Shown one piece after another: positions 1-64,000 of a DNA stretch of 64,000 nucleotides. A program made the translations under genes and the position numbers. Each line of letters begins with the position of its first letter. The first letter of the stretch is position 1. Under the pieces are notes generated by a model. It did no database searches. It had not been told where the DNA came from and saw nothing but the letters and a program-made list of their open reading frames with translations. The DNA is from Parasphingopyxis lamellibrachiae (GTDB taxonomy: Bacteria > Pseudomonadota > Alphaproteobacteria > Sphingomonadales > Sphingomonadaceae), in assembly GCF_003385775.1 (NCBI RefSeq), contig NZ_QRDP01000004.1, forward strand, positions 1,349,763 to 1,413,762, given 5' to 3'.

Positions 1-3000
1 CTACACCAAGATCCGCGGCCATGGCGGCTTCATCCGCGCCGACTGGGACGAGGTGACGGAGATCATCGCAGCTGCCAACGCCTATACAGCCCGCGAACAT
101 GGACCCGACCGGGTTATCGGCTTCTCGCCGATCCCCGCCATGTCGATGGTCTCCTATGCAGCCGGATCGCGTTACCTGTCGCTGCTCGGCGGCACATGCA
201 TGTCTTTTTACGACTGGTATTGCGATCTGCCGCCGGCCTCGCCGATGACGTGGGGTGAGCAGACCGATGTTCCCGAAAGCGCCGACTGGTACAATGCCGG
301 CTTCCTGATGCTCTGGGGCTCGAATGTGCCCCAGACCCGTACGCCGGACGCCCATTTCTATACCGAAGCGCGCTACAAAGGGACCAAATCGGTAGTCGTC
401 TCGCCCGATTATTCGGAAGCGGCCAAATTCTCGGATATCTGGCTCCATCCCAAACAGGGCACCGACGCCGCACTGGCCATGGCCATGGGCCATGTCATCC
501 TGCGCGAATATCATCTCGACCGGCAGGCCCAATATTTCGAAGACTATGCCCGCCGCTATACCGATATGCCGATGCTCGTACGCCTCGTCGCGAAGGACGG
601 GCAATATGTTCCCGAACGGTTGGTCCGTGCCAGCGAATTCGAGGGTGCGCTGGGCGAAGACAATAATGGCGAGTGGAAGACGGTCGCGTTCGACGAAAAG
701 TCCGGCACTATCGTTGCTCCGAACGGCTCGGTCGGTTTTCGCTGGGGCGACAAGGGCAAATGGAACCTGGAAGAGAAGGAAAGCAGCGGCGACGATACAA
801 AACTGCGCCTGACCAATATTCTCGATCAGGACCAAGACGGCGTCCTCGATGTCGCCTTTCCCTATTTCGGCAATCGCGATCATGACTATTTCGAGGGAAC
901 AGACCATCCCGACACGCTGATGCGGCGGGTTCCGGTAAAGAAAATCGCGCTGGCGGAGGGCGAAGCCTATGTCGCCACGGTCTATGACCTGTTCATGGCC
1001 AATTATGGCCTCGATCGGGGGCTGGGCGGCGATAACCTGGCCAAGAGTTACGACGAGAACGAACCCTATACGCCCGCTTGGGCCGAACAGATAACCGGGG
1101 TTCCCGCCGACCATATCATTACCGTTGCCCGCGAATTCGCGTCCAATGCCGAAAAGACCAAAGGCAAATCGATGGTCATCCTCGGGGCCGGGCTGAACCA
1201 CTGGTACCATATGGACATGAACTATCGGGGGATCATCAATCTCCTGATCATGTGCGGTTGCGTGGGGCAGTCCGGCGGCGGCTGGTCGCATTATGTCGGA
1301 CAGGAAAAACTGCGCCCGCAGACGGGCTGGCTGCCGCTCGCCTTCGGCCTCGACTGGAGCCGGCCGCCACGGCAGATGAACTCGACAAGTTTTTTCTATG
1401 CCCATTCCGATCAATGGCGCTACGAAACGCTGGACGTCAGCGAGATCATGTCGCCCACCGCGCCCGAAGGCGATTGGGGCGGTTCGCTGATCGATTACAA
1501 TGTTCGTGCCGAACGGATGGGCTGGCTGCCTTCCGCACCCCAGCTCAAAACCAATTCGCTCGATATTGCGAAGGCGGCGAAAGAGGCTGGAAAAGAGCCG
1601 AAAGACTATGTCGTGGAGTCGCTTAAATCCGGCGATCTCGAACTTTCCTGTCACGATCCCGACGATCCGGCCAACTGGCCGCGCAACATGTTTGTCTGGC
1701 GATCCAATCTGCTCGGTTCGTCCGGCAAGGGCCACGAATATCTGCTCAAGCACCTGCTCGGCACGAGCCATGGTGTGCAGGGTAAGGATCTTGGCGAGAT
1801 GGGCCATACCAAGCCCGAAGACGTAGTCTGGCATGAGGAAGCCCCCGAGGGAAAACTGGACCTCCTCGTGACGCTCGATTTCCGCATGTCGACGACCTGC
1901 GTCTATTCGGACATCGTTTTGCCGACCGCGACCTGGTACGAAAAGAACGACCTTAACACCTCGGACATGCACCCCTTCATCCATCCGCTGTCGGCTGCCG
2001 TCGATCCGGTTTGGGAGTCCCGTTCCGACTGGGAAATATACAAGACGATCGCCAAGAAATTCTCCGAGATCGCGCCCGAAGTGCTGGGCGAGGAAGAAGA
2101 TGTCGTCCTGACGCCGATCCTGCACGACACGCCAGGCGAAATCGCCCAGCCTATGGATGTTGCGGACTGGACCAAGGACGAGGTGGATCCCGTCCCCGGC
2201 CAGACCATGCCGCAAATTGCGGTCGTGAAACGCGATTATCCCAACCTTTACAAGCAATTCACGGCTCTTGGCCCGTTGATGGACAAGCTTGGGAATGGCG
2301 GCAAGGGCATTGGCTGGAACACCGAAGATGAGGTCGATCATCTCAAAGCGCTCAACGGCGTGGTGACCGATGAAGGCCCGACCAAGGGCATGGCGAAGAT
2401 CGAAAGCGATATCGACGCCACCGAGGTAATTCTGATGCTGGCACCCGAAACCAATGGCGAGGTCGCCGTCAAGGCATGGGAGGCTCTGGAAGGCTTTACC
2501 GGGCGCGATCATGCGCATCTGGCGCGGCCCAAGGAAGATGAGAAAATCCGCTATCGCGATGTGGTGGCCCAGCCGCGCAAGATAATCTCGTCGCCAACCT
2601 GGTCGGGAATCGAGAGCGAAAGCGTTTGCTATAATGCCGGCTACACGAACGTTCATGAGCTGATCCCTTGGCGGACGCTGACCGGACGGCAACAATTGTA
2701 TCAGGATCACAAATGGATGCGGGCATTCGGCGAAGGGTTCTGCGTCTATCGCCCGCCGATCGACACCAAGGCCGTCAAGCCAATGCTCGATCGTGCCGAG
2801 GGGCAAGACCATGTAATCCTGAACTTCATCACGCCGCATCAGAAATGGGGCATCCATTCAACCTATACCGACAACCTCCTGATGCTGACCCTGTCGCGGG
2901 GCGGCCCGATTGTCTGGATGTCGGAAATCGATGCGGCCAAAGCCGGGATCGTGGATAATGACTGGGTGGAGGCGTTCAATTCCAACGGTGCGCTCGTTGC

Positions 3001-3310
3001 CCGGGCCGTCGTCTCCCAGCGCATGAAAGAGGGAACCTTGTTCATGTATCATGCACAGGAAAAGATCGTGAACGTGCCAGGATCGCCGGTCACGGGCAAT
3101 CGCGGCGGCATCCATAACTCGGTTACCCGCGCGATCCTGAAACCGACCCATATGATCGGCGGCTATGCCCAGCAAAGCTACGGTTTCAACTATTATGGAA
3201 CGGTCGGATCGAACCGCGACGAATTTGTGATCGTTCGCAAACTGACGGATGTCGACTGGCTTGACGGACCTGAAAACAGGCTGTCCCCGGATATGGAGGC
3301 AGCAGAATGA
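1..3310 (+). CDS. narG: Respiratory nitrate reductase alpha subunit, 5'-truncated by the window
   Basis: This is the molybdenum catalytic subunit of membrane-bound nitrate reductase, which reduces nitrate to nitrite on the cytoplasmic face. The reading frame is open from base 2, so the gene begins outside the window. The family is about 1,240 residues long, so roughly the first 150 residues, including the N-terminal [4Fe-4S] ligands, are missing. The WYCDLPPASPMTWGEQTD segment near base 220 carries the Asp that coordinates Mo in NarG proteins. The C-terminal molybdopterin-binding portion is intact and ends NRLSPDMEAAE. Its stop overlaps the narH start (ATGA), indicating translational coupling. 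The assignment is firm. Confidence 0.97.
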   Translation, partial: YTKIRGHGGFIRADWDEVTEIIAAANAYTAREHGPDRVIGFSPIPAMSMVSYAAGSRYLSLLGGTCMSFYDWYCDLPPASPMTWGEQTDVPESADWYNAGFLMLWGSNVPQTRTPDAHFYTEARYKGTKSVVVSPDYSEAAKFSDIWLHPKQGTDAALAMAMGHVILREYHLDRQAQYFEDYARRYTDMPMLVRLVAKDGQYVPERLVRASEFEGALGEDNNGEWKTVAFDEKSGTIVAPNGSVGFRWGDKGKWNLEEKESSGDDTKLRLTNILDQDQDGVLDVAFPYFGNRDHDYFEGTDHPDTLMRRVPVKKIALAEGEAYVATVYDLFMANYGLDRGLGGDNLAKSYDENEPYTPAWAEQITGVPADHIITVAREFASNAEKTKGKSMVILGAGLNHWYHMDMNYRGIINLLIMCGCVGQSGGGWSHYVGQEKLRPQTGWLPLAFGLDWSRPPRQMNSTSFFYAHSDQWRYETLDVSEIMSPTAPEGDWGGSLIDYNVRAERMGWLPSAPQLKTNSLDIAKAAKEAGKEPKDYVVESLKSGDLELSCHDPDDPANWPRNMFVWRSNLLGSSGKGHEYLLKHLLGTSHGVQGKDLGEMGHTKPEDVVWHEEAPEGKLDLLVTLDFRMSTTCVYSDIVLPTATWYEKNDLNTSDMHPFIHPLSAAVDPVWESRSDWEIYKTIAKKFSEIAPEVLGEEEDVVLTPILHDTPGEIAQPMDVADWTKDEVDPVPGQTMPQIAVVKRDYPNLYKQFTALGPLMDKLGNGGKGIGWNTEDEVDHLKALNGVVTDEGPTKGMAKIESDIDATEVILMLAPETNGEVAVKAWEALEGFTGRDHAHLARPKEDEKIRYRDVVAQPRKIISSPTWSGIESESVCYNAGYTNVHELIPWRTLTGRQQLYQDHKWMRAFGEGFCVYRPPIDTKAVKPMLDRAEGQDHVILNFITPHQKWGIHSTYTDNLLMLTLSRGGPIVWMSEIDAAKAGIVDNDWVEAFNSNGALVARAVVSQRMKEGTLFMYHAQEKIVNVPGSPVTGNRGGIHNSVTRAILKPTHMIGGYAQQSYGFNYYGTVGSNRDEFVIVRKLTDVDWLDGPENRLSPDMEAAE

Positions 3311-4833
3311 AAGTCCGCGCACAAATCGGCATGGTGCTGAATCTCGATAAATGTATCGGCTGCCACACCTGCTCCGTCACCTGCAAGAACGTCTGGACCA
3401 GCCGCGAAGGCATGGAATATGCATGGTTCAACAATGTCGAGACCAAGCCCGGCATCGGCTATCCGAAGGACTGGGAAAACCAGAACCGCTGGAATGGTGG
3501 CTGGGAACGGATACGCAGTGGTCGGATCCGCCCGCGGATGGGCGGCAAATGGCGGGTGCTGGCGAAAATTTTCGCCAATCCCGACCTTCCCGAGATCGAC
3601 GATTATTATGAACCCTTCACCTTCGATTACGAGCATCTGCAAAACGCGCCCGAAATGAAAGCTATGCCGACGGCGCGGCCGCGTTCGCTGGTTTCGGGCG
3701 AGCGGATGGAAAAGATCGAATGGGGCCCGAACTGGGAGGAAATCCTCGGCGGCGAATTCTCCAAACGCTCGGAAGACTACAATTTCGAGGGCATCCAGAA
3801 GGACATTTACGGCGAGTTCGAAAATACCTTCATGATGTACCTGCCGCGGCTCTGCGAACATTGCCTTAACCCGACCTGCGTCGCCGCCTGCCCTTCTGGC
3901 GCCATCTACAAGCGCGAGGAAGACGGCATCGTCCTGATCGACCAGGAGAAATGCCGGGGCTGGCGGATGTGTGTTTCGGGCTGCCCCTACAAGAAGATCT
4001 ACTACAACTGGAACACCGGCAAATCCGAAAAATGTATCTTCTGCTATCCGCGGATCGAAGCCGGCCAGCCAACCGTTTGTTCCGAAACCTGTGTCGGCCG
4101 CATCCGCTATCTCGGCGTTTTGCTTTACGATGCTGACCGGATAGAGGAAGCTGCATCGACCGAGGACGAGCAGGATCTTTACCAGGCCCAGCTCGATATC
4201 TTCCTCGACCCCAATGATCCCGCGGTGATCGAACAGGCCCGCAAGGATGGCGTTCCCGATGCCTGGCTGGAATCGGCCAAGACATCGCCCGTCTACAAGA
4301 TGGCGATGGACTGGAAGGTCGCCTTCCCGCTCCATCCGGAATACCGGACGCTGCCGATGGTCTGGTATGTCCCGCCCCTGTCGCCGATCAACGCGGCGGC
4401 CAATGCCGGGCAGATAGCGGTCAATGACGACATGCCCGATGTCCGTTCGCTGCGTATCCCGCTCAAATATCTCGCCAATTTGCTCACGGCGGGCAAGGAA
4501 GAGCCGGTCGCGCTGTGCCTCGAGCGGATGCTCGCCATGCGCAGCTATATGCGCTCGAAAACCATAGACGGTGTCATTGCATCCGATACGGCCGAAAAGG
4601 TCGGCCTGACCGTCCAGCAGGTCGAGGACATGTATCACATCATGGCGATTGCCAATTATGAGGATCGCTTTGTCATCCCGACCACGCACCGGGAAGAGGT
4701 GGAGGACGCCTATGATGTGCGCGGCGGCTGCGGCTTTTCATTCGGCAATGGCTGTTCGGGGGGATCCTCCGAACCGAACCTGTTCGGCACGCCGACGAAG
4801 AAACGCGTCCAGACGCCGACGGAGATATTCTGA
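3307..4833 (+). CDS. narH: Respiratory nitrate reductase beta subunit (iron-sulfur)
   Basis: This is the electron-transfer subunit that passes electrons from the NarI hemes to NarG. The 508 residues are typical of the family. Ferredoxin-type cysteine clusters are visible: CIGCHTCSVTC near the N-terminus, CEHCLNPTCVAACP and CRGWRMCVSGCP in the middle, and CIFCYP with CSETC further on. The Trp in CRGWRMC replaces one Cys, as in known NarH proteins, where it gives a [3Fe-4S] centre. The start overlaps the narG stop and the stop overlaps the narJ start, so subunit production is coupled. Confidence 0.98.
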   Translation: MKVRAQIGMVLNLDKCIGCHTCSVTCKNVWTSREGMEYAWFNNVETKPGIGYPKDWENQNRWNGGWERIRSGRIRPRMGGKWRVLAKIFANPDLPEIDDYYEPFTFDYEHLQNAPEMKAMPTARPRSLVSGERMEKIEWGPNWEEILGGEFSKRSEDYNFEGIQKDIYGEFENTFMMYLPRLCEHCLNPTCVAACPSGAIYKREEDGIVLIDQEKCRGWRMCVSGCPYKKIYYNWNTGKSEKCIFCYPRIEAGQPTVCSETCVGRIRYLGVLLYDADRIEEAASTEDEQDLYQAQLDIFLDPNDPAVIEQARKDGVPDAWLESAKTSPVYKMAMDWKVAFPLHPEYRTLPMVWYVPPLSPINAAANAGQIAVNDDMPDVRSLRIPLKYLANLLTAGKEEPVALCLERMLAMRSYMRSKTIDGVIASDTAEKVGLTVQQVEDMYHIMAIANYEDRFVIPTTHREEVEDAYDVRGGCGFSFGNGCSGGSSEPNLFGTPTKKRVQTPTEIF

Positions 4834-5570
4834 TGACGGTAAAAAGCTTCCAGGTCCTCTCGCTGTTGCTGGCCTATCCGACAATCGATATTCAGGCCGC
4901 ATCGTGCGAGTTTAGCGACATCCTGACAGGCGAAGGCCTGGTTCCGACCGAGCATCTGGCGGCGCTGGACCGGCTGATAGACGAATATCGGAGCCGCGAG
5001 TTGCTCGATCTGCAGGAGCGTTATGTGCTGCTGTTCGACCGCACCCGCTCTCTCTCCCTGCATCTGTTCGAGCATGTCCATGGCGAAAGCCGGGACCGCG
5101 GTCAGGCCATGGTCGACCTCAAGGCCATGTACGAGGATCGCGGACTGGAGATCGACAGCAAGGAATTGCCCGATTTCATCCCGCTTTTTCTCGAATTTAT
5201 CTCGACGCTGCCCAAAGAGGACGCGATCGATCTGCTCGGCCAGCCGGCTCATGTGATAGCCGCGCTCGGCGAGAGGCTCGCCAAACGGGAAAGCGGCTAT
5301 GCGGCCGTGTTGCTGGCACTCGCTGCGATGGCTGAGGTTGACCCCGAAGCGATCAAGGCGCTGCTCGACGAGCCCGACGACGATCCTGACGACCTGGAGG
5401 CCCTCGATGCCGTTTGGGAGGCCGAGAATGTAACTTTCGGGCCCGGCTCTCCCGATGAAGGCTGCCCAAAGGTCGACGGAATGCTGGATCGGCTGGCGGC
5501 TGAGATCACTTCCCCGGCCAAGGCGGCAGGGGCCGAAACCGTTCAGAGCGGGAGCGCGAACAATGGCTGA
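4833..5570 (+). CDS. narJ: Nitrate reductase assembly chaperone (NarJ)
   Basis: This is a 245-residue protein of the NarJ/TorD chaperone family. It binds apo-NarG and is needed for cofactor insertion before the enzyme docks on NarI. Evidence is its position between narH and narI, its size, and the family-like stretch FDRTRSLSLHLFEHVHGESRDRGQAMVDL. The C-terminus is acidic and low in complexity. The start shares a base with the narH stop, and its end overlaps the narI start by 8 bases. Confidence 0.94.
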   Translation: MTVKSFQVLSLLLAYPTIDIQAASCEFSDILTGEGLVPTEHLAALDRLIDEYRSRELLDLQERYVLLFDRTRSLSLHLFEHVHGESRDRGQAMVDLKAMYEDRGLEIDSKELPDFIPLFLEFISTLPKEDAIDLLGQPAHVIAALGERLAKRESGYAAVLLALAAMAEVDPEAIKALLDEPDDDPDDLEALDAVWEAENVTFGPGSPDEGCPKVDGMLDRLAAEITSPAKAAGAETVQSGSANNG

Positions 5571-6258
5571 TTTTTTGAACAATATGGTCTTCGGCATTTA
5601 TCCCTATATCGCGCTCTCCGTGCTCGCGATCGGGTCCGTCATTCGCTACGACCGGGAACCCTATAGCTGGCGGTCGGGCTCGAGCCAGCTCCTGCGCCGC
5701 CGCCAGCTGATGGTGGGATCGGTACTGTTCCATCTCGGTGTGCTGCTGATTTTCGCGGGGCATTTCGTTGGATTGCTGACCCCCATCGCATTTTTCGATG
5801 CGCTCGGCGTCAGCCATGGCGCAAAACAGCTTCTTGCAATCGTTGCCGGCGGCGTGGCCGGCCTGTTCGCCTTTGTCGGCGCGACGATGCTCCTGCACAG
5901 GCGGCTGTTCGATCCACGCATCCGCCGCACCTCGAGCTTCAGCGACATAGCGATCCTGTTTTTGCTCTGGTTGCAGCTGGTGCTCGGCATGGCGACGATT
6001 TTTGTTTCGCTCGACCATCTCGATGGCCATGAAATGGTGAAATTCATGTCCTGGGCGCAGGGAATTTTCACCTTCGAAGCGGGTGCAGCCAGCTATGTTC
6101 TGGACGTTCATCCGATCTTCAAGGCGCATCTTTTCCTTGGCCTGACGATCCTGCTGCTCTTTCCCTTCACACGGCTGGTTCACATGCTGTCCGCCCCGGT
6201 CCGCTATATCTGGCGGCCCGGATACCAGATCGTGCGCAGCAAAAAGGCGCTGTCATGA
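5563..6258 (+). CDS. narI: Respiratory nitrate reductase gamma subunit (cytochrome b)
   Basis: This is the membrane subunit that oxidises quinol and carries two b-type hemes. The chosen start is ATG 5563 (MADFLNNMVFGIYPY), giving 231 residues. The longer frame upstream of it is narJ sequence read out of phase. About five hydrophobic helices are visible. Candidate axial His ligands lie in SVLFHLGVLLIFAGHFVG and in the C-terminal FKAHLFLGL and RLVHMLSAP segments, as in the NarI family. The gene overlaps narJ by 8 bases and the following isomerase gene by ATGA. Confidence 0.96.
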   Translation: MADFLNNMVFGIYPYIALSVLAIGSVIRYDREPYSWRSGSSQLLRRRQLMVGSVLFHLGVLLIFAGHFVGLLTPIAFFDALGVSHGAKQLLAIVAGGVAGLFAFVGATMLLHRRLFDPRIRRTSSFSDIAILFLLWLQLVLGMATIFVSLDHLDGHEMVKFMSWAQGIFTFEAGAASYVLDVHPIFKAHLFLGLTILLLFPFTRLVHMLSAPVRYIWRPGYQIVRSKKALS

Positions 6259-7082
6259 TCACCGGCATGAGCGAACATCCGCAGGGCGGCGAGCCAATCA
6301 GCGTCAATGGCACACCAGTTCCGCCCGAGGCGATTGCCGCCGAGGCGCAGAACCATCCCTCGGACAACCCCGAAACGGCATGGGCCGCAGCAGCAGAGGC
6401 CCTGGCGGTCAAAGCACTGCTTCTCGGCGAAGCGGAGCGACTGGAAATCGAAGTCGCTGAGCTTAAGGATGACAAAGGCCGCGAGCTGGCGCCCGAAGAC
6501 GCCCGGATAGAGGCCCTGCTCGAGCAGGAAGTGCAGACGCCCAAAGCCGATGAAGAAACCTGTCTGCGCTTCTATGAGCAGCACAAATCCCGGTTCACGA
6601 GCCCCGATCTGGCTGAAGCCTCCCATATCCTGTTCGCGGCGCGGCAGGATGACGAAACCGCTTATAGCAAGGCCGTCGCCGATGCTCAGGGCATCATCGC
6701 GGAGCTGAAGGACAATCCCGAGCACTTTGCCGATCTGGCCAAGCTGCATTCGGCCTGTCCGTCGGCGGATCAAGGTGGAAATCTGGGGCAACTCGGCCCC
6801 GGTCAGACGGTCGACGAGTTCGATACCTTTCTGTTCAATCTCGAGGAAGGGCAACTCTGCCCGGTCCCGGTCAAAACGCGATACGGCGCGCATGTCTTGA
6901 AAGTCGGTCGCAAAATGGCCGGCGAGACGCTCCCGTTCGAAGCCGTTCGCGCTCGGATTGCCGACTATCTGGAAGAGGCAAGTTGGCGACGGGCTGTCGC
7001 CCAGTATATTGGGATCCTCGCCGGGCGGGCCGAACTTCAGGGCCTCGACCTTCAGGGCAATGCCAGCCCTCTGGTCCAGTAG
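6255..7082 (+). CDS. PpiC-type (parvulin) peptidyl-prolyl isomerase of the nar operon
   Basis: This 275-residue protein has a parvulin domain at about residues 115-220, with the typical start EASHILFAA, the FADLAKLHSACPSADQGGNLG region and the end RYGAHVLKVGRK. There is no signal peptide, so it probably acts in the cytoplasm. It is translationally coupled to narI (ATGA). Similar parvulins sit downstream of narI in other proteobacteria, and a role in folding or maturation of the nitrate reductase is inferred from that context. The N-terminal 110 residues are charged and helical and may form a chaperone-like lobe. Confidence 0.9.
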   Translation: MITGMSEHPQGGEPISVNGTPVPPEAIAAEAQNHPSDNPETAWAAAAEALAVKALLLGEAERLEIEVAELKDDKGRELAPEDARIEALLEQEVQTPKADEETCLRFYEQHKSRFTSPDLAEASHILFAARQDDETAYSKAVADAQGIIAELKDNPEHFADLAKLHSACPSADQGGNLGQLGPGQTVDEFDTFLFNLEEGQLCPVPVKTRYGAHVLKVGRKMAGETLPFEAVRARIADYLEEASWRRAVAQYIGILAGRAELQGLDLQGNASPLVQ

Positions 7083-7129
7083 AGAAATGCGTAAAGAACC
7101 AATCCAGGTTTTGCGAAGCGAGGCCCCGA

Positions 7130-7669
7130 ATGGGGAGTAAAGCCAGACTGTGCGGAGCGATATTGGCGGGCGGCCAGGCGCGCCGCTTCGGCTCGGACAA
7201 GGCCCAGGCCCTGGTTGACGGCGAACGCCTGATAGACCGCGCCATTGCACAGTTGGAGCCGCAGGTATCCGAACTGATAATCTGCGGGCGGAGGCTGCCG
7301 GCCCGCACATGTGTCGCGGACTATCCGGAACCGGGTCTCGGCCCCCTGGGCGGCCTGGCCGGAGCCCTGCACTATGCACGGCGCCGGAATATGCGCGCAG
7401 TTCTCAGCACCGGGTGCGATATCCTGAACCTCCCTGCGGACATTGCCGATCGCCTGTCGGGCGATGGCGCTGCGATCGTTGCCGAACTGCCCGTCATTGG
7501 CTGCTGGCCTACCGCCCTTGCCGGCCCCCTCGACAGGTTTCTCGATAGCGGAGGCCGCTCCCTTTATGCCTTTGCCGATATGATCGGCGCAAAGCGGATA
7601 ACGCTGCCGGAACCGCTGGTGAATATTAACCGTCCCGAAGATCTGGAACGACTGCGGCAATGCGCCTAG
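7130..7669 (+). CDS. mobA: Molybdenum cofactor guanylyltransferase
   Basis: MobA joins GMP to molybdopterin to make the MGD cofactor that NarG needs. The start chosen is ATG 7130 (MGSKARLCGAILAGG), giving 179 residues. The frame extends upstream, but that part is isomerase sequence out of phase. The nucleotide-binding motif GAILAGGQARRFGSDKA, the GPLGGLAGAL segment and the terminal VNINRPEDL motif are diagnostic for MobA. It lies 47 bp after the isomerase gene and probably belongs to the nar operon, so the cofactor is supplied together with its main client. Confidence 0.92.
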   Translation: MGSKARLCGAILAGGQARRFGSDKAQALVDGERLIDRAIAQLEPQVSELIICGRRLPARTCVADYPEPGLGPLGGLAGALHYARRRNMRAVLSTGCDILNLPADIADRLSGDGAAIVAELPVIGCWPTALAGPLDRFLDSGGRSLYAFADMIGAKRITLPEPLVNINRPEDLERLRQCA

Positions 7670-7899
7670 CGGGTATCCGCAACCCCCTCTCCATTTCCTG
7701 ATGAGCCGCACGTTCGAGGCCAGTCACGCTGCAGCACCCAGACGGTCGCTGTCCAATCGCAACGCAAAAAGACAACCGAATGCGAGTTGCCGGCAAGGCC
7801 GGTTCGGCCCGACACTCAGCCCGGCCATTCACCGGCACAGATATCCATGGCGACGGTGAGCACCCAATCCGGCCTGGGCCAGCCAGCACAGGGGGCAAT

Positions 7900-9285
7900 A
7901 TGCCTTTCAATCGACGGCAGTTTATCTCAGGCGTCGGCGCACTCGCGGCCTCTATGGGGCATGCCCATGCAAGCCCATCCCGGCGCCCACCGAACATCGT
8001 GTTCATTCTCGCGGACGACCTTGGATGCAGCGATATCAGCCTGTTGGGCCGAACCGAATATTCAACGCCTCACATCGACAGTATCGGCACCGGCGGCGTC
8101 ATACTGCCCCAGGGCTATGCCAATTCTTCAGTGTGTTCGCCGACCCGCTTTGCGCTCGCAACCGGGCGCTATCAATATCGGCTGCGCGGTGGCCTTGAGG
8201 AGCCAATAGGCGCGGAACCCGAACCCGTCGGCCTTCCGCCTGAGCATCCGACCATCGCGTCCGAGTTTCGCAATGCTGGCTATCGGACGGGTCTGGTCGG
8301 TAAATGGCATATGGGATCCCTGCCCGACTATGGCCCCACGCTCAGCGGCTATGACAGTTTTTTCGGCGTCCGGCTCGGCTATGCAGACTATTTCAGCCAT
8401 AGCGATCATATCGATGGCTCCGGAGGGAGCGGCCTCTACGAAGGTCAGCAGATCATCGAACGCCACGGTTATCTGACCGACTTGCTCTCGGATCGCGCGG
8501 CAACCGATATCGCCGCGGCCGCGAGAGATCGGGTTCCGCTGTTCTTAAGCCTGCACTACACCGCCCCCCACTGGCCCTGGGAAGGCCCCGAGGATGAGGA
8601 GGCGTCGCGCCATATCCGCTATCTCCTCCATCATGACGGCGGCAGCGAGGCGACCTATGCCGAGATGGTAGGCGCGCTCGATCGCGGTATCGGGCGGGTG
8701 CTCGATGCCATTGAGAGGTCAGATCAGGCTGACAATACGATCATTGTTTTCACGAGCGACAATGGCGGCGAGCGCTTTTCTTACACATGGCCCTATGTCG
8801 GCATGAAGGGGGATCTTCTCGAAGGCGGTATCCGGGTACCCCTTTTGATCCGCTGGCCGGACCGCATCGCGCCTGGAAGCGTTTCCGAGCAGACTGCGAT
8901 GTCGATGGATTTCATGCCGACTCTATTGGCTGCCGCAGGACGCACGCCCGATCCGCGCTACCCGGCCGACGGGATCGACATCCTCCCGCAGATCACCGGT
9001 TCGGCGGAACCGGTAGATCGCAAACTGTATTGGCGTCACAAGGCGAACGATCAGAAAGCCGTGCGCTTCGGCCAGTGGAAATGGTTGAGCATCAATGGCC
9101 ATGAATATCTGTTCGACCTGTCCAGGGATCGCCAGGAACGCGCCAATCTTGCCGATCACCAACCCGAAATTTTCGCCGAGCTCAGGGCGGACTGGGAAGC
9201 CTGGAACGCCACAATGCTGCCCTATCCGGACGATTCGTTCAGCTATTCACTAAACGGAGCCGGCCAGATTGCCGAGCACGACTAG
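7900..9285 (+). CDS. Tat-exported sulfatase (alkaline phosphatase superfamily)
   Basis: This is a predicted arylsulfatase-type enzyme of 461 residues. The start chosen is ATG 7900, because it gives a twin-arginine signal (NRRQFISGVGALAAS) with a cleavage-like AHA site near residue 24. A longer in-frame start at 7780 would bury that signal. The metal-binding PNIVFILADDLGCSD segment and the CSPTR motif with Cys79, the residue converted to formylglycine, mark an active type I sulfatase. The substrate is not readable. The gene stands alone before the catabolic cluster and meets the convergent thioesterase gene with only 3 bp between stops. Removal of sulfate from a sulfated substrate of that cluster is possible but unproven. 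Confidence 0.9.
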   Translation: MPFNRRQFISGVGALAASMGHAHASPSRRPPNIVFILADDLGCSDISLLGRTEYSTPHIDSIGTGGVILPQGYANSSVCSPTRFALATGRYQYRLRGGLEEPIGAEPEPVGLPPEHPTIASEFRNAGYRTGLVGKWHMGSLPDYGPTLSGYDSFFGVRLGYADYFSHSDHIDGSGGSGLYEGQQIIERHGYLTDLLSDRAATDIAAAARDRVPLFLSLHYTAPHWPWEGPEDEEASRHIRYLLHHDGGSEATYAEMVGALDRGIGRVLDAIERSDQADNTIIVFTSDNGGERFSYTWPYVGMKGDLLEGGIRVPLLIRWPDRIAPGSVSEQTAMSMDFMPTLLAAAGRTPDPRYPADGIDILPQITGSAEPVDRKLYWRHKANDQKAVRFGQWKWLSINGHEYLFDLSRDRQERANLADHQPEIFAELRADWEAWNATMLPYPDDSFSYSLNGAGQIAEHD

Positions 9286-9288
9286 GCG

Positions 9289-9660
9289 TCAGCGTCTGGT
9301 GCGCACCATGGTTGCCGATGCCGTCGCCAGCAATTTCCCAGAACTGTTTTCCAGTTCGGCTTCGACAAACACGAACCGCTTGCTGCACCGTATGATCGAG
9401 GCGCCCGCGACAATCCGGCCTTCCGCACAAGGCCGCAGGAAGCTCGTCCGCAAGTCCACGGTCTGCAAATATTCGTCCGCATCGATCCGGGTGCGTGCGG
9501 CGCGGGCCATAACAGTGTCCGCCAGCGCCAGATAGACGCCGCCATGCACCTGTCCCAGATCATGCATATGGCGGTCGTCGACATCCAGTTCGACTGTGAA
9601 CCGCTCGTCGGACAGGCCGACAATGTTCAGCCCGAGCAGCGCGTTGAAACCGCTGGTCAC
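9289..9660 (-). CDS. PaaI-like hotdog thioesterase
   Basis: This 123-residue single-domain hotdog-fold protein carries the motif DLGQVHGGVYLALADTVM, where the HGG and Asp region binds and hydrolyses the acyl-CoA thioester in PaaI/YdiI-type enzymes. It lies 7 bp downstream of the acyl-CoA dehydrogenase gene in the same direction, so the two form an operon. A role in releasing CoA from dead-end or aromatic acyl-CoA intermediates is inferred from family and context. The exact substrate is unknown. Confidence 0.85.
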   Translation of the reverse strand: MTSGFNALLGLNIVGLSDERFTVELDVDDRHMHDLGQVHGGVYLALADTVMARAARTRIDADEYLQTVDLRTSFLRPCAEGRIVAGASIIRCSKRFVFVEAELENSSGKLLATASATMVRTRR

Positions 9661-9667
9661 AAACGGC

Positions 9668-10831
9668 CTAGCGCGGAAGTTTCAGCAGATTGGCGATATT
9701 GTTCCGCTGGATTGCCGACGACCCGCCCAAGATGGGCATGACGAGAACATCGCGCACGTAGCGCTGCATGTCGAAATCGCGAACATAGCCATAAGCGCCC
9801 ATGATCTGCTGACAGGTCAGCACGATATCGCGCGCCGTGTCGCAGACGAACAGCTTGGCCATCGATGTGTCTGCCGCGGCGGGTTGATTGGCATCGATCA
9901 ACGCAGCGGCATTGTACGTCATGAGGCGACAGGCTTCGAACTTTGTCTTCACATCGGCGAGCATGTGGCGGACCGATTGGATCGTACAGATCGGTTTGCC
10001 GAACTGAACGCGCTCCTGCGCATAGTTCCAGGCGTCATTCACGGCTCCGCGCGCAATGCCGAGCGCCATGGCCGCCACTTCAATCTTCTCGATATCCAGC
10101 CCCGGGCCGACAAGTTTGGACCAACCCTGACCGAGCCCTTCCTCGCCGCCGACGACATTGGAAACCGGCACACGAACGTCATCGAAACTGATATCAAACG
10201 TTCCGCCACCTTTCAGGCCCATCGTGTCCTGCGCCGTCATCTCAATTCCCTCGGAATCGGGCGGGATCAAAACGAGCGACAGGTTTCTGTACTTTTCTTC
10301 CACCGGGCCGGTGCGGACCAGGGCGTAAATATATTCGGAGATCTTCGCGCCTGAACAGAATCGCTTATTGCCATTGATGACCAGCTCGTCGCCTTCGCGC
10401 ACGGCCGTTGTCCGAACGCTCGCCAGATCGGCTCCGACATCCGGTTCGCTGAAACCATAGGCGACCATCAGCCCTTCGGACGCGACCCTTGGCAGCAATG
10501 TCCGGCGCTGCTCTTCGCTCGCGACTTCGCTGATATTAAGGCCGGCATAGCAGGTTGATTGGATGTAAGCGCAGCCAACCGCCATGCTGCGCGAGCATAA
10601 TTCCTCAATGACCATGATCGTCGCGGTAATGTCCCGCCCGCTGCCGCCATATTCCTCGGCAACCGTAAGACCCGTCAGGCCAAGCTCGACAAGCTTGTCA
10701 TGCACGTCGCGCGGGAAGACGTTCTCCTTGTCCCATTTCTGGGCCAGCTCGCGCGGCATTTCCTTGTCGATGAAACGGCGCATGGTGTCGCGCAGCATCA
10801 CAATGTGGTCGGCTTCTCCGGCGGCGTTCAT
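9668..10831 (-). CDS. Acyl-CoA dehydrogenase with isovaleryl-CoA dehydrogenase-like catalytic Glu position
   Basis: This is an FAD-dependent acyl-CoA dehydrogenase of 387 residues, full length for the family. The FAD and substrate motifs YGFSEPDVGADLASVRT and ERVQFGKPI are intact. The usual C-terminal catalytic Glu motif (YEGT) reads ILGGSSAIQR, so that Glu is absent. A Glu in GPGLDIEKIEVAAMALG sits where isovaleryl-CoA dehydrogenases place theirs, so a branched substrate is plausible. The gene is first in a two-gene operon with the thioesterase. Its 5' region is shared with the divergent Rieske oxygenase gene and contains two copies of the cluster's direct-repeat motif. Confidence 0.92.
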   Translation of the reverse strand: MNAAGEADHIVMLRDTMRRFIDKEMPRELAQKWDKENVFPRDVHDKLVELGLTGLTVAEEYGGSGRDITATIMVIEELCSRSMAVGCAYIQSTCYAGLNISEVASEEQRRTLLPRVASEGLMVAYGFSEPDVGADLASVRTTAVREGDELVINGNKRFCSGAKISEYIYALVRTGPVEEKYRNLSLVLIPPDSEGIEMTAQDTMGLKGGGTFDISFDDVRVPVSNVVGGEEGLGQGWSKLVGPGLDIEKIEVAAMALGIARGAVNDAWNYAQERVQFGKPICTIQSVRHMLADVKTKFEACRLMTYNAAALIDANQPAAADTSMAKLFVCDTARDIVLTCQQIMGAYGYVRDFDMQRYVRDVLVMPILGGSSAIQRNNIANLLKLPR

Positions 10832-10889
10832 GGCATGCCCTTTCGCAAATGGCGGTGATCGAGAGGGGCCAATCGCTAGGACGCCTGCA

Positions 10890-10906
10890 CCTCAGTTCAA
10901 ACTCGC
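10890..10906 (-). promoter_or_regulatory. Direct-repeat motif copy, facing the acyl-CoA dehydrogenase gene
   Basis: Read on the minus strand the site is GCGAGT-TTGAA-CTGAGG, two hexamers 11 bp apart. It points toward the gene starting at 10831, about 60 bp away. It matches the pattern GYGAGY-N5-SYGAGS found in the other cluster gaps. Confidence 0.45.
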
Positions 10907-10933
10907 AATTGGCGTAGATTGGCCATCTCCATC

Positions 10934-10950
10934 GCGAGTAAAATGTGAGC
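10934..10950 (+). promoter_or_regulatory. Direct-repeat motif copy, facing the Rieske oxygenase gene
   Basis: The sequence GCGAGT-AAAAT-GTGAGC consists of two hexamers 11 bp apart and lies 38 bp before ATG 10989. It is nearly identical to the site at 23342-23358 (GCGAGT-TTAAT-GTGAGC). It is a candidate binding site for a shared regulator. Confidence 0.55.
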
Positions 10951-10988
10951 AGGCCAGCGGATAGTCTCGCCGGAAAAGCGAGGACAAG

Positions 10989-12056
10989 ATGGGCGATTTT
11001 CCCGAGAACTGCTGGTATGTCGCGGCCTGGAGCAATGAAATAGACGATATATCGGTGCTCGATCGCACGATCCTCGGACACCGCCTCGCCCTCTTCAGAA
11101 TCTCGACCGGCGAAATCGTCGCTTTTCGCAATCGCTGCCCCCATCGTTCCGTTCCGCTATCCTGCGGTATTCGGGAGAACGACAATCTCCGCTGCGGATA
11201 TCACGGCATGCTGTTCGATCCGCAGGGACAATGCCTGGAGATTCCCGGGCAGGACCTTATCCCGCCAACCGCCCGCGCGACCACCTATCCCGCAATTGAC
11301 CGTGCAGGATGGGTTTGGGTCTGGCCGGGCGACCCGAAATTGATGGATGAGACCCTGATCCCGGACATAAATCCGCTTGGAGATCCCTCGTTCCAGATGC
11401 GGACGGGCTATCTGCACTATGCGGCCGATGCGCGATTGATCCACGATAACCTTCTCGATTTTTCCCATCTGCAATTTGTCCATCGCAACACCTTCGGCGG
11501 CGGAGCCGACTGGTCCTGCAAACCGGATATGTCGCGACGGGATAAAGGGTTCCGGTTCGAACGCTGGTTCCCGGACATTCCCCCACCGCCGATTTTCAGG
11601 AGCGCGTTTCCCGAAAACGCGCGGATGGACTTGCTCAACATTTATGAATTCGACGCCCCGGGCATTCTTACCGTCAGAACGGCAATGCAGCCCGCCGGAG
11701 AGGCACCCCGCAAGGCGATCGCAATCGACGATGCCCTGGGCAATTTCAGCGCGCAGGCGGTAACGCCGGAAACCGCCAATACCGCCCATTATTTCTTTTC
11801 GATCGGCCTGCCCCGAAGCGAGCCCGAAGCCTCCTTGGAACAGCTGCTCGGCGGCACGCTGGCGGCTTTCAAAGAAGACCGCACCATCATCGAGGCCCAG
11901 CAGGAGTTGCTCCTGAAAGAACCGGACGAACCGATCGCCCGCACCGCCCTGGAAGCGGACGCCGCGATAAACCAGATGCGCGGTATTTTGCGCCAGATGG
12001 CCCGATCCGAACGCAATGCGCAGAGCAACAGGCCAAGCGGCGCGACGCCGAACTGA
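10989..12056 (+). CDS. Rieske non-heme iron oxygenase, VanA-like catalytic component
   Basis: This 355-residue oxygenase subunit activates O2 to hydroxylate or demethylate its substrate. The Rieske [2Fe-2S] ligands are Cys50, His52, Cys69 and His72 (CPHR and CGYHG). The mononuclear iron site is in NLLDFSHLQFVH, with His160, His165 and the bridging Asp157. It belongs to the vanillate O-demethylase/KshA-like group by size and layout. No reductase partner is encoded next to it, so electrons must come from elsewhere. The start has a GCGAGGA ribosome site just upstream. It is the first gene of the rightward catabolic run. Confidence 0.92.
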   Translation: MGDFPENCWYVAAWSNEIDDISVLDRTILGHRLALFRISTGEIVAFRNRCPHRSVPLSCGIRENDNLRCGYHGMLFDPQGQCLEIPGQDLIPPTARATTYPAIDRAGWVWVWPGDPKLMDETLIPDINPLGDPSFQMRTGYLHYAADARLIHDNLLDFSHLQFVHRNTFGGGADWSCKPDMSRRDKGFRFERWFPDIPPPPIFRSAFPENARMDLLNIYEFDAPGILTVRTAMQPAGEAPRKAIAIDDALGNFSAQAVTPETANTAHYFFSIGLPRSEPEASLEQLLGGTLAAFKEDRTIIEAQQELLLKEPDEPIARTALEADAAINQMRGILRQMARSERNAQSNRPSGATPN

Positions 12057-12084
12057 CCGCGCTCATACCGCCAGCGACTTCGAT

Positions 12085-12101
12085 GCGAGTTCAAGCTGAG
12101 C
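12085..12101 (+). promoter_or_regulatory. Direct-repeat motif copy upstream of the HMGS-like/DUF35 gene
   Basis: The sequence is GCGAGT-TCAAG-CTGAGC, two hexamers 11 bp apart, oriented toward the TTG start at 12197. It resembles the site at 10890-10906 more than the consensus and is therefore of lower confidence. Confidence 0.4.
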
Positions 12102-12196
12102 CGGGCTCGGCTTAGCGAGATCGGCATTCGCCAGGGGGCGGGGCCGCACGCGGATGCTGCGCCCGGCCCGGGGCCGACTTGTCACAGGAGACTCTA

Positions 12197-13675
12197 TTGC
12201 AACATCGCGGGATCGTTTCGTTCGGTGCCTATGTGCCGAGGCGCAGGTTGGCGAGAAAAGCCATCGGCGCAGCCAATGCCTGGGCCAATCCCGGACTGGC
12301 CTCCGCGGCAAGGGGCGACCGTGCCATCTGCGCGCATGATGAAGACAGCCTGACAATGGCGGTGGAAGCCTCCCGCCTTGCGCTTTCGGCCTTGCCGGAC
12401 TCCGCTGCGATAGAGGCCCTTTTCTTCGCCTCGACGACGATGCCCTTCGCCGATCGCCAGAATGCGGGCCTGATCGCCGAGGCAGTATCCCTCCCCTCCG
12501 CTATCAGGAGCACCGATGCCGGCGGGTCTTTGCGGGCCGGCGTGGGTGCCCTTCGCACGGCGCTTGACGGCCCGGGCGACACCATAGTCGTGGCATCCGA
12601 CAAGCGTCTGACCCGGCCAGGAAGCGCGCAGGAACTGCGCCTTGGCGACGCGGCGGCAGCTCTTGTCACCGGATCTGAGGAGCTGATCGCCGACTATCTT
12701 GGCGGCACGGCGGTTTCGATCGACTTTACCGATCATTACCGGACCAGCGATTCCGATTTCGATTACCAGCTCGAAGAGCGCTGGGCACGCGACGAAGGCG
12801 TGATGAAGATCATTCCGCCGATCGTGCAGGAGCTGCTCGATCAAAACGGTACTGCCGGCGAGGCAATCGCGCATTTCGTCGTCGCCGGGCTCGGCGGACG
12901 CGACGCGAAGGCCGTGGCCGGTCGCTGCGGTATCCCGGAAGGCGCCGTCACACCGGACCTTCATGCCAATTGCGGCGATACCGGTACCGGCCATCCGTTG
13001 CTGCTGCTGACCAAGGCCCTGCAGTCCGCCGCGCCGGGCGATCTCATCCTGGTTCTGGGATATGGGCAGGGCGCAGAGGCGCTCCTGTTTCGGGCGACCG
13101 GCAATATCGGTAAAGCCGCCGCGATGACCGGGACCGACGCCATGCTGGAAAGCGGCGTCGCGGATGACAATTATCTGCGCTTCCTCTCCTTCAACGGGCA
13201 TGTCGCGATGGATTGGGGCATGCGGGCCGAACGCGACAACCGCACTGCCCAGTCCGCCTTCTACCGGCACCGCCAAACGGTAACGAGCTGTATCGGCGGA
13301 CGCTGCACTGCATGCGACACGCCCCAGTTTCCTATGAGCCGGATCTGCGCCAATCCCGAATGCCGGCAGACTGACACCCAGCAGCCCGAGCCGTTTGCCG
13401 ACAAACCCGCTTCGGTGAAATCCTTTACCGAGGACTGGCTGGCACTCTCCTTCAACCCGCCTCTTGTTTACGGCAATGTCCGCTTCGAAGGCGGCGGTGT
13501 CGCGATGCTGGAATTCAGCGACTTCGAACCGGGCGAGGTCTCGGTCGACGCCCCGCTCGCCATGCAGTTTCGCATCAAGGATATCGACGAAAAGCGCGAA
13601 TTCCGGCGCTATTGCTGGAAGGCCGTACCGCCGCGCTCCCCATCCCCCCAATCCAAAGGAAACGCCAATGGCTGA
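12197..13675 (+). CDS. HMG-CoA synthase-like thiolase-fold protein fused to a DUF35 OB-fold domain
   Basis: This 492-residue protein has an N-terminal HMG-CoA synthase-like domain (GIVSFGAYVPRRRL at the start) and a C-terminal zinc-ribbon/OB-fold DUF35 domain (RCTAC, ICANPEC, then an OB-like beta region) from about residue 365. The start is TTG 12197, because AGGAG lies 6 bp before it. A further upstream TTG at 12179 has no such site. Where HMG-CoA synthases have the nucleophilic Cys, the sequence reads STDAGGSLRAG, with Ala108 instead, so classic condensation chemistry is unlikely. It overlaps the next thiolase gene by 8 bp. A C-C bond-cleaving or assembly role on a CoA ester is inferred. 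Confidence 0.82.
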   Translation: MQHRGIVSFGAYVPRRRLARKAIGAANAWANPGLASAARGDRAICAHDEDSLTMAVEASRLALSALPDSAAIEALFFASTTMPFADRQNAGLIAEAVSLPSAIRSTDAGGSLRAGVGALRTALDGPGDTIVVASDKRLTRPGSAQELRLGDAAAALVTGSEELIADYLGGTAVSIDFTDHYRTSDSDFDYQLEERWARDEGVMKIIPPIVQELLDQNGTAGEAIAHFVVAGLGGRDAKAVAGRCGIPEGAVTPDLHANCGDTGTGHPLLLLTKALQSAAPGDLILVLGYGQGAEALLFRATGNIGKAAAMTGTDAMLESGVADDNYLRFLSFNGHVAMDWGMRAERDNRTAQSAFYRHRQTVTSCIGGRCTACDTPQFPMSRICANPECRQTDTQQPEPFADKPASVKSFTEDWLALSFNPPLVYGNVRFEGGGVAMLEFSDFEPGEVSVDAPLAMQFRIKDIDEKREFRRYCWKAVPPRSPSPQSKGNANG

Positions 13676-14867
13676 AGGTATTCGTGATAAGGTTGCCATC
13701 GTCGGCATGGGTTGTTCGCAGTTCGGCGAACGCTGGGATTGCAGCGCCGAAGACCTGATGGTCGAATCTTTCGGCGAAGCACTGGCCGACGCCAATATCG
13801 AGCGCGACCGGATCGAGGCGGCCTGGTTCGGCCTGTCCTCGGACGATCAGGGGCCCGGCAAGTCCGCGCTCTCGCTTTCCTCCACGCTGCGCCTGCCCAA
13901 CATCGCGGCGACACGCGTGGAAAATATGTGCGCCACGGGAACCGAAGCGCTGCGCGGCGCGGTCTATGGCGTTGCCTCGGGGGCTTATGACATCGCGCTC
14001 GCGCTCGGCGTCGAGAAGCTCAAGGACACGGGTTATGGCGGCTTGCCGGAGCGCACCAAGGGCACATTCGAAGACCTGTGGTTTCCCAGCGTAACCGCGC
14101 CGGGCAGCTTCGCCCAGTTCGCCAGCGCCTATGTCGCCAGCCATGGCATCGACATGGATCAGCTCAAGGAAGCGATGGCCCATGTGTCCTGGAAGAGCCA
14201 CGAAAACGGCGCGCTCAATCCAAAGGCCCATCTGCGCAAGCGGGTGACCAAGGAAAAGATTCTCGGCGCGCCGATGATCGCCTATCCACTGGGCCTGTTC
14301 GACTGCTGCGGTGTCAGCGACGGATCCGCCTGCGCTATCGTGACAACCCCGGCAATCGCCGAAAAACTGGGCGGCAGCGGCCCGCTGGTGACCGTCAAAT
14401 CAATGCAACTTGCCCTCAGCAACGGTTCCGAAATCGGCCATGACAGCTGGGACGGGAGCTATGCGATGACGACGAGAATTGCCTCGGAGCGCGCCTATCG
14501 CGAAGCCGGCATCAGGGATCCGCGCGCCGAGCTGGACCTGATCGAGGTGCATGACTGTTTCTCGATCACCGAGCTTGTGACGATGGAGGATCTGGGCCTG
14601 TCCGATATCGGCCGTGGCTGGCAGGATGTGCTGGCCGGGAAATATGACAGCGACGGCGAAATTCCGTGCAATATCGATGGCGGCCTCAAATGTTTCGGCC
14701 ATCCGATCGGCGCAACCGGACTGCGCATGGTCTATGAACTCTACCAGCAGTTGCGCGGCAGTGCAGGAGACCGGCAGCTCGATGCGCCGACGCTCGGTCT
14801 GACGCACAATCTGGGCGGCTTTCCCAACAAGAATGTGTGCAGCATCTCCGTCATCGGAACATGCTGA
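13668..14867 (+). CDS. SCP-x-type thiolase (acetyl-CoA acetyltransferase family)
   Basis: This is a thiolase-superfamily enzyme of 399 residues that would cleave a 3-ketoacyl-CoA with CoA. The start is ATG 13668 (MAEGIRDKVAIVG), which has AAAGGA 8 bp upstream. Longer in-frame sequence is the previous gene out of phase. The nucleophilic Cys88 lies in VENMCATGTEAL, the HDCFS motif is present, and CFGHPIGATG supplies the C-terminal His. All catalytic elements are therefore present, unlike the related protein at 24548-25708. It overlaps the preceding HMGS-like/DUF35 gene, so the two products are probably made together. Confidence 0.92.
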   Translation: MAEGIRDKVAIVGMGCSQFGERWDCSAEDLMVESFGEALADANIERDRIEAAWFGLSSDDQGPGKSALSLSSTLRLPNIAATRVENMCATGTEALRGAVYGVASGAYDIALALGVEKLKDTGYGGLPERTKGTFEDLWFPSVTAPGSFAQFASAYVASHGIDMDQLKEAMAHVSWKSHENGALNPKAHLRKRVTKEKILGAPMIAYPLGLFDCCGVSDGSACAIVTTPAIAEKLGGSGPLVTVKSMQLALSNGSEIGHDSWDGSYAMTTRIASERAYREAGIRDPRAELDLIEVHDCFSITELVTMEDLGLSDIGRGWQDVLAGKYDSDGEIPCNIDGGLKCFGHPIGATGLRMVYELYQQLRGSAGDRQLDAPTLGLTHNLGGFPNKNVCSISVIGTC

Positions 14868-14904
14868 ACGCGCCCTTTTCCCAATCATAGAAGCGAGAAA
14901 TTGC

Positions 14905-15678
14905 ATGACTGACCCATTCGGGCTGGAAGGCCGAACCTATATCGTCACCGGCGGCGCACAGGGCGTGGGCCGCGCGCTTGCCGAATTCGGCATCGAAAAG
15001 GGCGCAAAGATCGCACTCGTCGACATCAACGCAGAGGCGCTGGAGCAGGTTGCCGACGAAATCGACAGTCCGAACCTGCACTGCATCTCCGCCAATGTGG
15101 CCGACGAAACCGAGGTCAACGCGCTGGTGAGCGAGACGCTTGGCCATTTCGGCGATCTTCACGGCCTGATCAACAATGCTGGCATCGTCCGTGCCGCCAT
15201 GGCCCATGAAATGAGCCTTGAAACCTGGCAGCAGGTCATCGACGTCAATCTGACGGGCGCCTTTCTGTGTCTGCGCGCGGTCGGCCAGGCCCTGATCGAA
15301 AAGGCGGGCAATGGCGACGCCGCTCCCGGGCGGATCGTCAACATCTCCTCCGATGCCGGACGCCGCGGAACGATAGGCCAGATCAACTATGGCGCGGCGA
15401 AATCGGGCGTTCTCGGTCTGACGATGAGCGCGGCTCGCGAATGGGCGCGCCACAATATCACGGTGAACAGCATCTGTTACGGCGTTGTCGAGACGCCGAT
15501 GACCGACACGATCCGCGCCGAGAAATTCCGCGATCGCTATCTCAAACAGATTCCGCTCGGCCGCTTTGCCGGATCCGAGGAAGTCGCCCCGGCCACATGG
15601 TTCTTCCTCACCGACGCCGCCAGCTATGTGACCGGCCAACATCTTTCGGTCGATGGCGGCTTTCACATCGCCACTTAG
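14905..15678 (+). CDS. Short-chain dehydrogenase/reductase
   Basis: This is a 257-residue classical SDR starting at MTDPFGLEG. The cofactor motif TGGAQGVG, the NNAG motif and the catalytic Ser with YGAAK (Tyr-x-x-x-Lys) are all present. An acidic residue after the second strand (VDINAE) suggests NAD(H). The gene follows the thiolase closely and probably oxidises a 3-hydroxyacyl-CoA or ring hydroxyl group in the same pathway. The substrate is unknown. Confidence 0.9.
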   Translation: MTDPFGLEGRTYIVTGGAQGVGRALAEFGIEKGAKIALVDINAEALEQVADEIDSPNLHCISANVADETEVNALVSETLGHFGDLHGLINNAGIVRAAMAHEMSLETWQQVIDVNLTGAFLCLRAVGQALIEKAGNGDAAPGRIVNISSDAGRRGTIGQINYGAAKSGVLGLTMSAAREWARHNITVNSICYGVVETPMTDTIRAEKFRDRYLKQIPLGRFAGSEEVAPATWFFLTDAASYVTGQHLSVDGGFHIAT

Positions 15679-15739
15679 GGCGCGCTTCCATAGCGGGACC
15701 GGGAGACCGCCAGCTGGCCGTCCGGCCCGGAGGCCAGAA

Positions 15740-15756
15740 GTGAGCGCGATGCGAGG
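15740..15756 (+). promoter_or_regulatory. Direct-repeat motif copy upstream of the paired acyl-CoA dehydrogenase genes
   Basis: The sequence GTGAGC-GCGAT-GCGAGG consists of two hexamers 11 bp apart within the 184 bp gap before ATG 15863. It is oriented toward that gene and is part of the cluster-wide motif set. Confidence 0.42.
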
Positions 15757-15862
15757 TGCTGCTGATTGGGTCCTCCGATAGTCTTTGAGACCGAATAGTT
15801 CAGTTGGAAGAGACCCAGTTGGGCTCAGGTCCGGTCACGCATTTGTACGGGGAAACGCCAGT

Positions 15863-17011
15863 ATGATGATCCCCGATTTCCCGCCAATCCGCGTATTGCC
15901 CGAAGGCGCACCGGAACGCGAGAATATCCGCGCATTTCTGGATGAGCAGCTGGACCCGTTCTCGCCCGCCGAACGGGCCAGAAGCTGGTCGGCCTGCGAC
16001 GCGCGGTTCAGCGAAGAGTTGGGAAAGCAAGGCTTGATCGGCCTCACCTGGCCGGAAAAATTCGGCGGCAAGGCGGCTAGCCATCTTGTCCGTTACCGGA
16101 TCGTGGAGGAACTGCTTGCCGCAGGCGCACCGGTAGCCGCGCACTGGTTTGCCGACCGGCAGAGCGGCACGATGCTGCTGCGTTACGCGAGCGAAAGGCA
16201 AAAGGCCCGGTTGCTGCCACGCATGGCTGCCGGCGAGCTTTATTTCTGCATCGGCATGAGCGAACCGGATTCCGGCTCCGATCTCGCCGCGCTGCGGACA
16301 GAGGCCAGGCGCGACGGGGAAGACTGGCGCGTCACGGGCTCGAAAATATGGACATCCCATGCCCAGCACGCACACTATATGATCGCCCTTGTCAGGACCG
16401 GAAGCGACGAAAGCGATCGGCGCACCGGCCTGAGCCAACTCATAATCGACCTCTCCTCGCCGGGCGTTACCATCCGGCCCATTGAGGACCAGACCGGCGA
16501 CGCGCATTTCTGCGAGATTTTCCTGGACGATGTCCTGGTGCCTGCCGACATGCTTCTCGGCGAACCGGGCAATGGCTGGGCACAGGTCAATGCGGAGCTG
16601 GCGCTCGAGCGCAGCGGCCCGGAGCGTTTTCTCAGCAGCCATGTCCTCATCGAAGAGGCGCTGAAGGCGCTGTCCGAGAACCCCTCCGAAACGCTGACCG
16701 CACTGGTCGGCCACTGGACGGCAGAATTGTGGACGCTGCGGCAAATGTCCCTGGCGGTTGCCGGCACGCTCGAACGGGGCGGCGACCCGATGGTCGAAGC
16801 CTCGATCGTCAAGGATCTTGGCGCGCAATTCGAACAGTCGGTGCCTCGCGATCTGCAAGCCGCGTGGGACCAGGCAGACATCGCCGATGAAAGCGGCGAA
16901 CTGGATGAGACGCTCACCTATCTGGTCGGCGCATCGCCCAGTTTTTCCCTGCGCGGCGGCACTCGCGAAATCTTGCGCGGCATCATCGCCCGCGGGCTTG
17001 GCCTCCGATGA
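15863..17011 (+). CDS. Acyl-CoA dehydrogenase, larger subunit of an adjacent pair
   Basis: This acyl-CoA dehydrogenase has 382 residues from ATG 15863 (MMIPDFPPIRV), with GGGGAAA upstream as ribosome site. An upstream in-frame start at 15785 has none. The substrate/FAD motif MSEPDSGSDLAALRT and the C-terminal RGGTREILRGIIAR motif are present. A Glu in ALERSGPERF may be the base. Its stop overlaps the start of a second, smaller dehydrogenase (ATGA). Adjacent coupled pairs like this form heterotetramers in steroid side-chain degradation, where only one subunit type carries the base. That arrangement is inferred here. Confidence 0.9.
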   Translation: MMIPDFPPIRVLPEGAPERENIRAFLDEQLDPFSPAERARSWSACDARFSEELGKQGLIGLTWPEKFGGKAASHLVRYRIVEELLAAGAPVAAHWFADRQSGTMLLRYASERQKARLLPRMAAGELYFCIGMSEPDSGSDLAALRTEARRDGEDWRVTGSKIWTSHAQHAHYMIALVRTGSDESDRRTGLSQLIIDLSSPGVTIRPIEDQTGDAHFCEIFLDDVLVPADMLLGEPGNGWAQVNAELALERSGPERFLSSHVLIEEALKALSENPSETLTALVGHWTAELWTLRQMSLAVAGTLERGGDPMVEASIVKDLGAQFEQSVPRDLQAAWDQADIADESGELDETLTYLVGASPSFSLRGGTREILRGIIARGLGLR

Positions 17012-18039
17012 GCGAACATCGGGCGATGCTGCTGGATATGGTCGACAAGCTTTTTACAAAGCTCGTCGAAAACGGCGTTCGGGACAATCTTTCCGCCGAA
17101 GATTTCTCTCGTCACTGGAGGGCCATCGAGGGCCTGGGGCTCACCCGGTTGCTGATTCCCGAACAGGCCGGCGGATTCGATGGCAATTGGGAAGATGCGG
17201 GCCCGGTTTTCAAGGCCCTGGGAAGTTATGGCATCACCCTTCCTCTCGGCGAAAATATCCTCGCGCAGCATTGGCTCCATCGACTGGGGCAAGACATTCC
17301 CGAGGGCATAATCCAGCCTGCTTTCGCGGAATCCCGGACCGGAGACGTTCTCGTCCTGCGCAACGGCGCCGGATTTGCGAAAGCGCAATGGATTTTCGCG
17401 CTGGAACCGGATCGCTGGTCGCTGCTTCCGACCGGCAATGCGGATCGCTCCCCGTCCGCCAAATCCGGCGCTGTTTTACGGTGCAACATCTCGACGAGTG
17501 TGGCGAACGGCCCACTCGAAACCGGCGACAGGGCATTTTTCTCGGAAGCCGCGTTGATGCGGGCCTGCCAGATTGCCGGTGCTACCGAAACAATGCTCCG
17601 GATCACCCTCGGCCATGCGTTGGACCGGACGCAGTTCGGCAGGCCGCTGGCGCGTTTTCAGGCGATCCAGCACCAGCTAGCGATGCTGGCCGAGGAAAAT
17701 GCGGCGGCTTCCTGCGCCACGGCAAGCGCCTGTCAGGCGGCCCTCGCTGGCGATGCACAATTCGAAATGGCCGCCGCCAAATTCCGGGCGAATCGCGCCG
17801 CTACCCTCGCCGCCGATATCGCCCATCAGGTCCATGGCGCCATCGGGTTTACCCGCGAATATTCTCTCCGTCATTTCAGCCAGCAGGCCCAGGCCTGGGC
17901 TCGCGAATTTGGTAATGAGCGGCATTGGGCATTATGGCTCGGCCGGTTCGCCCTGGAAGCGCGGCCTGATCCGCTCTGGAACTGGCTCACCGCACGCAGC
18001 GACGATGTGCTTGCCAGAGAGCAGCGAGGCCAGTCATGA
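17008..18039 (+). CDS. Acyl-CoA dehydrogenase-like small subunit, degenerate substrate region
   Basis: This protein of 343 residues is short for an acyl-CoA dehydrogenase. The N-terminal helical domain is compact, and the usual SEP-GSD substrate/FAD motif is replaced by AFAESRTGDVLVL. The FAD-contact motif RTQFGRPLARFQAIQHQLA and the HQVHGAIGFTREYSL segment are intact. There is no clear C-terminal catalytic Glu. It is translationally coupled to the preceding dehydrogenase and to the following hydratase, which supports a non-catalytic partner subunit in an alpha2beta2 enzyme, as known for ChsE-type dehydrogenases. Confidence 0.87.
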   Translation: MSEHRAMLLDMVDKLFTKLVENGVRDNLSAEDFSRHWRAIEGLGLTRLLIPEQAGGFDGNWEDAGPVFKALGSYGITLPLGENILAQHWLHRLGQDIPEGIIQPAFAESRTGDVLVLRNGAGFAKAQWIFALEPDRWSLLPTGNADRSPSAKSGAVLRCNISTSVANGPLETGDRAFFSEAALMRACQIAGATETMLRITLGHALDRTQFGRPLARFQAIQHQLAMLAEENAAASCATASACQAALAGDAQFEMAAAKFRANRAATLAADIAHQVHGAIGFTREYSLRHFSQQAQAWAREFGNERHWALWLGRFALEARPDPLWNWLTARSDDVLAREQRGQS

Positions 18040-18851
18040 GCCCAGCGCGCGATCTTCCACAATGCACCGACAGCGATCTCAGTCTGACCGACGGTGTCGC
18101 CCTGTTGCGTTTCTGCCGCGACGATGTCCGCAACGCCCTGACCGGAACAGCTCTGATTGGCGATATCGTCAACGTCTGCAACTGGGCGAATGAAGACGAG
18201 CGGGTCGGGGCGCTGATCCTCAATGGCAACGGCAGAGCGTTTTCCGCGGGTGGGAATATCAAGGACATGGCCTCGAAATCGGGCATGTTCGGCGGCGAAC
18301 CCATGGCGGTTCAGGACGCCTATCGGCGCGGTATCCAAAAGATGAGCCTCGCCGTTTACCGTACTGAAATACCCGTGATCGCGGCTGTTAACGGCGCAGC
18401 GATCGGAGCCGGGCTCGACCTTGCCTGCATGTGCGACATCCGTTTGGGTTCGCGCCGGGCCAAGGTCGCCGAATCCTTCGTCACGCTCGGTCTGGTACCC
18501 GGCGATGGCGGGGCCTGGTTCCTGCCGCGCGTGGTCGGCACGCAACGCGCTGCAGAGATGACCTTTTCCGGGCGCCTGGTCGAAGCCGACGAAGCGCTTG
18601 AAATCGGGCTGTTCCTCGAACTGTGCGAACCCGATGCCCTACTCGATCGCGCCCTCGTGCTCGCCGCCGGATTTGCCGGTCAGCCCCGACGGGCGATCCG
18701 GCTCGCAAAAAGGCTGCTCGCCATGGGACAACGGATGCCGCTCGACGATTTTCTCGATCATTGCGCCGGGCTGCAGGCCCTCGCCCATCACGGCACCGAG
18801 CATGACGCGGCCGTTGCAGCGGCCATCAGCAAAATCACCTCCAAAGCCTAA
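18036..18851 (+). CDS. Enoyl-CoA hydratase/isomerase (crotonase family)
   Basis: This is a crotonase-fold protein of 271 residues. The oxyanion-hole motifs FSAGGNIKDM and NGAAIGAGLDLACMCD are conserved, and AESFVTLGLVPGDGG carries the Glu that serves as one catalytic base in the family. It overlaps the dehydrogenase upstream (ATGA) and the P450 downstream, so it follows the dehydrogenase pair both in genome order and probably in reaction order, hydrating the enoyl-CoA they produce. Confidence 0.9.
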   Translation: MSPARDLPQCTDSDLSLTDGVALLRFCRDDVRNALTGTALIGDIVNVCNWANEDERVGALILNGNGRAFSAGGNIKDMASKSGMFGGEPMAVQDAYRRGIQKMSLAVYRTEIPVIAAVNGAAIGAGLDLACMCDIRLGSRRAKVAESFVTLGLVPGDGGAWFLPRVVGTQRAAEMTFSGRLVEADEALEIGLFLELCEPDALLDRALVLAAGFAGQPRRAIRLAKRLLAMGQRMPLDDFLDHCAGLQALAHHGTEHDAAVAAAISKITSKA

Positions 18852-18868
18852 TGAAAGGTTCGGAATCA

Positions 18869-20053
18869 ATGACCCTTCGATACTCACCCTATGATGAAAA
18901 CCTGTGGTCCAACCCTTGGCCGATGTACAAGCGCATGCAGGACGAAGCCCCGGCCTATTATATCGAAGATCTCGATTGCTGGGCTTTATCGCGCTTCGAA
19001 GATGTCTGGCAGGCCAGCATGGATCGCAAGAATTTCACGGCGACCCATGGCACCTCTCCAGATGCCCTGTTTCTGGCGAGCGAACCGCCGCCCAATGTTT
19101 TTCTGTTCATGGATCCGCCGGAACATTCCAAACATCGCGGCCTGATCGGGAAATCCTATCGGAAGGACAGGGTTGCCGTGGTCGAAGACCAGGTCCGCAC
19201 GGTTGTCCGCAAGCATCTGAAGCCGATGCTCGAACAGGGCGAACTGGATGTCTATGCCTTGGGCAGCCGCACCGTGCTCGAAATGATCGCCTCTTTTACC
19301 GGCCTGCAGCTGGAAGAGGTGCAGCATATTCGCAGCTTGGTGGATCGCTTTTTCAAGCGTGAATCCGGCGTGCAGGGAACGACCGAAGCCGGCGCGAAAG
19401 CCTTTGTCGAAGCCCATGAATATATCTACGGACTGATCGATAGATACCGCAAACAGCCTCTAGCGGAGCAGAGCCATATTTCCACCTGGCTCAACGCTGA
19501 AGTCGATGGCCAGCGGCTGTCGGACGAACAGATTTTCTACAGCATTTTCGCGATGGTGATTACCGGGTCAGACACCGTACCCCTGACGACGGCAGGCAGC
19601 ATCTACTATCTCAACAAGCATCCGGACCAGCTGGCGCTTGTCCGCGATGACATCTCTCTCGTTGCCAACGCCTTTGAGGAAGCGGCTCGCTACGATCAGC
19701 CGACCAACCTGCTCGGTCGGCGCATAGCCCAGGACACCGAACTGCACGGACAGGAGCTACGCGCCGGACAGTCCGTCCTGTTCCTCTATGCAGCGGCATG
19801 CCGGGACAAGCGCGAATTCGATGCTCCCGACCGGTTTGACATCAAGCGGCGCCAGCGGCGTAATCTGTCTTTCGGCACCGGTCTGCATTTCTGCCTCGGC
19901 CAGCATCTGGCGCGCCTGGAAGGCCGCGTACTCCTTGAAGAACTGATCGGTTCGATACCCGATTTCGAGATCGAACAGGCCGGGTGCAAGCGTATCGTTG
20001 GCGAGTTTCTGCAAGGCTATTCCGCCATGCCCATCCGGTTTCGCCCGCAATAG
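18869..20053 (+). CDS. Cytochrome P450
   Basis: This soluble bacterial P450 has 394 residues from ATG 18869 (MTLRYSPYDE), which has AAAGG 9 bp upstream. An in-frame ATG at 18851 that touches the hydratase stop would add six residues. The heme-binding motif FGTGLHFCLGQHLAR contains the thiolate Cys342. The ExxR motif lies in FEEAARYD and the oxygen-activation helix reads TGSDT. It needs ferredoxin and reductase partners, which are not encoded nearby. Lying within the acyl-CoA genes, it probably hydroxylates the substrate skeleton or side chain. The CYP family cannot be assigned by eye. Confidence 0.93.
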   Translation: MTLRYSPYDENLWSNPWPMYKRMQDEAPAYYIEDLDCWALSRFEDVWQASMDRKNFTATHGTSPDALFLASEPPPNVFLFMDPPEHSKHRGLIGKSYRKDRVAVVEDQVRTVVRKHLKPMLEQGELDVYALGSRTVLEMIASFTGLQLEEVQHIRSLVDRFFKRESGVQGTTEAGAKAFVEAHEYIYGLIDRYRKQPLAEQSHISTWLNAEVDGQRLSDEQIFYSIFAMVITGSDTVPLTTAGSIYYLNKHPDQLALVRDDISLVANAFEEAARYDQPTNLLGRRIAQDTELHGQELRAGQSVLFLYAAACRDKREFDAPDRFDIKRRQRRNLSFGTGLHFCLGQHLARLEGRVLLEELIGSIPDFEIEQAGCKRIVGEFLQGYSAMPIRFRPQ

Positions 20054-20076
20054 CTGCGATCCTGGCATAGCATCCG

Positions 20077-21306
20077 ATGGGCGCGAAACAGATCGACGCC
20101 GCTGGCGCGAGGCAGCTGTTGCGAGAAGCCGAGACCCTGTTCCTGCAGGGGATGTCGGGCGAACCGCGCAGCCTCCATGCCATCATCGCCGACGACCCCT
20201 CGGCCATCTCGCGGCTCACGATCCTTACTTCGTTCGTATCGGGTATCAATCGGTTCGATTGCGCCCTGTTCGACAACGCTGCACGCGTTTCCGGTTTTTT
20301 TCCGGCCGGCGCGAAAGCCCGCGACACCTATCGACAGGTTATTTCGACCTATTTCGGCGTGACGGAGAGCGTTCGGGCGTTCGCAGCGGACACGGTTTTC
20401 ATTCCGGTAAGCCCTCCCGACAGGAGCGGGATGGTGACACCGGGTCTGTCTGCGGAATTTGTCGAAACGTCTCTTCAGACAGCATCGCAGAGAATTGCGA
20501 TCATTTCTCCGTCCCTGCCGGTTCTCCCGGGCAATGCCTGTCTGTCACTCGACCGGTTCAGTCACAGCCTTGTCGACACTACGCCTCCTCTCAGTCTTCC
20601 CAGCAACAACCTGGGCGGCGACCCGGTTTCCGATGCGATCGCCGACCATCTCGCCCGCCTGATCGGTGACGGGGCGACGCTACAAACCGGCATTGGGCGG
20701 GTACCAAGCAGGCTCTTCTCGAAACTGACCGGCCATCGCAGTCTTCGAATCCATTCCGGACTGATATCGGGAGAGATCCGGACGCTGGTCGAAGCCGGGG
20801 CGATCGATCCGGATAGCCCGATGCATTGCGCAACGTTAACGGGAGATACCGACTTTTATCACTGGCTGGACGGGCGGGAAGATTTTCGCCTTCACCCGAT
20901 CCAGCATACCCATCACCCCTCGACGCTCGCGAATATCGATGGACTAATCACAGTGAATTCGGCGATCGAAGTCGACCTGCTTGGCCAAGTCAATGCAGAG
21001 AAAGCTGGCGACCGTATCGTCAGCGCAGCCGGCGGTTTGCCCGATTTCTCGGCTGCCGGGCATCGCTCCCCGGGTGGATGTTCGATCATTGCGCTGCCTG
21101 CAACCGACACGAGTGGGACGCGCTCACGTATCGTTGCCAGGCTTCCCGACGACGCGCCAGTCACGGTCCCTCGCGCCGATGTGGACTTCGTCGTGACGGA
21201 ACATGGTATTGCCGAATTGCGCGGAAAAACACCGGACGAACGCGCACGGGCATTGGCGGATATTGCCGCGCCCGATGCGCGGCCGGCACTGAAACGCTAT
21301 TCGTAA
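20077..21306 (+). CDS. Acetyl-CoA hydrolase/transferase family CoA-transferase
   Basis: This family I-type CoA-transferase of the Cat1/4-hydroxybutyrate CoA-transferase group has 409 residues. The motif VNSAIEVDLLGQVNAE contains the conserved catalytic Glu (about residue 298), which forms the glutamyl-CoA thioester. It is the last gene of the rightward run from the Rieske oxygenase, 23 bp after the P450. It could activate an acid substrate by CoA exchange or recycle CoA from a product. It converges on the dehydrogenase gene at 21330 without an obvious terminator. Confidence 0.86.
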   Translation: MGAKQIDAAGARQLLREAETLFLQGMSGEPRSLHAIIADDPSAISRLTILTSFVSGINRFDCALFDNAARVSGFFPAGAKARDTYRQVISTYFGVTESVRAFAADTVFIPVSPPDRSGMVTPGLSAEFVETSLQTASQRIAIISPSLPVLPGNACLSLDRFSHSLVDTTPPLSLPSNNLGGDPVSDAIADHLARLIGDGATLQTGIGRVPSRLFSKLTGHRSLRIHSGLISGEIRTLVEAGAIDPDSPMHCATLTGDTDFYHWLDGREDFRLHPIQHTHHPSTLANIDGLITVNSAIEVDLLGQVNAEKAGDRIVSAAGGLPDFSAAGHRSPGGCSIIALPATDTSGTRSRIVARLPDDAPVTVPRADVDFVVTEHGIAELRGKTPDERARALADIAAPDARPALKRYS

Positions 21307-21329
21307 GCCGCATCAGGCGACGCGCGCCC

Positions 21330-22520
21330 TCAATAGGTGAGCGGTAGCTCCAACGCCCGCCGCGCGATGATGTTCTTCTGGATCTCCGAAGTGCCGGCGC
21401 CGATCGTGTCGAGCGCCGTTGCCCGGTAGGACCATTCCCATTTGCCCGCCGCCGGCGCTTCGGCATCGTCCTTGTGCAGCAAGCCTTCGGTGCCAAGACT
21501 GTCGAGCGCGAAATCCGCAAGCCTTTGATGCAGGCTCGTGCTGTAAAGCTTGCACATAGCCGCCTCGATGCTCGGGACCCGGCCCTGCGACGACGCGTAG
21601 ATCACCCGCCTCTGCAGCATCTTGGACATTTCGACTTCGGCCGTGAGCTTCGCCAGCCGCCGCCGGACATGCGGTTCGGCAATAACCGGCGCCCCATCTC
21701 GCTGGGCAGTTCGCAACAGGTCGCGCAGCGCGAAGAGCTTCTCTTCAAGCGGGCTGAACGTGTAGAAAGTGAAGCGCTCGTAATCGAGAGCTTCGCAAAT
21801 ATAGGTCCATCCCCGGTTCAACTCACCAACCAGATAGGCGTCTTCGACAAAGACATCGTCGATAAACACCTGGTTGGTGACATGTTCGCCCATGGTTTCG
21901 ATGGGATGGATCGTTATCCCGGGTTGATCCATCGGGACGAGGAAAACGCTGATCCCCTTGTGCTTGGGGGCGTCGAAATCGGTCCGGGCGGCAAGCCAGT
22001 ACCAGTCGGCGAAGTGAGCCGAGGTCGTGAACATTTTCTGGCCATTGATCCGCCAGCCGCCGGCTTCCCGCTCTGCGCGCAGCTTGAGTGCCGCAAGATC
22101 CGAGCCGGCATGCGGTTCGGAATAGCCAAGGGCGAACTCGACCTCGGCACGCAAAATTTTCGGCAGAAATTCCTGCTTCAGCTTGTCAGAGCCATGGCGA
22201 ATGATCGTCTGTCCGACACAACCCACGCCCTTGCCGATCAGCGGCGCGCCGACCCGCGATAGTTCCTCATTCAGCAGATACTCGTAGATGCCCGGGCGGC
22301 CCTGCCCCCCATATTCCTGCGGCCATGACATGCCGAGATAGCCCCGTTTCGCAAGCTCTTTATTGAATGCCTTGCGCGCTGGCGTGTCGGCCAGGATCGA
22401 ATCCGATTCGCGCTCGGGACACATGATATCGGCCGCATCGGGCCATTGCCGAACCTCATCGAGAAAAGCCCTGACCTCAGCTACAAATTCAAGCTGATCG
22501 GCATCGAAATCAAAATCCAC
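21330..22520 (-). CDS. Acyl-CoA dehydrogenase
   Basis: This full-length acyl-CoA dehydrogenase has 396 residues, resembling the FadE17/FadE29 type seen in mycobacterial steroid clusters. The motifs WPQEYGGQGRPGIYEYLLNEEL, YSEPHAGSDLAALK and TIGAGTSEIQKNIIARRALELP are clear. It lies 18 bp after the tetR gene on the same strand and is probably co-transcribed with it from the 23160-23378 region. The substrate is unknown, but it is most likely a bulky acyl-CoA of this cluster. Confidence 0.92.
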   Translation of the reverse strand: MDFDFDADQLEFVAEVRAFLDEVRQWPDAADIMCPERESDSILADTPARKAFNKELAKRGYLGMSWPQEYGGQGRPGIYEYLLNEELSRVGAPLIGKGVGCVGQTIIRHGSDKLKQEFLPKILRAEVEFALGYSEPHAGSDLAALKLRAEREAGGWRINGQKMFTTSAHFADWYWLAARTDFDAPKHKGISVFLVPMDQPGITIHPIETMGEHVTNQVFIDDVFVEDAYLVGELNRGWTYICEALDYERFTFYTFSPLEEKLFALRDLLRTAQRDGAPVIAEPHVRRRLAKLTAEVEMSKMLQRRVIYASSQGRVPSIEAAMCKLYSTSLHQRLADFALDSLGTEGLLHKDDAEAPAAGKWEWSYRATALDTIGAGTSEIQKNIIARRALELPLTY

Positions 22521-22538
22521 TGGCGGGCTCCGTTACTG

Positions 22539-23159
22539 TCATTTGGTAAGATATTTCACAAATGCATCGGACAGCTGCTCAATGAGCTGCTCGTCGGAAA
22601 CGACCGGGGCATTATTGTCCAGATAGGCATCGATACTGCCGATTATGATATGTTCGGCAACGAACATCGCGACTTCCAGGTCTGCGACCATAATCTCGGT
22701 GCGATGCTGCTGATAATAGGCACGTATCGTATTGTAGAGGAATTTCTCTGTCGTCACGTTGCGCGACAGGCGGCCAAGTTTCGGAACCTCGCGCGGCAGC
22801 CGCAGAAAGATGAAGCTGTACCGCTTGCGCGTTTCGAGGATCGATCGGATAATTTCCCGCGCCGATTCATCAAGCGGCTTCGTCATATTCTCGATCAGGC
22901 AGTCACGCAGCACCTCGGTCGCGTTCATCACAGCGCTTTCGACGAGCGCCGCGGCAATTGCTTCCTTGCTTGCAAAATACTGGTAGAGCGAACCGATGCT
23001 CACCCCGGCGACTTCCGCGATATTATTGGTCGTTGCCGCGTCATACCCGCTTTTGAGGATGATCGATTCGGCAGCCTTCAGTATGCAATCGACGGTGAAT
23101 TGCGCTCGCTGCTGCTGCGGTACTTTACGCGGGGCAAGTTGGGTTTCCAGTGCACTCAT
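22539..23159 (-). CDS. TetR-family transcriptional regulator
   Basis: This 206-residue regulator has the typical N-terminal helix-turn-helix: ILKAAESIILKSGYDAATTNNIAEVAGVSIGSLYQYF. The C-terminal ligand domain is variable and contains a hydrophobic stretch, as expected for lipid- or acyl-CoA-binding members. It is the only transcription factor inside the catabolic cluster. An inverted repeat and one copy of the cluster direct repeat lie upstream of it, so autoregulation is likely. Its ligand is unknown. Confidence 0.93.
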   Translation of the reverse strand: MSALETQLAPRKVPQQQRAQFTVDCILKAAESIILKSGYDAATTNNIAEVAGVSIGSLYQYFASKEAIAAALVESAVMNATEVLRDCLIENMTKPLDESAREIIRSILETRKRYSFIFLRLPREVPKLGRLSRNVTTEKFLYNTIRAYYQQHRTEIMVADLEVAMFVAEHIIIGSIDAYLDNNAPVVSDEQLIEQLSDAFVKYLTK

Positions 23160-23311
23160 ATACGGTCTCTCCTCCGCCGCTGACCGGCGTATCGGTGAAG
23201 CGTTTAGCCGCCGAACCCCAATCGGGTTTGCAACCCGGTCAGTATCGGCTGAGACTGATTGGCTTCGTCCCGGTTCTTCGCGTGGTCCGTTTTCGGCATC
23301 GCGAAATCCAA

Positions 23312-23337
23312 TTTCAGTGCTATCACAAAAACTGAAA
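23312..23337. promoter_or_regulatory. Inverted repeat upstream of tetR, candidate TetR operator
   Basis: Arms TTTCAGT (23312-23318) and ACTGAAA (23331-23337) are perfect inverted repeats separated by 12 bp. The site lies about 155 bp upstream of the tetR start and directly next to the direct-repeat motif. Symmetric sites of this type are usual for TetR dimers. Binding is inferred. Confidence 0.4.
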
Positions 23338-23341
23338 CTTT

Positions 23342-23358
23342 GCTCACATTAAACTCGC
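23342..23358 (-). promoter_or_regulatory. Direct-repeat motif copy upstream of tetR
   Basis: On the minus strand the site reads GCGAGT-TTAAT-GTGAGC and faces tetR. With one flanking base on each side it agrees with the site at 10934-10950 in all but two positions, and it lies in the only large gap of the leftward gene run between 21330 and 34682. Confidence 0.55.
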
Positions 23359-23378
23359 GTTCTGAAATGCGGCAAATA

Positions 23379-24086
23379 TCAGGGCTCAATGAAGCCCAGA
23401 TCGGCTTGCAGCATTGCCCCGTTCAGCACGGGGCTTTGGGCAGCATGAAAGATCGTTTCGGCAATCTCTTCCGGCGCAATCAGGCGGTTTTGCGTGACCA
23501 GCGACGCCAGATGTTCCAACGCCTCCCCGCCATAGCTCCGCAGCATCTCTGTGTCGGTAAAACCCGGGCAGACACAGGCCGTATGGATACCCGTGCCGGC
23601 CAGATCCTGCGCCGTGCTTTTCATGAGGCCCGCCACGGCATGCTTGCTCGTCGCATAGGCGGCCATGCCCCGGGTTGCGCGCTGGCTCAGGGTGGAACCT
23701 ACATAAATGATGGACGATCCCTCCGACATGGAAGGCAGGACGAGCCGGTTGAGAGCGGCCGGCGCCACCACGTTAATCTCAAGCGAATTTCTGAGGCCCG
23801 CCATATCGATTTGCGCGACGTCGCCCGGCTGCTGGAACGCGCTGTTATGGACCAGGCAGATCCGGCCGGCCCCATCCAGCGCCTCGGTCAGCTGTTCGCC
23901 GACGGCCTCTTCCCAGCCGCTCTCGGCAAAATCCACGGTAATCTGCCGCGCACTATCCATAGGGATCGGCGAGCGCGCGAGGTTGACGATCTCGAACCCT
24001 GCCTGGTCGAACCGCTTCACCGTTGCAAAGCCAATGCCCCTGCCCCCGCCTGTAATCACCAGCGTCTGTCCGGATATCGAATTCAT
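23379..24086 (-). CDS. Short-chain dehydrogenase/reductase
   Basis: This SDR of 235 residues has TGGGRGIG at the cofactor site, the catalytic Ser region (IIYVGSTL) and Tyr-Lys in YATSK. The NNAG motif is replaced by VHNSAFQQPG, a divergence seen in some SDR groups. It is the last gene of the long leftward run before the tetR promoter region. It is likely a hydroxyl or keto oxidoreductase of the pathway. Confidence 0.88.
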   Translation of the reverse strand: MNSISGQTLVITGGGRGIGFATVKRFDQAGFEIVNLARSPIPMDSARQITVDFAESGWEEAVGEQLTEALDGAGRICLVHNSAFQQPGDVAQIDMAGLRNSLEINVVAPAALNRLVLPSMSEGSSIIYVGSTLSQRATRGMAAYATSKHAVAGLMKSTAQDLAGTGIHTACVCPGFTDTEMLRSYGGEALEHLASLVTQNRLIAPEEIAETIFHAAQSPVLNGAMLQADLGFIEP

Positions 24087-24128
24087 GCTTTTACCCCTCC
24101 CAAGAAGCGCCTGCCTCTGGCAATGCGC

Positions 24129-24533
24129 TTACGCCGTTTCCATCAGTTCGACTGTGTTCCCGTCCGGATCGGCAATCAAGGCTGCCAGAAGGCCGGGGCG
24201 GGGCTCGACGACATCGTTCACGATGACGACGCCCGCCGCCCGGCAAATATCGATGCTTTCCCGAAGGTTTCCGACCGGAATCGTAAAATAACGCAGGCCC
24301 GTTGCGGCCAGATAGTGGGCGGAGCCGCTATCACGCTGCGGTGGTTCGGCGAGAACGAACAGCTTGATGATGCTGCCGCCGCATTGGAGTTTGACGATCC
24401 GGCCGGTATCGCCGATCGGCACTTCGCCGACTTCCGGCAGGCCGAGCAACTGCTCATAGAAACCCCGCATCGCCGCCTCATTGGTCGTCACGATGCCAAT
24501 ATCGACGGATTTATCCGTAACTTTGAGTGCCAT
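24129..24533 (-). CDS. VOC-superfamily protein (glyoxalase/epimerase-like)
   Basis: This 134-residue single VOC protein starts at ATG 24533 (MALKVTDKSVDIG), where GGGGAGAG lies just upstream. A longer frame to 24788 would run into the thiolase-fold gene and is not supported. Two beta-alpha-beta-beta-beta modules are visible, ending in the typical IADPDGNTVELMET. Metal ligands cannot be assigned with confidence. Possible roles are methylmalonyl-CoA epimerase-like or dioxygenase-like activity on a pathway intermediate. Confidence 0.8.
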   Translation of the reverse strand: MALKVTDKSVDIGIVTTNEAAMRGFYEQLLGLPEVGEVPIGDTGRIVKLQCGGSIIKLFVLAEPPQRDSGSAHYLAATGLRYFTIPVGNLRESIDICRAAGVVIVNDVVEPRPGLLAALIADPDGNTVELMETA

Positions 24534-24547
24534 GATGGCTCTCCCCT

Positions 24548-25708
24548 CTAGCGCCTGAGGACCAGCGCGCCGTTGGGCGTGCTGTCGCATGTACTGACCA
24601 GGCAGGTTTCTACACCCTCGACCTGGTTGATGGCCGAACCCCGCAATTGGCGCACGCCCTCGGTCACAAGGTTGGCGCCATGGAGATAAACTTCGGACAG
24701 ACTTCCGCCCGAAGTGTTTACCGGCAATGGGCCGTCTGGCCCCATTCCGCCCCCGGCGACGAATGCCGCCGCCTCGCCACGTCCGCACAGACCGTAATTT
24801 TCAAGGCTGAACAGAACGAGCGGGGAAAAAGCATCATAGATCTGGGCAACGCCGATATCAGACGGCCCAATGTCGGACTGCCGCCACAAATTGTCAGCGG
24901 TTGCGCCCGAAGAACTGCGGAAAGGATCGGCCCCGTGATAGTCGGTCATCAGCTGATGTTCGCGCGTCATGCCCTGGGAAAAAGCGTGGATGAGAACCGG
25001 CCGCTCACACAGGTCGCGCGCATGGTCCGCGCGGGTAACGACAATTGCGATAGCCCCGTCGCTTTCCAGGCAATTGTCGAACAGGCACAGCGGATCGGCT
25101 ATCATCCGCGCATCCAAATAGGCGGCCATGTCCATCGGCTTTTCCCGCATCAGCGCATCGGGATTGTTATTCGCATAGGCCCGCTGGGCCAGCGCGACCG
25201 CGGCAAGATCCTCCCGCGTCGCGCCATGATCATGCATGTAGCGCTGCATCATCATGGCGACCTCGTCGACCGGGCGCGACAGGCCGTGCGGCCGGGACCA
25301 TTTCCAGTGATCGTCGATCCGAGGCTGGACGCCAGCCCATTGCCGTTTCGAAGGATCACCCCTTTTGCGCGAACGCCAGACGACACCAACATTGGCAATG
25401 CCCAGCGCAACCGCCATGGCGACCTGGCCGATCGCCCCGCAAATCGCCCCGCCGCCATGGGCCACCTGGCTGAAATAGTGCAACTCGCCAAAACCGAGAT
25501 TACGGGCGATCTCGAACTCCGGCGTCGTCTCCTGGGTAAAACAGCCCAGTGCGTCGACCTCGCTCGCATCCACCCCCGCATCGTCCAGCGCGGCGCGGAT
25601 CGCCATGCAGGCGAGCTGCAGCTCCGTCTCGGGCAATCCCTTGGCGAAAGCCGTCTGTCCAATCCCCGCTATCGCGGTTTTGTCCTTGAAGGCGGCGCTC
25701 CCGCTCAT
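24548..25708 (-). CDS. Ltp2-like thiolase-fold protein lacking the thiolase nucleophile
   Basis: This thiolase-superfamily protein has 386 residues. The position of the nucleophilic Cys (MCATG in the neighbour at 13668) reads VAHGGGAICG, with Ala83. The HDCFS motif is replaced by QIYDAFS, and the GHPIGATG motif by NTSGGSLSEVYLHGANLV. This combination resembles Ltp2-type lipid-transfer proteins, which act as retro-aldolases on steroid side chains together with a DUF35 protein and use Tyr instead of Cys. A DUF35 gene lies in the same operon (31053-31526). Aldolase function is an inference from motifs and context. Confidence 0.85.
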   Translation of the reverse strand: MSGSAAFKDKTAIAGIGQTAFAKGLPETELQLACMAIRAALDDAGVDASEVDALGCFTQETTPEFEIARNLGFGELHYFSQVAHGGGAICGAIGQVAMAVALGIANVGVVWRSRKRGDPSKRQWAGVQPRIDDHWKWSRPHGLSRPVDEVAMMMQRYMHDHGATREDLAAVALAQRAYANNNPDALMREKPMDMAAYLDARMIADPLCLFDNCLESDGAIAIVVTRADHARDLCERPVLIHAFSQGMTREHQLMTDYHGADPFRSSSGATADNLWRQSDIGPSDIGVAQIYDAFSPLVLFSLENYGLCGRGEAAAFVAGGGMGPDGPLPVNTSGGSLSEVYLHGANLVTEGVRQLRGSAINQVEGVETCLVSTCDSTPNGALVLRR

Positions 25709-26586
25709 GCGGCTGGCTCGGGCGCTTTCACGCCGTCATGGAACGGATAGGGCTGGCCCAGCATCCCGAGCGCACCGAATTCCCCCGGCAGCTGCCGCAT
25801 GAAATGCTCGGCAAGCGCTTCGATCGTCCATCCGCCCTCACGCACCAGCGTCTTGCCGTAGTGCGGCTGGACCATGTGCGCGACGCGTTCGCCGCCCGAA
25901 CCGAAAATCTGGCCGCTGACCGCCTTGGCGAGGTCGCTCGCCAGGAAGGCCACCAGCGGGCCGTTCAGTTCCGGATCGACAAAAGGCAGTTTCTCACCGG
26001 CAAAAGTGTCAGACATGCGGGTGGTGCCTGTGGGGCCGATCGCGTTAACGCGAATCCCGTAGCGGGCAAGTTCCAGTGCCCAGGTATAGGTCATGGACGC
26101 GATCGCGCCCTTGGATGCCGCATAGTTGGTCTGGCCGAAGCTGCCGAAATGCGCGCCCGAGGTCGTGTTGACGATCGCACCGCCCTGACCCGCCTCGCGC
26201 ATCGCGCGCGCCGCTATCTGGCTGCACCAGAAGGTTCCTTTGACATGCACAGTCCAGACCTGATCGAATTCCTCGTCCGACATTTTGAGAAAAGACCGGT
26301 CGCGTAAATTACCCGCATTGTTGACCATGGCATCGATCCTGCCGAACCGGTCTATACAGGCCTCGACCAGCGCCTCGGCACCGGCCCGACTGCCGATATT
26401 CGCATCGCTCGCTAAGGCTTCGCCGCCCGCCGCTTCGATGGCTCCGACGACCTCGGCCGCAGCCTCGGGATCGATGTCGTTGACGATCACCCCCGCGCCG
26501 GCTTCGGCCAGCGCCAGGCAATGCCCCCTGCCAATGCCGCGCCCGCCGCCGGTAACCGCGGCCGCCTTGCCTTCAAGAATCTTCAT
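25705..26586 (-). CDS. Short-chain dehydrogenase/reductase, multifunctional-enzyme-2-like
   Basis: This SDR of 293 residues is longer than the classical form because of a C-terminal extension. It has TGGGRGIG, NNAG and YAASK motifs. The layout resembles the 3-hydroxyacyl-CoA dehydrogenase part of peroxisomal multifunctional enzyme 2. Its stop overlaps the start of the Ltp2-like gene (ATGA), so oxidation of a hydroxyacyl-CoA may be coupled to side-chain cleavage. Confidence 0.9.
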   Translation of the reverse strand: MKILEGKAAAVTGGGRGIGRGHCLALAEAGAGVIVNDIDPEAAAEVVGAIEAAGGEALASDANIGSRAGAEALVEACIDRFGRIDAMVNNAGNLRDRSFLKMSDEEFDQVWTVHVKGTFWCSQIAARAMREAGQGGAIVNTTSGAHFGSFGQTNYAASKGAIASMTYTWALELARYGIRVNAIGPTGTTRMSDTFAGEKLPFVDPELNGPLVAFLASDLAKAVSGQIFGSGGERVAHMVQPHYGKTLVREGGWTIEALAEHFMRQLPGEFGALGMLGQPYPFHDGVKAPEPAA

Positions 26587-26605
26587 TCTGCTTTTCCCAT
26601 TGTCT

Positions 26606-29600
26606 TTAGGCAGGCACGGTTTCGCGCCGGGCCTCCTCCAGTTCGATGATCAATTCCCGCTTCGCATCCCGCATCCTGGCGATATGCTCATCCTTCACGG
26701 TGTCGTATCCGCGAACCTGTTCGGGCCATTCGGCAATGCGCACGGCCACATCGTGATTCGCCGGATCGAGACGCCCGGTTAGCATCGCGATATCGCTCTC
26801 ATATTCGGCGATAAGACCCCGCTCGAGACGGCGGTGCGCCGCATAGCCGAAGATATCGAAAGGCGTACCGCGCAACCGACGAAATTTCGCGAGCAGGCCC
26901 ATTGCCGGCCGTATCCAGCCACCGAAGCTGCGCTTGCGGTAGCGCCCGGTCTGCGGATCCCGTCGCTGGAGGATCGGCGGCGCCATATGATATTCGATGC
27001 GGAAATCGCCCTCGAATTCTTCTTCCAGCGTACGCCGGAACTCTGCGCCGCTCAGCAGGCGTGCGACCTCATATTCATCCTTATAGGCGAGCAACTTGAA
27101 GTAATATTGCGCAACGGCCCGGGCGAGATCGTCGCGGACATCGTCCAGTTGCCGCTCAGCGCCGCGCGCCAGATCGACTAACGCGCGGTAGCGATCCGCA
27201 TAGGCGCGATCCTGATAACGTTCGAGTTCGGCTGCGTTGCGATCGACAATCGCGTTGAGATCCTCGACCTCGTCTGCTTTTTCGGGTGCAAGCACGCCAG
27301 TTAGCTTTGCCGGATCATGCGCTGCGATCCTGCCCCAGGCGATGGCCGCGCGGTTCATTTCGACAGCCGTCCCGTTCAGCTCCACCGCGCGATCAAGCGC
27401 AGCGAGGGAAATCGGCAACCAGCCACGCTGCGCGGCATAACCGACCAGCATCAGATTGGCGCCCACCTCATTGCCCATCAGCGCATAGGCGAGCTGGCTA
27501 GCCTCGATAAATTCGACTGTATCACCGCACTGGGAGATCAGCGATTTCATCTTGCCGGCGCTGAGATCGAGATCAGGATTGCTCGCAAAATCAGATGTTG
27601 GCGCAACACGGCTGTTGACGATGGCGCGGGTCATTTCCGAGCGCATTCGGCCGAGCACGTCCGCGCTCGCCGTGACGACGATATCGCTTCCGATCACCAG
27701 ATCGGCGGCGGATATGCGGGTGGCCTGAAGCGCTTCCGGCGAGACGGCAACGCGCACATGGCTGGTTACCGGGCCGTTGCGCTGGGCAAGGCCCGTAACA
27801 TCGAGCACCGAACAGCCTTTCCCCTCCAGATGAGCTGCCATGCCCAGTATCGCGCCCAGCGTGACCACACCGGAGCCGCCGATCCCGGTAACAAGCAGGC
27901 TGAACGGTTTGGCAACCGAGGCGGGCTCGGGAGCGGGCACATCGGCAAGGATATTCCGATAGCTGTGGCCACCGCCGCCGCGCTTTCTTGGCCGTCCGCC
28001 GTGGACGGTCACGAAACTCGGGCAATAGCCTTCGAGACAGGAAAAATCCTTGTTGCAGGCGGACTGATTGATCCGCCGCTTACGCCCGAATTCGGTTTCA
28101 ACCGGTTCGATCGCAATGCAGTTGGACTGAACCGAACAATCGCCGCAGCCTTCGCAGATCCGGGGATTGATAAACGGCCGCCGGTCAGGATCTTCAGCCT
28201 TGCCGCGCTTTCGGCGGCGGCGCAGTTCGGTTGCGCAATTCTGGTCATAGATGATCGCCGTTGCACCCGGAATGTCCCGCATGCGACGCTGGACCGCATC
28301 CAGTTCGCGGCGGTGATGCACTGTTGTACCCGGCGCGAAATCGGCGTCCGCGCCATAATTTTCAGGATGATCGGTAACGACCGCAATCGCCCCTATACCC
28401 TCGGCCTGCACCTGTTTGGAAAGCTGGTCGACCCGCATCTTGCCCGCGATCGGCTGCCCGCCGGTCATCGCGATCGCATCGTTGACGAGGATTTTATATG
28501 TGATGTTGACGCCTGCGGCGACGGCCGCCCTGATCGCCAGCAACCCCGAATGATAGTAGGTCCCGTCGCCAAGATTCTGAAAGATGTGCGGTGTTTCGGT
28601 AAAGGGCGCGATGCCGATCCAGGGAGCCCCCTCGCCGCCCATCTGGAACAGGGTCGGCGTGTTCCGTTCCGGCAGGAAGGTTGCCATGCCATGGCAGCCG
28701 ATGCCGCCAAAGGCGACACTTCCCTCCGGCAATTTGGTCGACTGGTTGTGCGGACAACCGGCACAGAAGCTTGGCATTCTCGCAAGTGCCGCCGTCCCGG
28801 AAACACTATTGTCCCCGTCATTGCCGAGTGCGGCCATACAGCCCAGAGCATCGCCCTCACCAACCAGCATCCTGAGCCGGTCTGCTATCACCTGCGCAAT
28901 CGTGGCCGGCGCAAGCTCTCCTTCGGCCGAGAAGAGCGGCGCGCCCGTCGCGTCCTGCTTGCCGAGCAGCCCGGGATGGTCGGCCATGTTGACGAGCAGC
29001 CGTGCAATCTGGTCTTCGATAATCGGGCGCTTTTCCTCGACGACGAGAATTTCGCGATTGCCTTCGATGAATGCGGATATACCCTCGGGCTCGAGCGGCC
29101 AGGGCATCGCAACCTTGTAGAGCGAAACGCCGAGTGCCTCGCTCCGCGCGGCATCGAGGCCGAGATCGTCCAGCGCCTGCATCACATCGAGAAAGCTCTT
29201 CCCGGTCGTGATGATCGCCAGATTCTTGCGGGAAGAAGAGAGTATCGTGCGATTCAGATTATTCGCGCGAACATAGGCGAGAACCGCCGGAATGCGTTCC
29301 TGATACTGCCGTTTCTCGGCAACCAGCGCCGGCACCATCCAGCGCGCGCTGCGCTTACCATCGGTGTTTTCGTCTTCCGGCAGGGCAATCTCGATCCGGT
29401 TCGGGTCGATATCGACCGAAGCGCTACTCTCGATGGTGTCGGTCACGCATTTCATGCCTACCCAGCAGCCCGAATGGCGCGACATGGCAAAACCATGCAA
29501 GCCGAAATCGATATAATCCTGTACCGATGACGGGTTGAAAAAAGGCATGCCGAAATGGATAAAGGCGTGATCGCTCTGATGCGCGATGGTCGATGATTTC

Positions 29601-30070
29601 GCACCGTGATCGTCGCCGGCCAGAACCAGCACGCCACCATGGGGAGACGCCCCCGAATAGCTGCCATGTTTCAGCGCATCGCCGGACCGGTCGACGCCGG
29701 GCCCCTTGCCATACCAGATGCCGAACACGCCATCATAGCGCGCATTGCCGAACAGGCCGACCTGCTGCGATCCCCAGACCGCCGTTGCGCCGAGGTCCTC
29801 ATTGATACCCGGCTCGAAATGGATGTGATTTTCCGTGAGCAGGTCCGGCACCTGGTTGAGGGCAATATCATAGCCCCCGAGCGGCGAACCGGTATATCCG
29901 GAAATAAATCCCGCTGTGTTGAGACCGGCCGCGACATCGCGCTGCCGCTGCATCATCGGCAGGCGGACCAGCGCCTGCGACCCGGACAGGAAAACCCGCC
30001 CTTCGGTGCGCGAATAGCGATCTTCCAGCCGATATTCGGTGTCGACGGTGATTGGACCTGTATCCGGCAT
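26606..30070 (-). CDS. Fused indolepyruvate-type 2-oxoacid:ferredoxin oxidoreductase
   Basis: This 1,154-residue protein combines the alpha and beta (IorA/IorB-like) parts in one chain. In order it has a pyrimidine-binding domain (GFISGYTGSPLGGYD), a TPP-binding domain (GDGTYYHSGLLA), a ferredoxin-like Cys-rich segment (CEGCGDCSVQSNC, later CNKDFSCLEGYCP) and a C-terminal gamma-type domain (GIGGSGVVTLGAIL). The family decarboxylates 2-oxoacids to acyl-CoA and reduces ferredoxin. It lies 5 bp after the extradiol dioxygenase gene. It may convert a 2-oxoacid from ring or side-chain cleavage to a CoA ester, and the reduced ferredoxin could serve the oxygenases. Both ideas are inferences. Confidence 0.93.
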   Translation of the reverse strand: MPDTGPITVDTEYRLEDRYSRTEGRVFLSGSQALVRLPMMQRQRDVAAGLNTAGFISGYTGSPLGGYDIALNQVPDLLTENHIHFEPGINEDLGATAVWGSQQVGLFGNARYDGVFGIWYGKGPGVDRSGDALKHGSYSGASPHGGVLVLAGDDHGAKSSTIAHQSDHAFIHFGMPFFNPSSVQDYIDFGLHGFAMSRHSGCWVGMKCVTDTIESSASVDIDPNRIEIALPEDENTDGKRSARWMVPALVAEKRQYQERIPAVLAYVRANNLNRTILSSSRKNLAIITTGKSFLDVMQALDDLGLDAARSEALGVSLYKVAMPWPLEPEGISAFIEGNREILVVEEKRPIIEDQIARLLVNMADHPGLLGKQDATGAPLFSAEGELAPATIAQVIADRLRMLVGEGDALGCMAALGNDGDNSVSGTAALARMPSFCAGCPHNQSTKLPEGSVAFGGIGCHGMATFLPERNTPTLFQMGGEGAPWIGIAPFTETPHIFQNLGDGTYYHSGLLAIRAAVAAGVNITYKILVNDAIAMTGGQPIAGKMRVDQLSKQVQAEGIGAIAVVTDHPENYGADADFAPGTTVHHRRELDAVQRRMRDIPGATAIIYDQNCATELRRRRKRGKAEDPDRRPFINPRICEGCGDCSVQSNCIAIEPVETEFGRKRRINQSACNKDFSCLEGYCPSFVTVHGGRPRKRGGGGHSYRNILADVPAPEPASVAKPFSLLVTGIGGSGVVTLGAILGMAAHLEGKGCSVLDVTGLAQRNGPVTSHVRVAVSPEALQATRISAADLVIGSDIVVTASADVLGRMRSEMTRAIVNSRVAPTSDFASNPDLDLSAGKMKSLISQCGDTVEFIEASQLAYALMGNEVGANLMLVGYAAQRGWLPISLAALDRAVELNGTAVEMNRAAIAWGRIAAHDPAKLTGVLAPEKADEVEDLNAIVDRNAAELERYQDRAYADRYRALVDLARGAERQLDDVRDDLARAVAQYYFKLLAYKDEYEVARLLSGAEFRRTLEEEFEGDFRIEYHMAPPILQRRDPQTGRYRKRSFGGWIRPAMGLLAKFRRLRGTPFDIFGYAAHRRLERGLIAEYESDIAMLTGRLDPANHDVAVRIAEWPEQVRGYDTVKDEHIARMRDAKRELIIELEEARRETVPA

Positions 30071-30075
30071 GGCGA

Positions 30076-31056
30076 TCAGGACGATCCTTCCGCGTTCCGC
30101 TGACGAGCGGCTTCGCCGGCCTCGATCACCGCTTCGACCAGCCCGTCATGACCCCAGACATCGCCTTCGCAAAACTCGTTGGGAGACCATGTCTCGTCGA
30201 GCCGCTTTCCGCCGCAGCCTATTTCGACGTCGAAATTCCCCGGCGAACGCATGTAGAAAGAAAGCATGCCATCGTTGCGATGGCGGCCGAGCGAACTGAC
30301 GACGGCCACACCCGATTGCCTGGCCCGGTCGAGCGCCATGCCGACATCGTCGATCGTGGCCATCTCGACCAGCATATGCTGCAGCGCGTTGCCGCCGCCC
30401 AGATCGACCATCGCCAGGCTGTGGTGCCGTTCGTTGCACCGCAGGAACTGGAGCGCGGCATCCGGGCCGTAACGGATATAATCCGACAGCTTGAACCCAA
30501 GGAGCCGCGTGTAGAAATCGAAACAGGCGGGCTGATCGTTCACGAACAGGTTGAAATGACCGACACCAAGATGCCCGGCGACAAATTCCAGCCCGGGAAC
30601 GGGCGAAGCGAATTTATAGTCCGTCGTCGGACCATAATAGAGCTCGATCGGATTGCCGCTTGGATCTTCGCAATAGGCAATAGCGGTAACCGCGCGGCCA
30701 AAAGCATCATCGGGGCTGCCTTCGCGAACCGCGTGCCCCGCTTCGCGCAGTTCGACGATACCGGCTTCGAGTTCGAGAGGCCCGTCCAGTTCGAGCCCCA
30801 TATAGAGCAGGTCGCGCGAGCCGTCCGTCGGATGGACCGCGATCCGCCACTGGCGCTCGTCCATCTTGAGATAGACGCTGCCATCGGGCGCCGTGCCGGG
30901 TTTGCCGCTTGCGGCCTCGTTATCTCCAGGGCCGCCCCAGCCTTCTCCCGGAATGGCGCGCGCTGGCATCATCCCCAGTACTTCCGTCCCGAAGGTCAGC
31001 CAGGCATTTGGGTCGGTGCTACCAATGCCGATATAGCCAAGCGATTTGATCTTCAT
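30076..31056 (-). CDS. Type I extradiol ring-cleavage dioxygenase (BphC/HsaC-like)
   Basis: This two-module VOC dioxygenase has 326 residues from ATG 31056 (MKIKSLGYIGIG), with AAGGAAA upstream. All active-site elements of BphC are present in the C-terminal module: His167 (GVGHFNLF), His227 (LQHMLVE) and Glu278 (FDVEIG) as Fe(II) ligands, plus the NERHHSLA His, GRHRND His259 and the Tyr in SFYMRSP. It should therefore open a catechol-type ring next to the hydroxyl groups. Its start overlaps the DUF35 stop (ATGA). No ring-cleavage product hydrolase of the BphD/HsaD type is seen in the window. Confidence 0.9.
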   Translation of the reverse strand: MKIKSLGYIGIGSTDPNAWLTFGTEVLGMMPARAIPGEGWGGPGDNEAASGKPGTAPDGSVYLKMDERQWRIAVHPTDGSRDLLYMGLELDGPLELEAGIVELREAGHAVREGSPDDAFGRAVTAIAYCEDPSGNPIELYYGPTTDYKFASPVPGLEFVAGHLGVGHFNLFVNDQPACFDFYTRLLGFKLSDYIRYGPDAALQFLRCNERHHSLAMVDLGGGNALQHMLVEMATIDDVGMALDRARQSGVAVVSSLGRHRNDGMLSFYMRSPGNFDVEIGCGGKRLDETWSPNEFCEGDVWGHDGLVEAVIEAGEAARQRNAEGSS

Positions 31057-31526
31057 TGCTGCATTTCCTTTTCCGGGGGGATGCCAGCCCCTGCTGGAAA
31101 CCAGCATGGCAGGGCGACATCCTCGGCGAGTTGAACGAATGTAAGACGGACGGGTGTGCCGATCCGAACCGCATCGGGGTCGATTCCGCCGATGGAATCT
31201 CCCTCCGGATTGCTCAGTGCACCGACGATCCGCAGGCCGGGGAAATCATCGGGCTCGACGACCGCCACGATATAGGGCCCGATCTCCGTAAAGGCGGGGA
31301 GCAAGGGGGGATGCGGCATCGTGTAAGACCAGACCGTTCCCTTGCCCGAGGTCTGCTTCCAGCCGAGTTCCATCGACTGGCACGCCGGGCACATGGCCCG
31401 CGGAGGATGCTGGACATGGCCGCAATCGTTGCAATTCTGGACGAGCAACCGCCCGTCCATGCATCCTTGCCAGAATGCGCGATCGACCGGATCGTCCGTC
31501 GTCGGAAGCGGGATGGTTTCAATCAT
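31053..31526 (-). CDS. Stand-alone DUF35 zinc-ribbon OB-fold protein
   Basis: This 157-residue protein has an N-terminal helix, a zinc ribbon (CNDCG and CPAC) and an OB-fold. DUF35 proteins bind acyl-CoA and partner with thiolase-fold enzymes or hydratases. Examples are ChsH2 with Ltp2 in cholesterol side-chain cleavage and BbsA with BbsB. Here the likely partner is the Ltp2-like protein at 24548-25708 in the same gene run. It is coupled to the ring-cleavage dioxygenase gene downstream and lies 6 bp after the MaoC gene. Confidence 0.9.
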   Translation of the reverse strand: MIETIPLPTTDDPVDRAFWQGCMDGRLLVQNCNDCGHVQHPPRAMCPACQSMELGWKQTSGKGTVWSYTMPHPPLLPAFTEIGPYIVAVVEPDDFPGLRIVGALSNPEGDSIGGIDPDAVRIGTPVRLTFVQLAEDVALPCWFPAGAGIPPEKEMQQ

Positions 31527-31532
31527 GCCCGG

Positions 31533-32009
31533 TCATCCACGATACAGGAGCTTCCAGTCGAAGCAGACCGACGGTTTTTCGGCCCCTACCACATGGATTG
31601 CGACGCCTACCGTCAGCATCGTGCCGCCCTTTTCCTCTGCAACGTTGACGATCCGCGTGTGCCCGTAAATTGCAGCACCGGCGGGAACCGGGGCGACGAA
31701 GCGCACCCGTTCCAGGCCGTAATTCAAAGCATTGCCATGGCCGACGATCGCATAATCGGCATTGTTCTTGATGATGGTCGACAGACCGAGGATCAGGAAA
31801 CCATGCGCAATCGTAGAACCAAAGGCGCTTTGGGCGGCGCGTTCGGGATCGACGTGGATCCACTGGCGATCGCCGGTCATTTCGGCAAAAGCCGTGATCA
31901 TCTCCTGCGGCACGTCCAGCGGCGCGCTCCAGGGTCCGAACTCTTCCGATTTGCGGGCCGTGAGCGCCGCTATGTCGTCATATCGTATCTCGTCCATCTT
32001 ATCCGTCAT
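31533..32009 (-). CDS. MaoC-like enoyl-CoA hydratase
   Basis: This 158-residue hotdog-fold hydratase has the MaoC motif FAEMTGDRQWIHVDPERA with the catalytic Asp and His, followed by STIAHGFLILGL. It overlaps the upstream crotonase gene by 11 bp. (R)-specific hydration of a pathway enoyl-CoA is the likely function. In steroid clusters a MaoC and a DUF35 protein often act together, and here they are adjacent. Confidence 0.9.
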   Translation of the reverse strand: MTDKMDEIRYDDIAALTARKSEEFGPWSAPLDVPQEMITAFAEMTGDRQWIHVDPERAAQSAFGSTIAHGFLILGLSTIIKNNADYAIVGHGNALNYGLERVRFVAPVPAGAAIYGHTRIVNVAEEKGGTMLTVGVAIHVVGAEKPSVCFDWKLLYRG

Positions 32010-32760
32010 TCGTTAGAGAATAGAGTCTTGCGACGCGTCTATGCGCCAGATTTTGGGCTTCGCGCTGTTCGTCTTTGATCGCATTCGTAAGCGCTGTGCC
32101 CAGCTGCCCGGCCAATGCTCGCTTGCTCGCCGCCATGGCCGACCCGTCATTGCCCGCCACCCTGTGGGCCAGTTCGCGAGCAGTTTCGGGCAGTTCGTCA
32201 TCGCCGCACATTCGACTGACCAGACCGGCTTCGAGCGCCTCTACGCTCGTCAGCATCGCGCCGCTGAGCAGGATATCCTTCGCTCGCGACAGGCCGACAA
32301 TCGCGGGAAGCAGAACGGTAGACCCCATACCCGGCATCAGGCCGAGCTTCGCGAAAGGAAAACCGAAACTGGCGCTTTCCGACGCTATGCGCATATCGAG
32401 CGCCAGCAACATCGTCGCGCCGATACCGACGGCCGGCCCATTCACGGCCGCAATGATCGGCGTTTCGATGGCAAAAAGCTCGCTGACAAAACCGTCGATG
32501 AAATGCTCTTCCCCGATCTGCAGTCCGTTGCGTCCACGCTCGCCCTTCAGGAAGGCCCTGTCGGCACCCGCACAAAAGGCACGGCCGTTGCCCGTCAGCA
32601 GGATGGCGCCAATTTCCGGATCCGCGGAGAACGTACGGAAGGCATCGACGAGTTCGTCGCCCATGTCCGGCGTATAGGCGTTGAGCTTGTCCGGCCGGTC
32701 CAGCGTAATGACACCGACCTTGCCGTCCCGCTCCGTCTGCACTTCACGCTCACCGGTCAT
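31999..32760 (-). CDS. Enoyl-CoA hydratase/isomerase-like protein
   Basis: This is a crotonase-fold protein of 253 residues from ATG 32760 (MTGEREVQTERDG). The longer frame to 32847 overlaps the next hydratase deeply and is not needed. Oxyanion-hole segments FCAGADRAFL and NGPAVGIGATMLLALD are present. The usual catalytic Glu region reads FGFPFAKLGLMPGMG, with Phe in place of Glu, so it may be an isomerase or another crotonase activity instead of a hydratase. It overlaps both neighbours. Confidence 0.87.
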   Translation of the reverse strand: MTGEREVQTERDGKVGVITLDRPDKLNAYTPDMGDELVDAFRTFSADPEIGAILLTGNGRAFCAGADRAFLKGERGRNGLQIGEEHFIDGFVSELFAIETPIIAAVNGPAVGIGATMLLALDMRIASESASFGFPFAKLGLMPGMGSTVLLPAIVGLSRAKDILLSGAMLTSVEALEAGLVSRMCGDDELPETARELAHRVAGNDGSAMAASKRALAGQLGTALTNAIKDEQREAQNLAHRRVARLYSLTNDG

Positions 32761-33550
32761 CGAGAGTCTCCGGATCGAAAGGCTGCCATTGCGGCGCACG
32801 CTGCTCGAGAAAAGCCGCGACACCCTCGGCAAAGTCCGGCCCCTCATTATGGGTCAGTATTTCCTGCCAGGCGCCGTCCAGAGCCGCGCCCAGCGGCAGT
32901 TCGAGCGACTGCCAGATCGCCCTTTTGGTCCGCGCCATGGCCGACGGCGAATTCTTCGCAATCGACGCCGCCATTTCCCGTGCCCGATCCATGAGCGCGT
33001 CCGGGGAGACAAGCTCCCCAACCATGCCGAGCGCGAGCGCCCGTTCAGCCGGCATCCGCTCGTCGCGCCCGAGCAGAGCGAGCCGCAACACCGCTTCCAG
33101 CGGCATCCGCCGGGCCAGCGACACAGGCTCCAATCCTGCCACCAGACCGACACTGACATGGGTATCGCAGAAGCTCACCGTTTCGCTGGCCAGAACGATG
33201 TCTGCGTCGGCGATGAAATGCAGGCCACCGCCGACCGTGAGGCCGTTAACCGCACAGATTACCGGCTTCCAGACGCGATTCTGCAAACCGGTCCAGCGGA
33301 TTGCATCATGGCTCGGAGCGTTGTCGCGATCCAGTTGCGGCAGGTCCGCAACATCGGCGCCGGTGCAAAAGGCTTTCCCGCCAGATCCCGTCACGATTGC
33401 GACCACGGCTTCCGGGTCTCGGTTGAAGGCGTCCCAAGCCTGCGGAAGCTCGAGATGCATTTGCTGGTTGATCGCATTATGGCGATCCGGCCGGTCGAGG
33501 CAGATGGTCGCGATGCCATCTTCGACCGCATAGGCGAGCGTCTCAAACAT
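32750..33550 (-). CDS. Enoyl-CoA hydratase/isomerase-like protein
   Basis: This is a crotonase-fold protein of 266 residues. Motifs FCTGADVADLP and NGLTVGGGLHFIADAD form the CoA site. The catalytic region reads FCDTHVSVGLVAGLEP, without the usual Glu, like a subset of crotonases that carry D-x-H-V there. It is embedded in an overlapping gene string (dehydrogenase upstream, second crotonase downstream). Its precise reaction cannot be assigned. Confidence 0.87.
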   Translation of the reverse strand: MFETLAYAVEDGIATICLDRPDRHNAINQQMHLELPQAWDAFNRDPEAVVAIVTGSGGKAFCTGADVADLPQLDRDNAPSHDAIRWTGLQNRVWKPVICAVNGLTVGGGLHFIADADIVLASETVSFCDTHVSVGLVAGLEPVSLARRMPLEAVLRLALLGRDERMPAERALALGMVGELVSPDALMDRAREMAASIAKNSPSAMARTKRAIWQSLELPLGAALDGAWQEILTHNEGPDFAEGVAAFLEQRAPQWQPFDPETLDDR

Positions 33551-34682
33551 CGGCCGCCTCGCCGTCGATCGTCATCCGTGCGATCTGATCTTCGAGATAC
33601 GCGTCGTCCCAGTTGAGCGACTGCCACTGTTTGGCGCGCCGGAAAAACAACTGGGGATCGGCTTCGGTCGTATAGCCCATGCCGCCATGCACCTGAATGC
33701 CGAGCGCGGAAACCTGCCTGAACATGGCGCAGGCCTGGAGCTTGGCGATGGCCGCGGCGGCTTCAAACGCGCGGCCATTGTCGTGCAGCCAACCGGCCTG
33801 ATGGACCAGCGTCTGGCAGCCTTCGATCTCGACCAGAGCGTCAGCAAGATAATGGGCGATCGACTGAAACCCGCCGATCGGCCGACCGAAAGCCTCGCGT
33901 TCCTTGGCATAGGCTGTGCTGATTTCATGGATACGCCGCGCCGCGCCGACAGCCTGCGCCGCCAGCACAACAAGCGCCCGGAACATCGCGCCGCGCCAGG
34001 CGGCAGCGATATCCGCGCCGCCACAGACCAAATTCTCTTCGGCAACGATAACCTCGCTGAATGTAATGCTGTAATAGGGCTCGGTGGCCAAATTGGCCTG
34101 GCCCCGGACACTGACACCCGCCGTGTCCCGCGGAATAATGGAAGCGGCTATCGCACCGGTTGCAGCAAAACGGCCGATAACAAGAATCTGATCCGCAACC
34201 GTGGCAAAAGGCACAAAATGCTTGCTCCCGTTCAGGCAGAGCCGATCGCCCTTTCGCTCGAACACAGTCGACAGGCGAGTGATATCGAACCCGACCCCCG
34301 GCTCTTCAGATGCGACGGAAACGATCTGGCTGGCATCGGCAATCGACGGCAGCCAGCGGCTGCACATGGCCTCGTCTCCAGCCCGAGCAAGAAACTGGGC
34401 AGCCAGAATCGAACTGACGAAATGCGGTGTCGGCGCGAGATGCCGGCCCAGCTGCTCATGCACCAAAGCGGTTTCGAACAGCCCCATTTCAAGGCCGCCA
34501 TATTGCTCGGCAATAGCAATGCCTGGCACGCCAAGTTCGCTAAGCTCCTGCCAGAATGCGCGCGGAAATCCGTCAGGTTCGGCCTCTATCTGCCGCAGCG
34601 TTTCAAGCGGGAACCGATCCTCGCAGAGTTGCCGCACCATATCCTGGAGCAGTGTCTGTTCTTCGGATAGTCCCAATTCCAT
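33543..34682 (-). CDS. Acyl-CoA dehydrogenase
   Basis: This is an acyl-CoA dehydrogenase of 379 residues. The N-terminal helical domain (LSEEQTLLQDMVRQLCEDRF) and the FAD segment REAFGRPIGGFQSIAHYLAD are clear, and the C-terminal HGGMGYTTEADPQLFFRRAKQ region resembles beta-type subunits. The central SEP motif is altered to ASEEPGVGFDITR. It heads the leftward operon of crotonases, MaoC, DUF35 and the dioxygenase, and has a direct-repeat site about 65-80 bp upstream. It may pair with another dehydrogenase subunit. Confidence 0.9.
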   Translation of the reverse strand: MELGLSEEQTLLQDMVRQLCEDRFPLETLRQIEAEPDGFPRAFWQELSELGVPGIAIAEQYGGLEMGLFETALVHEQLGRHLAPTPHFVSSILAAQFLARAGDEAMCSRWLPSIADASQIVSVASEEPGVGFDITRLSTVFERKGDRLCLNGSKHFVPFATVADQILVIGRFAATGAIAASIIPRDTAGVSVRGQANLATEPYYSITFSEVIVAEENLVCGGADIAAAWRGAMFRALVVLAAQAVGAARRIHEISTAYAKEREAFGRPIGGFQSIAHYLADALVEIEGCQTLVHQAGWLHDNGRAFEAAAAIAKLQACAMFRQVSALGIQVHGGMGYTTEADPQLFFRRAKQWQSLNWDDAYLEDQIARMTIDGEAADV

Positions 34683-34746
34683 GATGTACGCCGCCCTGTG
34701 CCATTGCTGCAGTCAGGGTTGTGCGCGGCCCCGCCCTTCCATCTCA

Positions 34747-34763
34747 ACTCTGTTCGCGCTCAC
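34747..34763 (-). promoter_or_regulatory. Direct-repeat motif copy upstream of the leftward catabolic operon
   Basis: On the minus strand it reads GTGAGC-GCGAA-CAGAGT, preceded by AAAT as in other copies. The first hexamer is perfect and the second is degenerate. It faces the dehydrogenase gene starting at 34682 and lies in the 95 bp gap that splits the leftward gene run. Confidence 0.4.
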
Positions 34764-34777
34764 ATTTGGAGGGCTCC

Positions 34778-35245
34778 TCAGGGCCGCCATTTCATGGCCG
34801 GGCAATGCCAGGGCGAACGCGATTGCGCTGTGGCGGGCAAGGCAAGTTTTACCGTTGCCGTGGTGACGAGTTTTTCATCGACAGCGATCTCGATATCGAT
34901 CTCAACCCAGGTCATCGCGTCGATCTCGGCCGACAGATCGACCACCATGCCATTGATCGTCGCCGTTCCGCCCGGGCAGACCGGTCGCCGCATCGCAAAG
35001 CGCAACCGCCCTATCCGCCCCATCGGGCCGCTCCAGTCAGTGACGAAACGGCTGATAAGGCCTGCCTGGGTATAGTTGTTCATTATGATGTCGGGCAGGC
35101 CGGCTTCCTTTGCCCAATCGGGATCATGATGCTGAGGTTGCCAGTCGCGGGTCGCGGCCGCGCCCATGACGATCAGCTTGCGGGTCAGCGGCAGGGCAAG
35201 CTCCGGCAGACTCAGACCGATATGCGGCTTCGGTATTCTGGTCAT
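34778..35245 (-). CDS. MaoC/hotdog-like dehydratase subunit
   Basis: This 155-residue hotdog protein contains VMGAAATRDWQPQHHDPDWA, which corresponds to the MaoC catalytic segment with Asp and His. It overlaps the FAS1-like gene upstream by 4 bp, so the two small hotdog proteins probably form a heteromeric hydratase, as seen for ChsH1/ChsH2-type enzymes. The C-terminus is basic and low in complexity. Confidence 0.84.
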   Translation of the reverse strand: MTRIPKPHIGLSLPELALPLTRKLIVMGAAATRDWQPQHHDPDWAKEAGLPDIIMNNYTQAGLISRFVTDWSGPMGRIGRLRFAMRRPVCPGGTATINGMVVDLSAEIDAMTWVEIDIEIAVDEKLVTTATVKLALPATAQSRSPWHCPAMKWRP

Positions 35246-35757
35246 GCCTCAACCTTTCCATAACCCAGAAAATGGAGCGACTGGATACCCGCCAGGCTGC
35301 CATCGGGCTTGCGGTACACCACATCGATATCCCAGTTTCGACCGACCCCGAGCTTCGTCTCCCGCTCTTCGTCGACCCTACGTAATATCTGCTCGGCCCG
35401 CACGGAGTCGCCGTGCCGCAACGGCTCGTGCAGCTCCAGTTCGACCTCGGTTACAAGCCCGTTCTTGATGCCCAGCGCATCCTTGACCATGAAATGCAGT
35501 TCCAGTGTGCGCATACCGGGGCCTGCGCGATCGGGAAGCCAGTCATGCTCGATCGCCCAGCTCGGTAACATCATTGGCGGCGCAATAACGGATTCCGTCT
35601 CGTCTCGTGAAAGCGGATAATCCCAGTAAAGCGGATTGCCGTCTTCCACCGCCACGCAAAAATTGGTCCACAGGCCCTGCTCGACAGTCACCACGTGATC
35701 GACAACGATCACCGGCTTCCCGAGCCAGTCCTTCACCTGCTGCGGCAAATCATTCAT
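35242..35757 (-). CDS. FAS1-like dehydratase (N-terminal MaoC-type hotdog domain)
   Basis: The best start is ATG 35757 (MNDLPQQVKDWLGKPV), giving 171 residues, because GAGG lies 8 bp upstream and FAS1-type dehydratase domains usually begin with a helix followed by G-KP-V. The frame stays open to 36039, but the extra sequence has no family-like content and would run into the divergent ligase gene. The hotdog domain includes the WTNFCVAVEDGNPLYWD segment typical of this group. It likely forms a heterodimeric hydratase with the following gene. Confidence 0.8.
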   Translation of the reverse strand: MNDLPQQVKDWLGKPVIVVDHVVTVEQGLWTNFCVAVEDGNPLYWDYPLSRDETESVIAPPMMLPSWAIEHDWLPDRAGPGMRTLELHFMVKDALGIKNGLVTEVELELHEPLRHGDSVRAEQILRRVDEERETKLGVGRNWDIDVVYRKPDGSLAGIQSLHFLGYGKVEA

Positions 35758-35861
35758 TTCGATATCCTCGCTGCGCGCTTCGAGAACGCGCATTTCATGC
35801 CAGCCATCTAGAACCGACATCCACCGTGCCGCAATCGCCCGAGGCACAACGCGACCGGACT

Positions 35862-35878
35862 GCGAGCGATATGCGAGC
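35862..35878 (+). promoter_or_regulatory. Direct-repeat motif copy upstream of the acyl-CoA ligase operon
   Basis: The sequence GCGAGC-GATAT-GCGAGC is a perfect hexamer repeat 11 bp apart, 65 bp before the TTG start at 35943. It is the cleanest repeat of the set and lies in the divergent gap between the dehydratase and ligase genes. Confidence 0.55.
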
Positions 35879-35942
35879 AGCGAAAGCCCTTCATATGCGA
35901 CTAGTTCTGCACCCTGAACAGAAAGCGGATAGGGAGGCATAA

Positions 35943-37556
35943 TTGGGCTTGGCGCAGTCTTTGTGGATCGGCAGTGCCGATGGTCCTGAACGCGACAATA
36001 TCGCCATTGGCGCCGCCGTCTCCCGGTCTGCTGCAGCATGGCCGGATGCCGAGGCCGTCGTCTTTGCCTGCCAGCCCGAAATCGAAGAAGTCCGCTGGAC
36101 GTTCCGCGATCTCGATGCCCAATCCAGCAGACTGGCGCACGCGCTCATCGGGGCGGGATACAAGCCGGGCGAGCGAATCGCGATCTGGGCTCCCAACCAT
36201 CCCAACTGGATCCTGCTCGAATATGCGATTGCCAAGGCCGGGATGGTGATCGTCGCCATCAACCCGCTCTACCGGGCGGCCGAGTTGCAATATGCGCTCG
36301 CCGTTTCGGATGTCGCCGCGATATTCCATGCCGACACAGTGGGCGGCGATCCGATGCGGGCGACCATCGATGCCGCCGCTTCCGGTACGCCGCTCCTGCG
36401 CGGCATCTATTCGCTCTCCGGCGACCTCGACGACCTGCTTGCGAACGCACCGGATTCGGGCGCATTGCCGCAAGTCGATCCGGCCGACCTTTTCATGATC
36501 CAATATACATCGGGCACGACGGGAGTGCCCAAAGCGGCCTGGCTGCCGCACGGATCGATCGCGACAATCTCCGCACGGACCTACGAGCGATGGGGCTTTG
36601 GCGCCGGCGACCGGGTCTGCCATGGCTTTCCGATGTTCCATGTCGGCGGTTCCGGCAATTCCACGCCCGGATCGCTGATCGTTGGCGCAACGACACTGCC
36701 CATCCATATCTTTCGCGCCGGCGAAGCGCTCGACATTCTGGAGCAGGAACGCTGTACCGGCTTTATCGGGGTGCCCTCCATGCTCACCGCCATCATGGAG
36801 GAAGGCACTCTGCAGTCGCGCGACCTTTCGGCTCTGAAACGCATCGTCGTTGGCGGCGCGTCCGTTCCCTCTCCTTTCCTGAAGCGATGCGAAGACATGT
36901 TCGGCGTCGAAATGCTCAATGGCTATGGCCAGACCGAAAGCTGCGGGGTCAGCGCCAGCGTTCGGCCCGGCGACGATGCCGACAAGAAGATTGCGACGAG
37001 CGGCGTCGCCCTTCCCGGGGTTAGTCTTAAGGTGGTCGACAGCGCCGGGCGCGTTCAGCCCTGCGGCGTCCCGGGGGAATTATGCGCAGACGGCCCTGGC
37101 AAGATGTTGCGCTATGGAGATTCCGAGGCAACCCGCCAGGCCTTCGATGCCGATGGCTGGCTGAAGACTGGCGACATCGCGACGATGGATGCCGATGGCT
37201 ATGTCGCGATCGTCGGGCGGCTCAAGGAAATGATCATTCGTGGCGGAGAGAATCTCTATCCGGCGGAGATCGAAGCCTATCTGATCGAGCATCCCGATAT
37301 CGCCGAAGCGGCCGTGATTGGTCTTCCGGATGGAAAATATGGCGAAGAAATGTGCGCCGTGCTGCGGCCCTCGCATCCTGATCATGCCGATGCCGACACG
37401 ATCCGCGCCTGGTGTCGGGACCGTGTCTCGCGCTGGAAGGTGCCCCGCTACATCGCCTTTGTAGATACCCTGCCCGCAACCCCGTCGGGCAAAATCAAGA
37501 AGCATGAGCTCATTCCCGAAATGCAGGCCCATTTCGACCTTTCCCCTGAACAATAA
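35943..37556 (+). CDS. Fatty-acid-type AMP-forming acyl-CoA ligase
   Basis: This ligase of 537 residues activates a carboxylic acid to its CoA thioester through an acyl-adenylate. The P-loop motif YTSGTTGVPKAAWLPH, the GYGQTES motif, the hinge GRLKEMIIRGGENLYPAEIE and the catalytic Lys in PSGKIKK are all intact. The start is TTG 35943, supported by AGGGAGG 6 bp upstream. No in-frame ATG is nearby. It is the first gene of the ligase-crotonase-SDR operon and probably performs the entry activation for the cluster. Confidence 0.93.
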   Translation: MGLAQSLWIGSADGPERDNIAIGAAVSRSAAAWPDAEAVVFACQPEIEEVRWTFRDLDAQSSRLAHALIGAGYKPGERIAIWAPNHPNWILLEYAIAKAGMVIVAINPLYRAAELQYALAVSDVAAIFHADTVGGDPMRATIDAAASGTPLLRGIYSLSGDLDDLLANAPDSGALPQVDPADLFMIQYTSGTTGVPKAAWLPHGSIATISARTYERWGFGAGDRVCHGFPMFHVGGSGNSTPGSLIVGATTLPIHIFRAGEALDILEQERCTGFIGVPSMLTAIMEEGTLQSRDLSALKRIVVGGASVPSPFLKRCEDMFGVEMLNGYGQTESCGVSASVRPGDDADKKIATSGVALPGVSLKVVDSAGRVQPCGVPGELCADGPGKMLRYGDSEATRQAFDADGWLKTGDIATMDADGYVAIVGRLKEMIIRGGENLYPAEIEAYLIEHPDIAEAAVIGLPDGKYGEEMCAVLRPSHPDHADADTIRAWCRDRVSRWKVPRYIAFVDTLPATPSGKIKKHELIPEMQAHFDLSPEQ

Positions 37557-37570
37557 TCGATTGGAGACCC

Positions 37571-38368
37571 ATGATGAATTACGCAGCCTATGAAGCGCTC
37601 AAGATCGAAAAAAACGGATCGATCCTGACGTTGACGATCGACCGCCCCGAGGTGAAGAACGCCGTAAATCCGCAACTTCACGACGAATTTTCTCGCATCT
37701 TCTACGATATCGACAGGGATCCCGAAGTCTCGGTGGTGGTCCTGACCGGGGCGGGCGATGCGTTCAGCGCCGGCGGCGATATCGACTGGCTGGTTTCGCT
37801 CCAGGGCGACGCGATCGCGACGTCCGCCAGTATTGAGAATGACCGCAGGATCCAGAATTCGCTGCTCGATCTTGAAAAACCGATCATCGCCCGCGTCGTC
37901 GGTCCGGCGGTCGGGCTGGGCTGCTCGCTCGCGCTATTTTGCGACTTTGTCTACGCGACGCCCGACGCGCGCTTTGCCGATCCGCATGTGTCGGTGGCCC
38001 TTGTCGCAGGCGACGGCGGCGCCGTCATCTGGCCACAGCTTATCGGCTATGCGCGGGCCCGCAAATATCTGCTCACCGGCGATCCGATTTTCGGCGCTGA
38101 AGCCGCCGAGATCGGCCTGATCACAGAAGCCGTTCCGGTCGAAGAAATTGACGAAGCGGTGGCCGCCATGGCGGACCGGCTGGCCAACGGCGCAACCCAT
38201 GCCATCAAATGGACCAAGGCATCGATCAACGCCGGGCTGAAGGTAACCGCCAACGCGGTTATCGACCGGGCGGCGGGTTATGAGAATCTGACCATGCTGA
38301 TGGAAGATCACAAGATCGCCGTCGACGCGTTCAAGAATCGCTCCAAACCCGTGTTCGTTGGGCGCTAG
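37571..38368 (+). CDS. Enoyl-CoA hydratase/isomerase-like protein
   Basis: This is a crotonase-fold protein of 265 residues starting at a double ATG (37571 and 37574) after TTGGAGA. The CoA motif FSAGGDIDWL and VGPAVGLGCSLALFCD are conserved. The catalytic region reads ADPHVSVALVAGDGG, the D-x-H-V variant also seen at 32750. It is placed between the ligase and an SDR in one operon. Confidence 0.89.
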   Translation: MMNYAAYEALKIEKNGSILTLTIDRPEVKNAVNPQLHDEFSRIFYDIDRDPEVSVVVLTGAGDAFSAGGDIDWLVSLQGDAIATSASIENDRRIQNSLLDLEKPIIARVVGPAVGLGCSLALFCDFVYATPDARFADPHVSVALVAGDGGAVIWPQLIGYARARKYLLTGDPIFGAEAAEIGLITEAVPVEEIDEAVAAMADRLANGATHAIKWTKASINAGLKVTANAVIDRAAGYENLTMLMEDHKIAVDAFKNRSKPVFVGR

Positions 38369-38371
38369 ACG

Positions 38372-39148
38372 ATGGATCTCGAAATTATGGCCGGGAAAAC
38401 CGCCGTGATTACCGGAGCTGGATCGGGACTGGGCAAGGCGCTTGCCCGGCTTTGTGCATCCCAGGGCTGTAACGTCGTCATCGCCGATATCGACATGGAC
38501 CATGCGCGCGAGGTTGCCGAGGGCATCGTCGCCGATGGCGGCGCGGCGCTGGCCGTGCACACCGATGTCGCGGACAGGGACTCGGTCAACGCGCTGGCTC
38601 AGGCATGTTATGACCGCTTTCGCGGGTGCGACTATTTGATCAACAATGCGGGAATTGCGATCTACAAGCCGCTGGTCGACACCAGCGAAGAGGATTGGAA
38701 CCGGGTTATCGGGGTCAACCTGCTCGGAATCGCTAACGGCATATCCGCTTTCATGCCCCGGATGACTGCCGCGCAGACCAGCGGCCATATTGTCAATATC
38801 GCCTCGATGGCAGGGCTTCTTCCGCTCGAAGGCTTTGGAATTTATGTCGCGACGAAATTCGCAGTGGTCGGCCTATCCGAAGTGCTGGCGAAAGAACTCG
38901 ACTCTACGAGAATCAGTGTAACGGTTGCCTGCCCCGGATGGATTGCAACGGCCATTCAGCCGACCGACCCGGACGCGCCCCAGCCGTCCTTCCCACCCGA
39001 ATTGTCGCGCGTCATAGCGCCTGGCGAAGCCGCGCGGATCATCCTTGACGCCATGCTCGCAAAGCGTCTCCACGCGCCGACCCATCCCGAATGGCGGGAT
39101 ACGGTAGCCGCCCGTTCGGAAACGGTCGTCGAGGCCTTTGAGCGCTGA
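38372..39148 (+). CDS. Short-chain dehydrogenase/reductase
   Basis: This classical SDR of 258 residues has TGAGSGLG, NNAG and the YVATK catalytic pair. It lies 3 bp after the crotonase gene and is the last gene of the ligase operon. Together these three genes could activate, hydrate and oxidise an acyl chain. A start at the second Met (MAGKTAVITG) is also possible. Confidence 0.9.
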   Translation: MDLEIMAGKTAVITGAGSGLGKALARLCASQGCNVVIADIDMDHAREVAEGIVADGGAALAVHTDVADRDSVNALAQACYDRFRGCDYLINNAGIAIYKPLVDTSEEDWNRVIGVNLLGIANGISAFMPRMTAAQTSGHIVNIASMAGLLPLEGFGIYVATKFAVVGLSEVLAKELDSTRISVTVACPGWIATAIQPTDPDAPQPSFPPELSRVIAPGEAARIILDAMLAKRLHAPTHPEWRDTVAARSETVVEAFER

Positions 39149-39533
39149 ATTTCTGGCGCCAGACCCTGGTGCGCTTCTGCTTTTCGAGGGCTCCTTTCGA
39201 GCCAATCTATAACCGTACCGGAACCAAGACGAGTAGGATGTGAGCAAAGCCTCACTTACCCCAATCCTCACAAAGAGGGGTTCAAAGGCTCCCAGGGATG
39301 AAGGCGCATAGGATCCGATCAAAAAGATCGACCGCCGGGAAGGGGAAGCTCGCAGAAATGATCCACATGCACGCTGCGCATGCAGGGTAGGCGCCGTTAC
39401 GGCATCCGCCATTCAGCCGCGCATATGCATTCAACCGGGGCGCGCCCACAATGTCGTCAGGCCTTGGGGGACGCCCGCCCACACCGAATCAACCACGAGA
39501 CAATCGCCATGAAATCTGTAGGAGAGTTGGGAC
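39149..39533. other. 385 bp intergenic region before the TonB receptor gene
   Basis: No credible coding frame is present. It contains one direct-repeat copy at 39229-39245 and, at its end, AGGAGAG as ribosome site for the TonB receptor. No terminator hairpin with a T-run was seen after the SDR gene, so read-through into the receptor is possible. Confidence 0.6.
39229..39245 (+). promoter_or_regulatory. Direct-repeat motif copy upstream of the TonB receptor
   Basis: The sequence ACGAGT-AGGAT-GTGAGC consists of two hexamers 11 bp apart, about 290 bp before ATG 39534 and facing it. The trailing AAAG is also seen after the site at 23342-23358. Confidence 0.5.
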
Positions 39534-41888
39534 ATGCGTAGGAACATCATAAACACATATCTGGTCGGCACCGCGTTGTGCATTTTGCCTTTCACGGCAG
39601 CACAGGGGCAGACAACATCGGAACCGGCGGCCGAAGAGAGCGGCGTTTCCGACGGCGTAATCGTCGTGACCGCACAAAAGCGTTCGGAGCGGCTCACTGA
39701 CGTTCCGATGTCCATCACCGCCATAACCGGCGACGACCTCGTGCGGAGCGGCATCAGCGAACCTTCGCAGCTTGGTCAGGCCGTTCCCGGCTTCAGCGCC
39801 CAGCAAAGCGCTTTCGGTACGCCGATCCTCTCGATCCGCGGCATCGGCTATAACGACAATTCCGTGACGGCCGGCTCGACCGTAACCGCCTATATCGACC
39901 AGGTCGCCCTTCCCTATTCGGTGATGGCGCGCGGTGCGATCATGGATCTCCAGCGGGTCGAAGTGCTCAAGGGACCCCAGGGCACATTATTCGGAATGAA
40001 CTCGACCGGCGGTGCCATCAATTTCGTCGCAGCCCGACCCACGAGCAGTTTCGAAGCCGGTGTCGACCTGAGCGTCGGCCGGTTCAACGAAGTGGATTTT
40101 TCGGCCTTTATCAGCGGCCCGCTTACCGACACGGTGACGGCCCGCGCAGCGATCCAGGTCGAACGCTCCAGCGGCTGGCAGTATAGCACGACCCGCCCGA
40201 ATGACCGGCTGGGCGACAAGGATTTCATCAACGGACGCCTGCTGATCGACTGGCAGGCAAGCGACCGGCTCTCCTTCCAGCTCGGCCTCAGCGCCTGGCA
40301 TGACGGATCGGAAAACCAGGCGGCGCAGTTTGTGCAATTCTCGCCGGCCGTTCCCGTCACCCCGCTGACCCAATTCGTCGCGGATGCGATGAATGCGTCT
40401 CCGGTGGCCGGCGACAATCCGCGTGAAGCCGATTGGGATCCCAATACCGATCTTACGCGCGGCGATGATTTCCGGCAGGTTTCCCTTCGTGCAGACTGGG
40501 AACTGACGGACGATATCACCTTGACGTCGATTACGGCCTATTCCGATTTCCGCGGAGATTCGCCGATCGATATCGACGGCACCGCCTTCAACGCTTTCCT
40601 GGTGCAGGAGCATGACACCAAATTGACAACCTTCTCCCAGGAACTGCGCTTTGCCGGCACGTCCGGCCCGGTCGACTGGATGATCGGTGGTAATTACCAG
40701 GACGAGATTGCCAATGAATCGACGCGGACAAACGCGCAGGGCACGAACAGCCAGATCGGGCCGTTCATATTCACGCCGCTCGGGCAGATAGCCAATCAGT
40801 CCATCGACACGATTTCTGTTTTCGGCAGTCTCGATTTCCACGTAACCGACCAGCTGACCTTGCAGGGTTCTGCGCGCTATGCATCGCAGAATCGGGACTT
40901 TAGCGGCTGTATCCGGGATGCCGGTGCCGGCGCAGTAGGTGTCAGCGCCGCCCAGGCCTTCAGCTTCCTGGCAACGATATTCTCGGGAACGCCAACGACC
41001 ATTCCGGCAGGCGGCTGCGTCACACTGGACGCAACCACCTTTGCCCCCGGCCTTGCCAATTCAAGCCTCGATGAAGACAATCTCTCATGGCGGCTCGGTG
41101 CCGACTATCGTTTCAATGACAATGCGATGATCTATGCCAATGTCACCCGCGGCTATAAATCCGGCAGTTATGCTCTCGTACCAGGCATTCTCTCCAGCCA
41201 GTTCACCCCGGTAACGCAGGAATCCGTGCTCGCCTTCGAGGCCGGCACCCGCCTGTCGACCATCGACAACCGGTTCAGCATCGAATTCGCGGCCTTTTAC
41301 AATGACTATGAGGACAAGCAGCTCAAAGGCATCGTGCTGACGCCGGTGTTCGGTCCCCTGCCCCAGCTGGTTAATATACCGGAATCCGAAGTCTATGGTT
41401 TCGAGGTCAATCTGGCCGCCCGCCCGGTTGAAGGTCTGCGGCTCAGCACGGGCATCACCTATGTTGCTTCCGAAGTGCTGACGGACCCAGTTGCTCCCGC
41501 TGAGCCCAGAGGCCCGTTTGGCGGGCTGACCAGCTATGTCGGGGAATCTTTTCCGAACACCCCGGAATGGCAGATCGTGAGCGATGCCGAATATGAATTC
41601 CCGATCGGTGCAGGCGGGCTTCGCGGCTTTGTCGGCGGATCGCTCACCTATCGCAGCAGCAGTCCGGCGGCATTCGGCAACAATCCGGTGTTCCAGCTGC
41701 CTTCCTCCACGTTGGTGGATCTGCGGGCCGGCATAGAAGCCGCAGACGGCCATTGGACGGCGCAGGTCTGGGGCCGCAACGTCACAAACGAGCATTATTG
41801 GACCAATGTGACCCATCTCACCGACTATGTTTCACGTCTGACCGGCGCGCCGGCAACCTACGGCATATCCGTCGGCTACCGCTACTAG
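39534..41888 (+). CDS. TonB-dependent outer-membrane receptor
   Basis: This 784-residue receptor has a signal peptide (about residues 1-26), a TonB-box/plug start (DGVIVVTAQKRSERLTDVPMSITAI), plug motifs (VEVLKGPQGTLFGMNSTGGAINFV) and a C-terminal beta-barrel ending in an aromatic residue (GISVGYRY). Such receptors import large or hydrophobic substrates through the outer membrane. In sphingomonads one is often linked to each catabolic cluster. Its position after the ligase operon and the direct repeat upstream suggest that it imports the cluster's substrate. The ligand is not known. Confidence 0.94.
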   Translation: MRRNIINTYLVGTALCILPFTAAQGQTTSEPAAEESGVSDGVIVVTAQKRSERLTDVPMSITAITGDDLVRSGISEPSQLGQAVPGFSAQQSAFGTPILSIRGIGYNDNSVTAGSTVTAYIDQVALPYSVMARGAIMDLQRVEVLKGPQGTLFGMNSTGGAINFVAARPTSSFEAGVDLSVGRFNEVDFSAFISGPLTDTVTARAAIQVERSSGWQYSTTRPNDRLGDKDFINGRLLIDWQASDRLSFQLGLSAWHDGSENQAAQFVQFSPAVPVTPLTQFVADAMNASPVAGDNPREADWDPNTDLTRGDDFRQVSLRADWELTDDITLTSITAYSDFRGDSPIDIDGTAFNAFLVQEHDTKLTTFSQELRFAGTSGPVDWMIGGNYQDEIANESTRTNAQGTNSQIGPFIFTPLGQIANQSIDTISVFGSLDFHVTDQLTLQGSARYASQNRDFSGCIRDAGAGAVGVSAAQAFSFLATIFSGTPTTIPAGGCVTLDATTFAPGLANSSLDEDNLSWRLGADYRFNDNAMIYANVTRGYKSGSYALVPGILSSQFTPVTQESVLAFEAGTRLSTIDNRFSIEFAAFYNDYEDKQLKGIVLTPVFGPLPQLVNIPESEVYGFEVNLAARPVEGLRLSTGITYVASEVLTDPVAPAEPRGPFGGLTSYVGESFPNTPEWQIVSDAEYEFPIGAGGLRGFVGGSLTYRSSSPAAFGNNPVFQLPSSTLVDLRAGIEAADGHWTAQVWGRNVTNEHYWTNVTHLTDYVSRLTGAPATYGISVGYRY

Positions 41889-41900
41889 CATGTCTCTCCT

Positions 41901-41949
41901 GAAGGCGGGGTCTGTCCGTTTGTCGGGCAAACCCCGCCTTCTTTTTTTG
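41901..41949 (+). terminator. Rho-independent terminator after the TonB receptor gene
   Basis: An 11 bp perfect stem, GAAGGCGGGGT with ACCCCGCCTTC, encloses a 19-base loop and is followed by a run of seven T. It ends the catabolic cluster transcript 13 bp after the receptor stop. Confidence 0.9.
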
Positions 41950-42120
41950 GGTAATGCTGCCTGCCGCCGATAGCCCCGGCAAGAGGGGTAGTTCGTCGAA
42001 GATGCTCCGCCCTTCTTGCCGACCGGCCCAATTGCCGTCGCGTACGGCTAACCGGCCTTAATTGTTTCTGGCGTTCCCGGCCCGGCACTGCTCTAACTAT
42101 GCTTTGTAGCGGGGGACAGT

Positions 42121-43596
42121 ATGGAATATTTGCAAATGAACGGGGCAGGTGAGGCCACGGCGCAATGGGGATTGCGGCTGGCGGGTGCGGCAATGCTGGC
42201 TATGTGGGCCTGGCCCGCGCAGACGCAGGTCCCGCAAGCAGTCGCGGCCGATATGGTTGCGAAACAGGATAACACCGCATCAAAATCTCCGCCGCCGGAG
42301 CTCAGAAGGGACTTTTCATTCAATGGCGTGACGCAGGAGGACGCGACAGTTTTCCGTTATGATGGCGGAATATTCCGGGAATCGTCAGACGGCTGGACGG
42401 AAACCAGAGATTCCGGCGAGGTCTTCACCTATGATCTCGTTACGGGCAGGCCCGGGGGAAACGCATTGTCATTTCATGATGCTGACCGGAATGTTCGCGC
42501 CAGCATATCCTTCAGCAACGGCGCGATCTTCATCCGTGCCGCCGATGGCTCCCTCATACGGTCCCATCAGGTCACGGCGGCCGAAGCGGTCCCGCGCAGC
42601 TATCCGCGGCCGCACCGCCCCAGCATGTATGATCTCCAAACAGCGAATTTCGAAGGCGGACAGTTGCGCCGCAGCCTGTACGGGCAATGGATCAGGCGAG
42701 ACGATGATGGCCACTGCAGCATCTATCGCTCCTGGTCCGCGGGTATGATCGATTTCTCCATCTGGGACGAGGAAAACGATATCGTCCTGACAATCTACCT
42801 CGATACGATGGGGATGCAGGCCGAAAGGCTGAACGCAGGCGTGAGATCGCCGATCGACGGGTATCGCCTGACAGAGGTGTCAAGAGAGCGGGATTTCGAT
42901 CCGATGCGCGATTGCAACGATCGGCCCGCCCCGATTCCCTCACCGGCAACGGATAGCGGATCCGGCAATTTTCCCCTGGAAACCATCCAAACCCGTATCG
43001 GGGTATTCTCGCGAATTTCGGACGATCAGTGGAGTTATTTCGCCGTCCATGGGGACCTGGAACGGGCCACTGAGACGCTGCCCTATGACGTCATGGAGAG
43101 CAGCGATAGCCATCTGCTCGCCTATAATGAAGCAAATGAAGTTTATGCGCTGATCGAACTCGACAATCGATCACTCTCTGTTTTCAGCCTGAACGGCGTT
43201 GTCGACCAATTCTATCCAATCACGGAAACTACTCCCGAATTCGCCTGGGAAACGGCATCGCAAAGACGCGATATGACCGCGACCGAGATGACGACCATAG
43301 ATTATGAGGGAGGCCAGTTTCGCCGGCTCGGGGCCGGATCATGGATCGATATGTCGGACGAAAATGGCTGCTCTTATTACGATGAATGGGACCGTGACCT
43401 CGGCAATGTGACCATGATTTTCACCAGGCGGCGTCGTTCCAGTTCACCGCGTATCTCGATCAATATCGCTGGTATGACTGCCACCGTACATAGCGGTTAT
43501 GCGGCCGGTTCTCCGGTCGTGGAAACGCGGCAGTTGACGGCGACAGGCAATGAAGACCTTGGCTATAACCCGTCAGACGTCTGCTACGCCAATTAG
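42121..43596 (+). CDS. Secreted protein of unknown function with two tandem homologous modules
   Basis: The family is not recognised. The 491-residue product has an N-terminal export signal (hydrophobic GLRLAGAAMLAMWAWPAQTQ). The mature part looks like two related modules of about 200 residues. Each contains an EGGQ-RR segment (EGGQLRRSLYGQWIRRDDDGHC and EGGQFRRLGAGSWIDMSDENGC), followed by an aromatic-rich stretch and a terminal Cys. The repeated Cys pattern suggests one disulfide per module in the periplasm or outside the cell. The composition is beta-rich with many Asp, Ser and Tyr. It stands alone after the cluster terminator and probably has its own promoter. Confidence 0.8.
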   Translation: MEYLQMNGAGEATAQWGLRLAGAAMLAMWAWPAQTQVPQAVAADMVAKQDNTASKSPPPELRRDFSFNGVTQEDATVFRYDGGIFRESSDGWTETRDSGEVFTYDLVTGRPGGNALSFHDADRNVRASISFSNGAIFIRAADGSLIRSHQVTAAEAVPRSYPRPHRPSMYDLQTANFEGGQLRRSLYGQWIRRDDDGHCSIYRSWSAGMIDFSIWDEENDIVLTIYLDTMGMQAERLNAGVRSPIDGYRLTEVSRERDFDPMRDCNDRPAPIPSPATDSGSGNFPLETIQTRIGVFSRISDDQWSYFAVHGDLERATETLPYDVMESSDSHLLAYNEANEVYALIELDNRSLSVFSLNGVVDQFYPITETTPEFAWETASQRRDMTATEMTTIDYEGGQFRRLGAGSWIDMSDENGCSYYDEWDRDLGNVTMIFTRRRRSSSPRISINIAGMTATVHSGYAAGSPVVETRQLTATGNEDLGYNPSDVCYAN

Positions 43597-43835
43597 AATT
43601 CGCGTAGGGAAGGCAATACTGCCGGATAGGCTTGAGGCTCCAGAGTTATATTCGATTGATTTTTAATACAAATCTCGCCTGAAGAGCATCCTGACAGGAT
43701 TCGAGACCGCCGTCGCTTCATCGTCAGGGCAGCCGGATGAAATGACAGGATGACATCCCGCGTCCCGAAGACGGAATCTGGGTCGTGCTTCCGCAAATAC
43801 CAGAATCTCTATCTAATTGTTTTTAAGTTATAATT
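43597..43835. other. Intergenic region between the secreted protein and tRNA-Ser
   Basis: The stretch is about 240 bp and locally AT-richer. No credible gene, terminator or repeat was recognised in it. Confidence 0.5.
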
Positions 43836-43924
<89 letters not shown>

Positions 43925-44050
43925 GCAAGAATCAAGGTACACCGGCATTGCTGCCGGGCGGGCCGTTCAAGCGGCGCGCATTAGCTTACCCCACAGCGCT
44001 TGCCAAGTCCGCGCTTGTCACCAGAGGGGGCCGCACCTACATTATTTGCA

Positions 44051-44434
44051 ATGGACCCGGATATTCCCTCCCCGCGCGAACGCAATATTTTCGCGAAAGA
44101 CGCGCCACCAGTGGCGCATGCGAGCTTTACGATTGGCGATATCGTGAAGCACCGCATGTTCGACTTTCGCGGCGTTATCTTCGATATCGACCCCGTTTTT
44201 GCCAATAGCGACGATTGGTATGAGGCCATTCCGGAGGATATCCGTCCCCGCAAGGATCAGCCCTTTTATCACCTGCTCGCGGAAAATGCGGAAAGCAGCT
44301 ATGTCGCTTATGTCAGCCAGCAGAACTTGCTGCATGACGAAAGCGAAGAGCCGATCGACCATCCGGCCATTGCCGGCATTTTCGATGGCATTACCAAGGG
44401 GCGTTACACGCTGAAACCCGAACATCGCCATTAG
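44051..44434 (+). CDS. hspQ: Heat shock protein HspQ (YccV-like)
   Basis: This 127-residue protein starts at ATG 44051 (MDPDIPSPRERN). The family core FTIGDIVKHRMFDFRGVIFDIDPVFANSDDWYEAIPEDIRP is clear. HspQ proteins act as heat-shock factors and Lon protease specificity enhancers in enterobacteria. The longer frame from 44000 overlaps nothing but adds low-complexity sequence. Confidence 0.9.
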   Translation: MDPDIPSPRERNIFAKDAPPVAHASFTIGDIVKHRMFDFRGVIFDIDPVFANSDDWYEAIPEDIRPRKDQPFYHLLAENAESSYVAYVSQQNLLHDESEEPIDHPAIAGIFDGITKGRYTLKPEHRH

Positions 44435-44514
44435 ACTCCGAGCCGACAAATCCTGCCGCCATGTGGAAACGACAGGAAAACATAACACCACATGACATGC
44501 AGGAGAGCATAGTT

Positions 44515-45303
44515 TTGGCAACCGCAGCAATGGACCATAGCGCAGTACCCCGCCCGTCCCGCCTTCTGGCCTTTTCCGAACTGCATCGGGCGGCGTTCGA
44601 GATGGCAACCCTGCCGCTATCCTCGCCGTTGCTCTATTCGGCCCCGCGCGGCGATGGCCATCCGGTGATGGTACTGCCGGGCTTTATGGCCAGCGGCCGT
44701 TCGACGCGGGTCATCCGGCGTTATCTCGACCGGCTGGGCTATGACACATATTGCTGGGACCTCGGCCGCAACCTCGGCCCCAAGGCGATCGGTCATGAAG
44801 GCGAATTGCTGATCGAAAAGCTGCACGAAATTCACGAGGAAACTGGTGAAAAGGTCAGCCTCGTCGGGTGGAGCCTCGGCGGCTCCATGTCGCGCCAGCT
44901 CGGCCAGCGCGTGCCTGAAATGATAAGGCAGGTTGTTACTCTTGGTTCGCCGATGCGCGGCCATGCGCAGTCCACCACTGTGTGGCGCGTCTATGAGGCA
45001 GCAACCGGTGAACGGGTCAGCAGCGCCAAGATGCAGCAGCAGATGGCTGAAATTTCCGCAGTACCGAAAGTACCGACCACGGCCGTATACTCAAAGGCGG
45101 ATGGCGTCGTGCCATGGCAGAATTGTTTGGTGACCGAGAGCGCCCATTCGGAAAATGTCGGCGTTTATGGTAGCCATTGCGGCCTCGGCGTGAACGGGCC
45201 CGTCCTCTATCTGATCGCCAATCGCCTGGCCCAGGCAGAAGGCGAATGGGCGCCGTTCGAAGCCAGGGGCCTCCAGTCGGCGATTTTTCCCTCGCACAAC
45301 TAG
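44515..45303 (+). CDS. Alpha/beta hydrolase (esterase/lipase-like)
   Basis: This is a hydrolase of about 262 residues. The nucleophile elbow LVGWSLGGSMSR (GxSxG), an Asp in YSKADGVVPW and a His in YGSHCGLGVN form a catalytic triad. The preferred start is TTG 44515, with AGGAG 9 bp upstream. ATG 44530 is an alternative, while ATG 44461 and 44497 precede the ribosome site. It converges on the WS/DGAT acyltransferase gene with overlapping stop codons, and both act on acyl esters. Its substrate is unknown. Confidence 0.85.
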   Translation: MATAAMDHSAVPRPSRLLAFSELHRAAFEMATLPLSSPLLYSAPRGDGHPVMVLPGFMASGRSTRVIRRYLDRLGYDTYCWDLGRNLGPKAIGHEGELLIEKLHEIHEETGEKVSLVGWSLGGSMSRQLGQRVPEMIRQVVTLGSPMRGHAQSTTVWRVYEAATGERVSSAKMQQQMAEISAVPKVPTTAVYSKADGVVPWQNCLVTESAHSENVGVYGSHCGLGVNGPVLYLIANRLAQAEGEWAPFEARGLQSAIFPSHN

Positions 45304-46808
45304 CCGGCTGCGGCCTTGCGCCTGGCCTTCGATTTCTTTGCCGCCGATTTCTTCGCCGCATTTTTCCTGGGTTTGGGCTTGGGCTGGGAAGCGACCAATG
45401 CGGCCATCAGTTCGTCGAACGTATCGCGTAGCGCCTGGGCGTAATTTTCAGGATCGCTGACCGCTTCGCGATCGGCGGTGAAGGAAAGCGTCAATGTGCC
45501 GCCCGAGCTGTAGACGATATTGATTAGCCCCATCCCGTCGAAAATCGGGCCGACACCGAATTGCTCGATCAGCCGCGCTCCGGCGAAATAGATATCCATC
45601 GGCGGACCCGGCACATTGGTGACAACGCAGTTAAAGGCGGGTGCATGCGCGCTCGCAAGCCCCGCGCGGGCATAGAGCCGCGCGCCGAGCCCCATCAGCG
45701 CGCCGGGCATCATCCCGCTCATGCGCGAGAGGTTGCGCGCGCCCATCGCATTGGTGAGATTCTTCGATTTCTGCGCCTTGTCGTGGACATAATTGAGCCG
45801 CTCGACCGGGTCCTCGATATGGGTGCCAAGCCCGACGATCATCGCCGAGACCTGATTGCCCAGATCGGCCTTCTGATCGTCCGAGCGTACTGAAATCGGC
45901 GCCATGGCCGTCATGTCGTCCTTGGGCAGATCGTCTTTCGAGATCAGATATTTGCGCAGGCCGCCGCCGAAGATCGAAAGCACTACATCGTTCACGGTCG
46001 CATCTTCAACGGCCGTCTTGATCGCTTTGATATCCGCAAGGTCGAACCGAACGCCGTTGAACACCCGGTGCGGCGAGATGGTCTGGTTGAACAGGGTTTT
46101 GGGTGCGCTGCCGCTGGATGGAAGGTTCAGGTCGCGCGTCAGCAGGCCGGCGCCGGCCTTGGCCATGCCCGGAATGCTGCGGGCGACGATATCGGCGATC
46201 TTGAAGGGCTGGCGCACGGCATTGATCTGCGCGCGCACGAGAAGCTCCGCATCGGCCGGTTTACTGTCCGCTTTCCAGTTCATGTCGAAGCTGCGCTCCG
46301 GCACATCGGGGGTCAGGTCATGCACGGCCGTGGTGATTTCAACCCCCGACATGCCGTCGATCGCCGCATGATGGATTTTGGAGAGGATTGCGATGCAGCC
46401 TTTGGGCAGGCCCTCGATATTGTCGAGGCCCTCGATCACTGTGAATTCCCAGAGCGGTTTGGTGAGATCGAGCGCACGGGAATGCAGCCGCGCCGCGAGA
46501 ATACACAACTGCCGCCAGTCCCCGGGCTCGGGCAGGGCGACATGCCGAACATGATATTCCAAATCGAAATCGGGATCCTCGATCCAATAAGGATGATCGA
46601 GATCGAAAGGCACGCGCACCAGCCGCCGCCGAAAGGCCCAAGCCCCGTCCAGCCGGCCCTCGATAAACTCAAGAACCTCCTTGAAACGGAGTTTGCCATT
46701 GGGCGATGTCGACGGGTCGTATAGTGCCAGCGATCCGATGTGCATCGGTGTCGATGGCGTCTCCATATAAACGAAAGACGCGTCCATCGGGCTAAGCTGC
46801 TGCATCAT
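45300..46808 (-). CDS. WS/DGAT-type acyltransferase (wax ester synthase/diacylglycerol acyltransferase family)
   Basis: This protein of 502 residues has the catalytic HHxxxDG motif (SKIHHAAIDGMSG) near residue 145 and the C-terminal NVPGPP segment typical of the family. It transfers acyl groups from acyl-CoA to alcohols or diacylglycerol to make neutral storage lipids. The start is one of two adjacent ATGs (46808 or 46805) after GGGAGGAA. The C-terminal tail is Lys/Ala-rich (KKSAAKKSKARRKAAAG), possibly for membrane or droplet surface binding. Confidence 0.92.
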   Translation of the reverse strand: MMQQLSPMDASFVYMETPSTPMHIGSLALYDPSTSPNGKLRFKEVLEFIEGRLDGAWAFRRRLVRVPFDLDHPYWIEDPDFDLEYHVRHVALPEPGDWRQLCILAARLHSRALDLTKPLWEFTVIEGLDNIEGLPKGCIAILSKIHHAAIDGMSGVEITTAVHDLTPDVPERSFDMNWKADSKPADAELLVRAQINAVRQPFKIADIVARSIPGMAKAGAGLLTRDLNLPSSGSAPKTLFNQTISPHRVFNGVRFDLADIKAIKTAVEDATVNDVVLSIFGGGLRKYLISKDDLPKDDMTAMAPISVRSDDQKADLGNQVSAMIVGLGTHIEDPVERLNYVHDKAQKSKNLTNAMGARNLSRMSGMMPGALMGLGARLYARAGLASAHAPAFNCVVTNVPGPPMDIYFAGARLIEQFGVGPIFDGMGLINIVYSSGGTLTLSFTADREAVSDPENYAQALRDTFDELMAALVASQPKPKPRKNAAKKSAAKKSKARRKAAAG

Positions 46809-46954
46809 TTCCTCCCAGGGCAGATCCGGTATTCCCGGATTCTTGTCACTGCAATTGGCGAAACTAATGCAATATCGCGGATTTTGATACAGCAGCGCCA
46901 ATCCGGGGCGTTCCTATCCCCAAACGACACAGGATATCGGATCGCCTTAGTGTC

Positions 46955-47572
46955 TCAGCGCGGCTCCCGCCACATGGCTTCCAGCGGCGGTGCGGCGGGC
47001 CCTGGCGAAAAATGCTCGATATGATCGAAACCCTGCCCGGCATAGAAGCTATGATTGCGCGGGTTCGAATTTTCCAGATAGGCAGGCAAGCCCGCACGAT
47101 CGCATGCGTCCAGCATCGGCGCCAGAAGCGCGCGGCCGAGGCCCCGTCCCTGTGCCGATGCGCGTACTGCAATAGTATAGAGATAGGCATGAGGTTCTTT
47201 GGGGTGATGCCGCGCCATAGCGCTCCCCGCACTCATTCCCCGTTTCAGCGAGCCGAAACCGCCGCCACGGATCATGTGCCATGCAATATTCATCTGCCCG
47301 GCGAGCGGCATAGTATTGTTCACCCCGGGCAACAGCCATTGGGTCGCCCCATCGTCGCCCGCGAGATGACAGATGCCGTGTGGCAGATAGATATCGCGCG
47401 CCATCCGGCCGAACACCGCCGCCATGGGCCGCTTGTTCCCGAAGACCCAGCTCGAAACGGGATCGTTTTGGAACGCATCCCCGGTGATCGCTCCGATCAT
47501 TCGCCAATCCGATTGGGCGGCCCTGCGCATTGTTTCGGGGAGTCGAATGTCCATCTCAGCCATCGCGTGCAC
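46955..47572 (-). CDS. GNAT-family N-acetyltransferase
   Basis: This 205-residue GNAT protein has the acetyl-CoA binding motif RASAQGRGLGRALL and a C-terminal ENSNPRNHSFYAGQGF segment. It overlaps the YcaQ-like gene upstream by 17 bp on the same strand and lies 146 bp before the acyltransferase gene. Its acceptor substrate is unknown. A start at Met4 is possible. Confidence 0.87.
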   Translation of the reverse strand: MHAMAEMDIRLPETMRRAAQSDWRMIGAITGDAFQNDPVSSWVFGNKRPMAAVFGRMARDIYLPHGICHLAGDDGATQWLLPGVNNTMPLAGQMNIAWHMIRGGGFGSLKRGMSAGSAMARHHPKEPHAYLYTIAVRASAQGRGLGRALLAPMLDACDRAGLPAYLENSNPRNHSFYAGQGFDHIEHFSPGPAAPPLEAMWREPR

Positions 47573-48731
47573 CTTTCTTCCAGATCACTGTCTGCATTCC
47601 AACGAAGCGTGCGAGCCGGTCGAGCTCGGCATCCAGCTTCTGCCAACGTGCACGCCCCCATCTAACGCCGGGTTCAGGCCAGGTATTGTGGACAATCAGC
47701 TCGCCCGCCTTGCGGTCCGCCTTCGCCTCGATCCGTCCGACAAAACGATCCCCTTCCAGTATCGGCATGACATAATAGCCCCATTTCCGCTGGGCCGCAG
47801 GGACGAAGATCTCGATGCGATAGTAAAAGCCGAACAGGCGCGAGATACGGGACCGGTCCCGCACGACCGGATCGAAGGGGCTGAGGATGCGCAGACGCGA
47901 TGTTGGCGCGGGAGCATTATCCAGCTTTTTTTCTATCGAGGCCGGAGCAAAGAGGGGCAGCTTCGTGCCGTCCGCGCAGGCGATCTCGACCTCGACCAGC
48001 TCATCGGCCACCGCGCGCCGCCAGGCCTTTACCTCGGCAAGTGCCGCCGCGCCCCAGAACCGCATGACATCGCCCTCGCTGGCAAAGGCCAGCCGGTCGA
48101 GCGCAGCGCGGCATAGCCAATCGAGCTGTTCCGCATCGCTACGCACCTCTTCGCGTACATGGCCCGGGATCACCCGCTCGCTCAGATCGTAATATTTGGT
48201 GAAGTTGGTGCGATGCGATGTCGCCAGCTCGCCAGCATACCACATATGATCGAGGGCCAGCTTATGCGGCGGGCGCGCCCACATCTCCTTCGAGGTCTTT
48301 TTGGTATCGAAGGCATGGGTGGAAAGCGGGCCTTCCGCCTCGATCCGTGCCCTGATCGCCGCCATCCCCTCGGCATCCACCATGGAACGTGTTTGTGCCC
48401 AGCGCCCTGTCCTCTCGCCCAGTCGGTCCAACTGTCGCCGCCAATAGGGGTAGGTTTCGATCGGTAAAACCGAAGCGTCATGGGTGAAATGCTCGAATAT
48501 CGAGCGGTCTTCCGCCAGCAGCCGATCCAGCATCGGTTCGCGATAATTCTGGTTGCGCGACCACAGGATGTGATGATGGGCGCGTGCAACGGCCTGGATC
48601 GTATCAAGCTGCACAAACCCCAGCCTGCGGATAATGGCCATCACATCGAGCGGGCCCGTGGGGGTTTGCGAGAGCCCCTGTGCATCGATCCAGAGCCGAC
48701 GCGCGTCGCGATTGGATATCTTCAGGCCCAT
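47556..48731 (-). CDS. YcaQ-like winged-helix DNA glycosylase
   Basis: This 391-residue protein of the YcaQ/AlkX-type family removes bulky lesions and interstrand crosslinks in characterised members. The N-terminal ISNRDARRLWIDAQGL and QLDTIQAVARAHHHILWSRN segments are typical, the latter holding the QxD-like catalytic region. It has its own divergent promoter region shared with the small helix-turn-helix gene. The family assignment is good, but the exact lesion spectrum is unknown. Confidence 0.87.
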   Translation of the reverse strand: MGLKISNRDARRLWIDAQGLSQTPTGPLDVMAIIRRLGFVQLDTIQAVARAHHHILWSRNQNYREPMLDRLLAEDRSIFEHFTHDASVLPIETYPYWRRQLDRLGERTGRWAQTRSMVDAEGMAAIRARIEAEGPLSTHAFDTKKTSKEMWARPPHKLALDHMWYAGELATSHRTNFTKYYDLSERVIPGHVREEVRSDAEQLDWLCRAALDRLAFASEGDVMRFWGAAALAEVKAWRRAVADELVEVEIACADGTKLPLFAPASIEKKLDNAPAPTSRLRILSPFDPVVRDRSRISRLFGFYYRIEIFVPAAQRKWGYYVMPILEGDRFVGRIEAKADRKAGELIVHNTWPEPGVRWGRARWQKLDAELDRLARFVGMQTVIWKKGARDG

Positions 48732-48820
48732 TCACAGGACAGTGCATCAGATGGATGGAAAGAGGAAGACAGCATTCGGCGACAATGCTTTCCATTGCAT
48801 CCGGCGGCGATATGCTGTGA

Positions 48821-49012
48821 ATGGAGGCCATGGCGGAAAAACGTTTCGAACGACACAAGCAGGCCTGGACAAGCGATGAAATCCAGAAGCTACACCGGCT
48901 TGCCCAAAAAGGCGTGCCGCTGAAGCAGATCGCAAAGGCGCTCACCCGCAGCGAGGAGTCCGTCAAGAAACGCGCCAAGGCGGACAAGCTGAAGATCGCC
49001 AAGCTTCACTAG
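48821..49012 (+). CDS. Small helix-turn-helix protein, 63 residues
   Basis: This short basic protein contains AWTSDEIQKLHRLAQKGVPLKQIAKALTRSEESVKKRA, which reads as a SANT/Myb-like or sigma-type helix-turn-helix. The frame is complete and independent of its neighbours. A second Met at residue 4 is an alternative start. It could be a DNA-binding regulator. It lies 29 bp before the crotonase gene in the same direction. Confidence 0.75.
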   Translation: MEAMAEKRFERHKQAWTSDEIQKLHRLAQKGVPLKQIAKALTRSEESVKKRAKADKLKIAKLH

Positions 49013-49041
49013 GCCAGAACGATAGCGGGGAAGGAATCGAA

Positions 49042-49857
49042 ATGACTGAAACGCCCGAACCGGAGCGCTTCGGCGAGTTTCTCTCCTTGGAGCGCGATGG
49101 CCGTGTCGTTATCGTCACCTTCGATCGCGGCGACGGCATGAACGCCCTGTCGAACAATGCGATGCGCGAACTCACCGACTGTGCGCGCATGCTCTCCGAC
49201 GACACCGAGAGCTCGGCGATCGTCCTGGCTGGCAAAGGCGGCTTTTCCGCCGGTTTCGATCTCAAGACCCCGGACAGCAAAGCACCCGAAAAGCCGACGC
49301 TGCTGGACCGCCGCCAGGCTCTGAAAGTCGGACCGGATATGTGCGCGGCATGGGAAAAGCTGGAACAGTTAACCATCGCGGCCGTGGAACGGTTCTGCAT
49401 CGGCGGGGGCGTTGCACTGGCAATCGCCTGCGATCACCGGATCGCTGGCGAAGACGCCCATTTCCGATTGCCCGAGATCCCGCTCGGCATGAATATGAGC
49501 TGGCAGAGCAATCCGAGAACCGTTTCGCTGATCGGCCCGTCGCGCGCGAAGCGCTTCACGATACTCGGTGAGAAATTGAACGCCCCACAGGCTCTGGAAT
49601 GGGGGATGGTCGACGAAATTGCGCCGCCCGGCAGCGCCCTGGATGCAGCCAGGGCGCTGGCGGAGCGCTATGCCGCTATGCCGCCCATCCCACTACGCAT
49701 GACCAAACAGGCGATAAATGCCGCTGCGGGAGCATTGAACCATGCGACCAGCTATATGGATCGCGACCAGTTTCTGCTGACCTCCATGAGCGCGGACCAG
49801 AAAGAGGGCGTGGCTGCCTTTCTTGAAAAGAGAAAACCCGATTTTACAGGCGATTAA
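49042..49857 (+). CDS. Enoyl-CoA hydratase/isomerase (crotonase family)
   Basis: This crotonase of 271 residues has FSAGFDLKTPD, GGGVALAIACDHR and FRLPEIPLGMNMSW, the last retaining the Pro-Glu of the active site. It sits between the small regulator and the PHA synthase. It could feed (S)- or (R)-hydroxyacyl-CoA into lipid metabolism, but no specific link is visible. Confidence 0.9.
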   Translation: MTETPEPERFGEFLSLERDGRVVIVTFDRGDGMNALSNNAMRELTDCARMLSDDTESSAIVLAGKGGFSAGFDLKTPDSKAPEKPTLLDRRQALKVGPDMCAAWEKLEQLTIAAVERFCIGGGVALAIACDHRIAGEDAHFRLPEIPLGMNMSWQSNPRTVSLIGPSRAKRFTILGEKLNAPQALEWGMVDEIAPPGSALDAARALAERYAAMPPIPLRMTKQAINAAAGALNHATSYMDRDQFLLTSMSADQKEGVAAFLEKRKPDFTGD

Positions 49858-49941
49858 GCGTAGAAAATCGGCAGCATAGGCCTGAACTCCTTCGCGCCAC
49901 CAACCGCCCTTCCCAAAACGGTACGCGCAAAAGAATTGACA

Positions 49942-49960
49942 GGCGCGCTCCCGACGCGCC
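49942..49960. promoter_or_regulatory. Inverted repeat upstream of the PHA synthase gene
   Basis: Arms GGCGCG and CGCGCC are separated by 7 bp and lie directly after a TTGACA hexamer (49936-49941), 32 bp before ATG 49992. This could be an operator or an attenuating hairpin. It is GC-only, so chance occurrence cannot be excluded. Confidence 0.3.
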
Positions 49961-49991
49961 ACCCTTCAAAGAAAACTAGGAGAATGATGCG

Positions 49992-51668
49992 ATGGCGCAG
50001 CTCGAAGGCGAACCGGAAGCAACCATGGCACTGGGGCCGCTTGTCGGCCTGGCGCGCGAGGATTTTGTCGGCGCCATAGCCATGCTGCTGCGGGAAACCG
50101 CCAGCGATCCACAAAAGGCGTTCAAGCACGCATCGAGTTTTTCCGAAGACGTGGTGCAGATCATGACGGGCAAGTCGGAACTGGCGCCCAACCCGCGCGA
50201 CAAGCGGTTCATGGACCCTGCCTTCACCTTCAATCCCTTTTATAAAGCGGGGATGCAGTATTTCCTCGCAGTGGAAAAAGGCACAAAGACCTGGATCGAA
50301 GACCTTGAGCTCGATGCGCTGGAAAAGGATCGGGCGAGCTTCATCTCCCAGATCGTGATCGATGCGCTGTCTCCGACCAACAGTTTTGCCGGCAATCCGA
50401 TGGCGCAGAAACGGGCCATCGACAGTGGTGGACTTTCCCTGATCAAGGGCCTCAAGAACGCCTATGAAGACCTGACCAAGAACCAGGGCATGGTCAGCCA
50501 AGTCAATAAGAAGCCGTTCAAGCTGGGCGAGAATGTCGCCACATCGCCCGGCGCGGTCGTGTACCGCGACGATATGATGGAGCTGATCCAGTATCAGCCG
50601 AGCACTGACAAAGTCTATGCGATCCCGCAGCTCACCATCCCGCCGCAGATCAACAAAATGTACATCAACGATCTCTCACCAGAAAAAAGCGTGGTGAAAT
50701 TTCAGGTCGATCACGGCATCCAGACGTTCGTCATCAGCTGGCGCAACCCGACGGAAGACATGGGCGTGTGGGGCATGGACGACTATGTCGACGCCTGTAT
50801 CCGCGCGCTCGCCACGGTGCAGGAAATCACCGGTTCGGACAAAGTTAACGTGTCGGGCGGCTGTTCGGGCGGGCAGACCATGTCCGTCCTGCTCTCCAAG
50901 CTGGCCGCGGAGAAGGATGACAGCATCAACGCGGCGACCATGATGGTTTGCGTGCTCGAGCCCAAGCCCGGCGATACCGAGGCAAGTTCCCTCGTATCCG
51001 AAAATGGTATCGCGCTCGCCAAGCAGCGCGCCAGGCGCAAGGGCGTGATCGAAGCGAATTCACTGGCTCGCAGTTTTGCCTGGCTCAGGCCGAACGACCT
51101 TATCTGGAACTATGTGATCAACAATTATCTGATGGGCGACGATCCGCCCGCTTTTGACGTATTGTTCTGGAATGCGGATGCGACCAACCTCTCGGCGACG
51201 CTGATGGGCGATTTCCTCGATCTGTTCGAGGCCAATGCCTATGCCGAGCCCGGAAAGTTCGACATTGCCGGCCACACCGTCGACCTCACAAAGGTCAAGA
51301 ACGATATGTTCATCCTAGGCGGGGTTACCGATCACATCACGCCGTGGCGCGCCTGTTATCGCTCGACCCAGCTGTTCGGCTCGAAAAATGTCGAATTTGT
51401 CCTGTCGCAGGCCGGTCACATGCAGGCGATCCTCAATCCTCCGGGCAATCCAAAGGCCAAATATTTCAAAATGAAAAAGAAGGGCAAGCCGCCCGCTTCT
51501 GTGGATAAATGGATGGAAGGCACCGAGGAAATCAAGGATAGCTGGTGGCCTTACTGGATGGAATGGCTTCAGGCCCGCTCCGGGGATGAGAAAGCCGCGC
51601 CAAAAATGCTTGGCAGCAAGACGAACAAGGCAATGGAGGCCGCGCCGGGCACCTATGTTCTGGAATAG
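49992..51668 (+). CDS. phaC: Poly(3-hydroxyalkanoate) synthase
   Basis: This PHA polymerase of 558 residues has the lipase-like box with the catalytic Cys291 in NVSGGCSGGQTM, an Asp in GGVTDHITPW and a His in LSQAGHMQAILNPPGNPK. These match the PhaC triad. It polymerises hydroxyacyl-CoA into storage granules. The N-terminal domain is typical of class I/II enzymes. It is followed by the depolymerase gene after 62 bp in the same direction. Confidence 0.93.
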   Translation: MAQLEGEPEATMALGPLVGLAREDFVGAIAMLLRETASDPQKAFKHASSFSEDVVQIMTGKSELAPNPRDKRFMDPAFTFNPFYKAGMQYFLAVEKGTKTWIEDLELDALEKDRASFISQIVIDALSPTNSFAGNPMAQKRAIDSGGLSLIKGLKNAYEDLTKNQGMVSQVNKKPFKLGENVATSPGAVVYRDDMMELIQYQPSTDKVYAIPQLTIPPQINKMYINDLSPEKSVVKFQVDHGIQTFVISWRNPTEDMGVWGMDDYVDACIRALATVQEITGSDKVNVSGGCSGGQTMSVLLSKLAAEKDDSINAATMMVCVLEPKPGDTEASSLVSENGIALAKQRARRKGVIEANSLARSFAWLRPNDLIWNYVINNYLMGDDPPAFDVLFWNADATNLSATLMGDFLDLFEANAYAEPGKFDIAGHTVDLTKVKNDMFILGGVTDHITPWRACYRSTQLFGSKNVEFVLSQAGHMQAILNPPGNPKAKYFKMKKKGKPPASVDKWMEGTEEIKDSWWPYWMEWLQARSGDEKAAPKMLGSKTNKAMEAAPGTYVLE

Positions 51669-51730
51669 TCCTCCCGAACAGGCCAATCCCTGCTGATCTC
51701 CGGCAGCCCCCAAGCAACGGAAAGTCATCA

Positions 51731-52579
51731 ATGACCAAAGCCAGCCATATGGAAGCACCCGAATACACCCTAGAAACCGTCGATGGGCGGCAATTGCAGG
51801 TTGCCTATTGGCGCTATTCGGGGCCGTCCAACGGCAAGCCGCCGTTGCTGTTCTTCAACGGCATCGGCGCGAATACGGAAGTCGCGGCGCCCCTGCCGAC
51901 AATGCTGAACGATCGGGACTTTATCACTTTCGATATGCCCGGTGTCGGCGAATCGCCGGAACCGACCATCCCCTACAACCCGTTTATCATGGCGCGGATC
52001 AGCGCGCTTTTGCTGGATCGCTACGAAATGCCGGTGGTCGACGTTATGGGCGTGAGCTGGGGCGGCGCGATGGCGCAGCACTTCACTCTGCAACATGGCA
52101 ACCGCGTAAACAGACTGATCCTGGTCGCTACGACGGCCGGCATGCTGATGGTTCCCGGCAAGTTCGAAGCGCTCTCGAAAATGGTGGACCCACGCCGTTA
52201 TATCGATCCGAGCTTCATGGAGAAGCACTTCAAAACGCTTTATGGCGGATCGACCGAAGGATCCGACGGCCATATCCACCGGATCAAGGCTCCCTCCAAG
52301 ATCGGCTATTTCTATCAGCTTCTGGCGATGTTCGGCTGGACAAGCGCGCCGGCGCTACCGTTCCTGCGCAAACCGACATTGATCATGACCGGCGATCGCG
52401 ATCCGATCGTGCAGCCGATAAACGGGCGAATGTTGCATGCGTTGATCCCGGGGAGCGAGCTCATTCTCATCGAGGATGGCGGGCATTTGTTCATGCTCAG
52501 CCATGCGGAAGAGTTTATAACGCATGCGCGCGAATTTCTCGATCGCGCAGAGGATGCAGAAAGCGCCGAGGCGGCCTGA
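51731..52579 (+). CDS. phaZ: Intracellular PHA depolymerase (alpha/beta hydrolase)
   Basis: This 282-residue hydrolase has VMGVSWGGAMAQHF (GxSxG), LVATTAGMLMVPGK and EDGGHLF, patterns shared with the PhaZ depolymerase of pseudomonad mcl-PHA clusters. The neighbouring phaC supports this. It would mobilise stored polymer to hydroxy acids. A generic esterase is the alternative. Confidence 0.85.
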   Translation: MTKASHMEAPEYTLETVDGRQLQVAYWRYSGPSNGKPPLLFFNGIGANTEVAAPLPTMLNDRDFITFDMPGVGESPEPTIPYNPFIMARISALLLDRYEMPVVDVMGVSWGGAMAQHFTLQHGNRVNRLILVATTAGMLMVPGKFEALSKMVDPRRYIDPSFMEKHFKTLYGGSTEGSDGHIHRIKAPSKIGYFYQLLAMFGWTSAPALPFLRKPTLIMTGDRDPIVQPINGRMLHALIPGSELILIEDGGHLFMLSHAEEFITHAREFLDRAEDAESAEAA

Positions 52580-52597
52580 TTAAGGCATGGCAATCGG

Positions 52598-52626
52598 TTG
52601 ACAAGCTGGCGCGCTTCCCATATTTG
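52598..52626 (+). promoter_or_regulatory. Sigma-70-type promoter of the rplU-rpmA operon
   Basis: TTGACA (52598-52603) and TATTTG (52621-52626) are separated by 17 bp, a near-consensus housekeeping promoter 76 bp before the rplU start. Confidence 0.75.
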
Positions 52627-52702
52627 GCGCGCTTTCCCGCGCGGGGGCTTGGCCGTGGCCTTGTGCTCGTGCGGATCGCAAAACAGATGAAAGTTGGGTA
52701 CC

Positions 52703-53197
52703 ATGTTCGCAGTCGTGCGCACGGGCGGCAAACAATATCGCGTCGCTGAAGGTGATGTAATCACAATCGAGAAGATCGCTGGCCAAGCCGGTGATTCGGT
52801 TTCGTTTGACGATGTTCTGATGGCTGGCGAAGGCGCCACCCTGAAGGACACGAAGAGCCTCACCGTTTCCGGCGAGATCGTCGAACAGGGCCGCGGCGAA
52901 AAAATCATCGTCTTCAAGAAGAAGCGACGTCACAATTACCGCCGGAAAAACGGCCATCGCCAGATGCTGACCCAGATCAAGATCACGGGAATCGGCGCGG
53001 CGAAGAAAGCGGCACCGAAAAAGGCCGCTGCAAAGGCTGACGATGGCGACACGGCGAAAGCCGCGCCTGCGAAAAAGGCCCCGGCCAAAAAGACGGCAAC
53101 GACCAAAGCTGCAAAGCCGGCCGCTGCGAAAAAGGCTCCGGCCAAGAAAGCGCCTGCCAAAAAGGCAGCGCCGAAGACAGACGATAAGGACGCGTAA
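52703..53197 (+). CDS. rplU: Ribosomal protein bL21 with Lys/Ala-rich C-terminal tail
   Basis: The first 103 residues ([20 protein letters not shown]...) are canonical bL21, a 50S protein binding 23S rRNA. The tail from about residue 104 consists of KKAPAKK-like and AKKAA repeats rich in Lys, Ala and Pro, ending KTDDKDA, and makes the protein 164 residues instead of the usual 103. Such tails resemble histone H1 C-termini. The start is ATG 52703. An upstream in-frame TTG at 52694 is not needed. rpmA follows after 2 bp. Confidence 0.97.
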
Positions 53198-53199
53198 CC

Positions 53200-53466
53200 A
53201 TGGCACATAAGAAAGCAGGCGGTTCGTCACGCAACGGTCGTGACTCAAACCCGAAATTCCTGGGCGTCAAAAAGTTCGGTGGCGAAAACGTCGTTGCCGG
53301 CAACATTATCGTGCGTCAGCGCGGGACCAAATGGATTCCGGCCGACAATGTCGGTCTTGGCCGCGACCACACGATCTTTTCGCTCGTGGACGGCACCGTC
53401 CGATTTAAAAAAGGCCGCAACAACCGCACCTATGTGGGCGTGGAAATGGCCGAAGCGGCGGAATAA
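53200..53466 (+). CDS. rpmA: Ribosomal protein bL27
   Basis: This 88-residue bL27 is a 50S protein near the peptidyl-transferase centre. The N-terminus [23 protein letters not shown] is diagnostic. It lies 2 bp after rplU and is followed by two hairpins and a terminator. Confidence 0.98.
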
Positions 53467-53480
53467 GGACAGTCGATAAA

Positions 53481-53505
53481 GGGCTGTCCTCTGGGAGGGC
53501 AGCCC
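53481..53505 (+). other. Hairpin after rpmA
   Basis: GGGCTG pairs with CAGCCC, extended by CCT with AGG. There is no T-run, so it is not a terminator by itself. It may stabilise the mRNA 3' end. Confidence 0.5.
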
Positions 53506-53532
53506 GATGGTTCCGGAAACGGGGCCGATTGA

Positions 53533-53563
53533 GGGAGACGGGCTGACCCGGTCTCCCTTTTTT
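53533..53563 (+). terminator. Rho-independent terminator after rplU-rpmA
   Basis: GGGAGAC pairs with GTCTCCC, extended by GGG with CCC around a CTGA loop with one bulged G, followed by TTTTTT. It separates the ribosomal genes from the acetyltransferase gene. Confidence 0.88.
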
Positions 53564-53631
53564 ATTGTCTCCCTCATATAATCGTCATCGAACGCGCCTA
53601 AGGGCTCGTTGGGGGCGACATGGAGAGAGAC

Positions 53632-54180
53632 ATGTTCGCGGTTACTAAGAGACTGTTGTTGAGACCTGGCTGGGCAGAGGACGCCCCTGCCCTCGCCAAA
53701 GCGGTCGACGATGAGAGAATTGCGCGGAATACCGCCCGGATACCTTGGCCCTACACCCAGAAGGATGCGGAGGAGTATCTCGCACGCGAGCAGGAATCGG
53801 AATATCCAAACTTCCAGATCATTGACCGGACAGTCGATCCGGTTCGCCTGATCGGGAGAATCGGCTTCATGGAAGGCGAGGGCGCGCCAGAGTTTGGCTA
53901 TTGGATACGGCCCGACAGCTGGAATCAGGGCTATGCGACGGAGGCAGCGAAGGCCGCCCTTGCTGCGGTTCGATCATCGCTGGGCTATAACCGGATCATT
54001 GCCGGGCATTTCGTCGATAATCCGGCATCGGGCCGGGTGCTCGAAAAGCTGGGTTTCAGGCGGATCGGCCAATATACGCGGCGCTTCTCTCTCGCGCGCG
54101 GTTACGATGTCGAATGCGAAATGTTCGAATCCGTGGAGGAAGACATGGCGCTTAGCGCTCCATCCGCCCTCGCTGCGTGA
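53632..54180 (+). CDS. GNAT acetyltransferase (RimJ/RimL-like)
   Basis: This protein of 182 residues from ATG 53632 (MFAVTKRLLLRPGW) has GGAGAGA upstream. ATG 53620 is an alternative four codons earlier. The FGYWIRPDSWNQGYATEAAKAAL segment is typical of RimJ/RimL-type GNAT enzymes that acetylate protein N-termini or small molecules. It lies beside the rplU-rpmA operon. The acceptor is unknown. Confidence 0.88.
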   Translation: MFAVTKRLLLRPGWAEDAPALAKAVDDERIARNTARIPWPYTQKDAEEYLAREQESEYPNFQIIDRTVDPVRLIGRIGFMEGEGAPEFGYWIRPDSWNQGYATEAAKAALAAVRSSLGYNRIIAGHFVDNPASGRVLEKLGFRRIGQYTRRFSLARGYDVECEMFESVEEDMALSAPSALAA

Positions 54181-54196
54181 AAGCCGTCCATATGCG

Positions 54197-54229
54197 CGGG
54201 TCATGTGCCGGAAAACGGCGCATGACCCG
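54197..54229. terminator. Strong hairpin between convergent genes
   Basis: A 14 bp stem (CGGGTCATGTGCCG with its complement, one G-T pair) and a GAAAA loop sit between the convergent acetyltransferase and hydrolase genes. There is no long T-run, so it probably works as a shared, weaker bidirectional terminator. Confidence 0.65.
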
Positions 54230-54234
54230 GTATC

Positions 54235-55101
54235 CTACGCGGCGACCGCTTCCCTGTTCTCAGGCAGCAGCGCATCGACATAATCGCTGTCCGCAAGCCG
54301 GATCAGCGCGCGGTCGTCATGGTTCCACGGATGGAAACCCGGCAGGAAATAGGCCAGCCAAGGCTTGAGCGCGCGGCGAAGCTGGCCCGGACGCCCCCAC
54401 AGATACCAGTTGATCCGCGCCAGTGCCCGCCAGCCGGTGATGCCGTCCTGGGCAAGCAGCGTACGCATGCCGCGAACCCGCTTGGGCCAGAACATCATGG
54501 TCACGAGCAGCATGACGCGCGCCTTGACCTTCCAGCGTTGCCAGCGGGACCAGTCTTTGGTCGCGTGGAGCCAGGTGTCATAGGCAACGCCCTTATGCTC
54601 GATCTCTTCGATCGCATGCCAGCGCCACAGATCGCCCCATTCCTGGTCAGCGCCATGGAGCAGATCTTTGTAATGCAGGAACTGGTGTGCGAGAATCGCC
54701 GTATAATGTTCGAGCGCCATGGTAACGCACAGATCGATAATGGCTGGGCGGTCCTTGGTTTTTTCCATCGATTCCTCGACGGTCTTCTCAAGTTCCGAGA
54801 TATCGTAGCCGGTTTCGGTAACCTTGCGGTTGAAGGCCACATGCTCCCGCGTGTGCATCACTTCCTGCTGCACGAATGCACGGATTTCGCGTGCGAGCCG
54901 CGGGGATACGCCCTCGCGATGCGCTTTCACCGCTTCGATGAAATAGGCCTCGCCGCGCGGAAAAGTGACGGACAGCGCATTATAGAAAGCTGTGGCAACC
55001 GGATCATTGTTCATCCACCAGCGCTTCTGCTGGATATCCCGCCCGAACCGGCGGTCGCGCGGGGTTATCTCAAGGTCGACAGGTGTCTTGTCTTTGGCCA
55101 T
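54235..55101 (-). CDS. Predicted metal-dependent hydrolase, ferritin-like (PF10118-type)
   Basis: This 288-residue protein of the predicted metal-dependent hydrolase family contains repeated Glu/His helices: RGEAYFIEAVKAH, QQEVMHTREH, LEHYTAI and WHAIEEIEHKGVAYD. They look like a di-iron or similar metal site in a helical bundle. It is divergent from the TetR gene at 55150, with only 48 bp between starts, so the TetR protein probably controls it. Its reaction is unknown. Lipid or hydrophobic substrates are likely, because these proteins often occur with TetR regulators in lipid-metabolism settings. Confidence 0.83.
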   Translation of the reverse strand: MAKDKTPVDLEITPRDRRFGRDIQQKRWWMNNDPVATAFYNALSVTFPRGEAYFIEAVKAHREGVSPRLAREIRAFVQQEVMHTREHVAFNRKVTETGYDISELEKTVEESMEKTKDRPAIIDLCVTMALEHYTAILAHQFLHYKDLLHGADQEWGDLWRWHAIEEIEHKGVAYDTWLHATKDWSRWQRWKVKARVMLLVTMMFWPKRVRGMRTLLAQDGITGWRALARINWYLWGRPGQLRRALKPWLAYFLPGFHPWNHDDRALIRLADSDYVDALLPENREAVAA

Positions 55102-55149
55102 GGTGCGACTCCATTGAATTTATTCAGCATCTGAAGGCTACTTACATCG

Positions 55150-55743
55150 ATGTCAATAGTGAGAAAGCGCCTCACGCCAGAGCAGAGTAGAACGGCAGCA
55201 TTGCAGGCGGCGCGCGAGATATTGATCGAAGCCGGACCACAGGCCGTAACCCTGAAGGCGGTGGCCGGGCGCATCGGGCGGACCCATGCCAATCTGCTGC
55301 ACCATTTCGGATCGGCATCCGGCCTACAGCGCGAGCTGGCCCGGACGCTCGCGGAGAACGTTTGCACCTCAATCGGAGCCGTTGTGCTCAAGGCGCGCGC
55401 GGGAGAGAGCGAGCCACGCGAAATCGTCGACCTTACCTTCGACGCGTTCGACAAGGAGGGCGCTGGCGCCCTTGCAAGCTGGATGATTCTCACCGGCAAT
55501 GAAGACGCTCTCAACCCGATCGTCGAAACGATACACAATCTGGTGGATCAACTCGGCGAAGGACATGACGATCTGCCGATGCACAAGGACACGCTCGGCC
55601 TGGTATTGTGGGCAATGGGCGATGCCCTGCTGGGCGGCGCCCTGGCCAAATCGCTCGGCCTGCCGCGCGAAACGGCGCGCGACATGGCAACCGAGCAACT
55701 GAGCGCATCCCGCGCATCCTACGGTTTCGCAAACGACCAATAA
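55150..55743 (+). CDS. TetR-family transcriptional regulator
   Basis: This 197-residue TetR regulator has the helix-turn-helix region AAREILIEAGPQAVTLKAVAGRIGRTHANLLHHFGSASGL. It is transcribed away from the PF10118-type hydrolase gene, with a 48 bp shared region that must hold both promoters. Local repression of that gene and of itself is the natural inference. The ligand is unknown. Confidence 0.9.
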   Translation: MSIVRKRLTPEQSRTAALQAAREILIEAGPQAVTLKAVAGRIGRTHANLLHHFGSASGLQRELARTLAENVCTSIGAVVLKARAGESEPREIVDLTFDAFDKEGAGALASWMILTGNEDALNPIVETIHNLVDQLGEGHDDLPMHKDTLGLVLWAMGDALLGGALAKSLGLPRETARDMATEQLSASRASYGFANDQ

Positions 55744-55797
55744 TTCGAATCGCGTTCGCTAGCTCTAGCGGCAGGCAGTGCGAGTCCCTACACATAA

Positions 55798-57955
<2,158 letters not shown>

Positions 57956-57959
<4 letters not shown>

Positions 57960-58867
57960 GCGTCTATGCGGTCACTGGTGGCACCGGTTTCGTCGGCCGC
58001 CAATTGCTGTCGCTGGCGGTTGGCGCGGGCCATCGCGTACAGGCCCTGACCCGCACGGAGCGGCCTGCCTGCGACGATGTGGACTGGATTCCGGGCACAT
58101 TGGGAGATCGCGAAAGTCTCCATGACCTGTCGCAAGACGCAGACGCCGTCATCCATATTGCGGGCGCAATCCGGGCGGCCGATCGCTCCGGTTTCGAGGC
58201 CCCCAACATCGCCGGCACGCAAAATATGGTCGATGCAGCGCGCAGGGCCGGGGTCAGCCGATTTATCCATATATCCTCGCTCACCGCCCGCGAACCCAAT
58301 GTCTCCGACTATGGCTGGTCCAAGGCCGAGTCCGAAAAGATTGTGCGGGACTCCGGCCTCGACTGGACGATCATCCGTCCGCCGGCGGTCTATGGTCCAG
58401 GAGATCGCGAAACGCTCGAGCTGTTTGCCATGGCAAGGCGCGGCCTGGTGATCCTGCCGCCAAAAGGCCGGACGTCGCTGATTCATGTCGAGGACCTGTG
58501 CCGCCTCATCCTAGCGACGATCGCGTCGGACGCGACCATCGGCGCGTTCTACGAACCCGATGACGGGACGCGCAACGGCCTCTGCCATGTCGAATTCGCC
58601 CATGCGCTGGGCCGCGCCGTCGATCGATCGGTCAGGGCAGTATCGATGCCCGCGCCTCTCGTACGGCTCGGCGCGCGTTTGGACCGCCTGTTCCGAGGCG
58701 AAAACGCAAAGCTCACGCCCGACCGGGCCCGCTATTTCTGCCACTCAGACTGGGTTGCGAACCCCGCGCTCACGCCTCCGGCAGACATGTGGGTGCCCTC
58801 GATTCCGTATGAAGCCGGGCTTGCCGACACGGCCCGATGGTATCGCGAACAGGGTTGGCTGCGGTAG
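57956..58867 (+). CDS. NAD-dependent epimerase/dehydratase-like protein (extended SDR)
   Basis: This extended SDR of 303 residues has a TGGTGFVG cofactor motif. The usual YxxxK reads YGWSK. The start is a TTG at 57956 that overlaps the proB stop (TTGA), so it is translationally coupled. Family members act on nucleotide sugars or on lipid and quinone assembly (NDUFA9-like). The exact role is unknown. Confidence 0.86.
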
Positions 58868-58887
58868 TCGAACGGCCCTCGCGGCCA

Positions 58888-60579
58888 TCATGTTGGGGAG
58901 AGATTCGCCTGCATCAATATTCTCGTCGGACACCGGCCTGACTGGTAGGTAGCCGCAACGGCGTCAAGGACCGCTCCTGCATCGGGCCGGATTCCGGCGT
59001 CTTCCCAGTCGAAGAAAATGAGGTACGGGCCAGACTCGCATGGCGGGGGCGGCGGCGCACCGGCCTGGCGTTGCTGCACCCTGTCCGTTTGTGCGGACGT
59101 GTCCGGGCCGAAAGTGATTTCTATCCTCCGGGCTTGCTGATCCCTGACGCCGTCGGCGGTGGAGACGCCTGCAAGGCTCTCGGTAACTATCGAGGTGGAT
59201 ATGTCGCTTGCGGCCACGCCCCGCGCAACCAGATAGGAGCGCGCGCTCGAGAGCCTGTTTCGGGCCAGCGACATGGCCAGCCTTTGTCGCCGCTCGCCTT
59301 CCGTTTCCTGCGGCGCTTCTTCCACTGTCTCGACATTCTCTTCGCCAGCACTTTCTCCGTCTTCGCCCTCTTCCAGCGGCGCATCTTCTCCGTTGACGGC
59401 CAGCGCCATCTGTTCCTGAAATTCCTCATAGGCAGACCGTGCGCAGCCGGTGGTCTCGCATCTGTTTCGCTGCCGGATCATGGCGTTCTGGGCAATATCG
59501 AGCATCGTCCTCAATTGTTCGTCGGCACCCTCGCGCATTTCCCCGAATTGCTCTGCGGTTTGGCGGTCGAGCGCGCGAAGCTCTTCGCTATCGCAGACGA
59601 TTTGCTCGCCCGGATCGCCGATCGCCTCGCAATCGATCGCGAAAGGCGTTTCATCCGTCGCCTCGCCGGCTGTTTCGGCTGCGACCTCCCGCGCGTCGTT
59701 TTGCGCGCCGGTGAACGGCCACAGAAATAGCAGCAATATAACCGCCAGCGCCGCTCCGACCGCAGCCCGTTGCCAAATTGTCGTCCGTTCCGCGATTTCG
59801 CGCGCGCGGGCCCAGAAAATATGTGCACGGCGATCGTCGCCATTTTTTCGATCTTCGAAGGGTTCGGAGTCCGCCGGCCGGCGGGGAGGCTCGGCAGGGA
59901 TCGCCGCTCCGGTTGCGGTCCTTTGCGCGTGCACGTCCGCCGCAGTATCGCTCTCGGCCTCCTCTTCCTCCTGTACGGGGATGTCCGAACTGGCGCCCCC
60001 GGATTCGGCGCCGGGAATTTTCCGGCCGCCGGGCACACGGCCGCTGCCTTGCGGCATGGCCATATGCAACGCCTTGAGGCGGCCTTCGGCGACCGGCACC
60101 AATGGAACGTCTGCAAACCGATCAATCCATGACTGCCAGCGTCCGGCATCGGCCGATTGCTCGCAGCGGACGAAATCGCCGAGCCCTGGCCGCCCTACGA
60201 GGCCGCCGATCCTGTCGGTAACCCGCGCCCATTCCTCGCTGCCTCTGATCGAATCCGTTTCGAACAGGTCGACTGTCTGCACCGATGCAAATTCGAGCGG
60301 CAAGATACAGTCGTCGAGACGGACCGCGGCAAGCCGGTTGCCCTGTTTCCCGAGGCGCGCCTCCGCGCGAACCCAATCGCTTTCCTTGGCGCGACGGGAC
60401 CACAGCACCAGAATCGCTTTGGCCCGTTGGACTTCGCGCTCAATCTCCCGATCGAAGGACGTGCCGGGATCGATATGCGCATCGAACCATACCGAGAGCC
60501 GCAGGTCGAGCAGCGCGTTATAGATGGCGATACAGCGGTTTCGTTCTTCGCGCTTATAGCTGATGAAGACATCGGTCAT
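58888..60579 (-). CDS. Membrane-anchored TIR-domain protein with LprI-like and permuted OmpA-like domains
   Basis: The product has 563 residues from ATG 60579 (MTDVFISYKREERNR). The frame upstream to 60993 covers the divergent ACP gene and is rejected. Residues 1-130 form a TIR domain, with Glu73 in SDWVRAEARLG at the position of the NADase Glu. A Pro/Glu-rich linker follows, then a membrane helix at about 273-289. Residues 317-385 resemble the Cys-containing LprI/DUF1311 lysozyme-inhibitor domain. Residues 435-492 match the second half of OmpA-like domains (ARSYLVARGVAASDIS...TADGVRDQQARRIEITFG), and residues 516-560 match the first half (PYLIFFDWEDAGIRPDAGAVLD). The halves are thus in reversed order. 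A cytoplasmic effector joined to a periplasmic sensor is inferred. Confidence 0.8.
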   Translation of the reverse strand: MTDVFISYKREERNRCIAIYNALLDLRLSVWFDAHIDPGTSFDREIEREVQRAKAILVLWSRRAKESDWVRAEARLGKQGNRLAAVRLDDCILPLEFASVQTVDLFETDSIRGSEEWARVTDRIGGLVGRPGLGDFVRCEQSADAGRWQSWIDRFADVPLVPVAEGRLKALHMAMPQGSGRVPGGRKIPGAESGGASSDIPVQEEEEAESDTAADVHAQRTATGAAIPAEPPRRPADSEPFEDRKNGDDRRAHIFWARAREIAERTTIWQRAAVGAALAVILLLFLWPFTGAQNDAREVAAETAGEATDETPFAIDCEAIGDPGEQIVCDSEELRALDRQTAEQFGEMREGADEQLRTMLDIAQNAMIRQRNRCETTGCARSAYEEFQEQMALAVNGEDAPLEEGEDGESAGEENVETVEEAPQETEGERRQRLAMSLARNRLSSARSYLVARGVAASDISTSIVTESLAGVSTADGVRDQQARRIEITFGPDTSAQTDRVQQRQAGAPPPPPCESGPYLIFFDWEDAGIRPDAGAVLDAVAATYQSGRCPTRILMQANLSPT

Positions 60580-60717
60580 TATGGTTGGCCCCCCGCCCGA
60601 ATCGGTTGCATACCATCGAACCGAGCCGAGTTCCAAAACGCCGCCGTCGTCATCGCTTTGCCGTTTTACCGCCGCATTCCCTTGGCAAGCCATTTTGATA
60701 CATTTTAGGGATGCTTT

Positions 60718-60960
60718 ATGACTGACCGCGCGACGACCTTCGCTTCCGTGGAAGCGTTGATAGAACCATTCAACGCCAAAGGTGTGGAGCTTGGAGAGAG
60801 CACGACCTTTGCTGGCGATCTGGAATGGGACAGCTTGACAGTAATGGACTTTGTGGCCTCGATTGAAGACGAGTTCGACATCGTCATCACCATGAACCAG
60901 CAAGCCGAAATCGAGACCGTTGGCCAACTTGTTGACGCCGTCGAGGAGTCGAAAGAATGA
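60718..60960 (+). CDS. Acyl carrier protein for sphingolipid synthesis
   Basis: This 80-residue ACP has the phosphopantetheine site DLEWDSLTVMDFV (Ser39). It overlaps the serine palmitoyltransferase start by 4 bp. In Sphingomonas and Caulobacter the paired ACP delivers the acyl chain to that enzyme. Confidence 0.93.
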   Translation: MTDRATTFASVEALIEPFNAKGVELGESTTFAGDLEWDSLTVMDFVASIEDEFDIVITMNQQAEIETVGQLVDAVEESKE

Positions 60961-62210
60961 CGGTAACGACCGAGCATGCAACCACCCCGGCAACCGAAGA
61001 GCCGAAAGCCGCGGATCTGTTTGCCAAATTCGCGCCCCTGATCCGGGAACGCGATACCCTGCTGGAAACCGGTGTACGTGATCCGTTCGCTATCGTCATG
61101 GACGAAGTCAAATCGCCAACCGAGGCGGTTATCGACGGCAAGGACACGATCCTGCTCGGTACCTACAATTATATGGGCATGACTTTCGACCCGGACGTGA
61201 TCGCGGCAGGCAAGGAGGCGCTGGAGAAATTCGGTGCCGGCACAACCGGAAGCCGCGTCCTCAATGGCACGTATCAGGGCCATAAGGCGTGTGAGGAAGC
61301 GCTGGAGGAATTTTACGGGATGGACCATGCGATGGTCTTTTCCACCGGTTACCAAGCCAATCTCGGCATTGTTTCAACGCTGGCCGGCAAGGGCGATTAT
61401 GTGATCCTCGATGCCGACAGCCACGCATCCATCTATGACGGCTGCTTTCTCGGCAACGCAGATATCGTGCGGTTCCGCCACAACAATCCCGAAAACCTCG
61501 AAAAACGCCTTGCCAAGCTCCCCCCAGAGGCGGGCAAGCTGGTCGTTCTTGAAGGCGTGTATTCCATGCTTGGCGACATCGCGCCGCTCGACATCATGGT
61601 ACCCATCGCCAAGAAATATGGCGCGATGGTACTGGTCGACGAAGCGCATTCGATGGGCTTTTTCGGCGAACATGGCCGCGGCGTAGCTGAAGCTCAAGGC
61701 GTGATGGACCAGGTCGATTTCATCATCGGCACATTCTCGAAAAGCGTCGGCACTGTCGGCGGCTTCTGCGTCTCGAACCATCCGCAAACGGATTTCCTGC
61801 GGCTTGTCTGCCGCCCTTATACCTTCACGGCTTCGCTCCCGCCCTCGGTCGTGGCTACCGCGACAACGTCGATTCGCAAGCTGATGTATGCAGGGAATAA
61901 GCGTGCTCATCTGTGGGAAAACAGCAAAAGGCTCCATAAGGGGCTGCGGAATCTCGGCTTTACGCTCGCAACGGAAGAACCGGAAAGTGCGATTCTCGCC
62001 GTTCTGCTTCCCGATCAGGAAAAAGCGGTGCGCATGTGGCAGGCGCTGCTGGAACAGGGCCTGTATGTGAACATGGCGCGCCCACCGGCAACCCCGGCCG
62101 GCGTCTATCTGCTCAGATGCTCGCTATGCGCAGAACACACTGCCGAGCAGGTTGAACAGATTCTCGACATGTTCGAGGCGGCGGGCAAGGCCACGGGATC
62201 GATTTCGTAG
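60957..62210 (+). CDS. spt: Serine palmitoyltransferase
   Basis: This is a PLP-dependent alpha-oxoamine synthase of 417 residues that condenses serine with a palmitoyl thioester, the first step of sphingolipid synthesis. The PLP Lys262 lies in GTFSKSVGTVGGF, the ring-stacking His156 in DADSHASIYDG, and the GTTGSRVLNGTYQGH segment is conserved. It is homodimeric and soluble in sphingomonads. The ACP gene overlap and close similarity to the Sphingomonas enzyme make it preferable to KBL or BioF. Confidence 0.92.
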   Translation: MTVTTEHATTPATEEPKAADLFAKFAPLIRERDTLLETGVRDPFAIVMDEVKSPTEAVIDGKDTILLGTYNYMGMTFDPDVIAAGKEALEKFGAGTTGSRVLNGTYQGHKACEEALEEFYGMDHAMVFSTGYQANLGIVSTLAGKGDYVILDADSHASIYDGCFLGNADIVRFRHNNPENLEKRLAKLPPEAGKLVVLEGVYSMLGDIAPLDIMVPIAKKYGAMVLVDEAHSMGFFGEHGRGVAEAQGVMDQVDFIIGTFSKSVGTVGGFCVSNHPQTDFLRLVCRPYTFTASLPPSVVATATTSIRKLMYAGNKRAHLWENSKRLHKGLRNLGFTLATEEPESAILAVLLPDQEKAVRMWQALLEQGLYVNMARPPATPAGVYLLRCSLCAEHTAEQVEQILDMFEAAGKATGSIS

Positions 62211-62300
62211 CATTTCGCAGGCTCAACCGATCCTGATCGGAGGACGAATGCAACTGTCCTGCTATCCCGCACCGCCTGAACGCTGTATAGTCGCGGCGCT

Positions 62301-64000
62301 ATGACAGAGGGATTGGAACGGACGAGCGGGTTCGATTCTTCCGGCAATGAAGTTTGGGGTAGCGGACTCGCCAGCGCGGCGGCGCTTGTGCTTGCAGTGC
62401 TGTTCGCGGCGCTCATCTATCTCGTCACCGAATCTAACAATGAGCGTGACGCCGCGGCGCGAAGCGAACGGCAGAGTTTCGAAATCATCATGACTGCGCG
62501 GAGCATCGAGCAGTCGATTGCGCGATCGGAAGCGGCGCTTGGCAGGTTCATTATCAACGGCGACGAAATTCCGGCGACACTGTATCGCAACGAATGGCGC
62601 GAAGCCGGTCGGCAGATTGAGCAACTCCAGCGTATTCTTCGCAGAAACCCGTCGCAAGCGGCGAGAGCGGAAGCGCTTGAAACGCTGTATATCGACTATG
62701 GAAGCGAGCTTGTCGTAGCCGCTCGCTTGGCGGCCACCGGAGAAAATTTCGATGCCCTTGCGCGATACAACAGCGTTGCGAACAGCCAGAATGGCGTGTC
62801 GGCGATCCGGACTCTCGAACAGATAACCGAACAGGAACGGGAATTGCTCAGCGAACGTTCGGCTGCCCGCATCGAAACCAACGATCGCGCCCGCCTGCTG
62901 GCGACATTGCTGACGGTAGCGGGGATTATCCTCGCCTTCGCGGCCCTGTTTCTCGCCTACACGACCGTCCAGGCGTTCCGCCAACGATCGCACGCCGATC
63001 AGCGTGCGGATGAACTGGAAGATGCGGTCGCCCGGCGCACCGCTGAGCTTGAGGCGCTGAACGCCCAGCTGCGCGCCGAGATGGCCGAACGCGCAGCGGC
63101 CGAAGAGAAACTGAACCAGGTCCAGAAACTGGAAGCCGTCGGTCAGCTGACAGGCGGAATCGCCCATGATTTCAACAATATGCTGGCGGTCGTCATCGGC
63201 GGTCTCGATCTGGCGAAGCGCAAGCTTCTCAAACAGCCGGACCGCGCCAATGCACATATCGAAAACGCGCTTGAGGGCGCCAATAGGGCGGCCGCCCTTA
63301 CCCGGCGTCTGCTGACCTTCGCACGCGCCGAGCCTTTCCTGCCGGAAGGAACCGACGCCGCTGAACTGATTGCATCCATCACCGATCTCCTCCGCCGTTC
63401 GATCGGCGAACGGGTTTCCGTTTCCATCGTCGCCGATGACGAAGTTTGGCCGGTCTGGGTCGATCCCCACCAGCTGGAAAATGCCGTGCTGAACCTGGCC
63501 GTAAACGCGCGCGACGCGATGGATGGCAAAGGCGAGTTAACAATCGCAATCTGCAACCGGAAGCTCACAGACGGGGAAATCGGCCAGATCCCCTCTGGCG
63601 ACTATCTGCAGATCGCCGTCACGGATACGGGGTGCGGGATGGATGCGGATGTGATCGACCATGTCTTCGAGCCCTTTTTCACGACCAAGCCGGTCGGCAA
63701 GGGCACGGGCCTTGGCCTAAGCCAGATATTCGGCTTTGTCCGTCAATCGGACGGCGATGTCGACATTGATTCAACCCCGGGCGAAGGCACGACCGTGTCG
63801 CTCTTCCTGCCACGCTTCAACGGCGACGTTACAGCCCGCAAACCCGCTTCATCCGGCAACGGATATGTCGGCGACGACAAAGCCAATGGTGCGTGCACCA
63901 TAATCATGGTGGAAGACGATCAGCGTGTACGCAGGTCGACAGCCGCGAGCCTGAAAGAACTCGGCCATACCGTTCTTGCCTGCACCAACGGCCAGACAGC
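62301..64000 (+). CDS. Hybrid sensor histidine kinase, 3'-truncated by the window
   Basis: The gene starts at ATG 62301 and is still open at the window end. Order: membrane helix (about residues 22-42), a periplasmic CHASE3-like helical sensor (to about 195), a second helix (about 198-222), a coiled coil, a HisKA dimerisation domain with phosphoacceptor His289 (GGIAHDFNN), an HATPase domain (NLAVNARDAMDG, DTGCGMD, GKGTGLGLSQ) and the beginning of a receiver domain (IIMVEDDQRVRR) cut off by the end. The signal is unknown. The gene is in the same direction as spt but separated by 90 bp. Confidence 0.92.
   Translation, partial: MTEGLERTSGFDSSGNEVWGSGLASAAALVLAVLFAALIYLVTESNNERDAAARSERQSFEIIMTARSIEQSIARSEAALGRFIINGDEIPATLYRNEWREAGRQIEQLQRILRRNPSQAARAEALETLYIDYGSELVVAARLAATGENFDALARYNSVANSQNGVSAIRTLEQITEQERELLSERSAARIETNDRARLLATLLTVAGIILAFAALFLAYTTVQAFRQRSHADQRADELEDAVARRTAELEALNAQLRAEMAERAAAEEKLNQVQKLEAVGQLTGGIAHDFNNMLAVVIGGLDLAKRKLLKQPDRANAHIENALEGANRAAALTRRLLTFARAEPFLPEGTDAAELIASITDLLRRSIGERVSVSIVADDEVWPVWVDPHQLENAVLNLAVNARDAMDGKGELTIAICNRKLTDGEIGQIPSGDYLQIAVTDTGCGMDADVIDHVFEPFFTTKPVGKGTGLGLSQIFGFVRQSDGDVDIDSTPGEGTTVSLFLPRFNGDVTARKPASSGNGYVGDDKANGACTIIMVEDDQRVRRSTAASLKELGHTVLACTNGQT

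What the first reader, a model, noticed from the sequence alone, without database searches (positions are those of the whole stretch)
9289..39534. One direct-repeat motif in every sizeable gap of the catabolic cluster, always facing the downstream gene
Eight sites with the pattern GYGAGY-N5-SYGAGS (hexamers 11 bp apart) were found at 10890-10906(-), 10934-10950(+), 12085-12101(+), 15740-15756(+), 23342-23358(-), 34747-34763(-), 35862-35878(+) and 39229-39245(+). They fall in all seven intergenic gaps of about 90 bp or more between 9289 and 39534. Each copy is oriented toward the gene it precedes, including the divergent pair at 10832-10988. The other gaps of the window that I checked lack clear copies. 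Four copies share ATGTGAGC. Direct repeats about one helical turn apart suit an asymmetric activator better than the cluster's TetR. The shared sites would define a single regulon covering uptake, activation and degradation.
Basis: partly seen in the sequence, partly recalled or inferred. Interest (0 to 1): 0.8.

Follow-up and report, generated by a model that had tools for sequence, protein, structure and literature searches.

The report
Repeated DNA switch of steroid-type cluster
A short DNA signal made of two same-way copies about one helix turn apart sits in front of most operons of a bacterial gene cluster that looks like one for breaking down estrogen-type steroids, is kept in distant bacteria that have the cluster, and is probably the landing site of the cluster's own repressor-type protein, although such proteins normally bind mirror-image sites.

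Summary
Six of the eight sites match GYGAGY-N5-SYGAGS exactly (0.67 expected); the others miss by 1-2 positions. A weight matrix built only from 25 sites of other genera returns exactly these eight as its top eight in the 64 kb. An unbiased dyad scan of the eight oriented promoter regions finds GAG-N8-GAG the most shared element (8 of 8; no dyad reached 8 in any of 60 shuffled sets). All seven gaps of about 90 bp or more hold a copy facing a downstream gene. Genome-wide, the five 0-1-mismatch matches to the extended motif all lie in the cluster. The refined motif is a direct repeat of RATGYGAGY with an 11-bp period; about a third of sites have TAG at a fixed place downstream. The regulon reading is strongly supported, including conservation at the same promoters in Gammaproteobacteria. 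The preference for an activator over the cluster TetR is not: OmpR, LuxR and AraC genes are not consistently linked in five genomes, whereas loci with a TetR of 50% identity or more carry the motif in 15 of 16 cases and loci without it in 0 of 3. Best explanation: repression by this TetR on an unusual direct-repeat operator. There are no binding data; regulator and sign are inferred.

The parts
10890..10906 (-). direct-repeat site GCGAGTTTGAACTGAGG facing acyl-CoA dehydrogenase 9668-10831(-)
   Evidence: site in 6 of 6 orthologous promoters examined
10934..10950 (+). direct-repeat site GCGAGTAAAATGTGAGC facing the Rieske oxygenase 10989-12056(+)
   Evidence: orthologous promoters of this gene were not tested
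12074..12101 (+). three units at 11-bp steps (GCGACT, GCGAGT, CTGAGC); core site 12085-12101, facing the HMG-CoA-synthase-like gene 12179-13675(+)
   Evidence: 5 of 7 orthologous promoters at 13 bits or more
15740..15756 (+). direct-repeat site GTGAGCGCGATGCGAGG facing the genes 15785-21306(+) (acyl-CoA dehydrogenases, hydratase, P450, CoA-transferase)
   Evidence: 2 of 2 orthologous promoters
23342..23358 (-). strongest site, AAC-GCGAGTTTAATGTGAGC-A, facing the TetR gene 22539-23159(-)
   Evidence: 12 of 15 TetR promoters examined
34747..34763 (-). direct-repeat site GTGAGCGCGAACAGAGT facing the gene row led by acyl-CoA dehydrogenase 33543-34682(-)
   Evidence: 8 of 13 orthologous promoters at 13 bits or more
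35851..35878 (+). three units at 11-bp steps (GCGACC, GCGAGC, GCGAGC); core site 35862-35878, facing the CoA ligase 35943-37556(+)
   Evidence: 10 of 14 orthologous promoters at 13 bits or more, 9 of 13 without one counted twice
39229..39245 (+). direct-repeat site ACGAGTAGGATGTGAGC facing the TonB-dependent receptor 39534-41888(+)
   Evidence: 4 of 5 orthologous promoters; the fifth, L001, has its copy at 1878, about 296 bp from the gene and so at the edge of the stretch searched
22539..23159 (-). TetR-family regulator, the only regulator recognised among the cluster ORFs scanned; proposed to bind the repeats
   Evidence: Pfam TetR_N 4.8e-14; helix-turn-helix nearly invariant; co-occurrence
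21330..22520 (-). acyl-CoA dehydrogenase 18 bp downstream of the TetR gene, probably the same operon
   Evidence: same order in most loci that hold both genes
26606..30070 (-). indolepyruvate ferredoxin oxidoreductase-family protein, EdcC-like by family
   Evidence: NCBIfam NF009589 1593 bits
30076..31107 (-). BphC/HsaC-type extradiol dioxygenase, called EdcB-like in this report
   Evidence: Pfam; NCBIfam matches below their cut-offs
18851..20053 (+). cytochrome P450, EdcA-like by family
   Evidence: Pfam p450 5.9e-22
35943..37556 (+). AMP-binding CoA ligase
   Evidence: Pfam
39534..41888 (+). TonB-dependent receptor, EdcT-like by family
   Evidence: Pfam

Best explanation
The repeats are the operators of one pathway-specific regulon that covers an extended edc-type (estrogen 4,5-seco-like) gene cluster. 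Each operator is two same-way copies of RATGYGAGY, 11 bp apart (one helical turn). In about a third of sites a -10-like TAG begins 12-13 positions after the last base of the repeat, which would place the repeat over the -35 region. The protein that reads them is most likely the TetR encoded in the cluster (22539-23159), which also has the window's best site in front of its own gene. Without substrate it would sit on the promoters and on its own; the steroid or an early intermediate would release it. Shown: the motif, its restriction (in strict form) to the cluster, its conservation at the same promoters, and the co-occurrence of TetR and motif. Inferred: that the TetR binds, that it represses, and what the ligand is.
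For: Window. Genome restriction. Conservation: upstream of seven operon-leading genes 47 of 62 stretches score 13 bits or more with the window-only matrix (46 of 61 without one gene counted twice), against 4 of 123 upstream of twelve genes taken as operon-internal. Over 40 aligned sites the flanks carry almost no information, the repeat up to 2.3 bits per column (sites chosen by matrix score). TetR: with the window-only matrix, loci with at least one site of 15 bits or more are 15 of 16 where the genome has a TetR of 50% identity or more (L014 misses), 1 of 2 at 47-48% (L019 yes, L015 no) and 0 of 3 where it is absent or only 30% (L017, L021, G247); the Markov expectation is 0-0.4 per locus (identities). 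Among 396 genomes of the same order the TetR (E up to 1e-35) is in 3, which are 3 of the 4 that hold the dioxygenase (E up to 1e-60). A second, paralogous cluster in the L008 genome keeps diverged TetRs (39-40%) and slightly altered repeats. The TetR recognition region is nearly invariant from Alpha- to Gammaproteobacteria. Precedent: EdcR, a TetR, represses the edc operons of Caenibius tardaugens (PMC8700777; abstract, section 3.1 and found passages).
Against: TetR proteins normally bind inverted repeats as symmetric dimers; 11-bp same-way repeats, and two places with three units in a row (12074-12101, 35851-35878), suit OmpR/PhoB-type binders better (recalled). In clusters with two adjacent TetR genes (L014, L016, L086) the TetR promoter itself has no site, and L014-L016 have at most one site of 14-15 bits or more. 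With the larger matrix L017, whose genome has no such TetR, shows one 17.2-bit hit, no worse than L014, L015 and L016. Inverted 6-mers with period 11 are over-represented in the seven gaps (z 3.44) and direct ones are not, though the inverted ones share no word. Exact 4-mers, inverted or direct, are shared by at most 2 of 7 gaps, so that test decides nothing. The predicted monomer is an ordinary TetR. TetR and operators may simply be inherited together.
Confidence: 0.6

Rival explanations
1. The repeats are bound by a head-to-tail activator (OmpR/PhoB-, LuxR- or AraC-type) encoded elsewhere in the genome; the TetR is co-regulated or has another site.
For: Same-way 11-bp repeats and three-unit arrays fit head-to-tail dimers (recalled); no clear separate -35 box was seen by eye. 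Genes of all three kinds exist in all 5 genomes examined.
Against: The strict motif is confined to the cluster, so the regulator should be dedicated. In the 5 genomes the only genes near the cluster are one OmpR-type gene about 2 kb beyond the TonB receptor in G399 and one AraC-type gene about 10 kb away in G397. A trans-acting partner would have to accompany the cluster across classes without being linked to it. Unlinked regulators were not compared across genomes.
Confidence: 0.23
2. The TetR binds as a normal symmetric dimer to GTGAG-N6-CTCAC, formed by the second repeat and an inverted third half-site 11 bp further on; the first GCGAG serves another protein or a second TetR dimer.
For: TCA starts at exactly +23 in 10 of 42 alphaproteobacterial and 10 of 21 gammaproteobacterial sites and rarely at neighbouring offsets. 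L018 has ATGTGAGCAATTTCTCACAT and the window's TonB-receptor site has GTGAGCAAAGCCTCAC. Inverted repeats of period 11 are over-represented in the gaps, though only that at 12095 overlaps a site.
Against: TCA at +23 is missing from 43 of 63 sites. The unselected window scan finds the direct pair GAG-N8-GAG in 8 of 8 promoter regions. The 63 sites were picked by a matrix that includes the first repeat, so its presence in them is no evidence.
Confidence: 0.13
3. The repeat is a core promoter element (an unusual -35 region or a special sigma factor site), not an operator.
For: Fixed distance to TAG in 20 of 63 sites.
Against: The strict form is found only in this cluster in the own genome and, in 398 genomes of the phylum, otherwise only once, inside an ORF; it has the form of a repeated word.
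Confidence: 0.03
4. Chance matches or codon-usage bias.
For: A test for 11-bp direct repeats of any sequence is not significant in the window; with 2 mismatches the motif is no commoner genome-wide than its reversed control.
Against: the sites are intergenic and lie at the same promoters in other genera and another class.
Confidence: 0.01

Closest known systems
EdcR regulon of Caenibius tardaugens NBRC 16725 (PMC8700777; abstract, section 3.1 and found passages read)
   Same: TetR gene inside an estrogen-degradation (edc) cluster with P450, 4,5-dioxygenase, indolepyruvate-ferredoxin-oxidoreductase-type enzyme and TonB receptor; several promoters under one regulator; autoregulation suggested.
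   Different: The proposed EdcR operator is a palindrome (TnnCnnTACnAnTnGTAnnGnnA) overlapping the -10; no match with up to 2 mismatches lies in any of the seven gaps here. Here the shared element is a direct repeat, placed over the -35 if the TAG is the -10. EdcR is described with TetR_C_11; the window TetR matches TetR_N and, below cut-off, TetR_C_15. Sequence identity to EdcR was not measured.
Mce3R of Mycobacterium tuberculosis (PMC11667970; abstract and found passages read; PDB 9b7y)
   Same: TetR-type repressor of genes that include cholesterol metabolism, with a non-palindromic operator and autoregulation; sequence match E 9e-9 to the window TetR, fourth in the list.
   Different: Mce3R is two different TetR units in one chain, giving two non-identical helix-turn-helix motifs on an asymmetric operator; the window TetR is a single unit of 206 residues. 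Some gammaproteobacterial clusters carry two adjacent TetR genes (L014, L016, L086), a loose parallel.
ArdK of plasmid R388 (PMC9723621; abstract, outline and introduction read)
   Same: A repressor with conserved direct repeats in five promoters; it binds them as a non-symmetric dimer by rotating one helix-turn-helix domain.
   Different: KorA family, plasmid functions; no homology was tested.
PhoB/CreB/CtrA-type 11-bp direct-repeat operators (recalled, no call)
   Same: Same-way half-sites 11 bp apart near the -35.
   Different: Bound by OmpR-family winged-helix proteins; none is consistently linked to this cluster.

Membership tests
EdcR-type regulon | TetR gene inside an edc-type cluster (P450, extradiol dioxygenase, IOR, TonB receptor) | tested here: met
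   by family; identity to the published Edc proteins was not measured
EdcR-type regulon | palindromic operator TnnCnnTACnAnTnGTAnnGnnA in the promoters | tested here: not met
   with up to 2 mismatches only positions 203 and 9223 of the window match, neither in a gap
EdcR-type regulon | repression relieved by estradiol or estrone | not testable with these tools
   needs reporter assays
TetR family (gene 22539-23159) | TetR_N helix-turn-helix and all-helical fold | tested here: met
   Pfam PF00440 4.8e-14; model pLDDT 86.6; the top Foldseek matches are TetR-type regulators
TetR family (gene 22539-23159) | inverted-repeat operator | tested here: inconclusive
   no exact inverted 4-mer pair shared by more than 2 of 7 gaps, but the same holds for direct pairs; inverted third half-site (TCA at +23) in 20 of 63 sites; surplus of unlike inverted repeats
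Mce3R-type double TetR | two TetR units in one chain | tested here: not met
   206 aa, one TetR_N stretch
KstR cholesterol regulator | NCBIfam NF033703 above its cut-off of 280 bits | tested here: not met
   30.6 bits
OmpR/PhoB direct-repeat regulon | Trans_reg_C regulator linked to the cluster | tested here: not met
   of 5 genomes, linked in G399 only; unlinked regulators not excluded
Estrogen 4,5-seco (edc/oec) cluster | substrate is an estrogen | not testable with these tools
   inferred from gene families only

The most novel reading that the evidence does not exclude
A single-unit TetR-family homodimer uses same-way 11-bp repeats, not a palindrome, as its regular operator (a broken-symmetry or chain-forming TetR), and this TetR-operator pair has been kept across Alpha- and Gammaproteobacteria as the switch of an estrogen-type catabolic regulon, with a duplicated and diverging copy in one genome.
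Probability: 0.35. Interest if true: 0.68.

Novelty: new variant of a known kind. Interest (0 to 1): 0.5.

Why it matters
It gives a short searchable signature that ties separate operons, and even separate contigs, to one steroid-type pathway in little-studied bacteria. It also offers an estrogen-sensor candidate with operators unlike those proposed for EdcR.

Tried and rejected
Test for 11-bp direct repeats of any sequence: not significant in the window, so the claim rests on the shared word. EdcR palindrome: absent from the gaps. CRP-like reading of the GTGA...TCAC elements in some relatives: the spacer there is 8, not the 6 recalled for CRP (read by eye). OmpR, LuxR and AraC candidates by linkage: not consistent (5 genomes, unlinked regulators not compared). 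Strict motif across the phylum: of 398 genomes only the own genome and G575 matched, the latter inside an ORF. Literature: I saw no paper that describes this motif; the searches were and 75 of an open-licence library (listings, and abstracts, sections or found passages of seven papers: PMC8700777, PMC12239570, PMC12882949, PMC9723621, PMC11667970, PMC10858194, PMC7793797), so subscription papers are not covered.

Dropped rows and choices: I left out L004 (near-copy of L005), L094 and L095 (same contig as L002) and L096 (same as L006), set identity cut-offs per gene myself, and counted L089 although it repeats L011 for one gene. The 40 sites of the refined matrix were picked by me from scans with the window matrix; one search is the check without the window, L001 and L002. 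One search uses the refined matrix, which was trained on many of the loci it scores, so I rest the TetR comparison (window-only matrix). The TetR presence search covered 22 of the 23 genomes with a dioxygenase homologue; that of L004 was not searched.
Full report
Observation. All eight sites are present as listed. The written pattern is met exactly by six (mean 0.67 in shuffles, none of 100 shuffles reached six); 34747 misses by two positions and 39229 by one. The seven gaps of about 90 bp or more between the ORFs I took as genes each hold at least one site, 28-288 bp upstream of a start and facing that gene.

More than chance. Three checks agree. First, a matrix built from 25 sites of other genera, with nothing from the window, L001 or L002, ranks exactly the eight sites first in the 64 kb; the next two hits are register-shifted neighbours of two of them, at 12071 and 35848. 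Second, a search over all trinucleotide pairs with spacers of 2-20 in the eight oriented promoter regions finds GAG-N8-GAG as the pair shared by most: 8 of 8, with at most 6 for any pair in 60 shuffled sets. The same call gives 7 of 7 in a Caulobacteraceae MAG and 10 of 13 in gammaproteobacterial promoters (there GAG-N7-TGA, overlapping it, has 12), but those regions were chosen around genes already seen to carry sites, so only the window set is unselected. Third, in the whole genome (2.95 Mb) the 17-mer has 22 matches, 6 in the cluster, and outside it the count (16) is close to that of the reversed control (13); all five matches with 0-1 mismatch to the extended motif lie in the cluster. Against: a test for 11-bp direct repeats of any sequence is not significant in the seven gaps (z 0.86), while inverted 6-mers with period 11 are over-represented (15 against 6.7, z 3.44). 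Those 15 have different sequences and only one overlaps a listed site, so they are no shared operator, but the result is not in my favour.

Refined motif. Forty aligned sites give AAT-GYGAGY-NNR-ATGTGAGY-W, two copies of RATGYGAGY 11 bp apart; the flanks carry almost no information. Two window sites have a further unit in register (12074-12101, 35851-35878). In 63 sites (42 from Alpha-, 21 from Gammaproteobacteria) TAG starts at +28 or +29 in 20, and TCA starts at +23 in 20. If TAG is part of the -10, the repeat covers the -35 region, which suits both a repressor and an activator that overlaps the -35.

The cluster. By Pfam and NCBIfam it encodes acyl-CoA dehydrogenases, hydratases, thiolases, SDRs, a P450, a Rieske oxygenase, an extradiol dioxygenase, an indolepyruvate ferredoxin oxidoreductase-family protein, a MaoC-like and a FAS1-dehydratase-like protein, a CoA ligase, a TonB receptor and one TetR; some short ORFs were not scanned. 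P450, dioxygenase, IOR, acyl-CoA dehydrogenase, two MaoC-type hydratases and TonB receptor are also named for the edc cluster of Novosphingobium (Caenibius) tardaugens (PMC7793797, found passages). The substrate is inferred only. A same-genus genome, G362, carries a contig of the same length (365,952 bases) as the Parasphingopyxis marina record of L002, so the window is probably a Parasphingopyxis.

Conservation. The dioxygenase as query gave 21 loci from named genomes and matched 4 of 396 genomes of the order, the own one included. With the window-only matrix, stretches of up to 300 bp upstream of seven operon-leading genes score 13 bits or more in 47 of 62 cases (46 of 61 without one counted twice), against 4 of 123 for twelve genes taken as internal. 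Those four are thiolase or dioxygenase genes in L009, L014 and L016. The 15 misses are: HMG-CoA-synthase-like gene in L015 (9.5 bits) and L016 (6.0); TetR in L014, L016 and L086 (1.6 to -1.3); leading acyl-CoA dehydrogenase in L006, L007 (11.8 each), L008 (8.8), L020 (2.3) and L086 (-1.3); ligase in L086 (10.7), L008 (10.2), L014 (3.6) and L009 (-1.5); TonB receptor in L001 (0.9; its copy lies about 296 bp upstream, at the edge of the stretch). In L011, L013 and L104 the divergent ligase promoter has sites of 13 bits or more facing both ways, while the window, L001-L003, L005 and L007 show only the ligase-facing one.

Who reads it. The TetR is the only regulator recognised among the cluster ORFs scanned. 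A TetR of this kind (E up to 1e-15) is in 12 of 13 genomes, the 13th being G575 with its chance match, and in 8 of 10, one of these (L021) at only 30% identity. With the window-only matrix, loci with at least one site of 15 bits or more are 15 of 16 where TetR identity is 50% or more, 1 of 2 at 47-48%, and 0 of 3 where it is absent or 30% (Markov expectation 0-0.4 per locus). With the refined matrix, trained on many of these loci, the edge is less clear: L014, L015, L016 and the TetR-less L017 each have one hit of 15-17 bits. In 396 genomes of the order the TetR occurs in 3, all of which hold the dioxygenase; the fourth dioxygenase genome, G247, has no such TetR and no site of 14 bits or more in the 40 kb examined. 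The genome of L008 has a second, paralogous cluster with TetR copies of 39-40% identity and repeats of slightly different sequence. The recognition region is nearly invariant. Trans_reg_C, GerE and HTH_18 genes are not consistently near the cluster in five genomes; exceptions are an OmpR-type gene about 2 kb beyond the TonB receptor in G399 and an AraC-type gene about 10 kb off in G397.

Why this is not settled. TetR-family proteins are classed as palindrome binders (PMC9723621, introduction, which also notes that some members bind direct repeats by an unknown mechanism), and three-unit arrays look like sites of chain-forming proteins. The predicted monomer is an ordinary TetR. Co-occurrence could reflect common inheritance of the whole cluster. 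I put the regulon itself at about 0.95, the TetR as its reader (direct repeat or other geometry) at about 0.7, the full best explanation at 0.60, and the direct-repeat homodimer reading at 0.35.

Comparison. EdcR (PMC8700777) is the nearest functional relative, but its palindrome is absent here. Mce3R (PMC11667970) shows that a TetR-type regulator of cholesterol genes can read a non-palindromic site, but by joining two different units. ArdK shows that a repressor dimer can read direct repeats. The window case is thus a new variant: the role of EdcR, with a different operator architecture.

Noticed in passing
L129, L130 (G400:C12:413000-450000): A second, paralogous copy of the catabolic cluster in the genome of L008 (Sphingomonas colocasiae record), with two diverged TetR genes and altered repeats.
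   Followed up: partly
L014:13346-14788, L016:13351-14793, L086:6215-7602: Two adjacent TetR paralogues in gammaproteobacterial versions of the cluster, reminiscent of an unfused Mce3R.
   Followed up: partly
window 23160-23378, 39149-39533 and other gaps: Inverted 6-mer repeats with period 11 are over-represented in the seven gaps (z 3.44), with unlike sequences; unexplained.
   Followed up: partly
window 7780-9285(+): Sulfatase gene directly beside the cluster, without a repeat of its own; possibly for sulfated steroids.
   Followed up: no
window 53-6258(+): Respiratory nitrate reductase genes by Pfam (molybdopterin, beta, delta and gamma subunits), followed by a PpiC-type peptidyl-prolyl isomerase gene at 6255-7082.
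   Followed up: no
window 42121-43596(+): 491-residue ORF right after the TonB receptor with no Pfam or NCBIfam match.
   Followed up: no
window 45300-46901(-): Wax ester synthase/diacylglycerol acyltransferase by Pfam.
   Followed up: no
L015: Record titled Klebsiella pneumoniae MAG whose locus has nearly the same layout as that of an uncultured gammaproteobacterium (L019); the title looks wrong.
   Followed up: no
L017:2712-2732(+): One repeat-like site (17.2 bits with the refined matrix, 13.1 with the window-only one) in a genome with a dioxygenase homologue but no TetR of this kind.
   Followed up: no
window 35800-35942: Only the ligase-facing site is present; L011, L013 and L104 have sites facing both ways in this divergent promoter.
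   Followed up: partly
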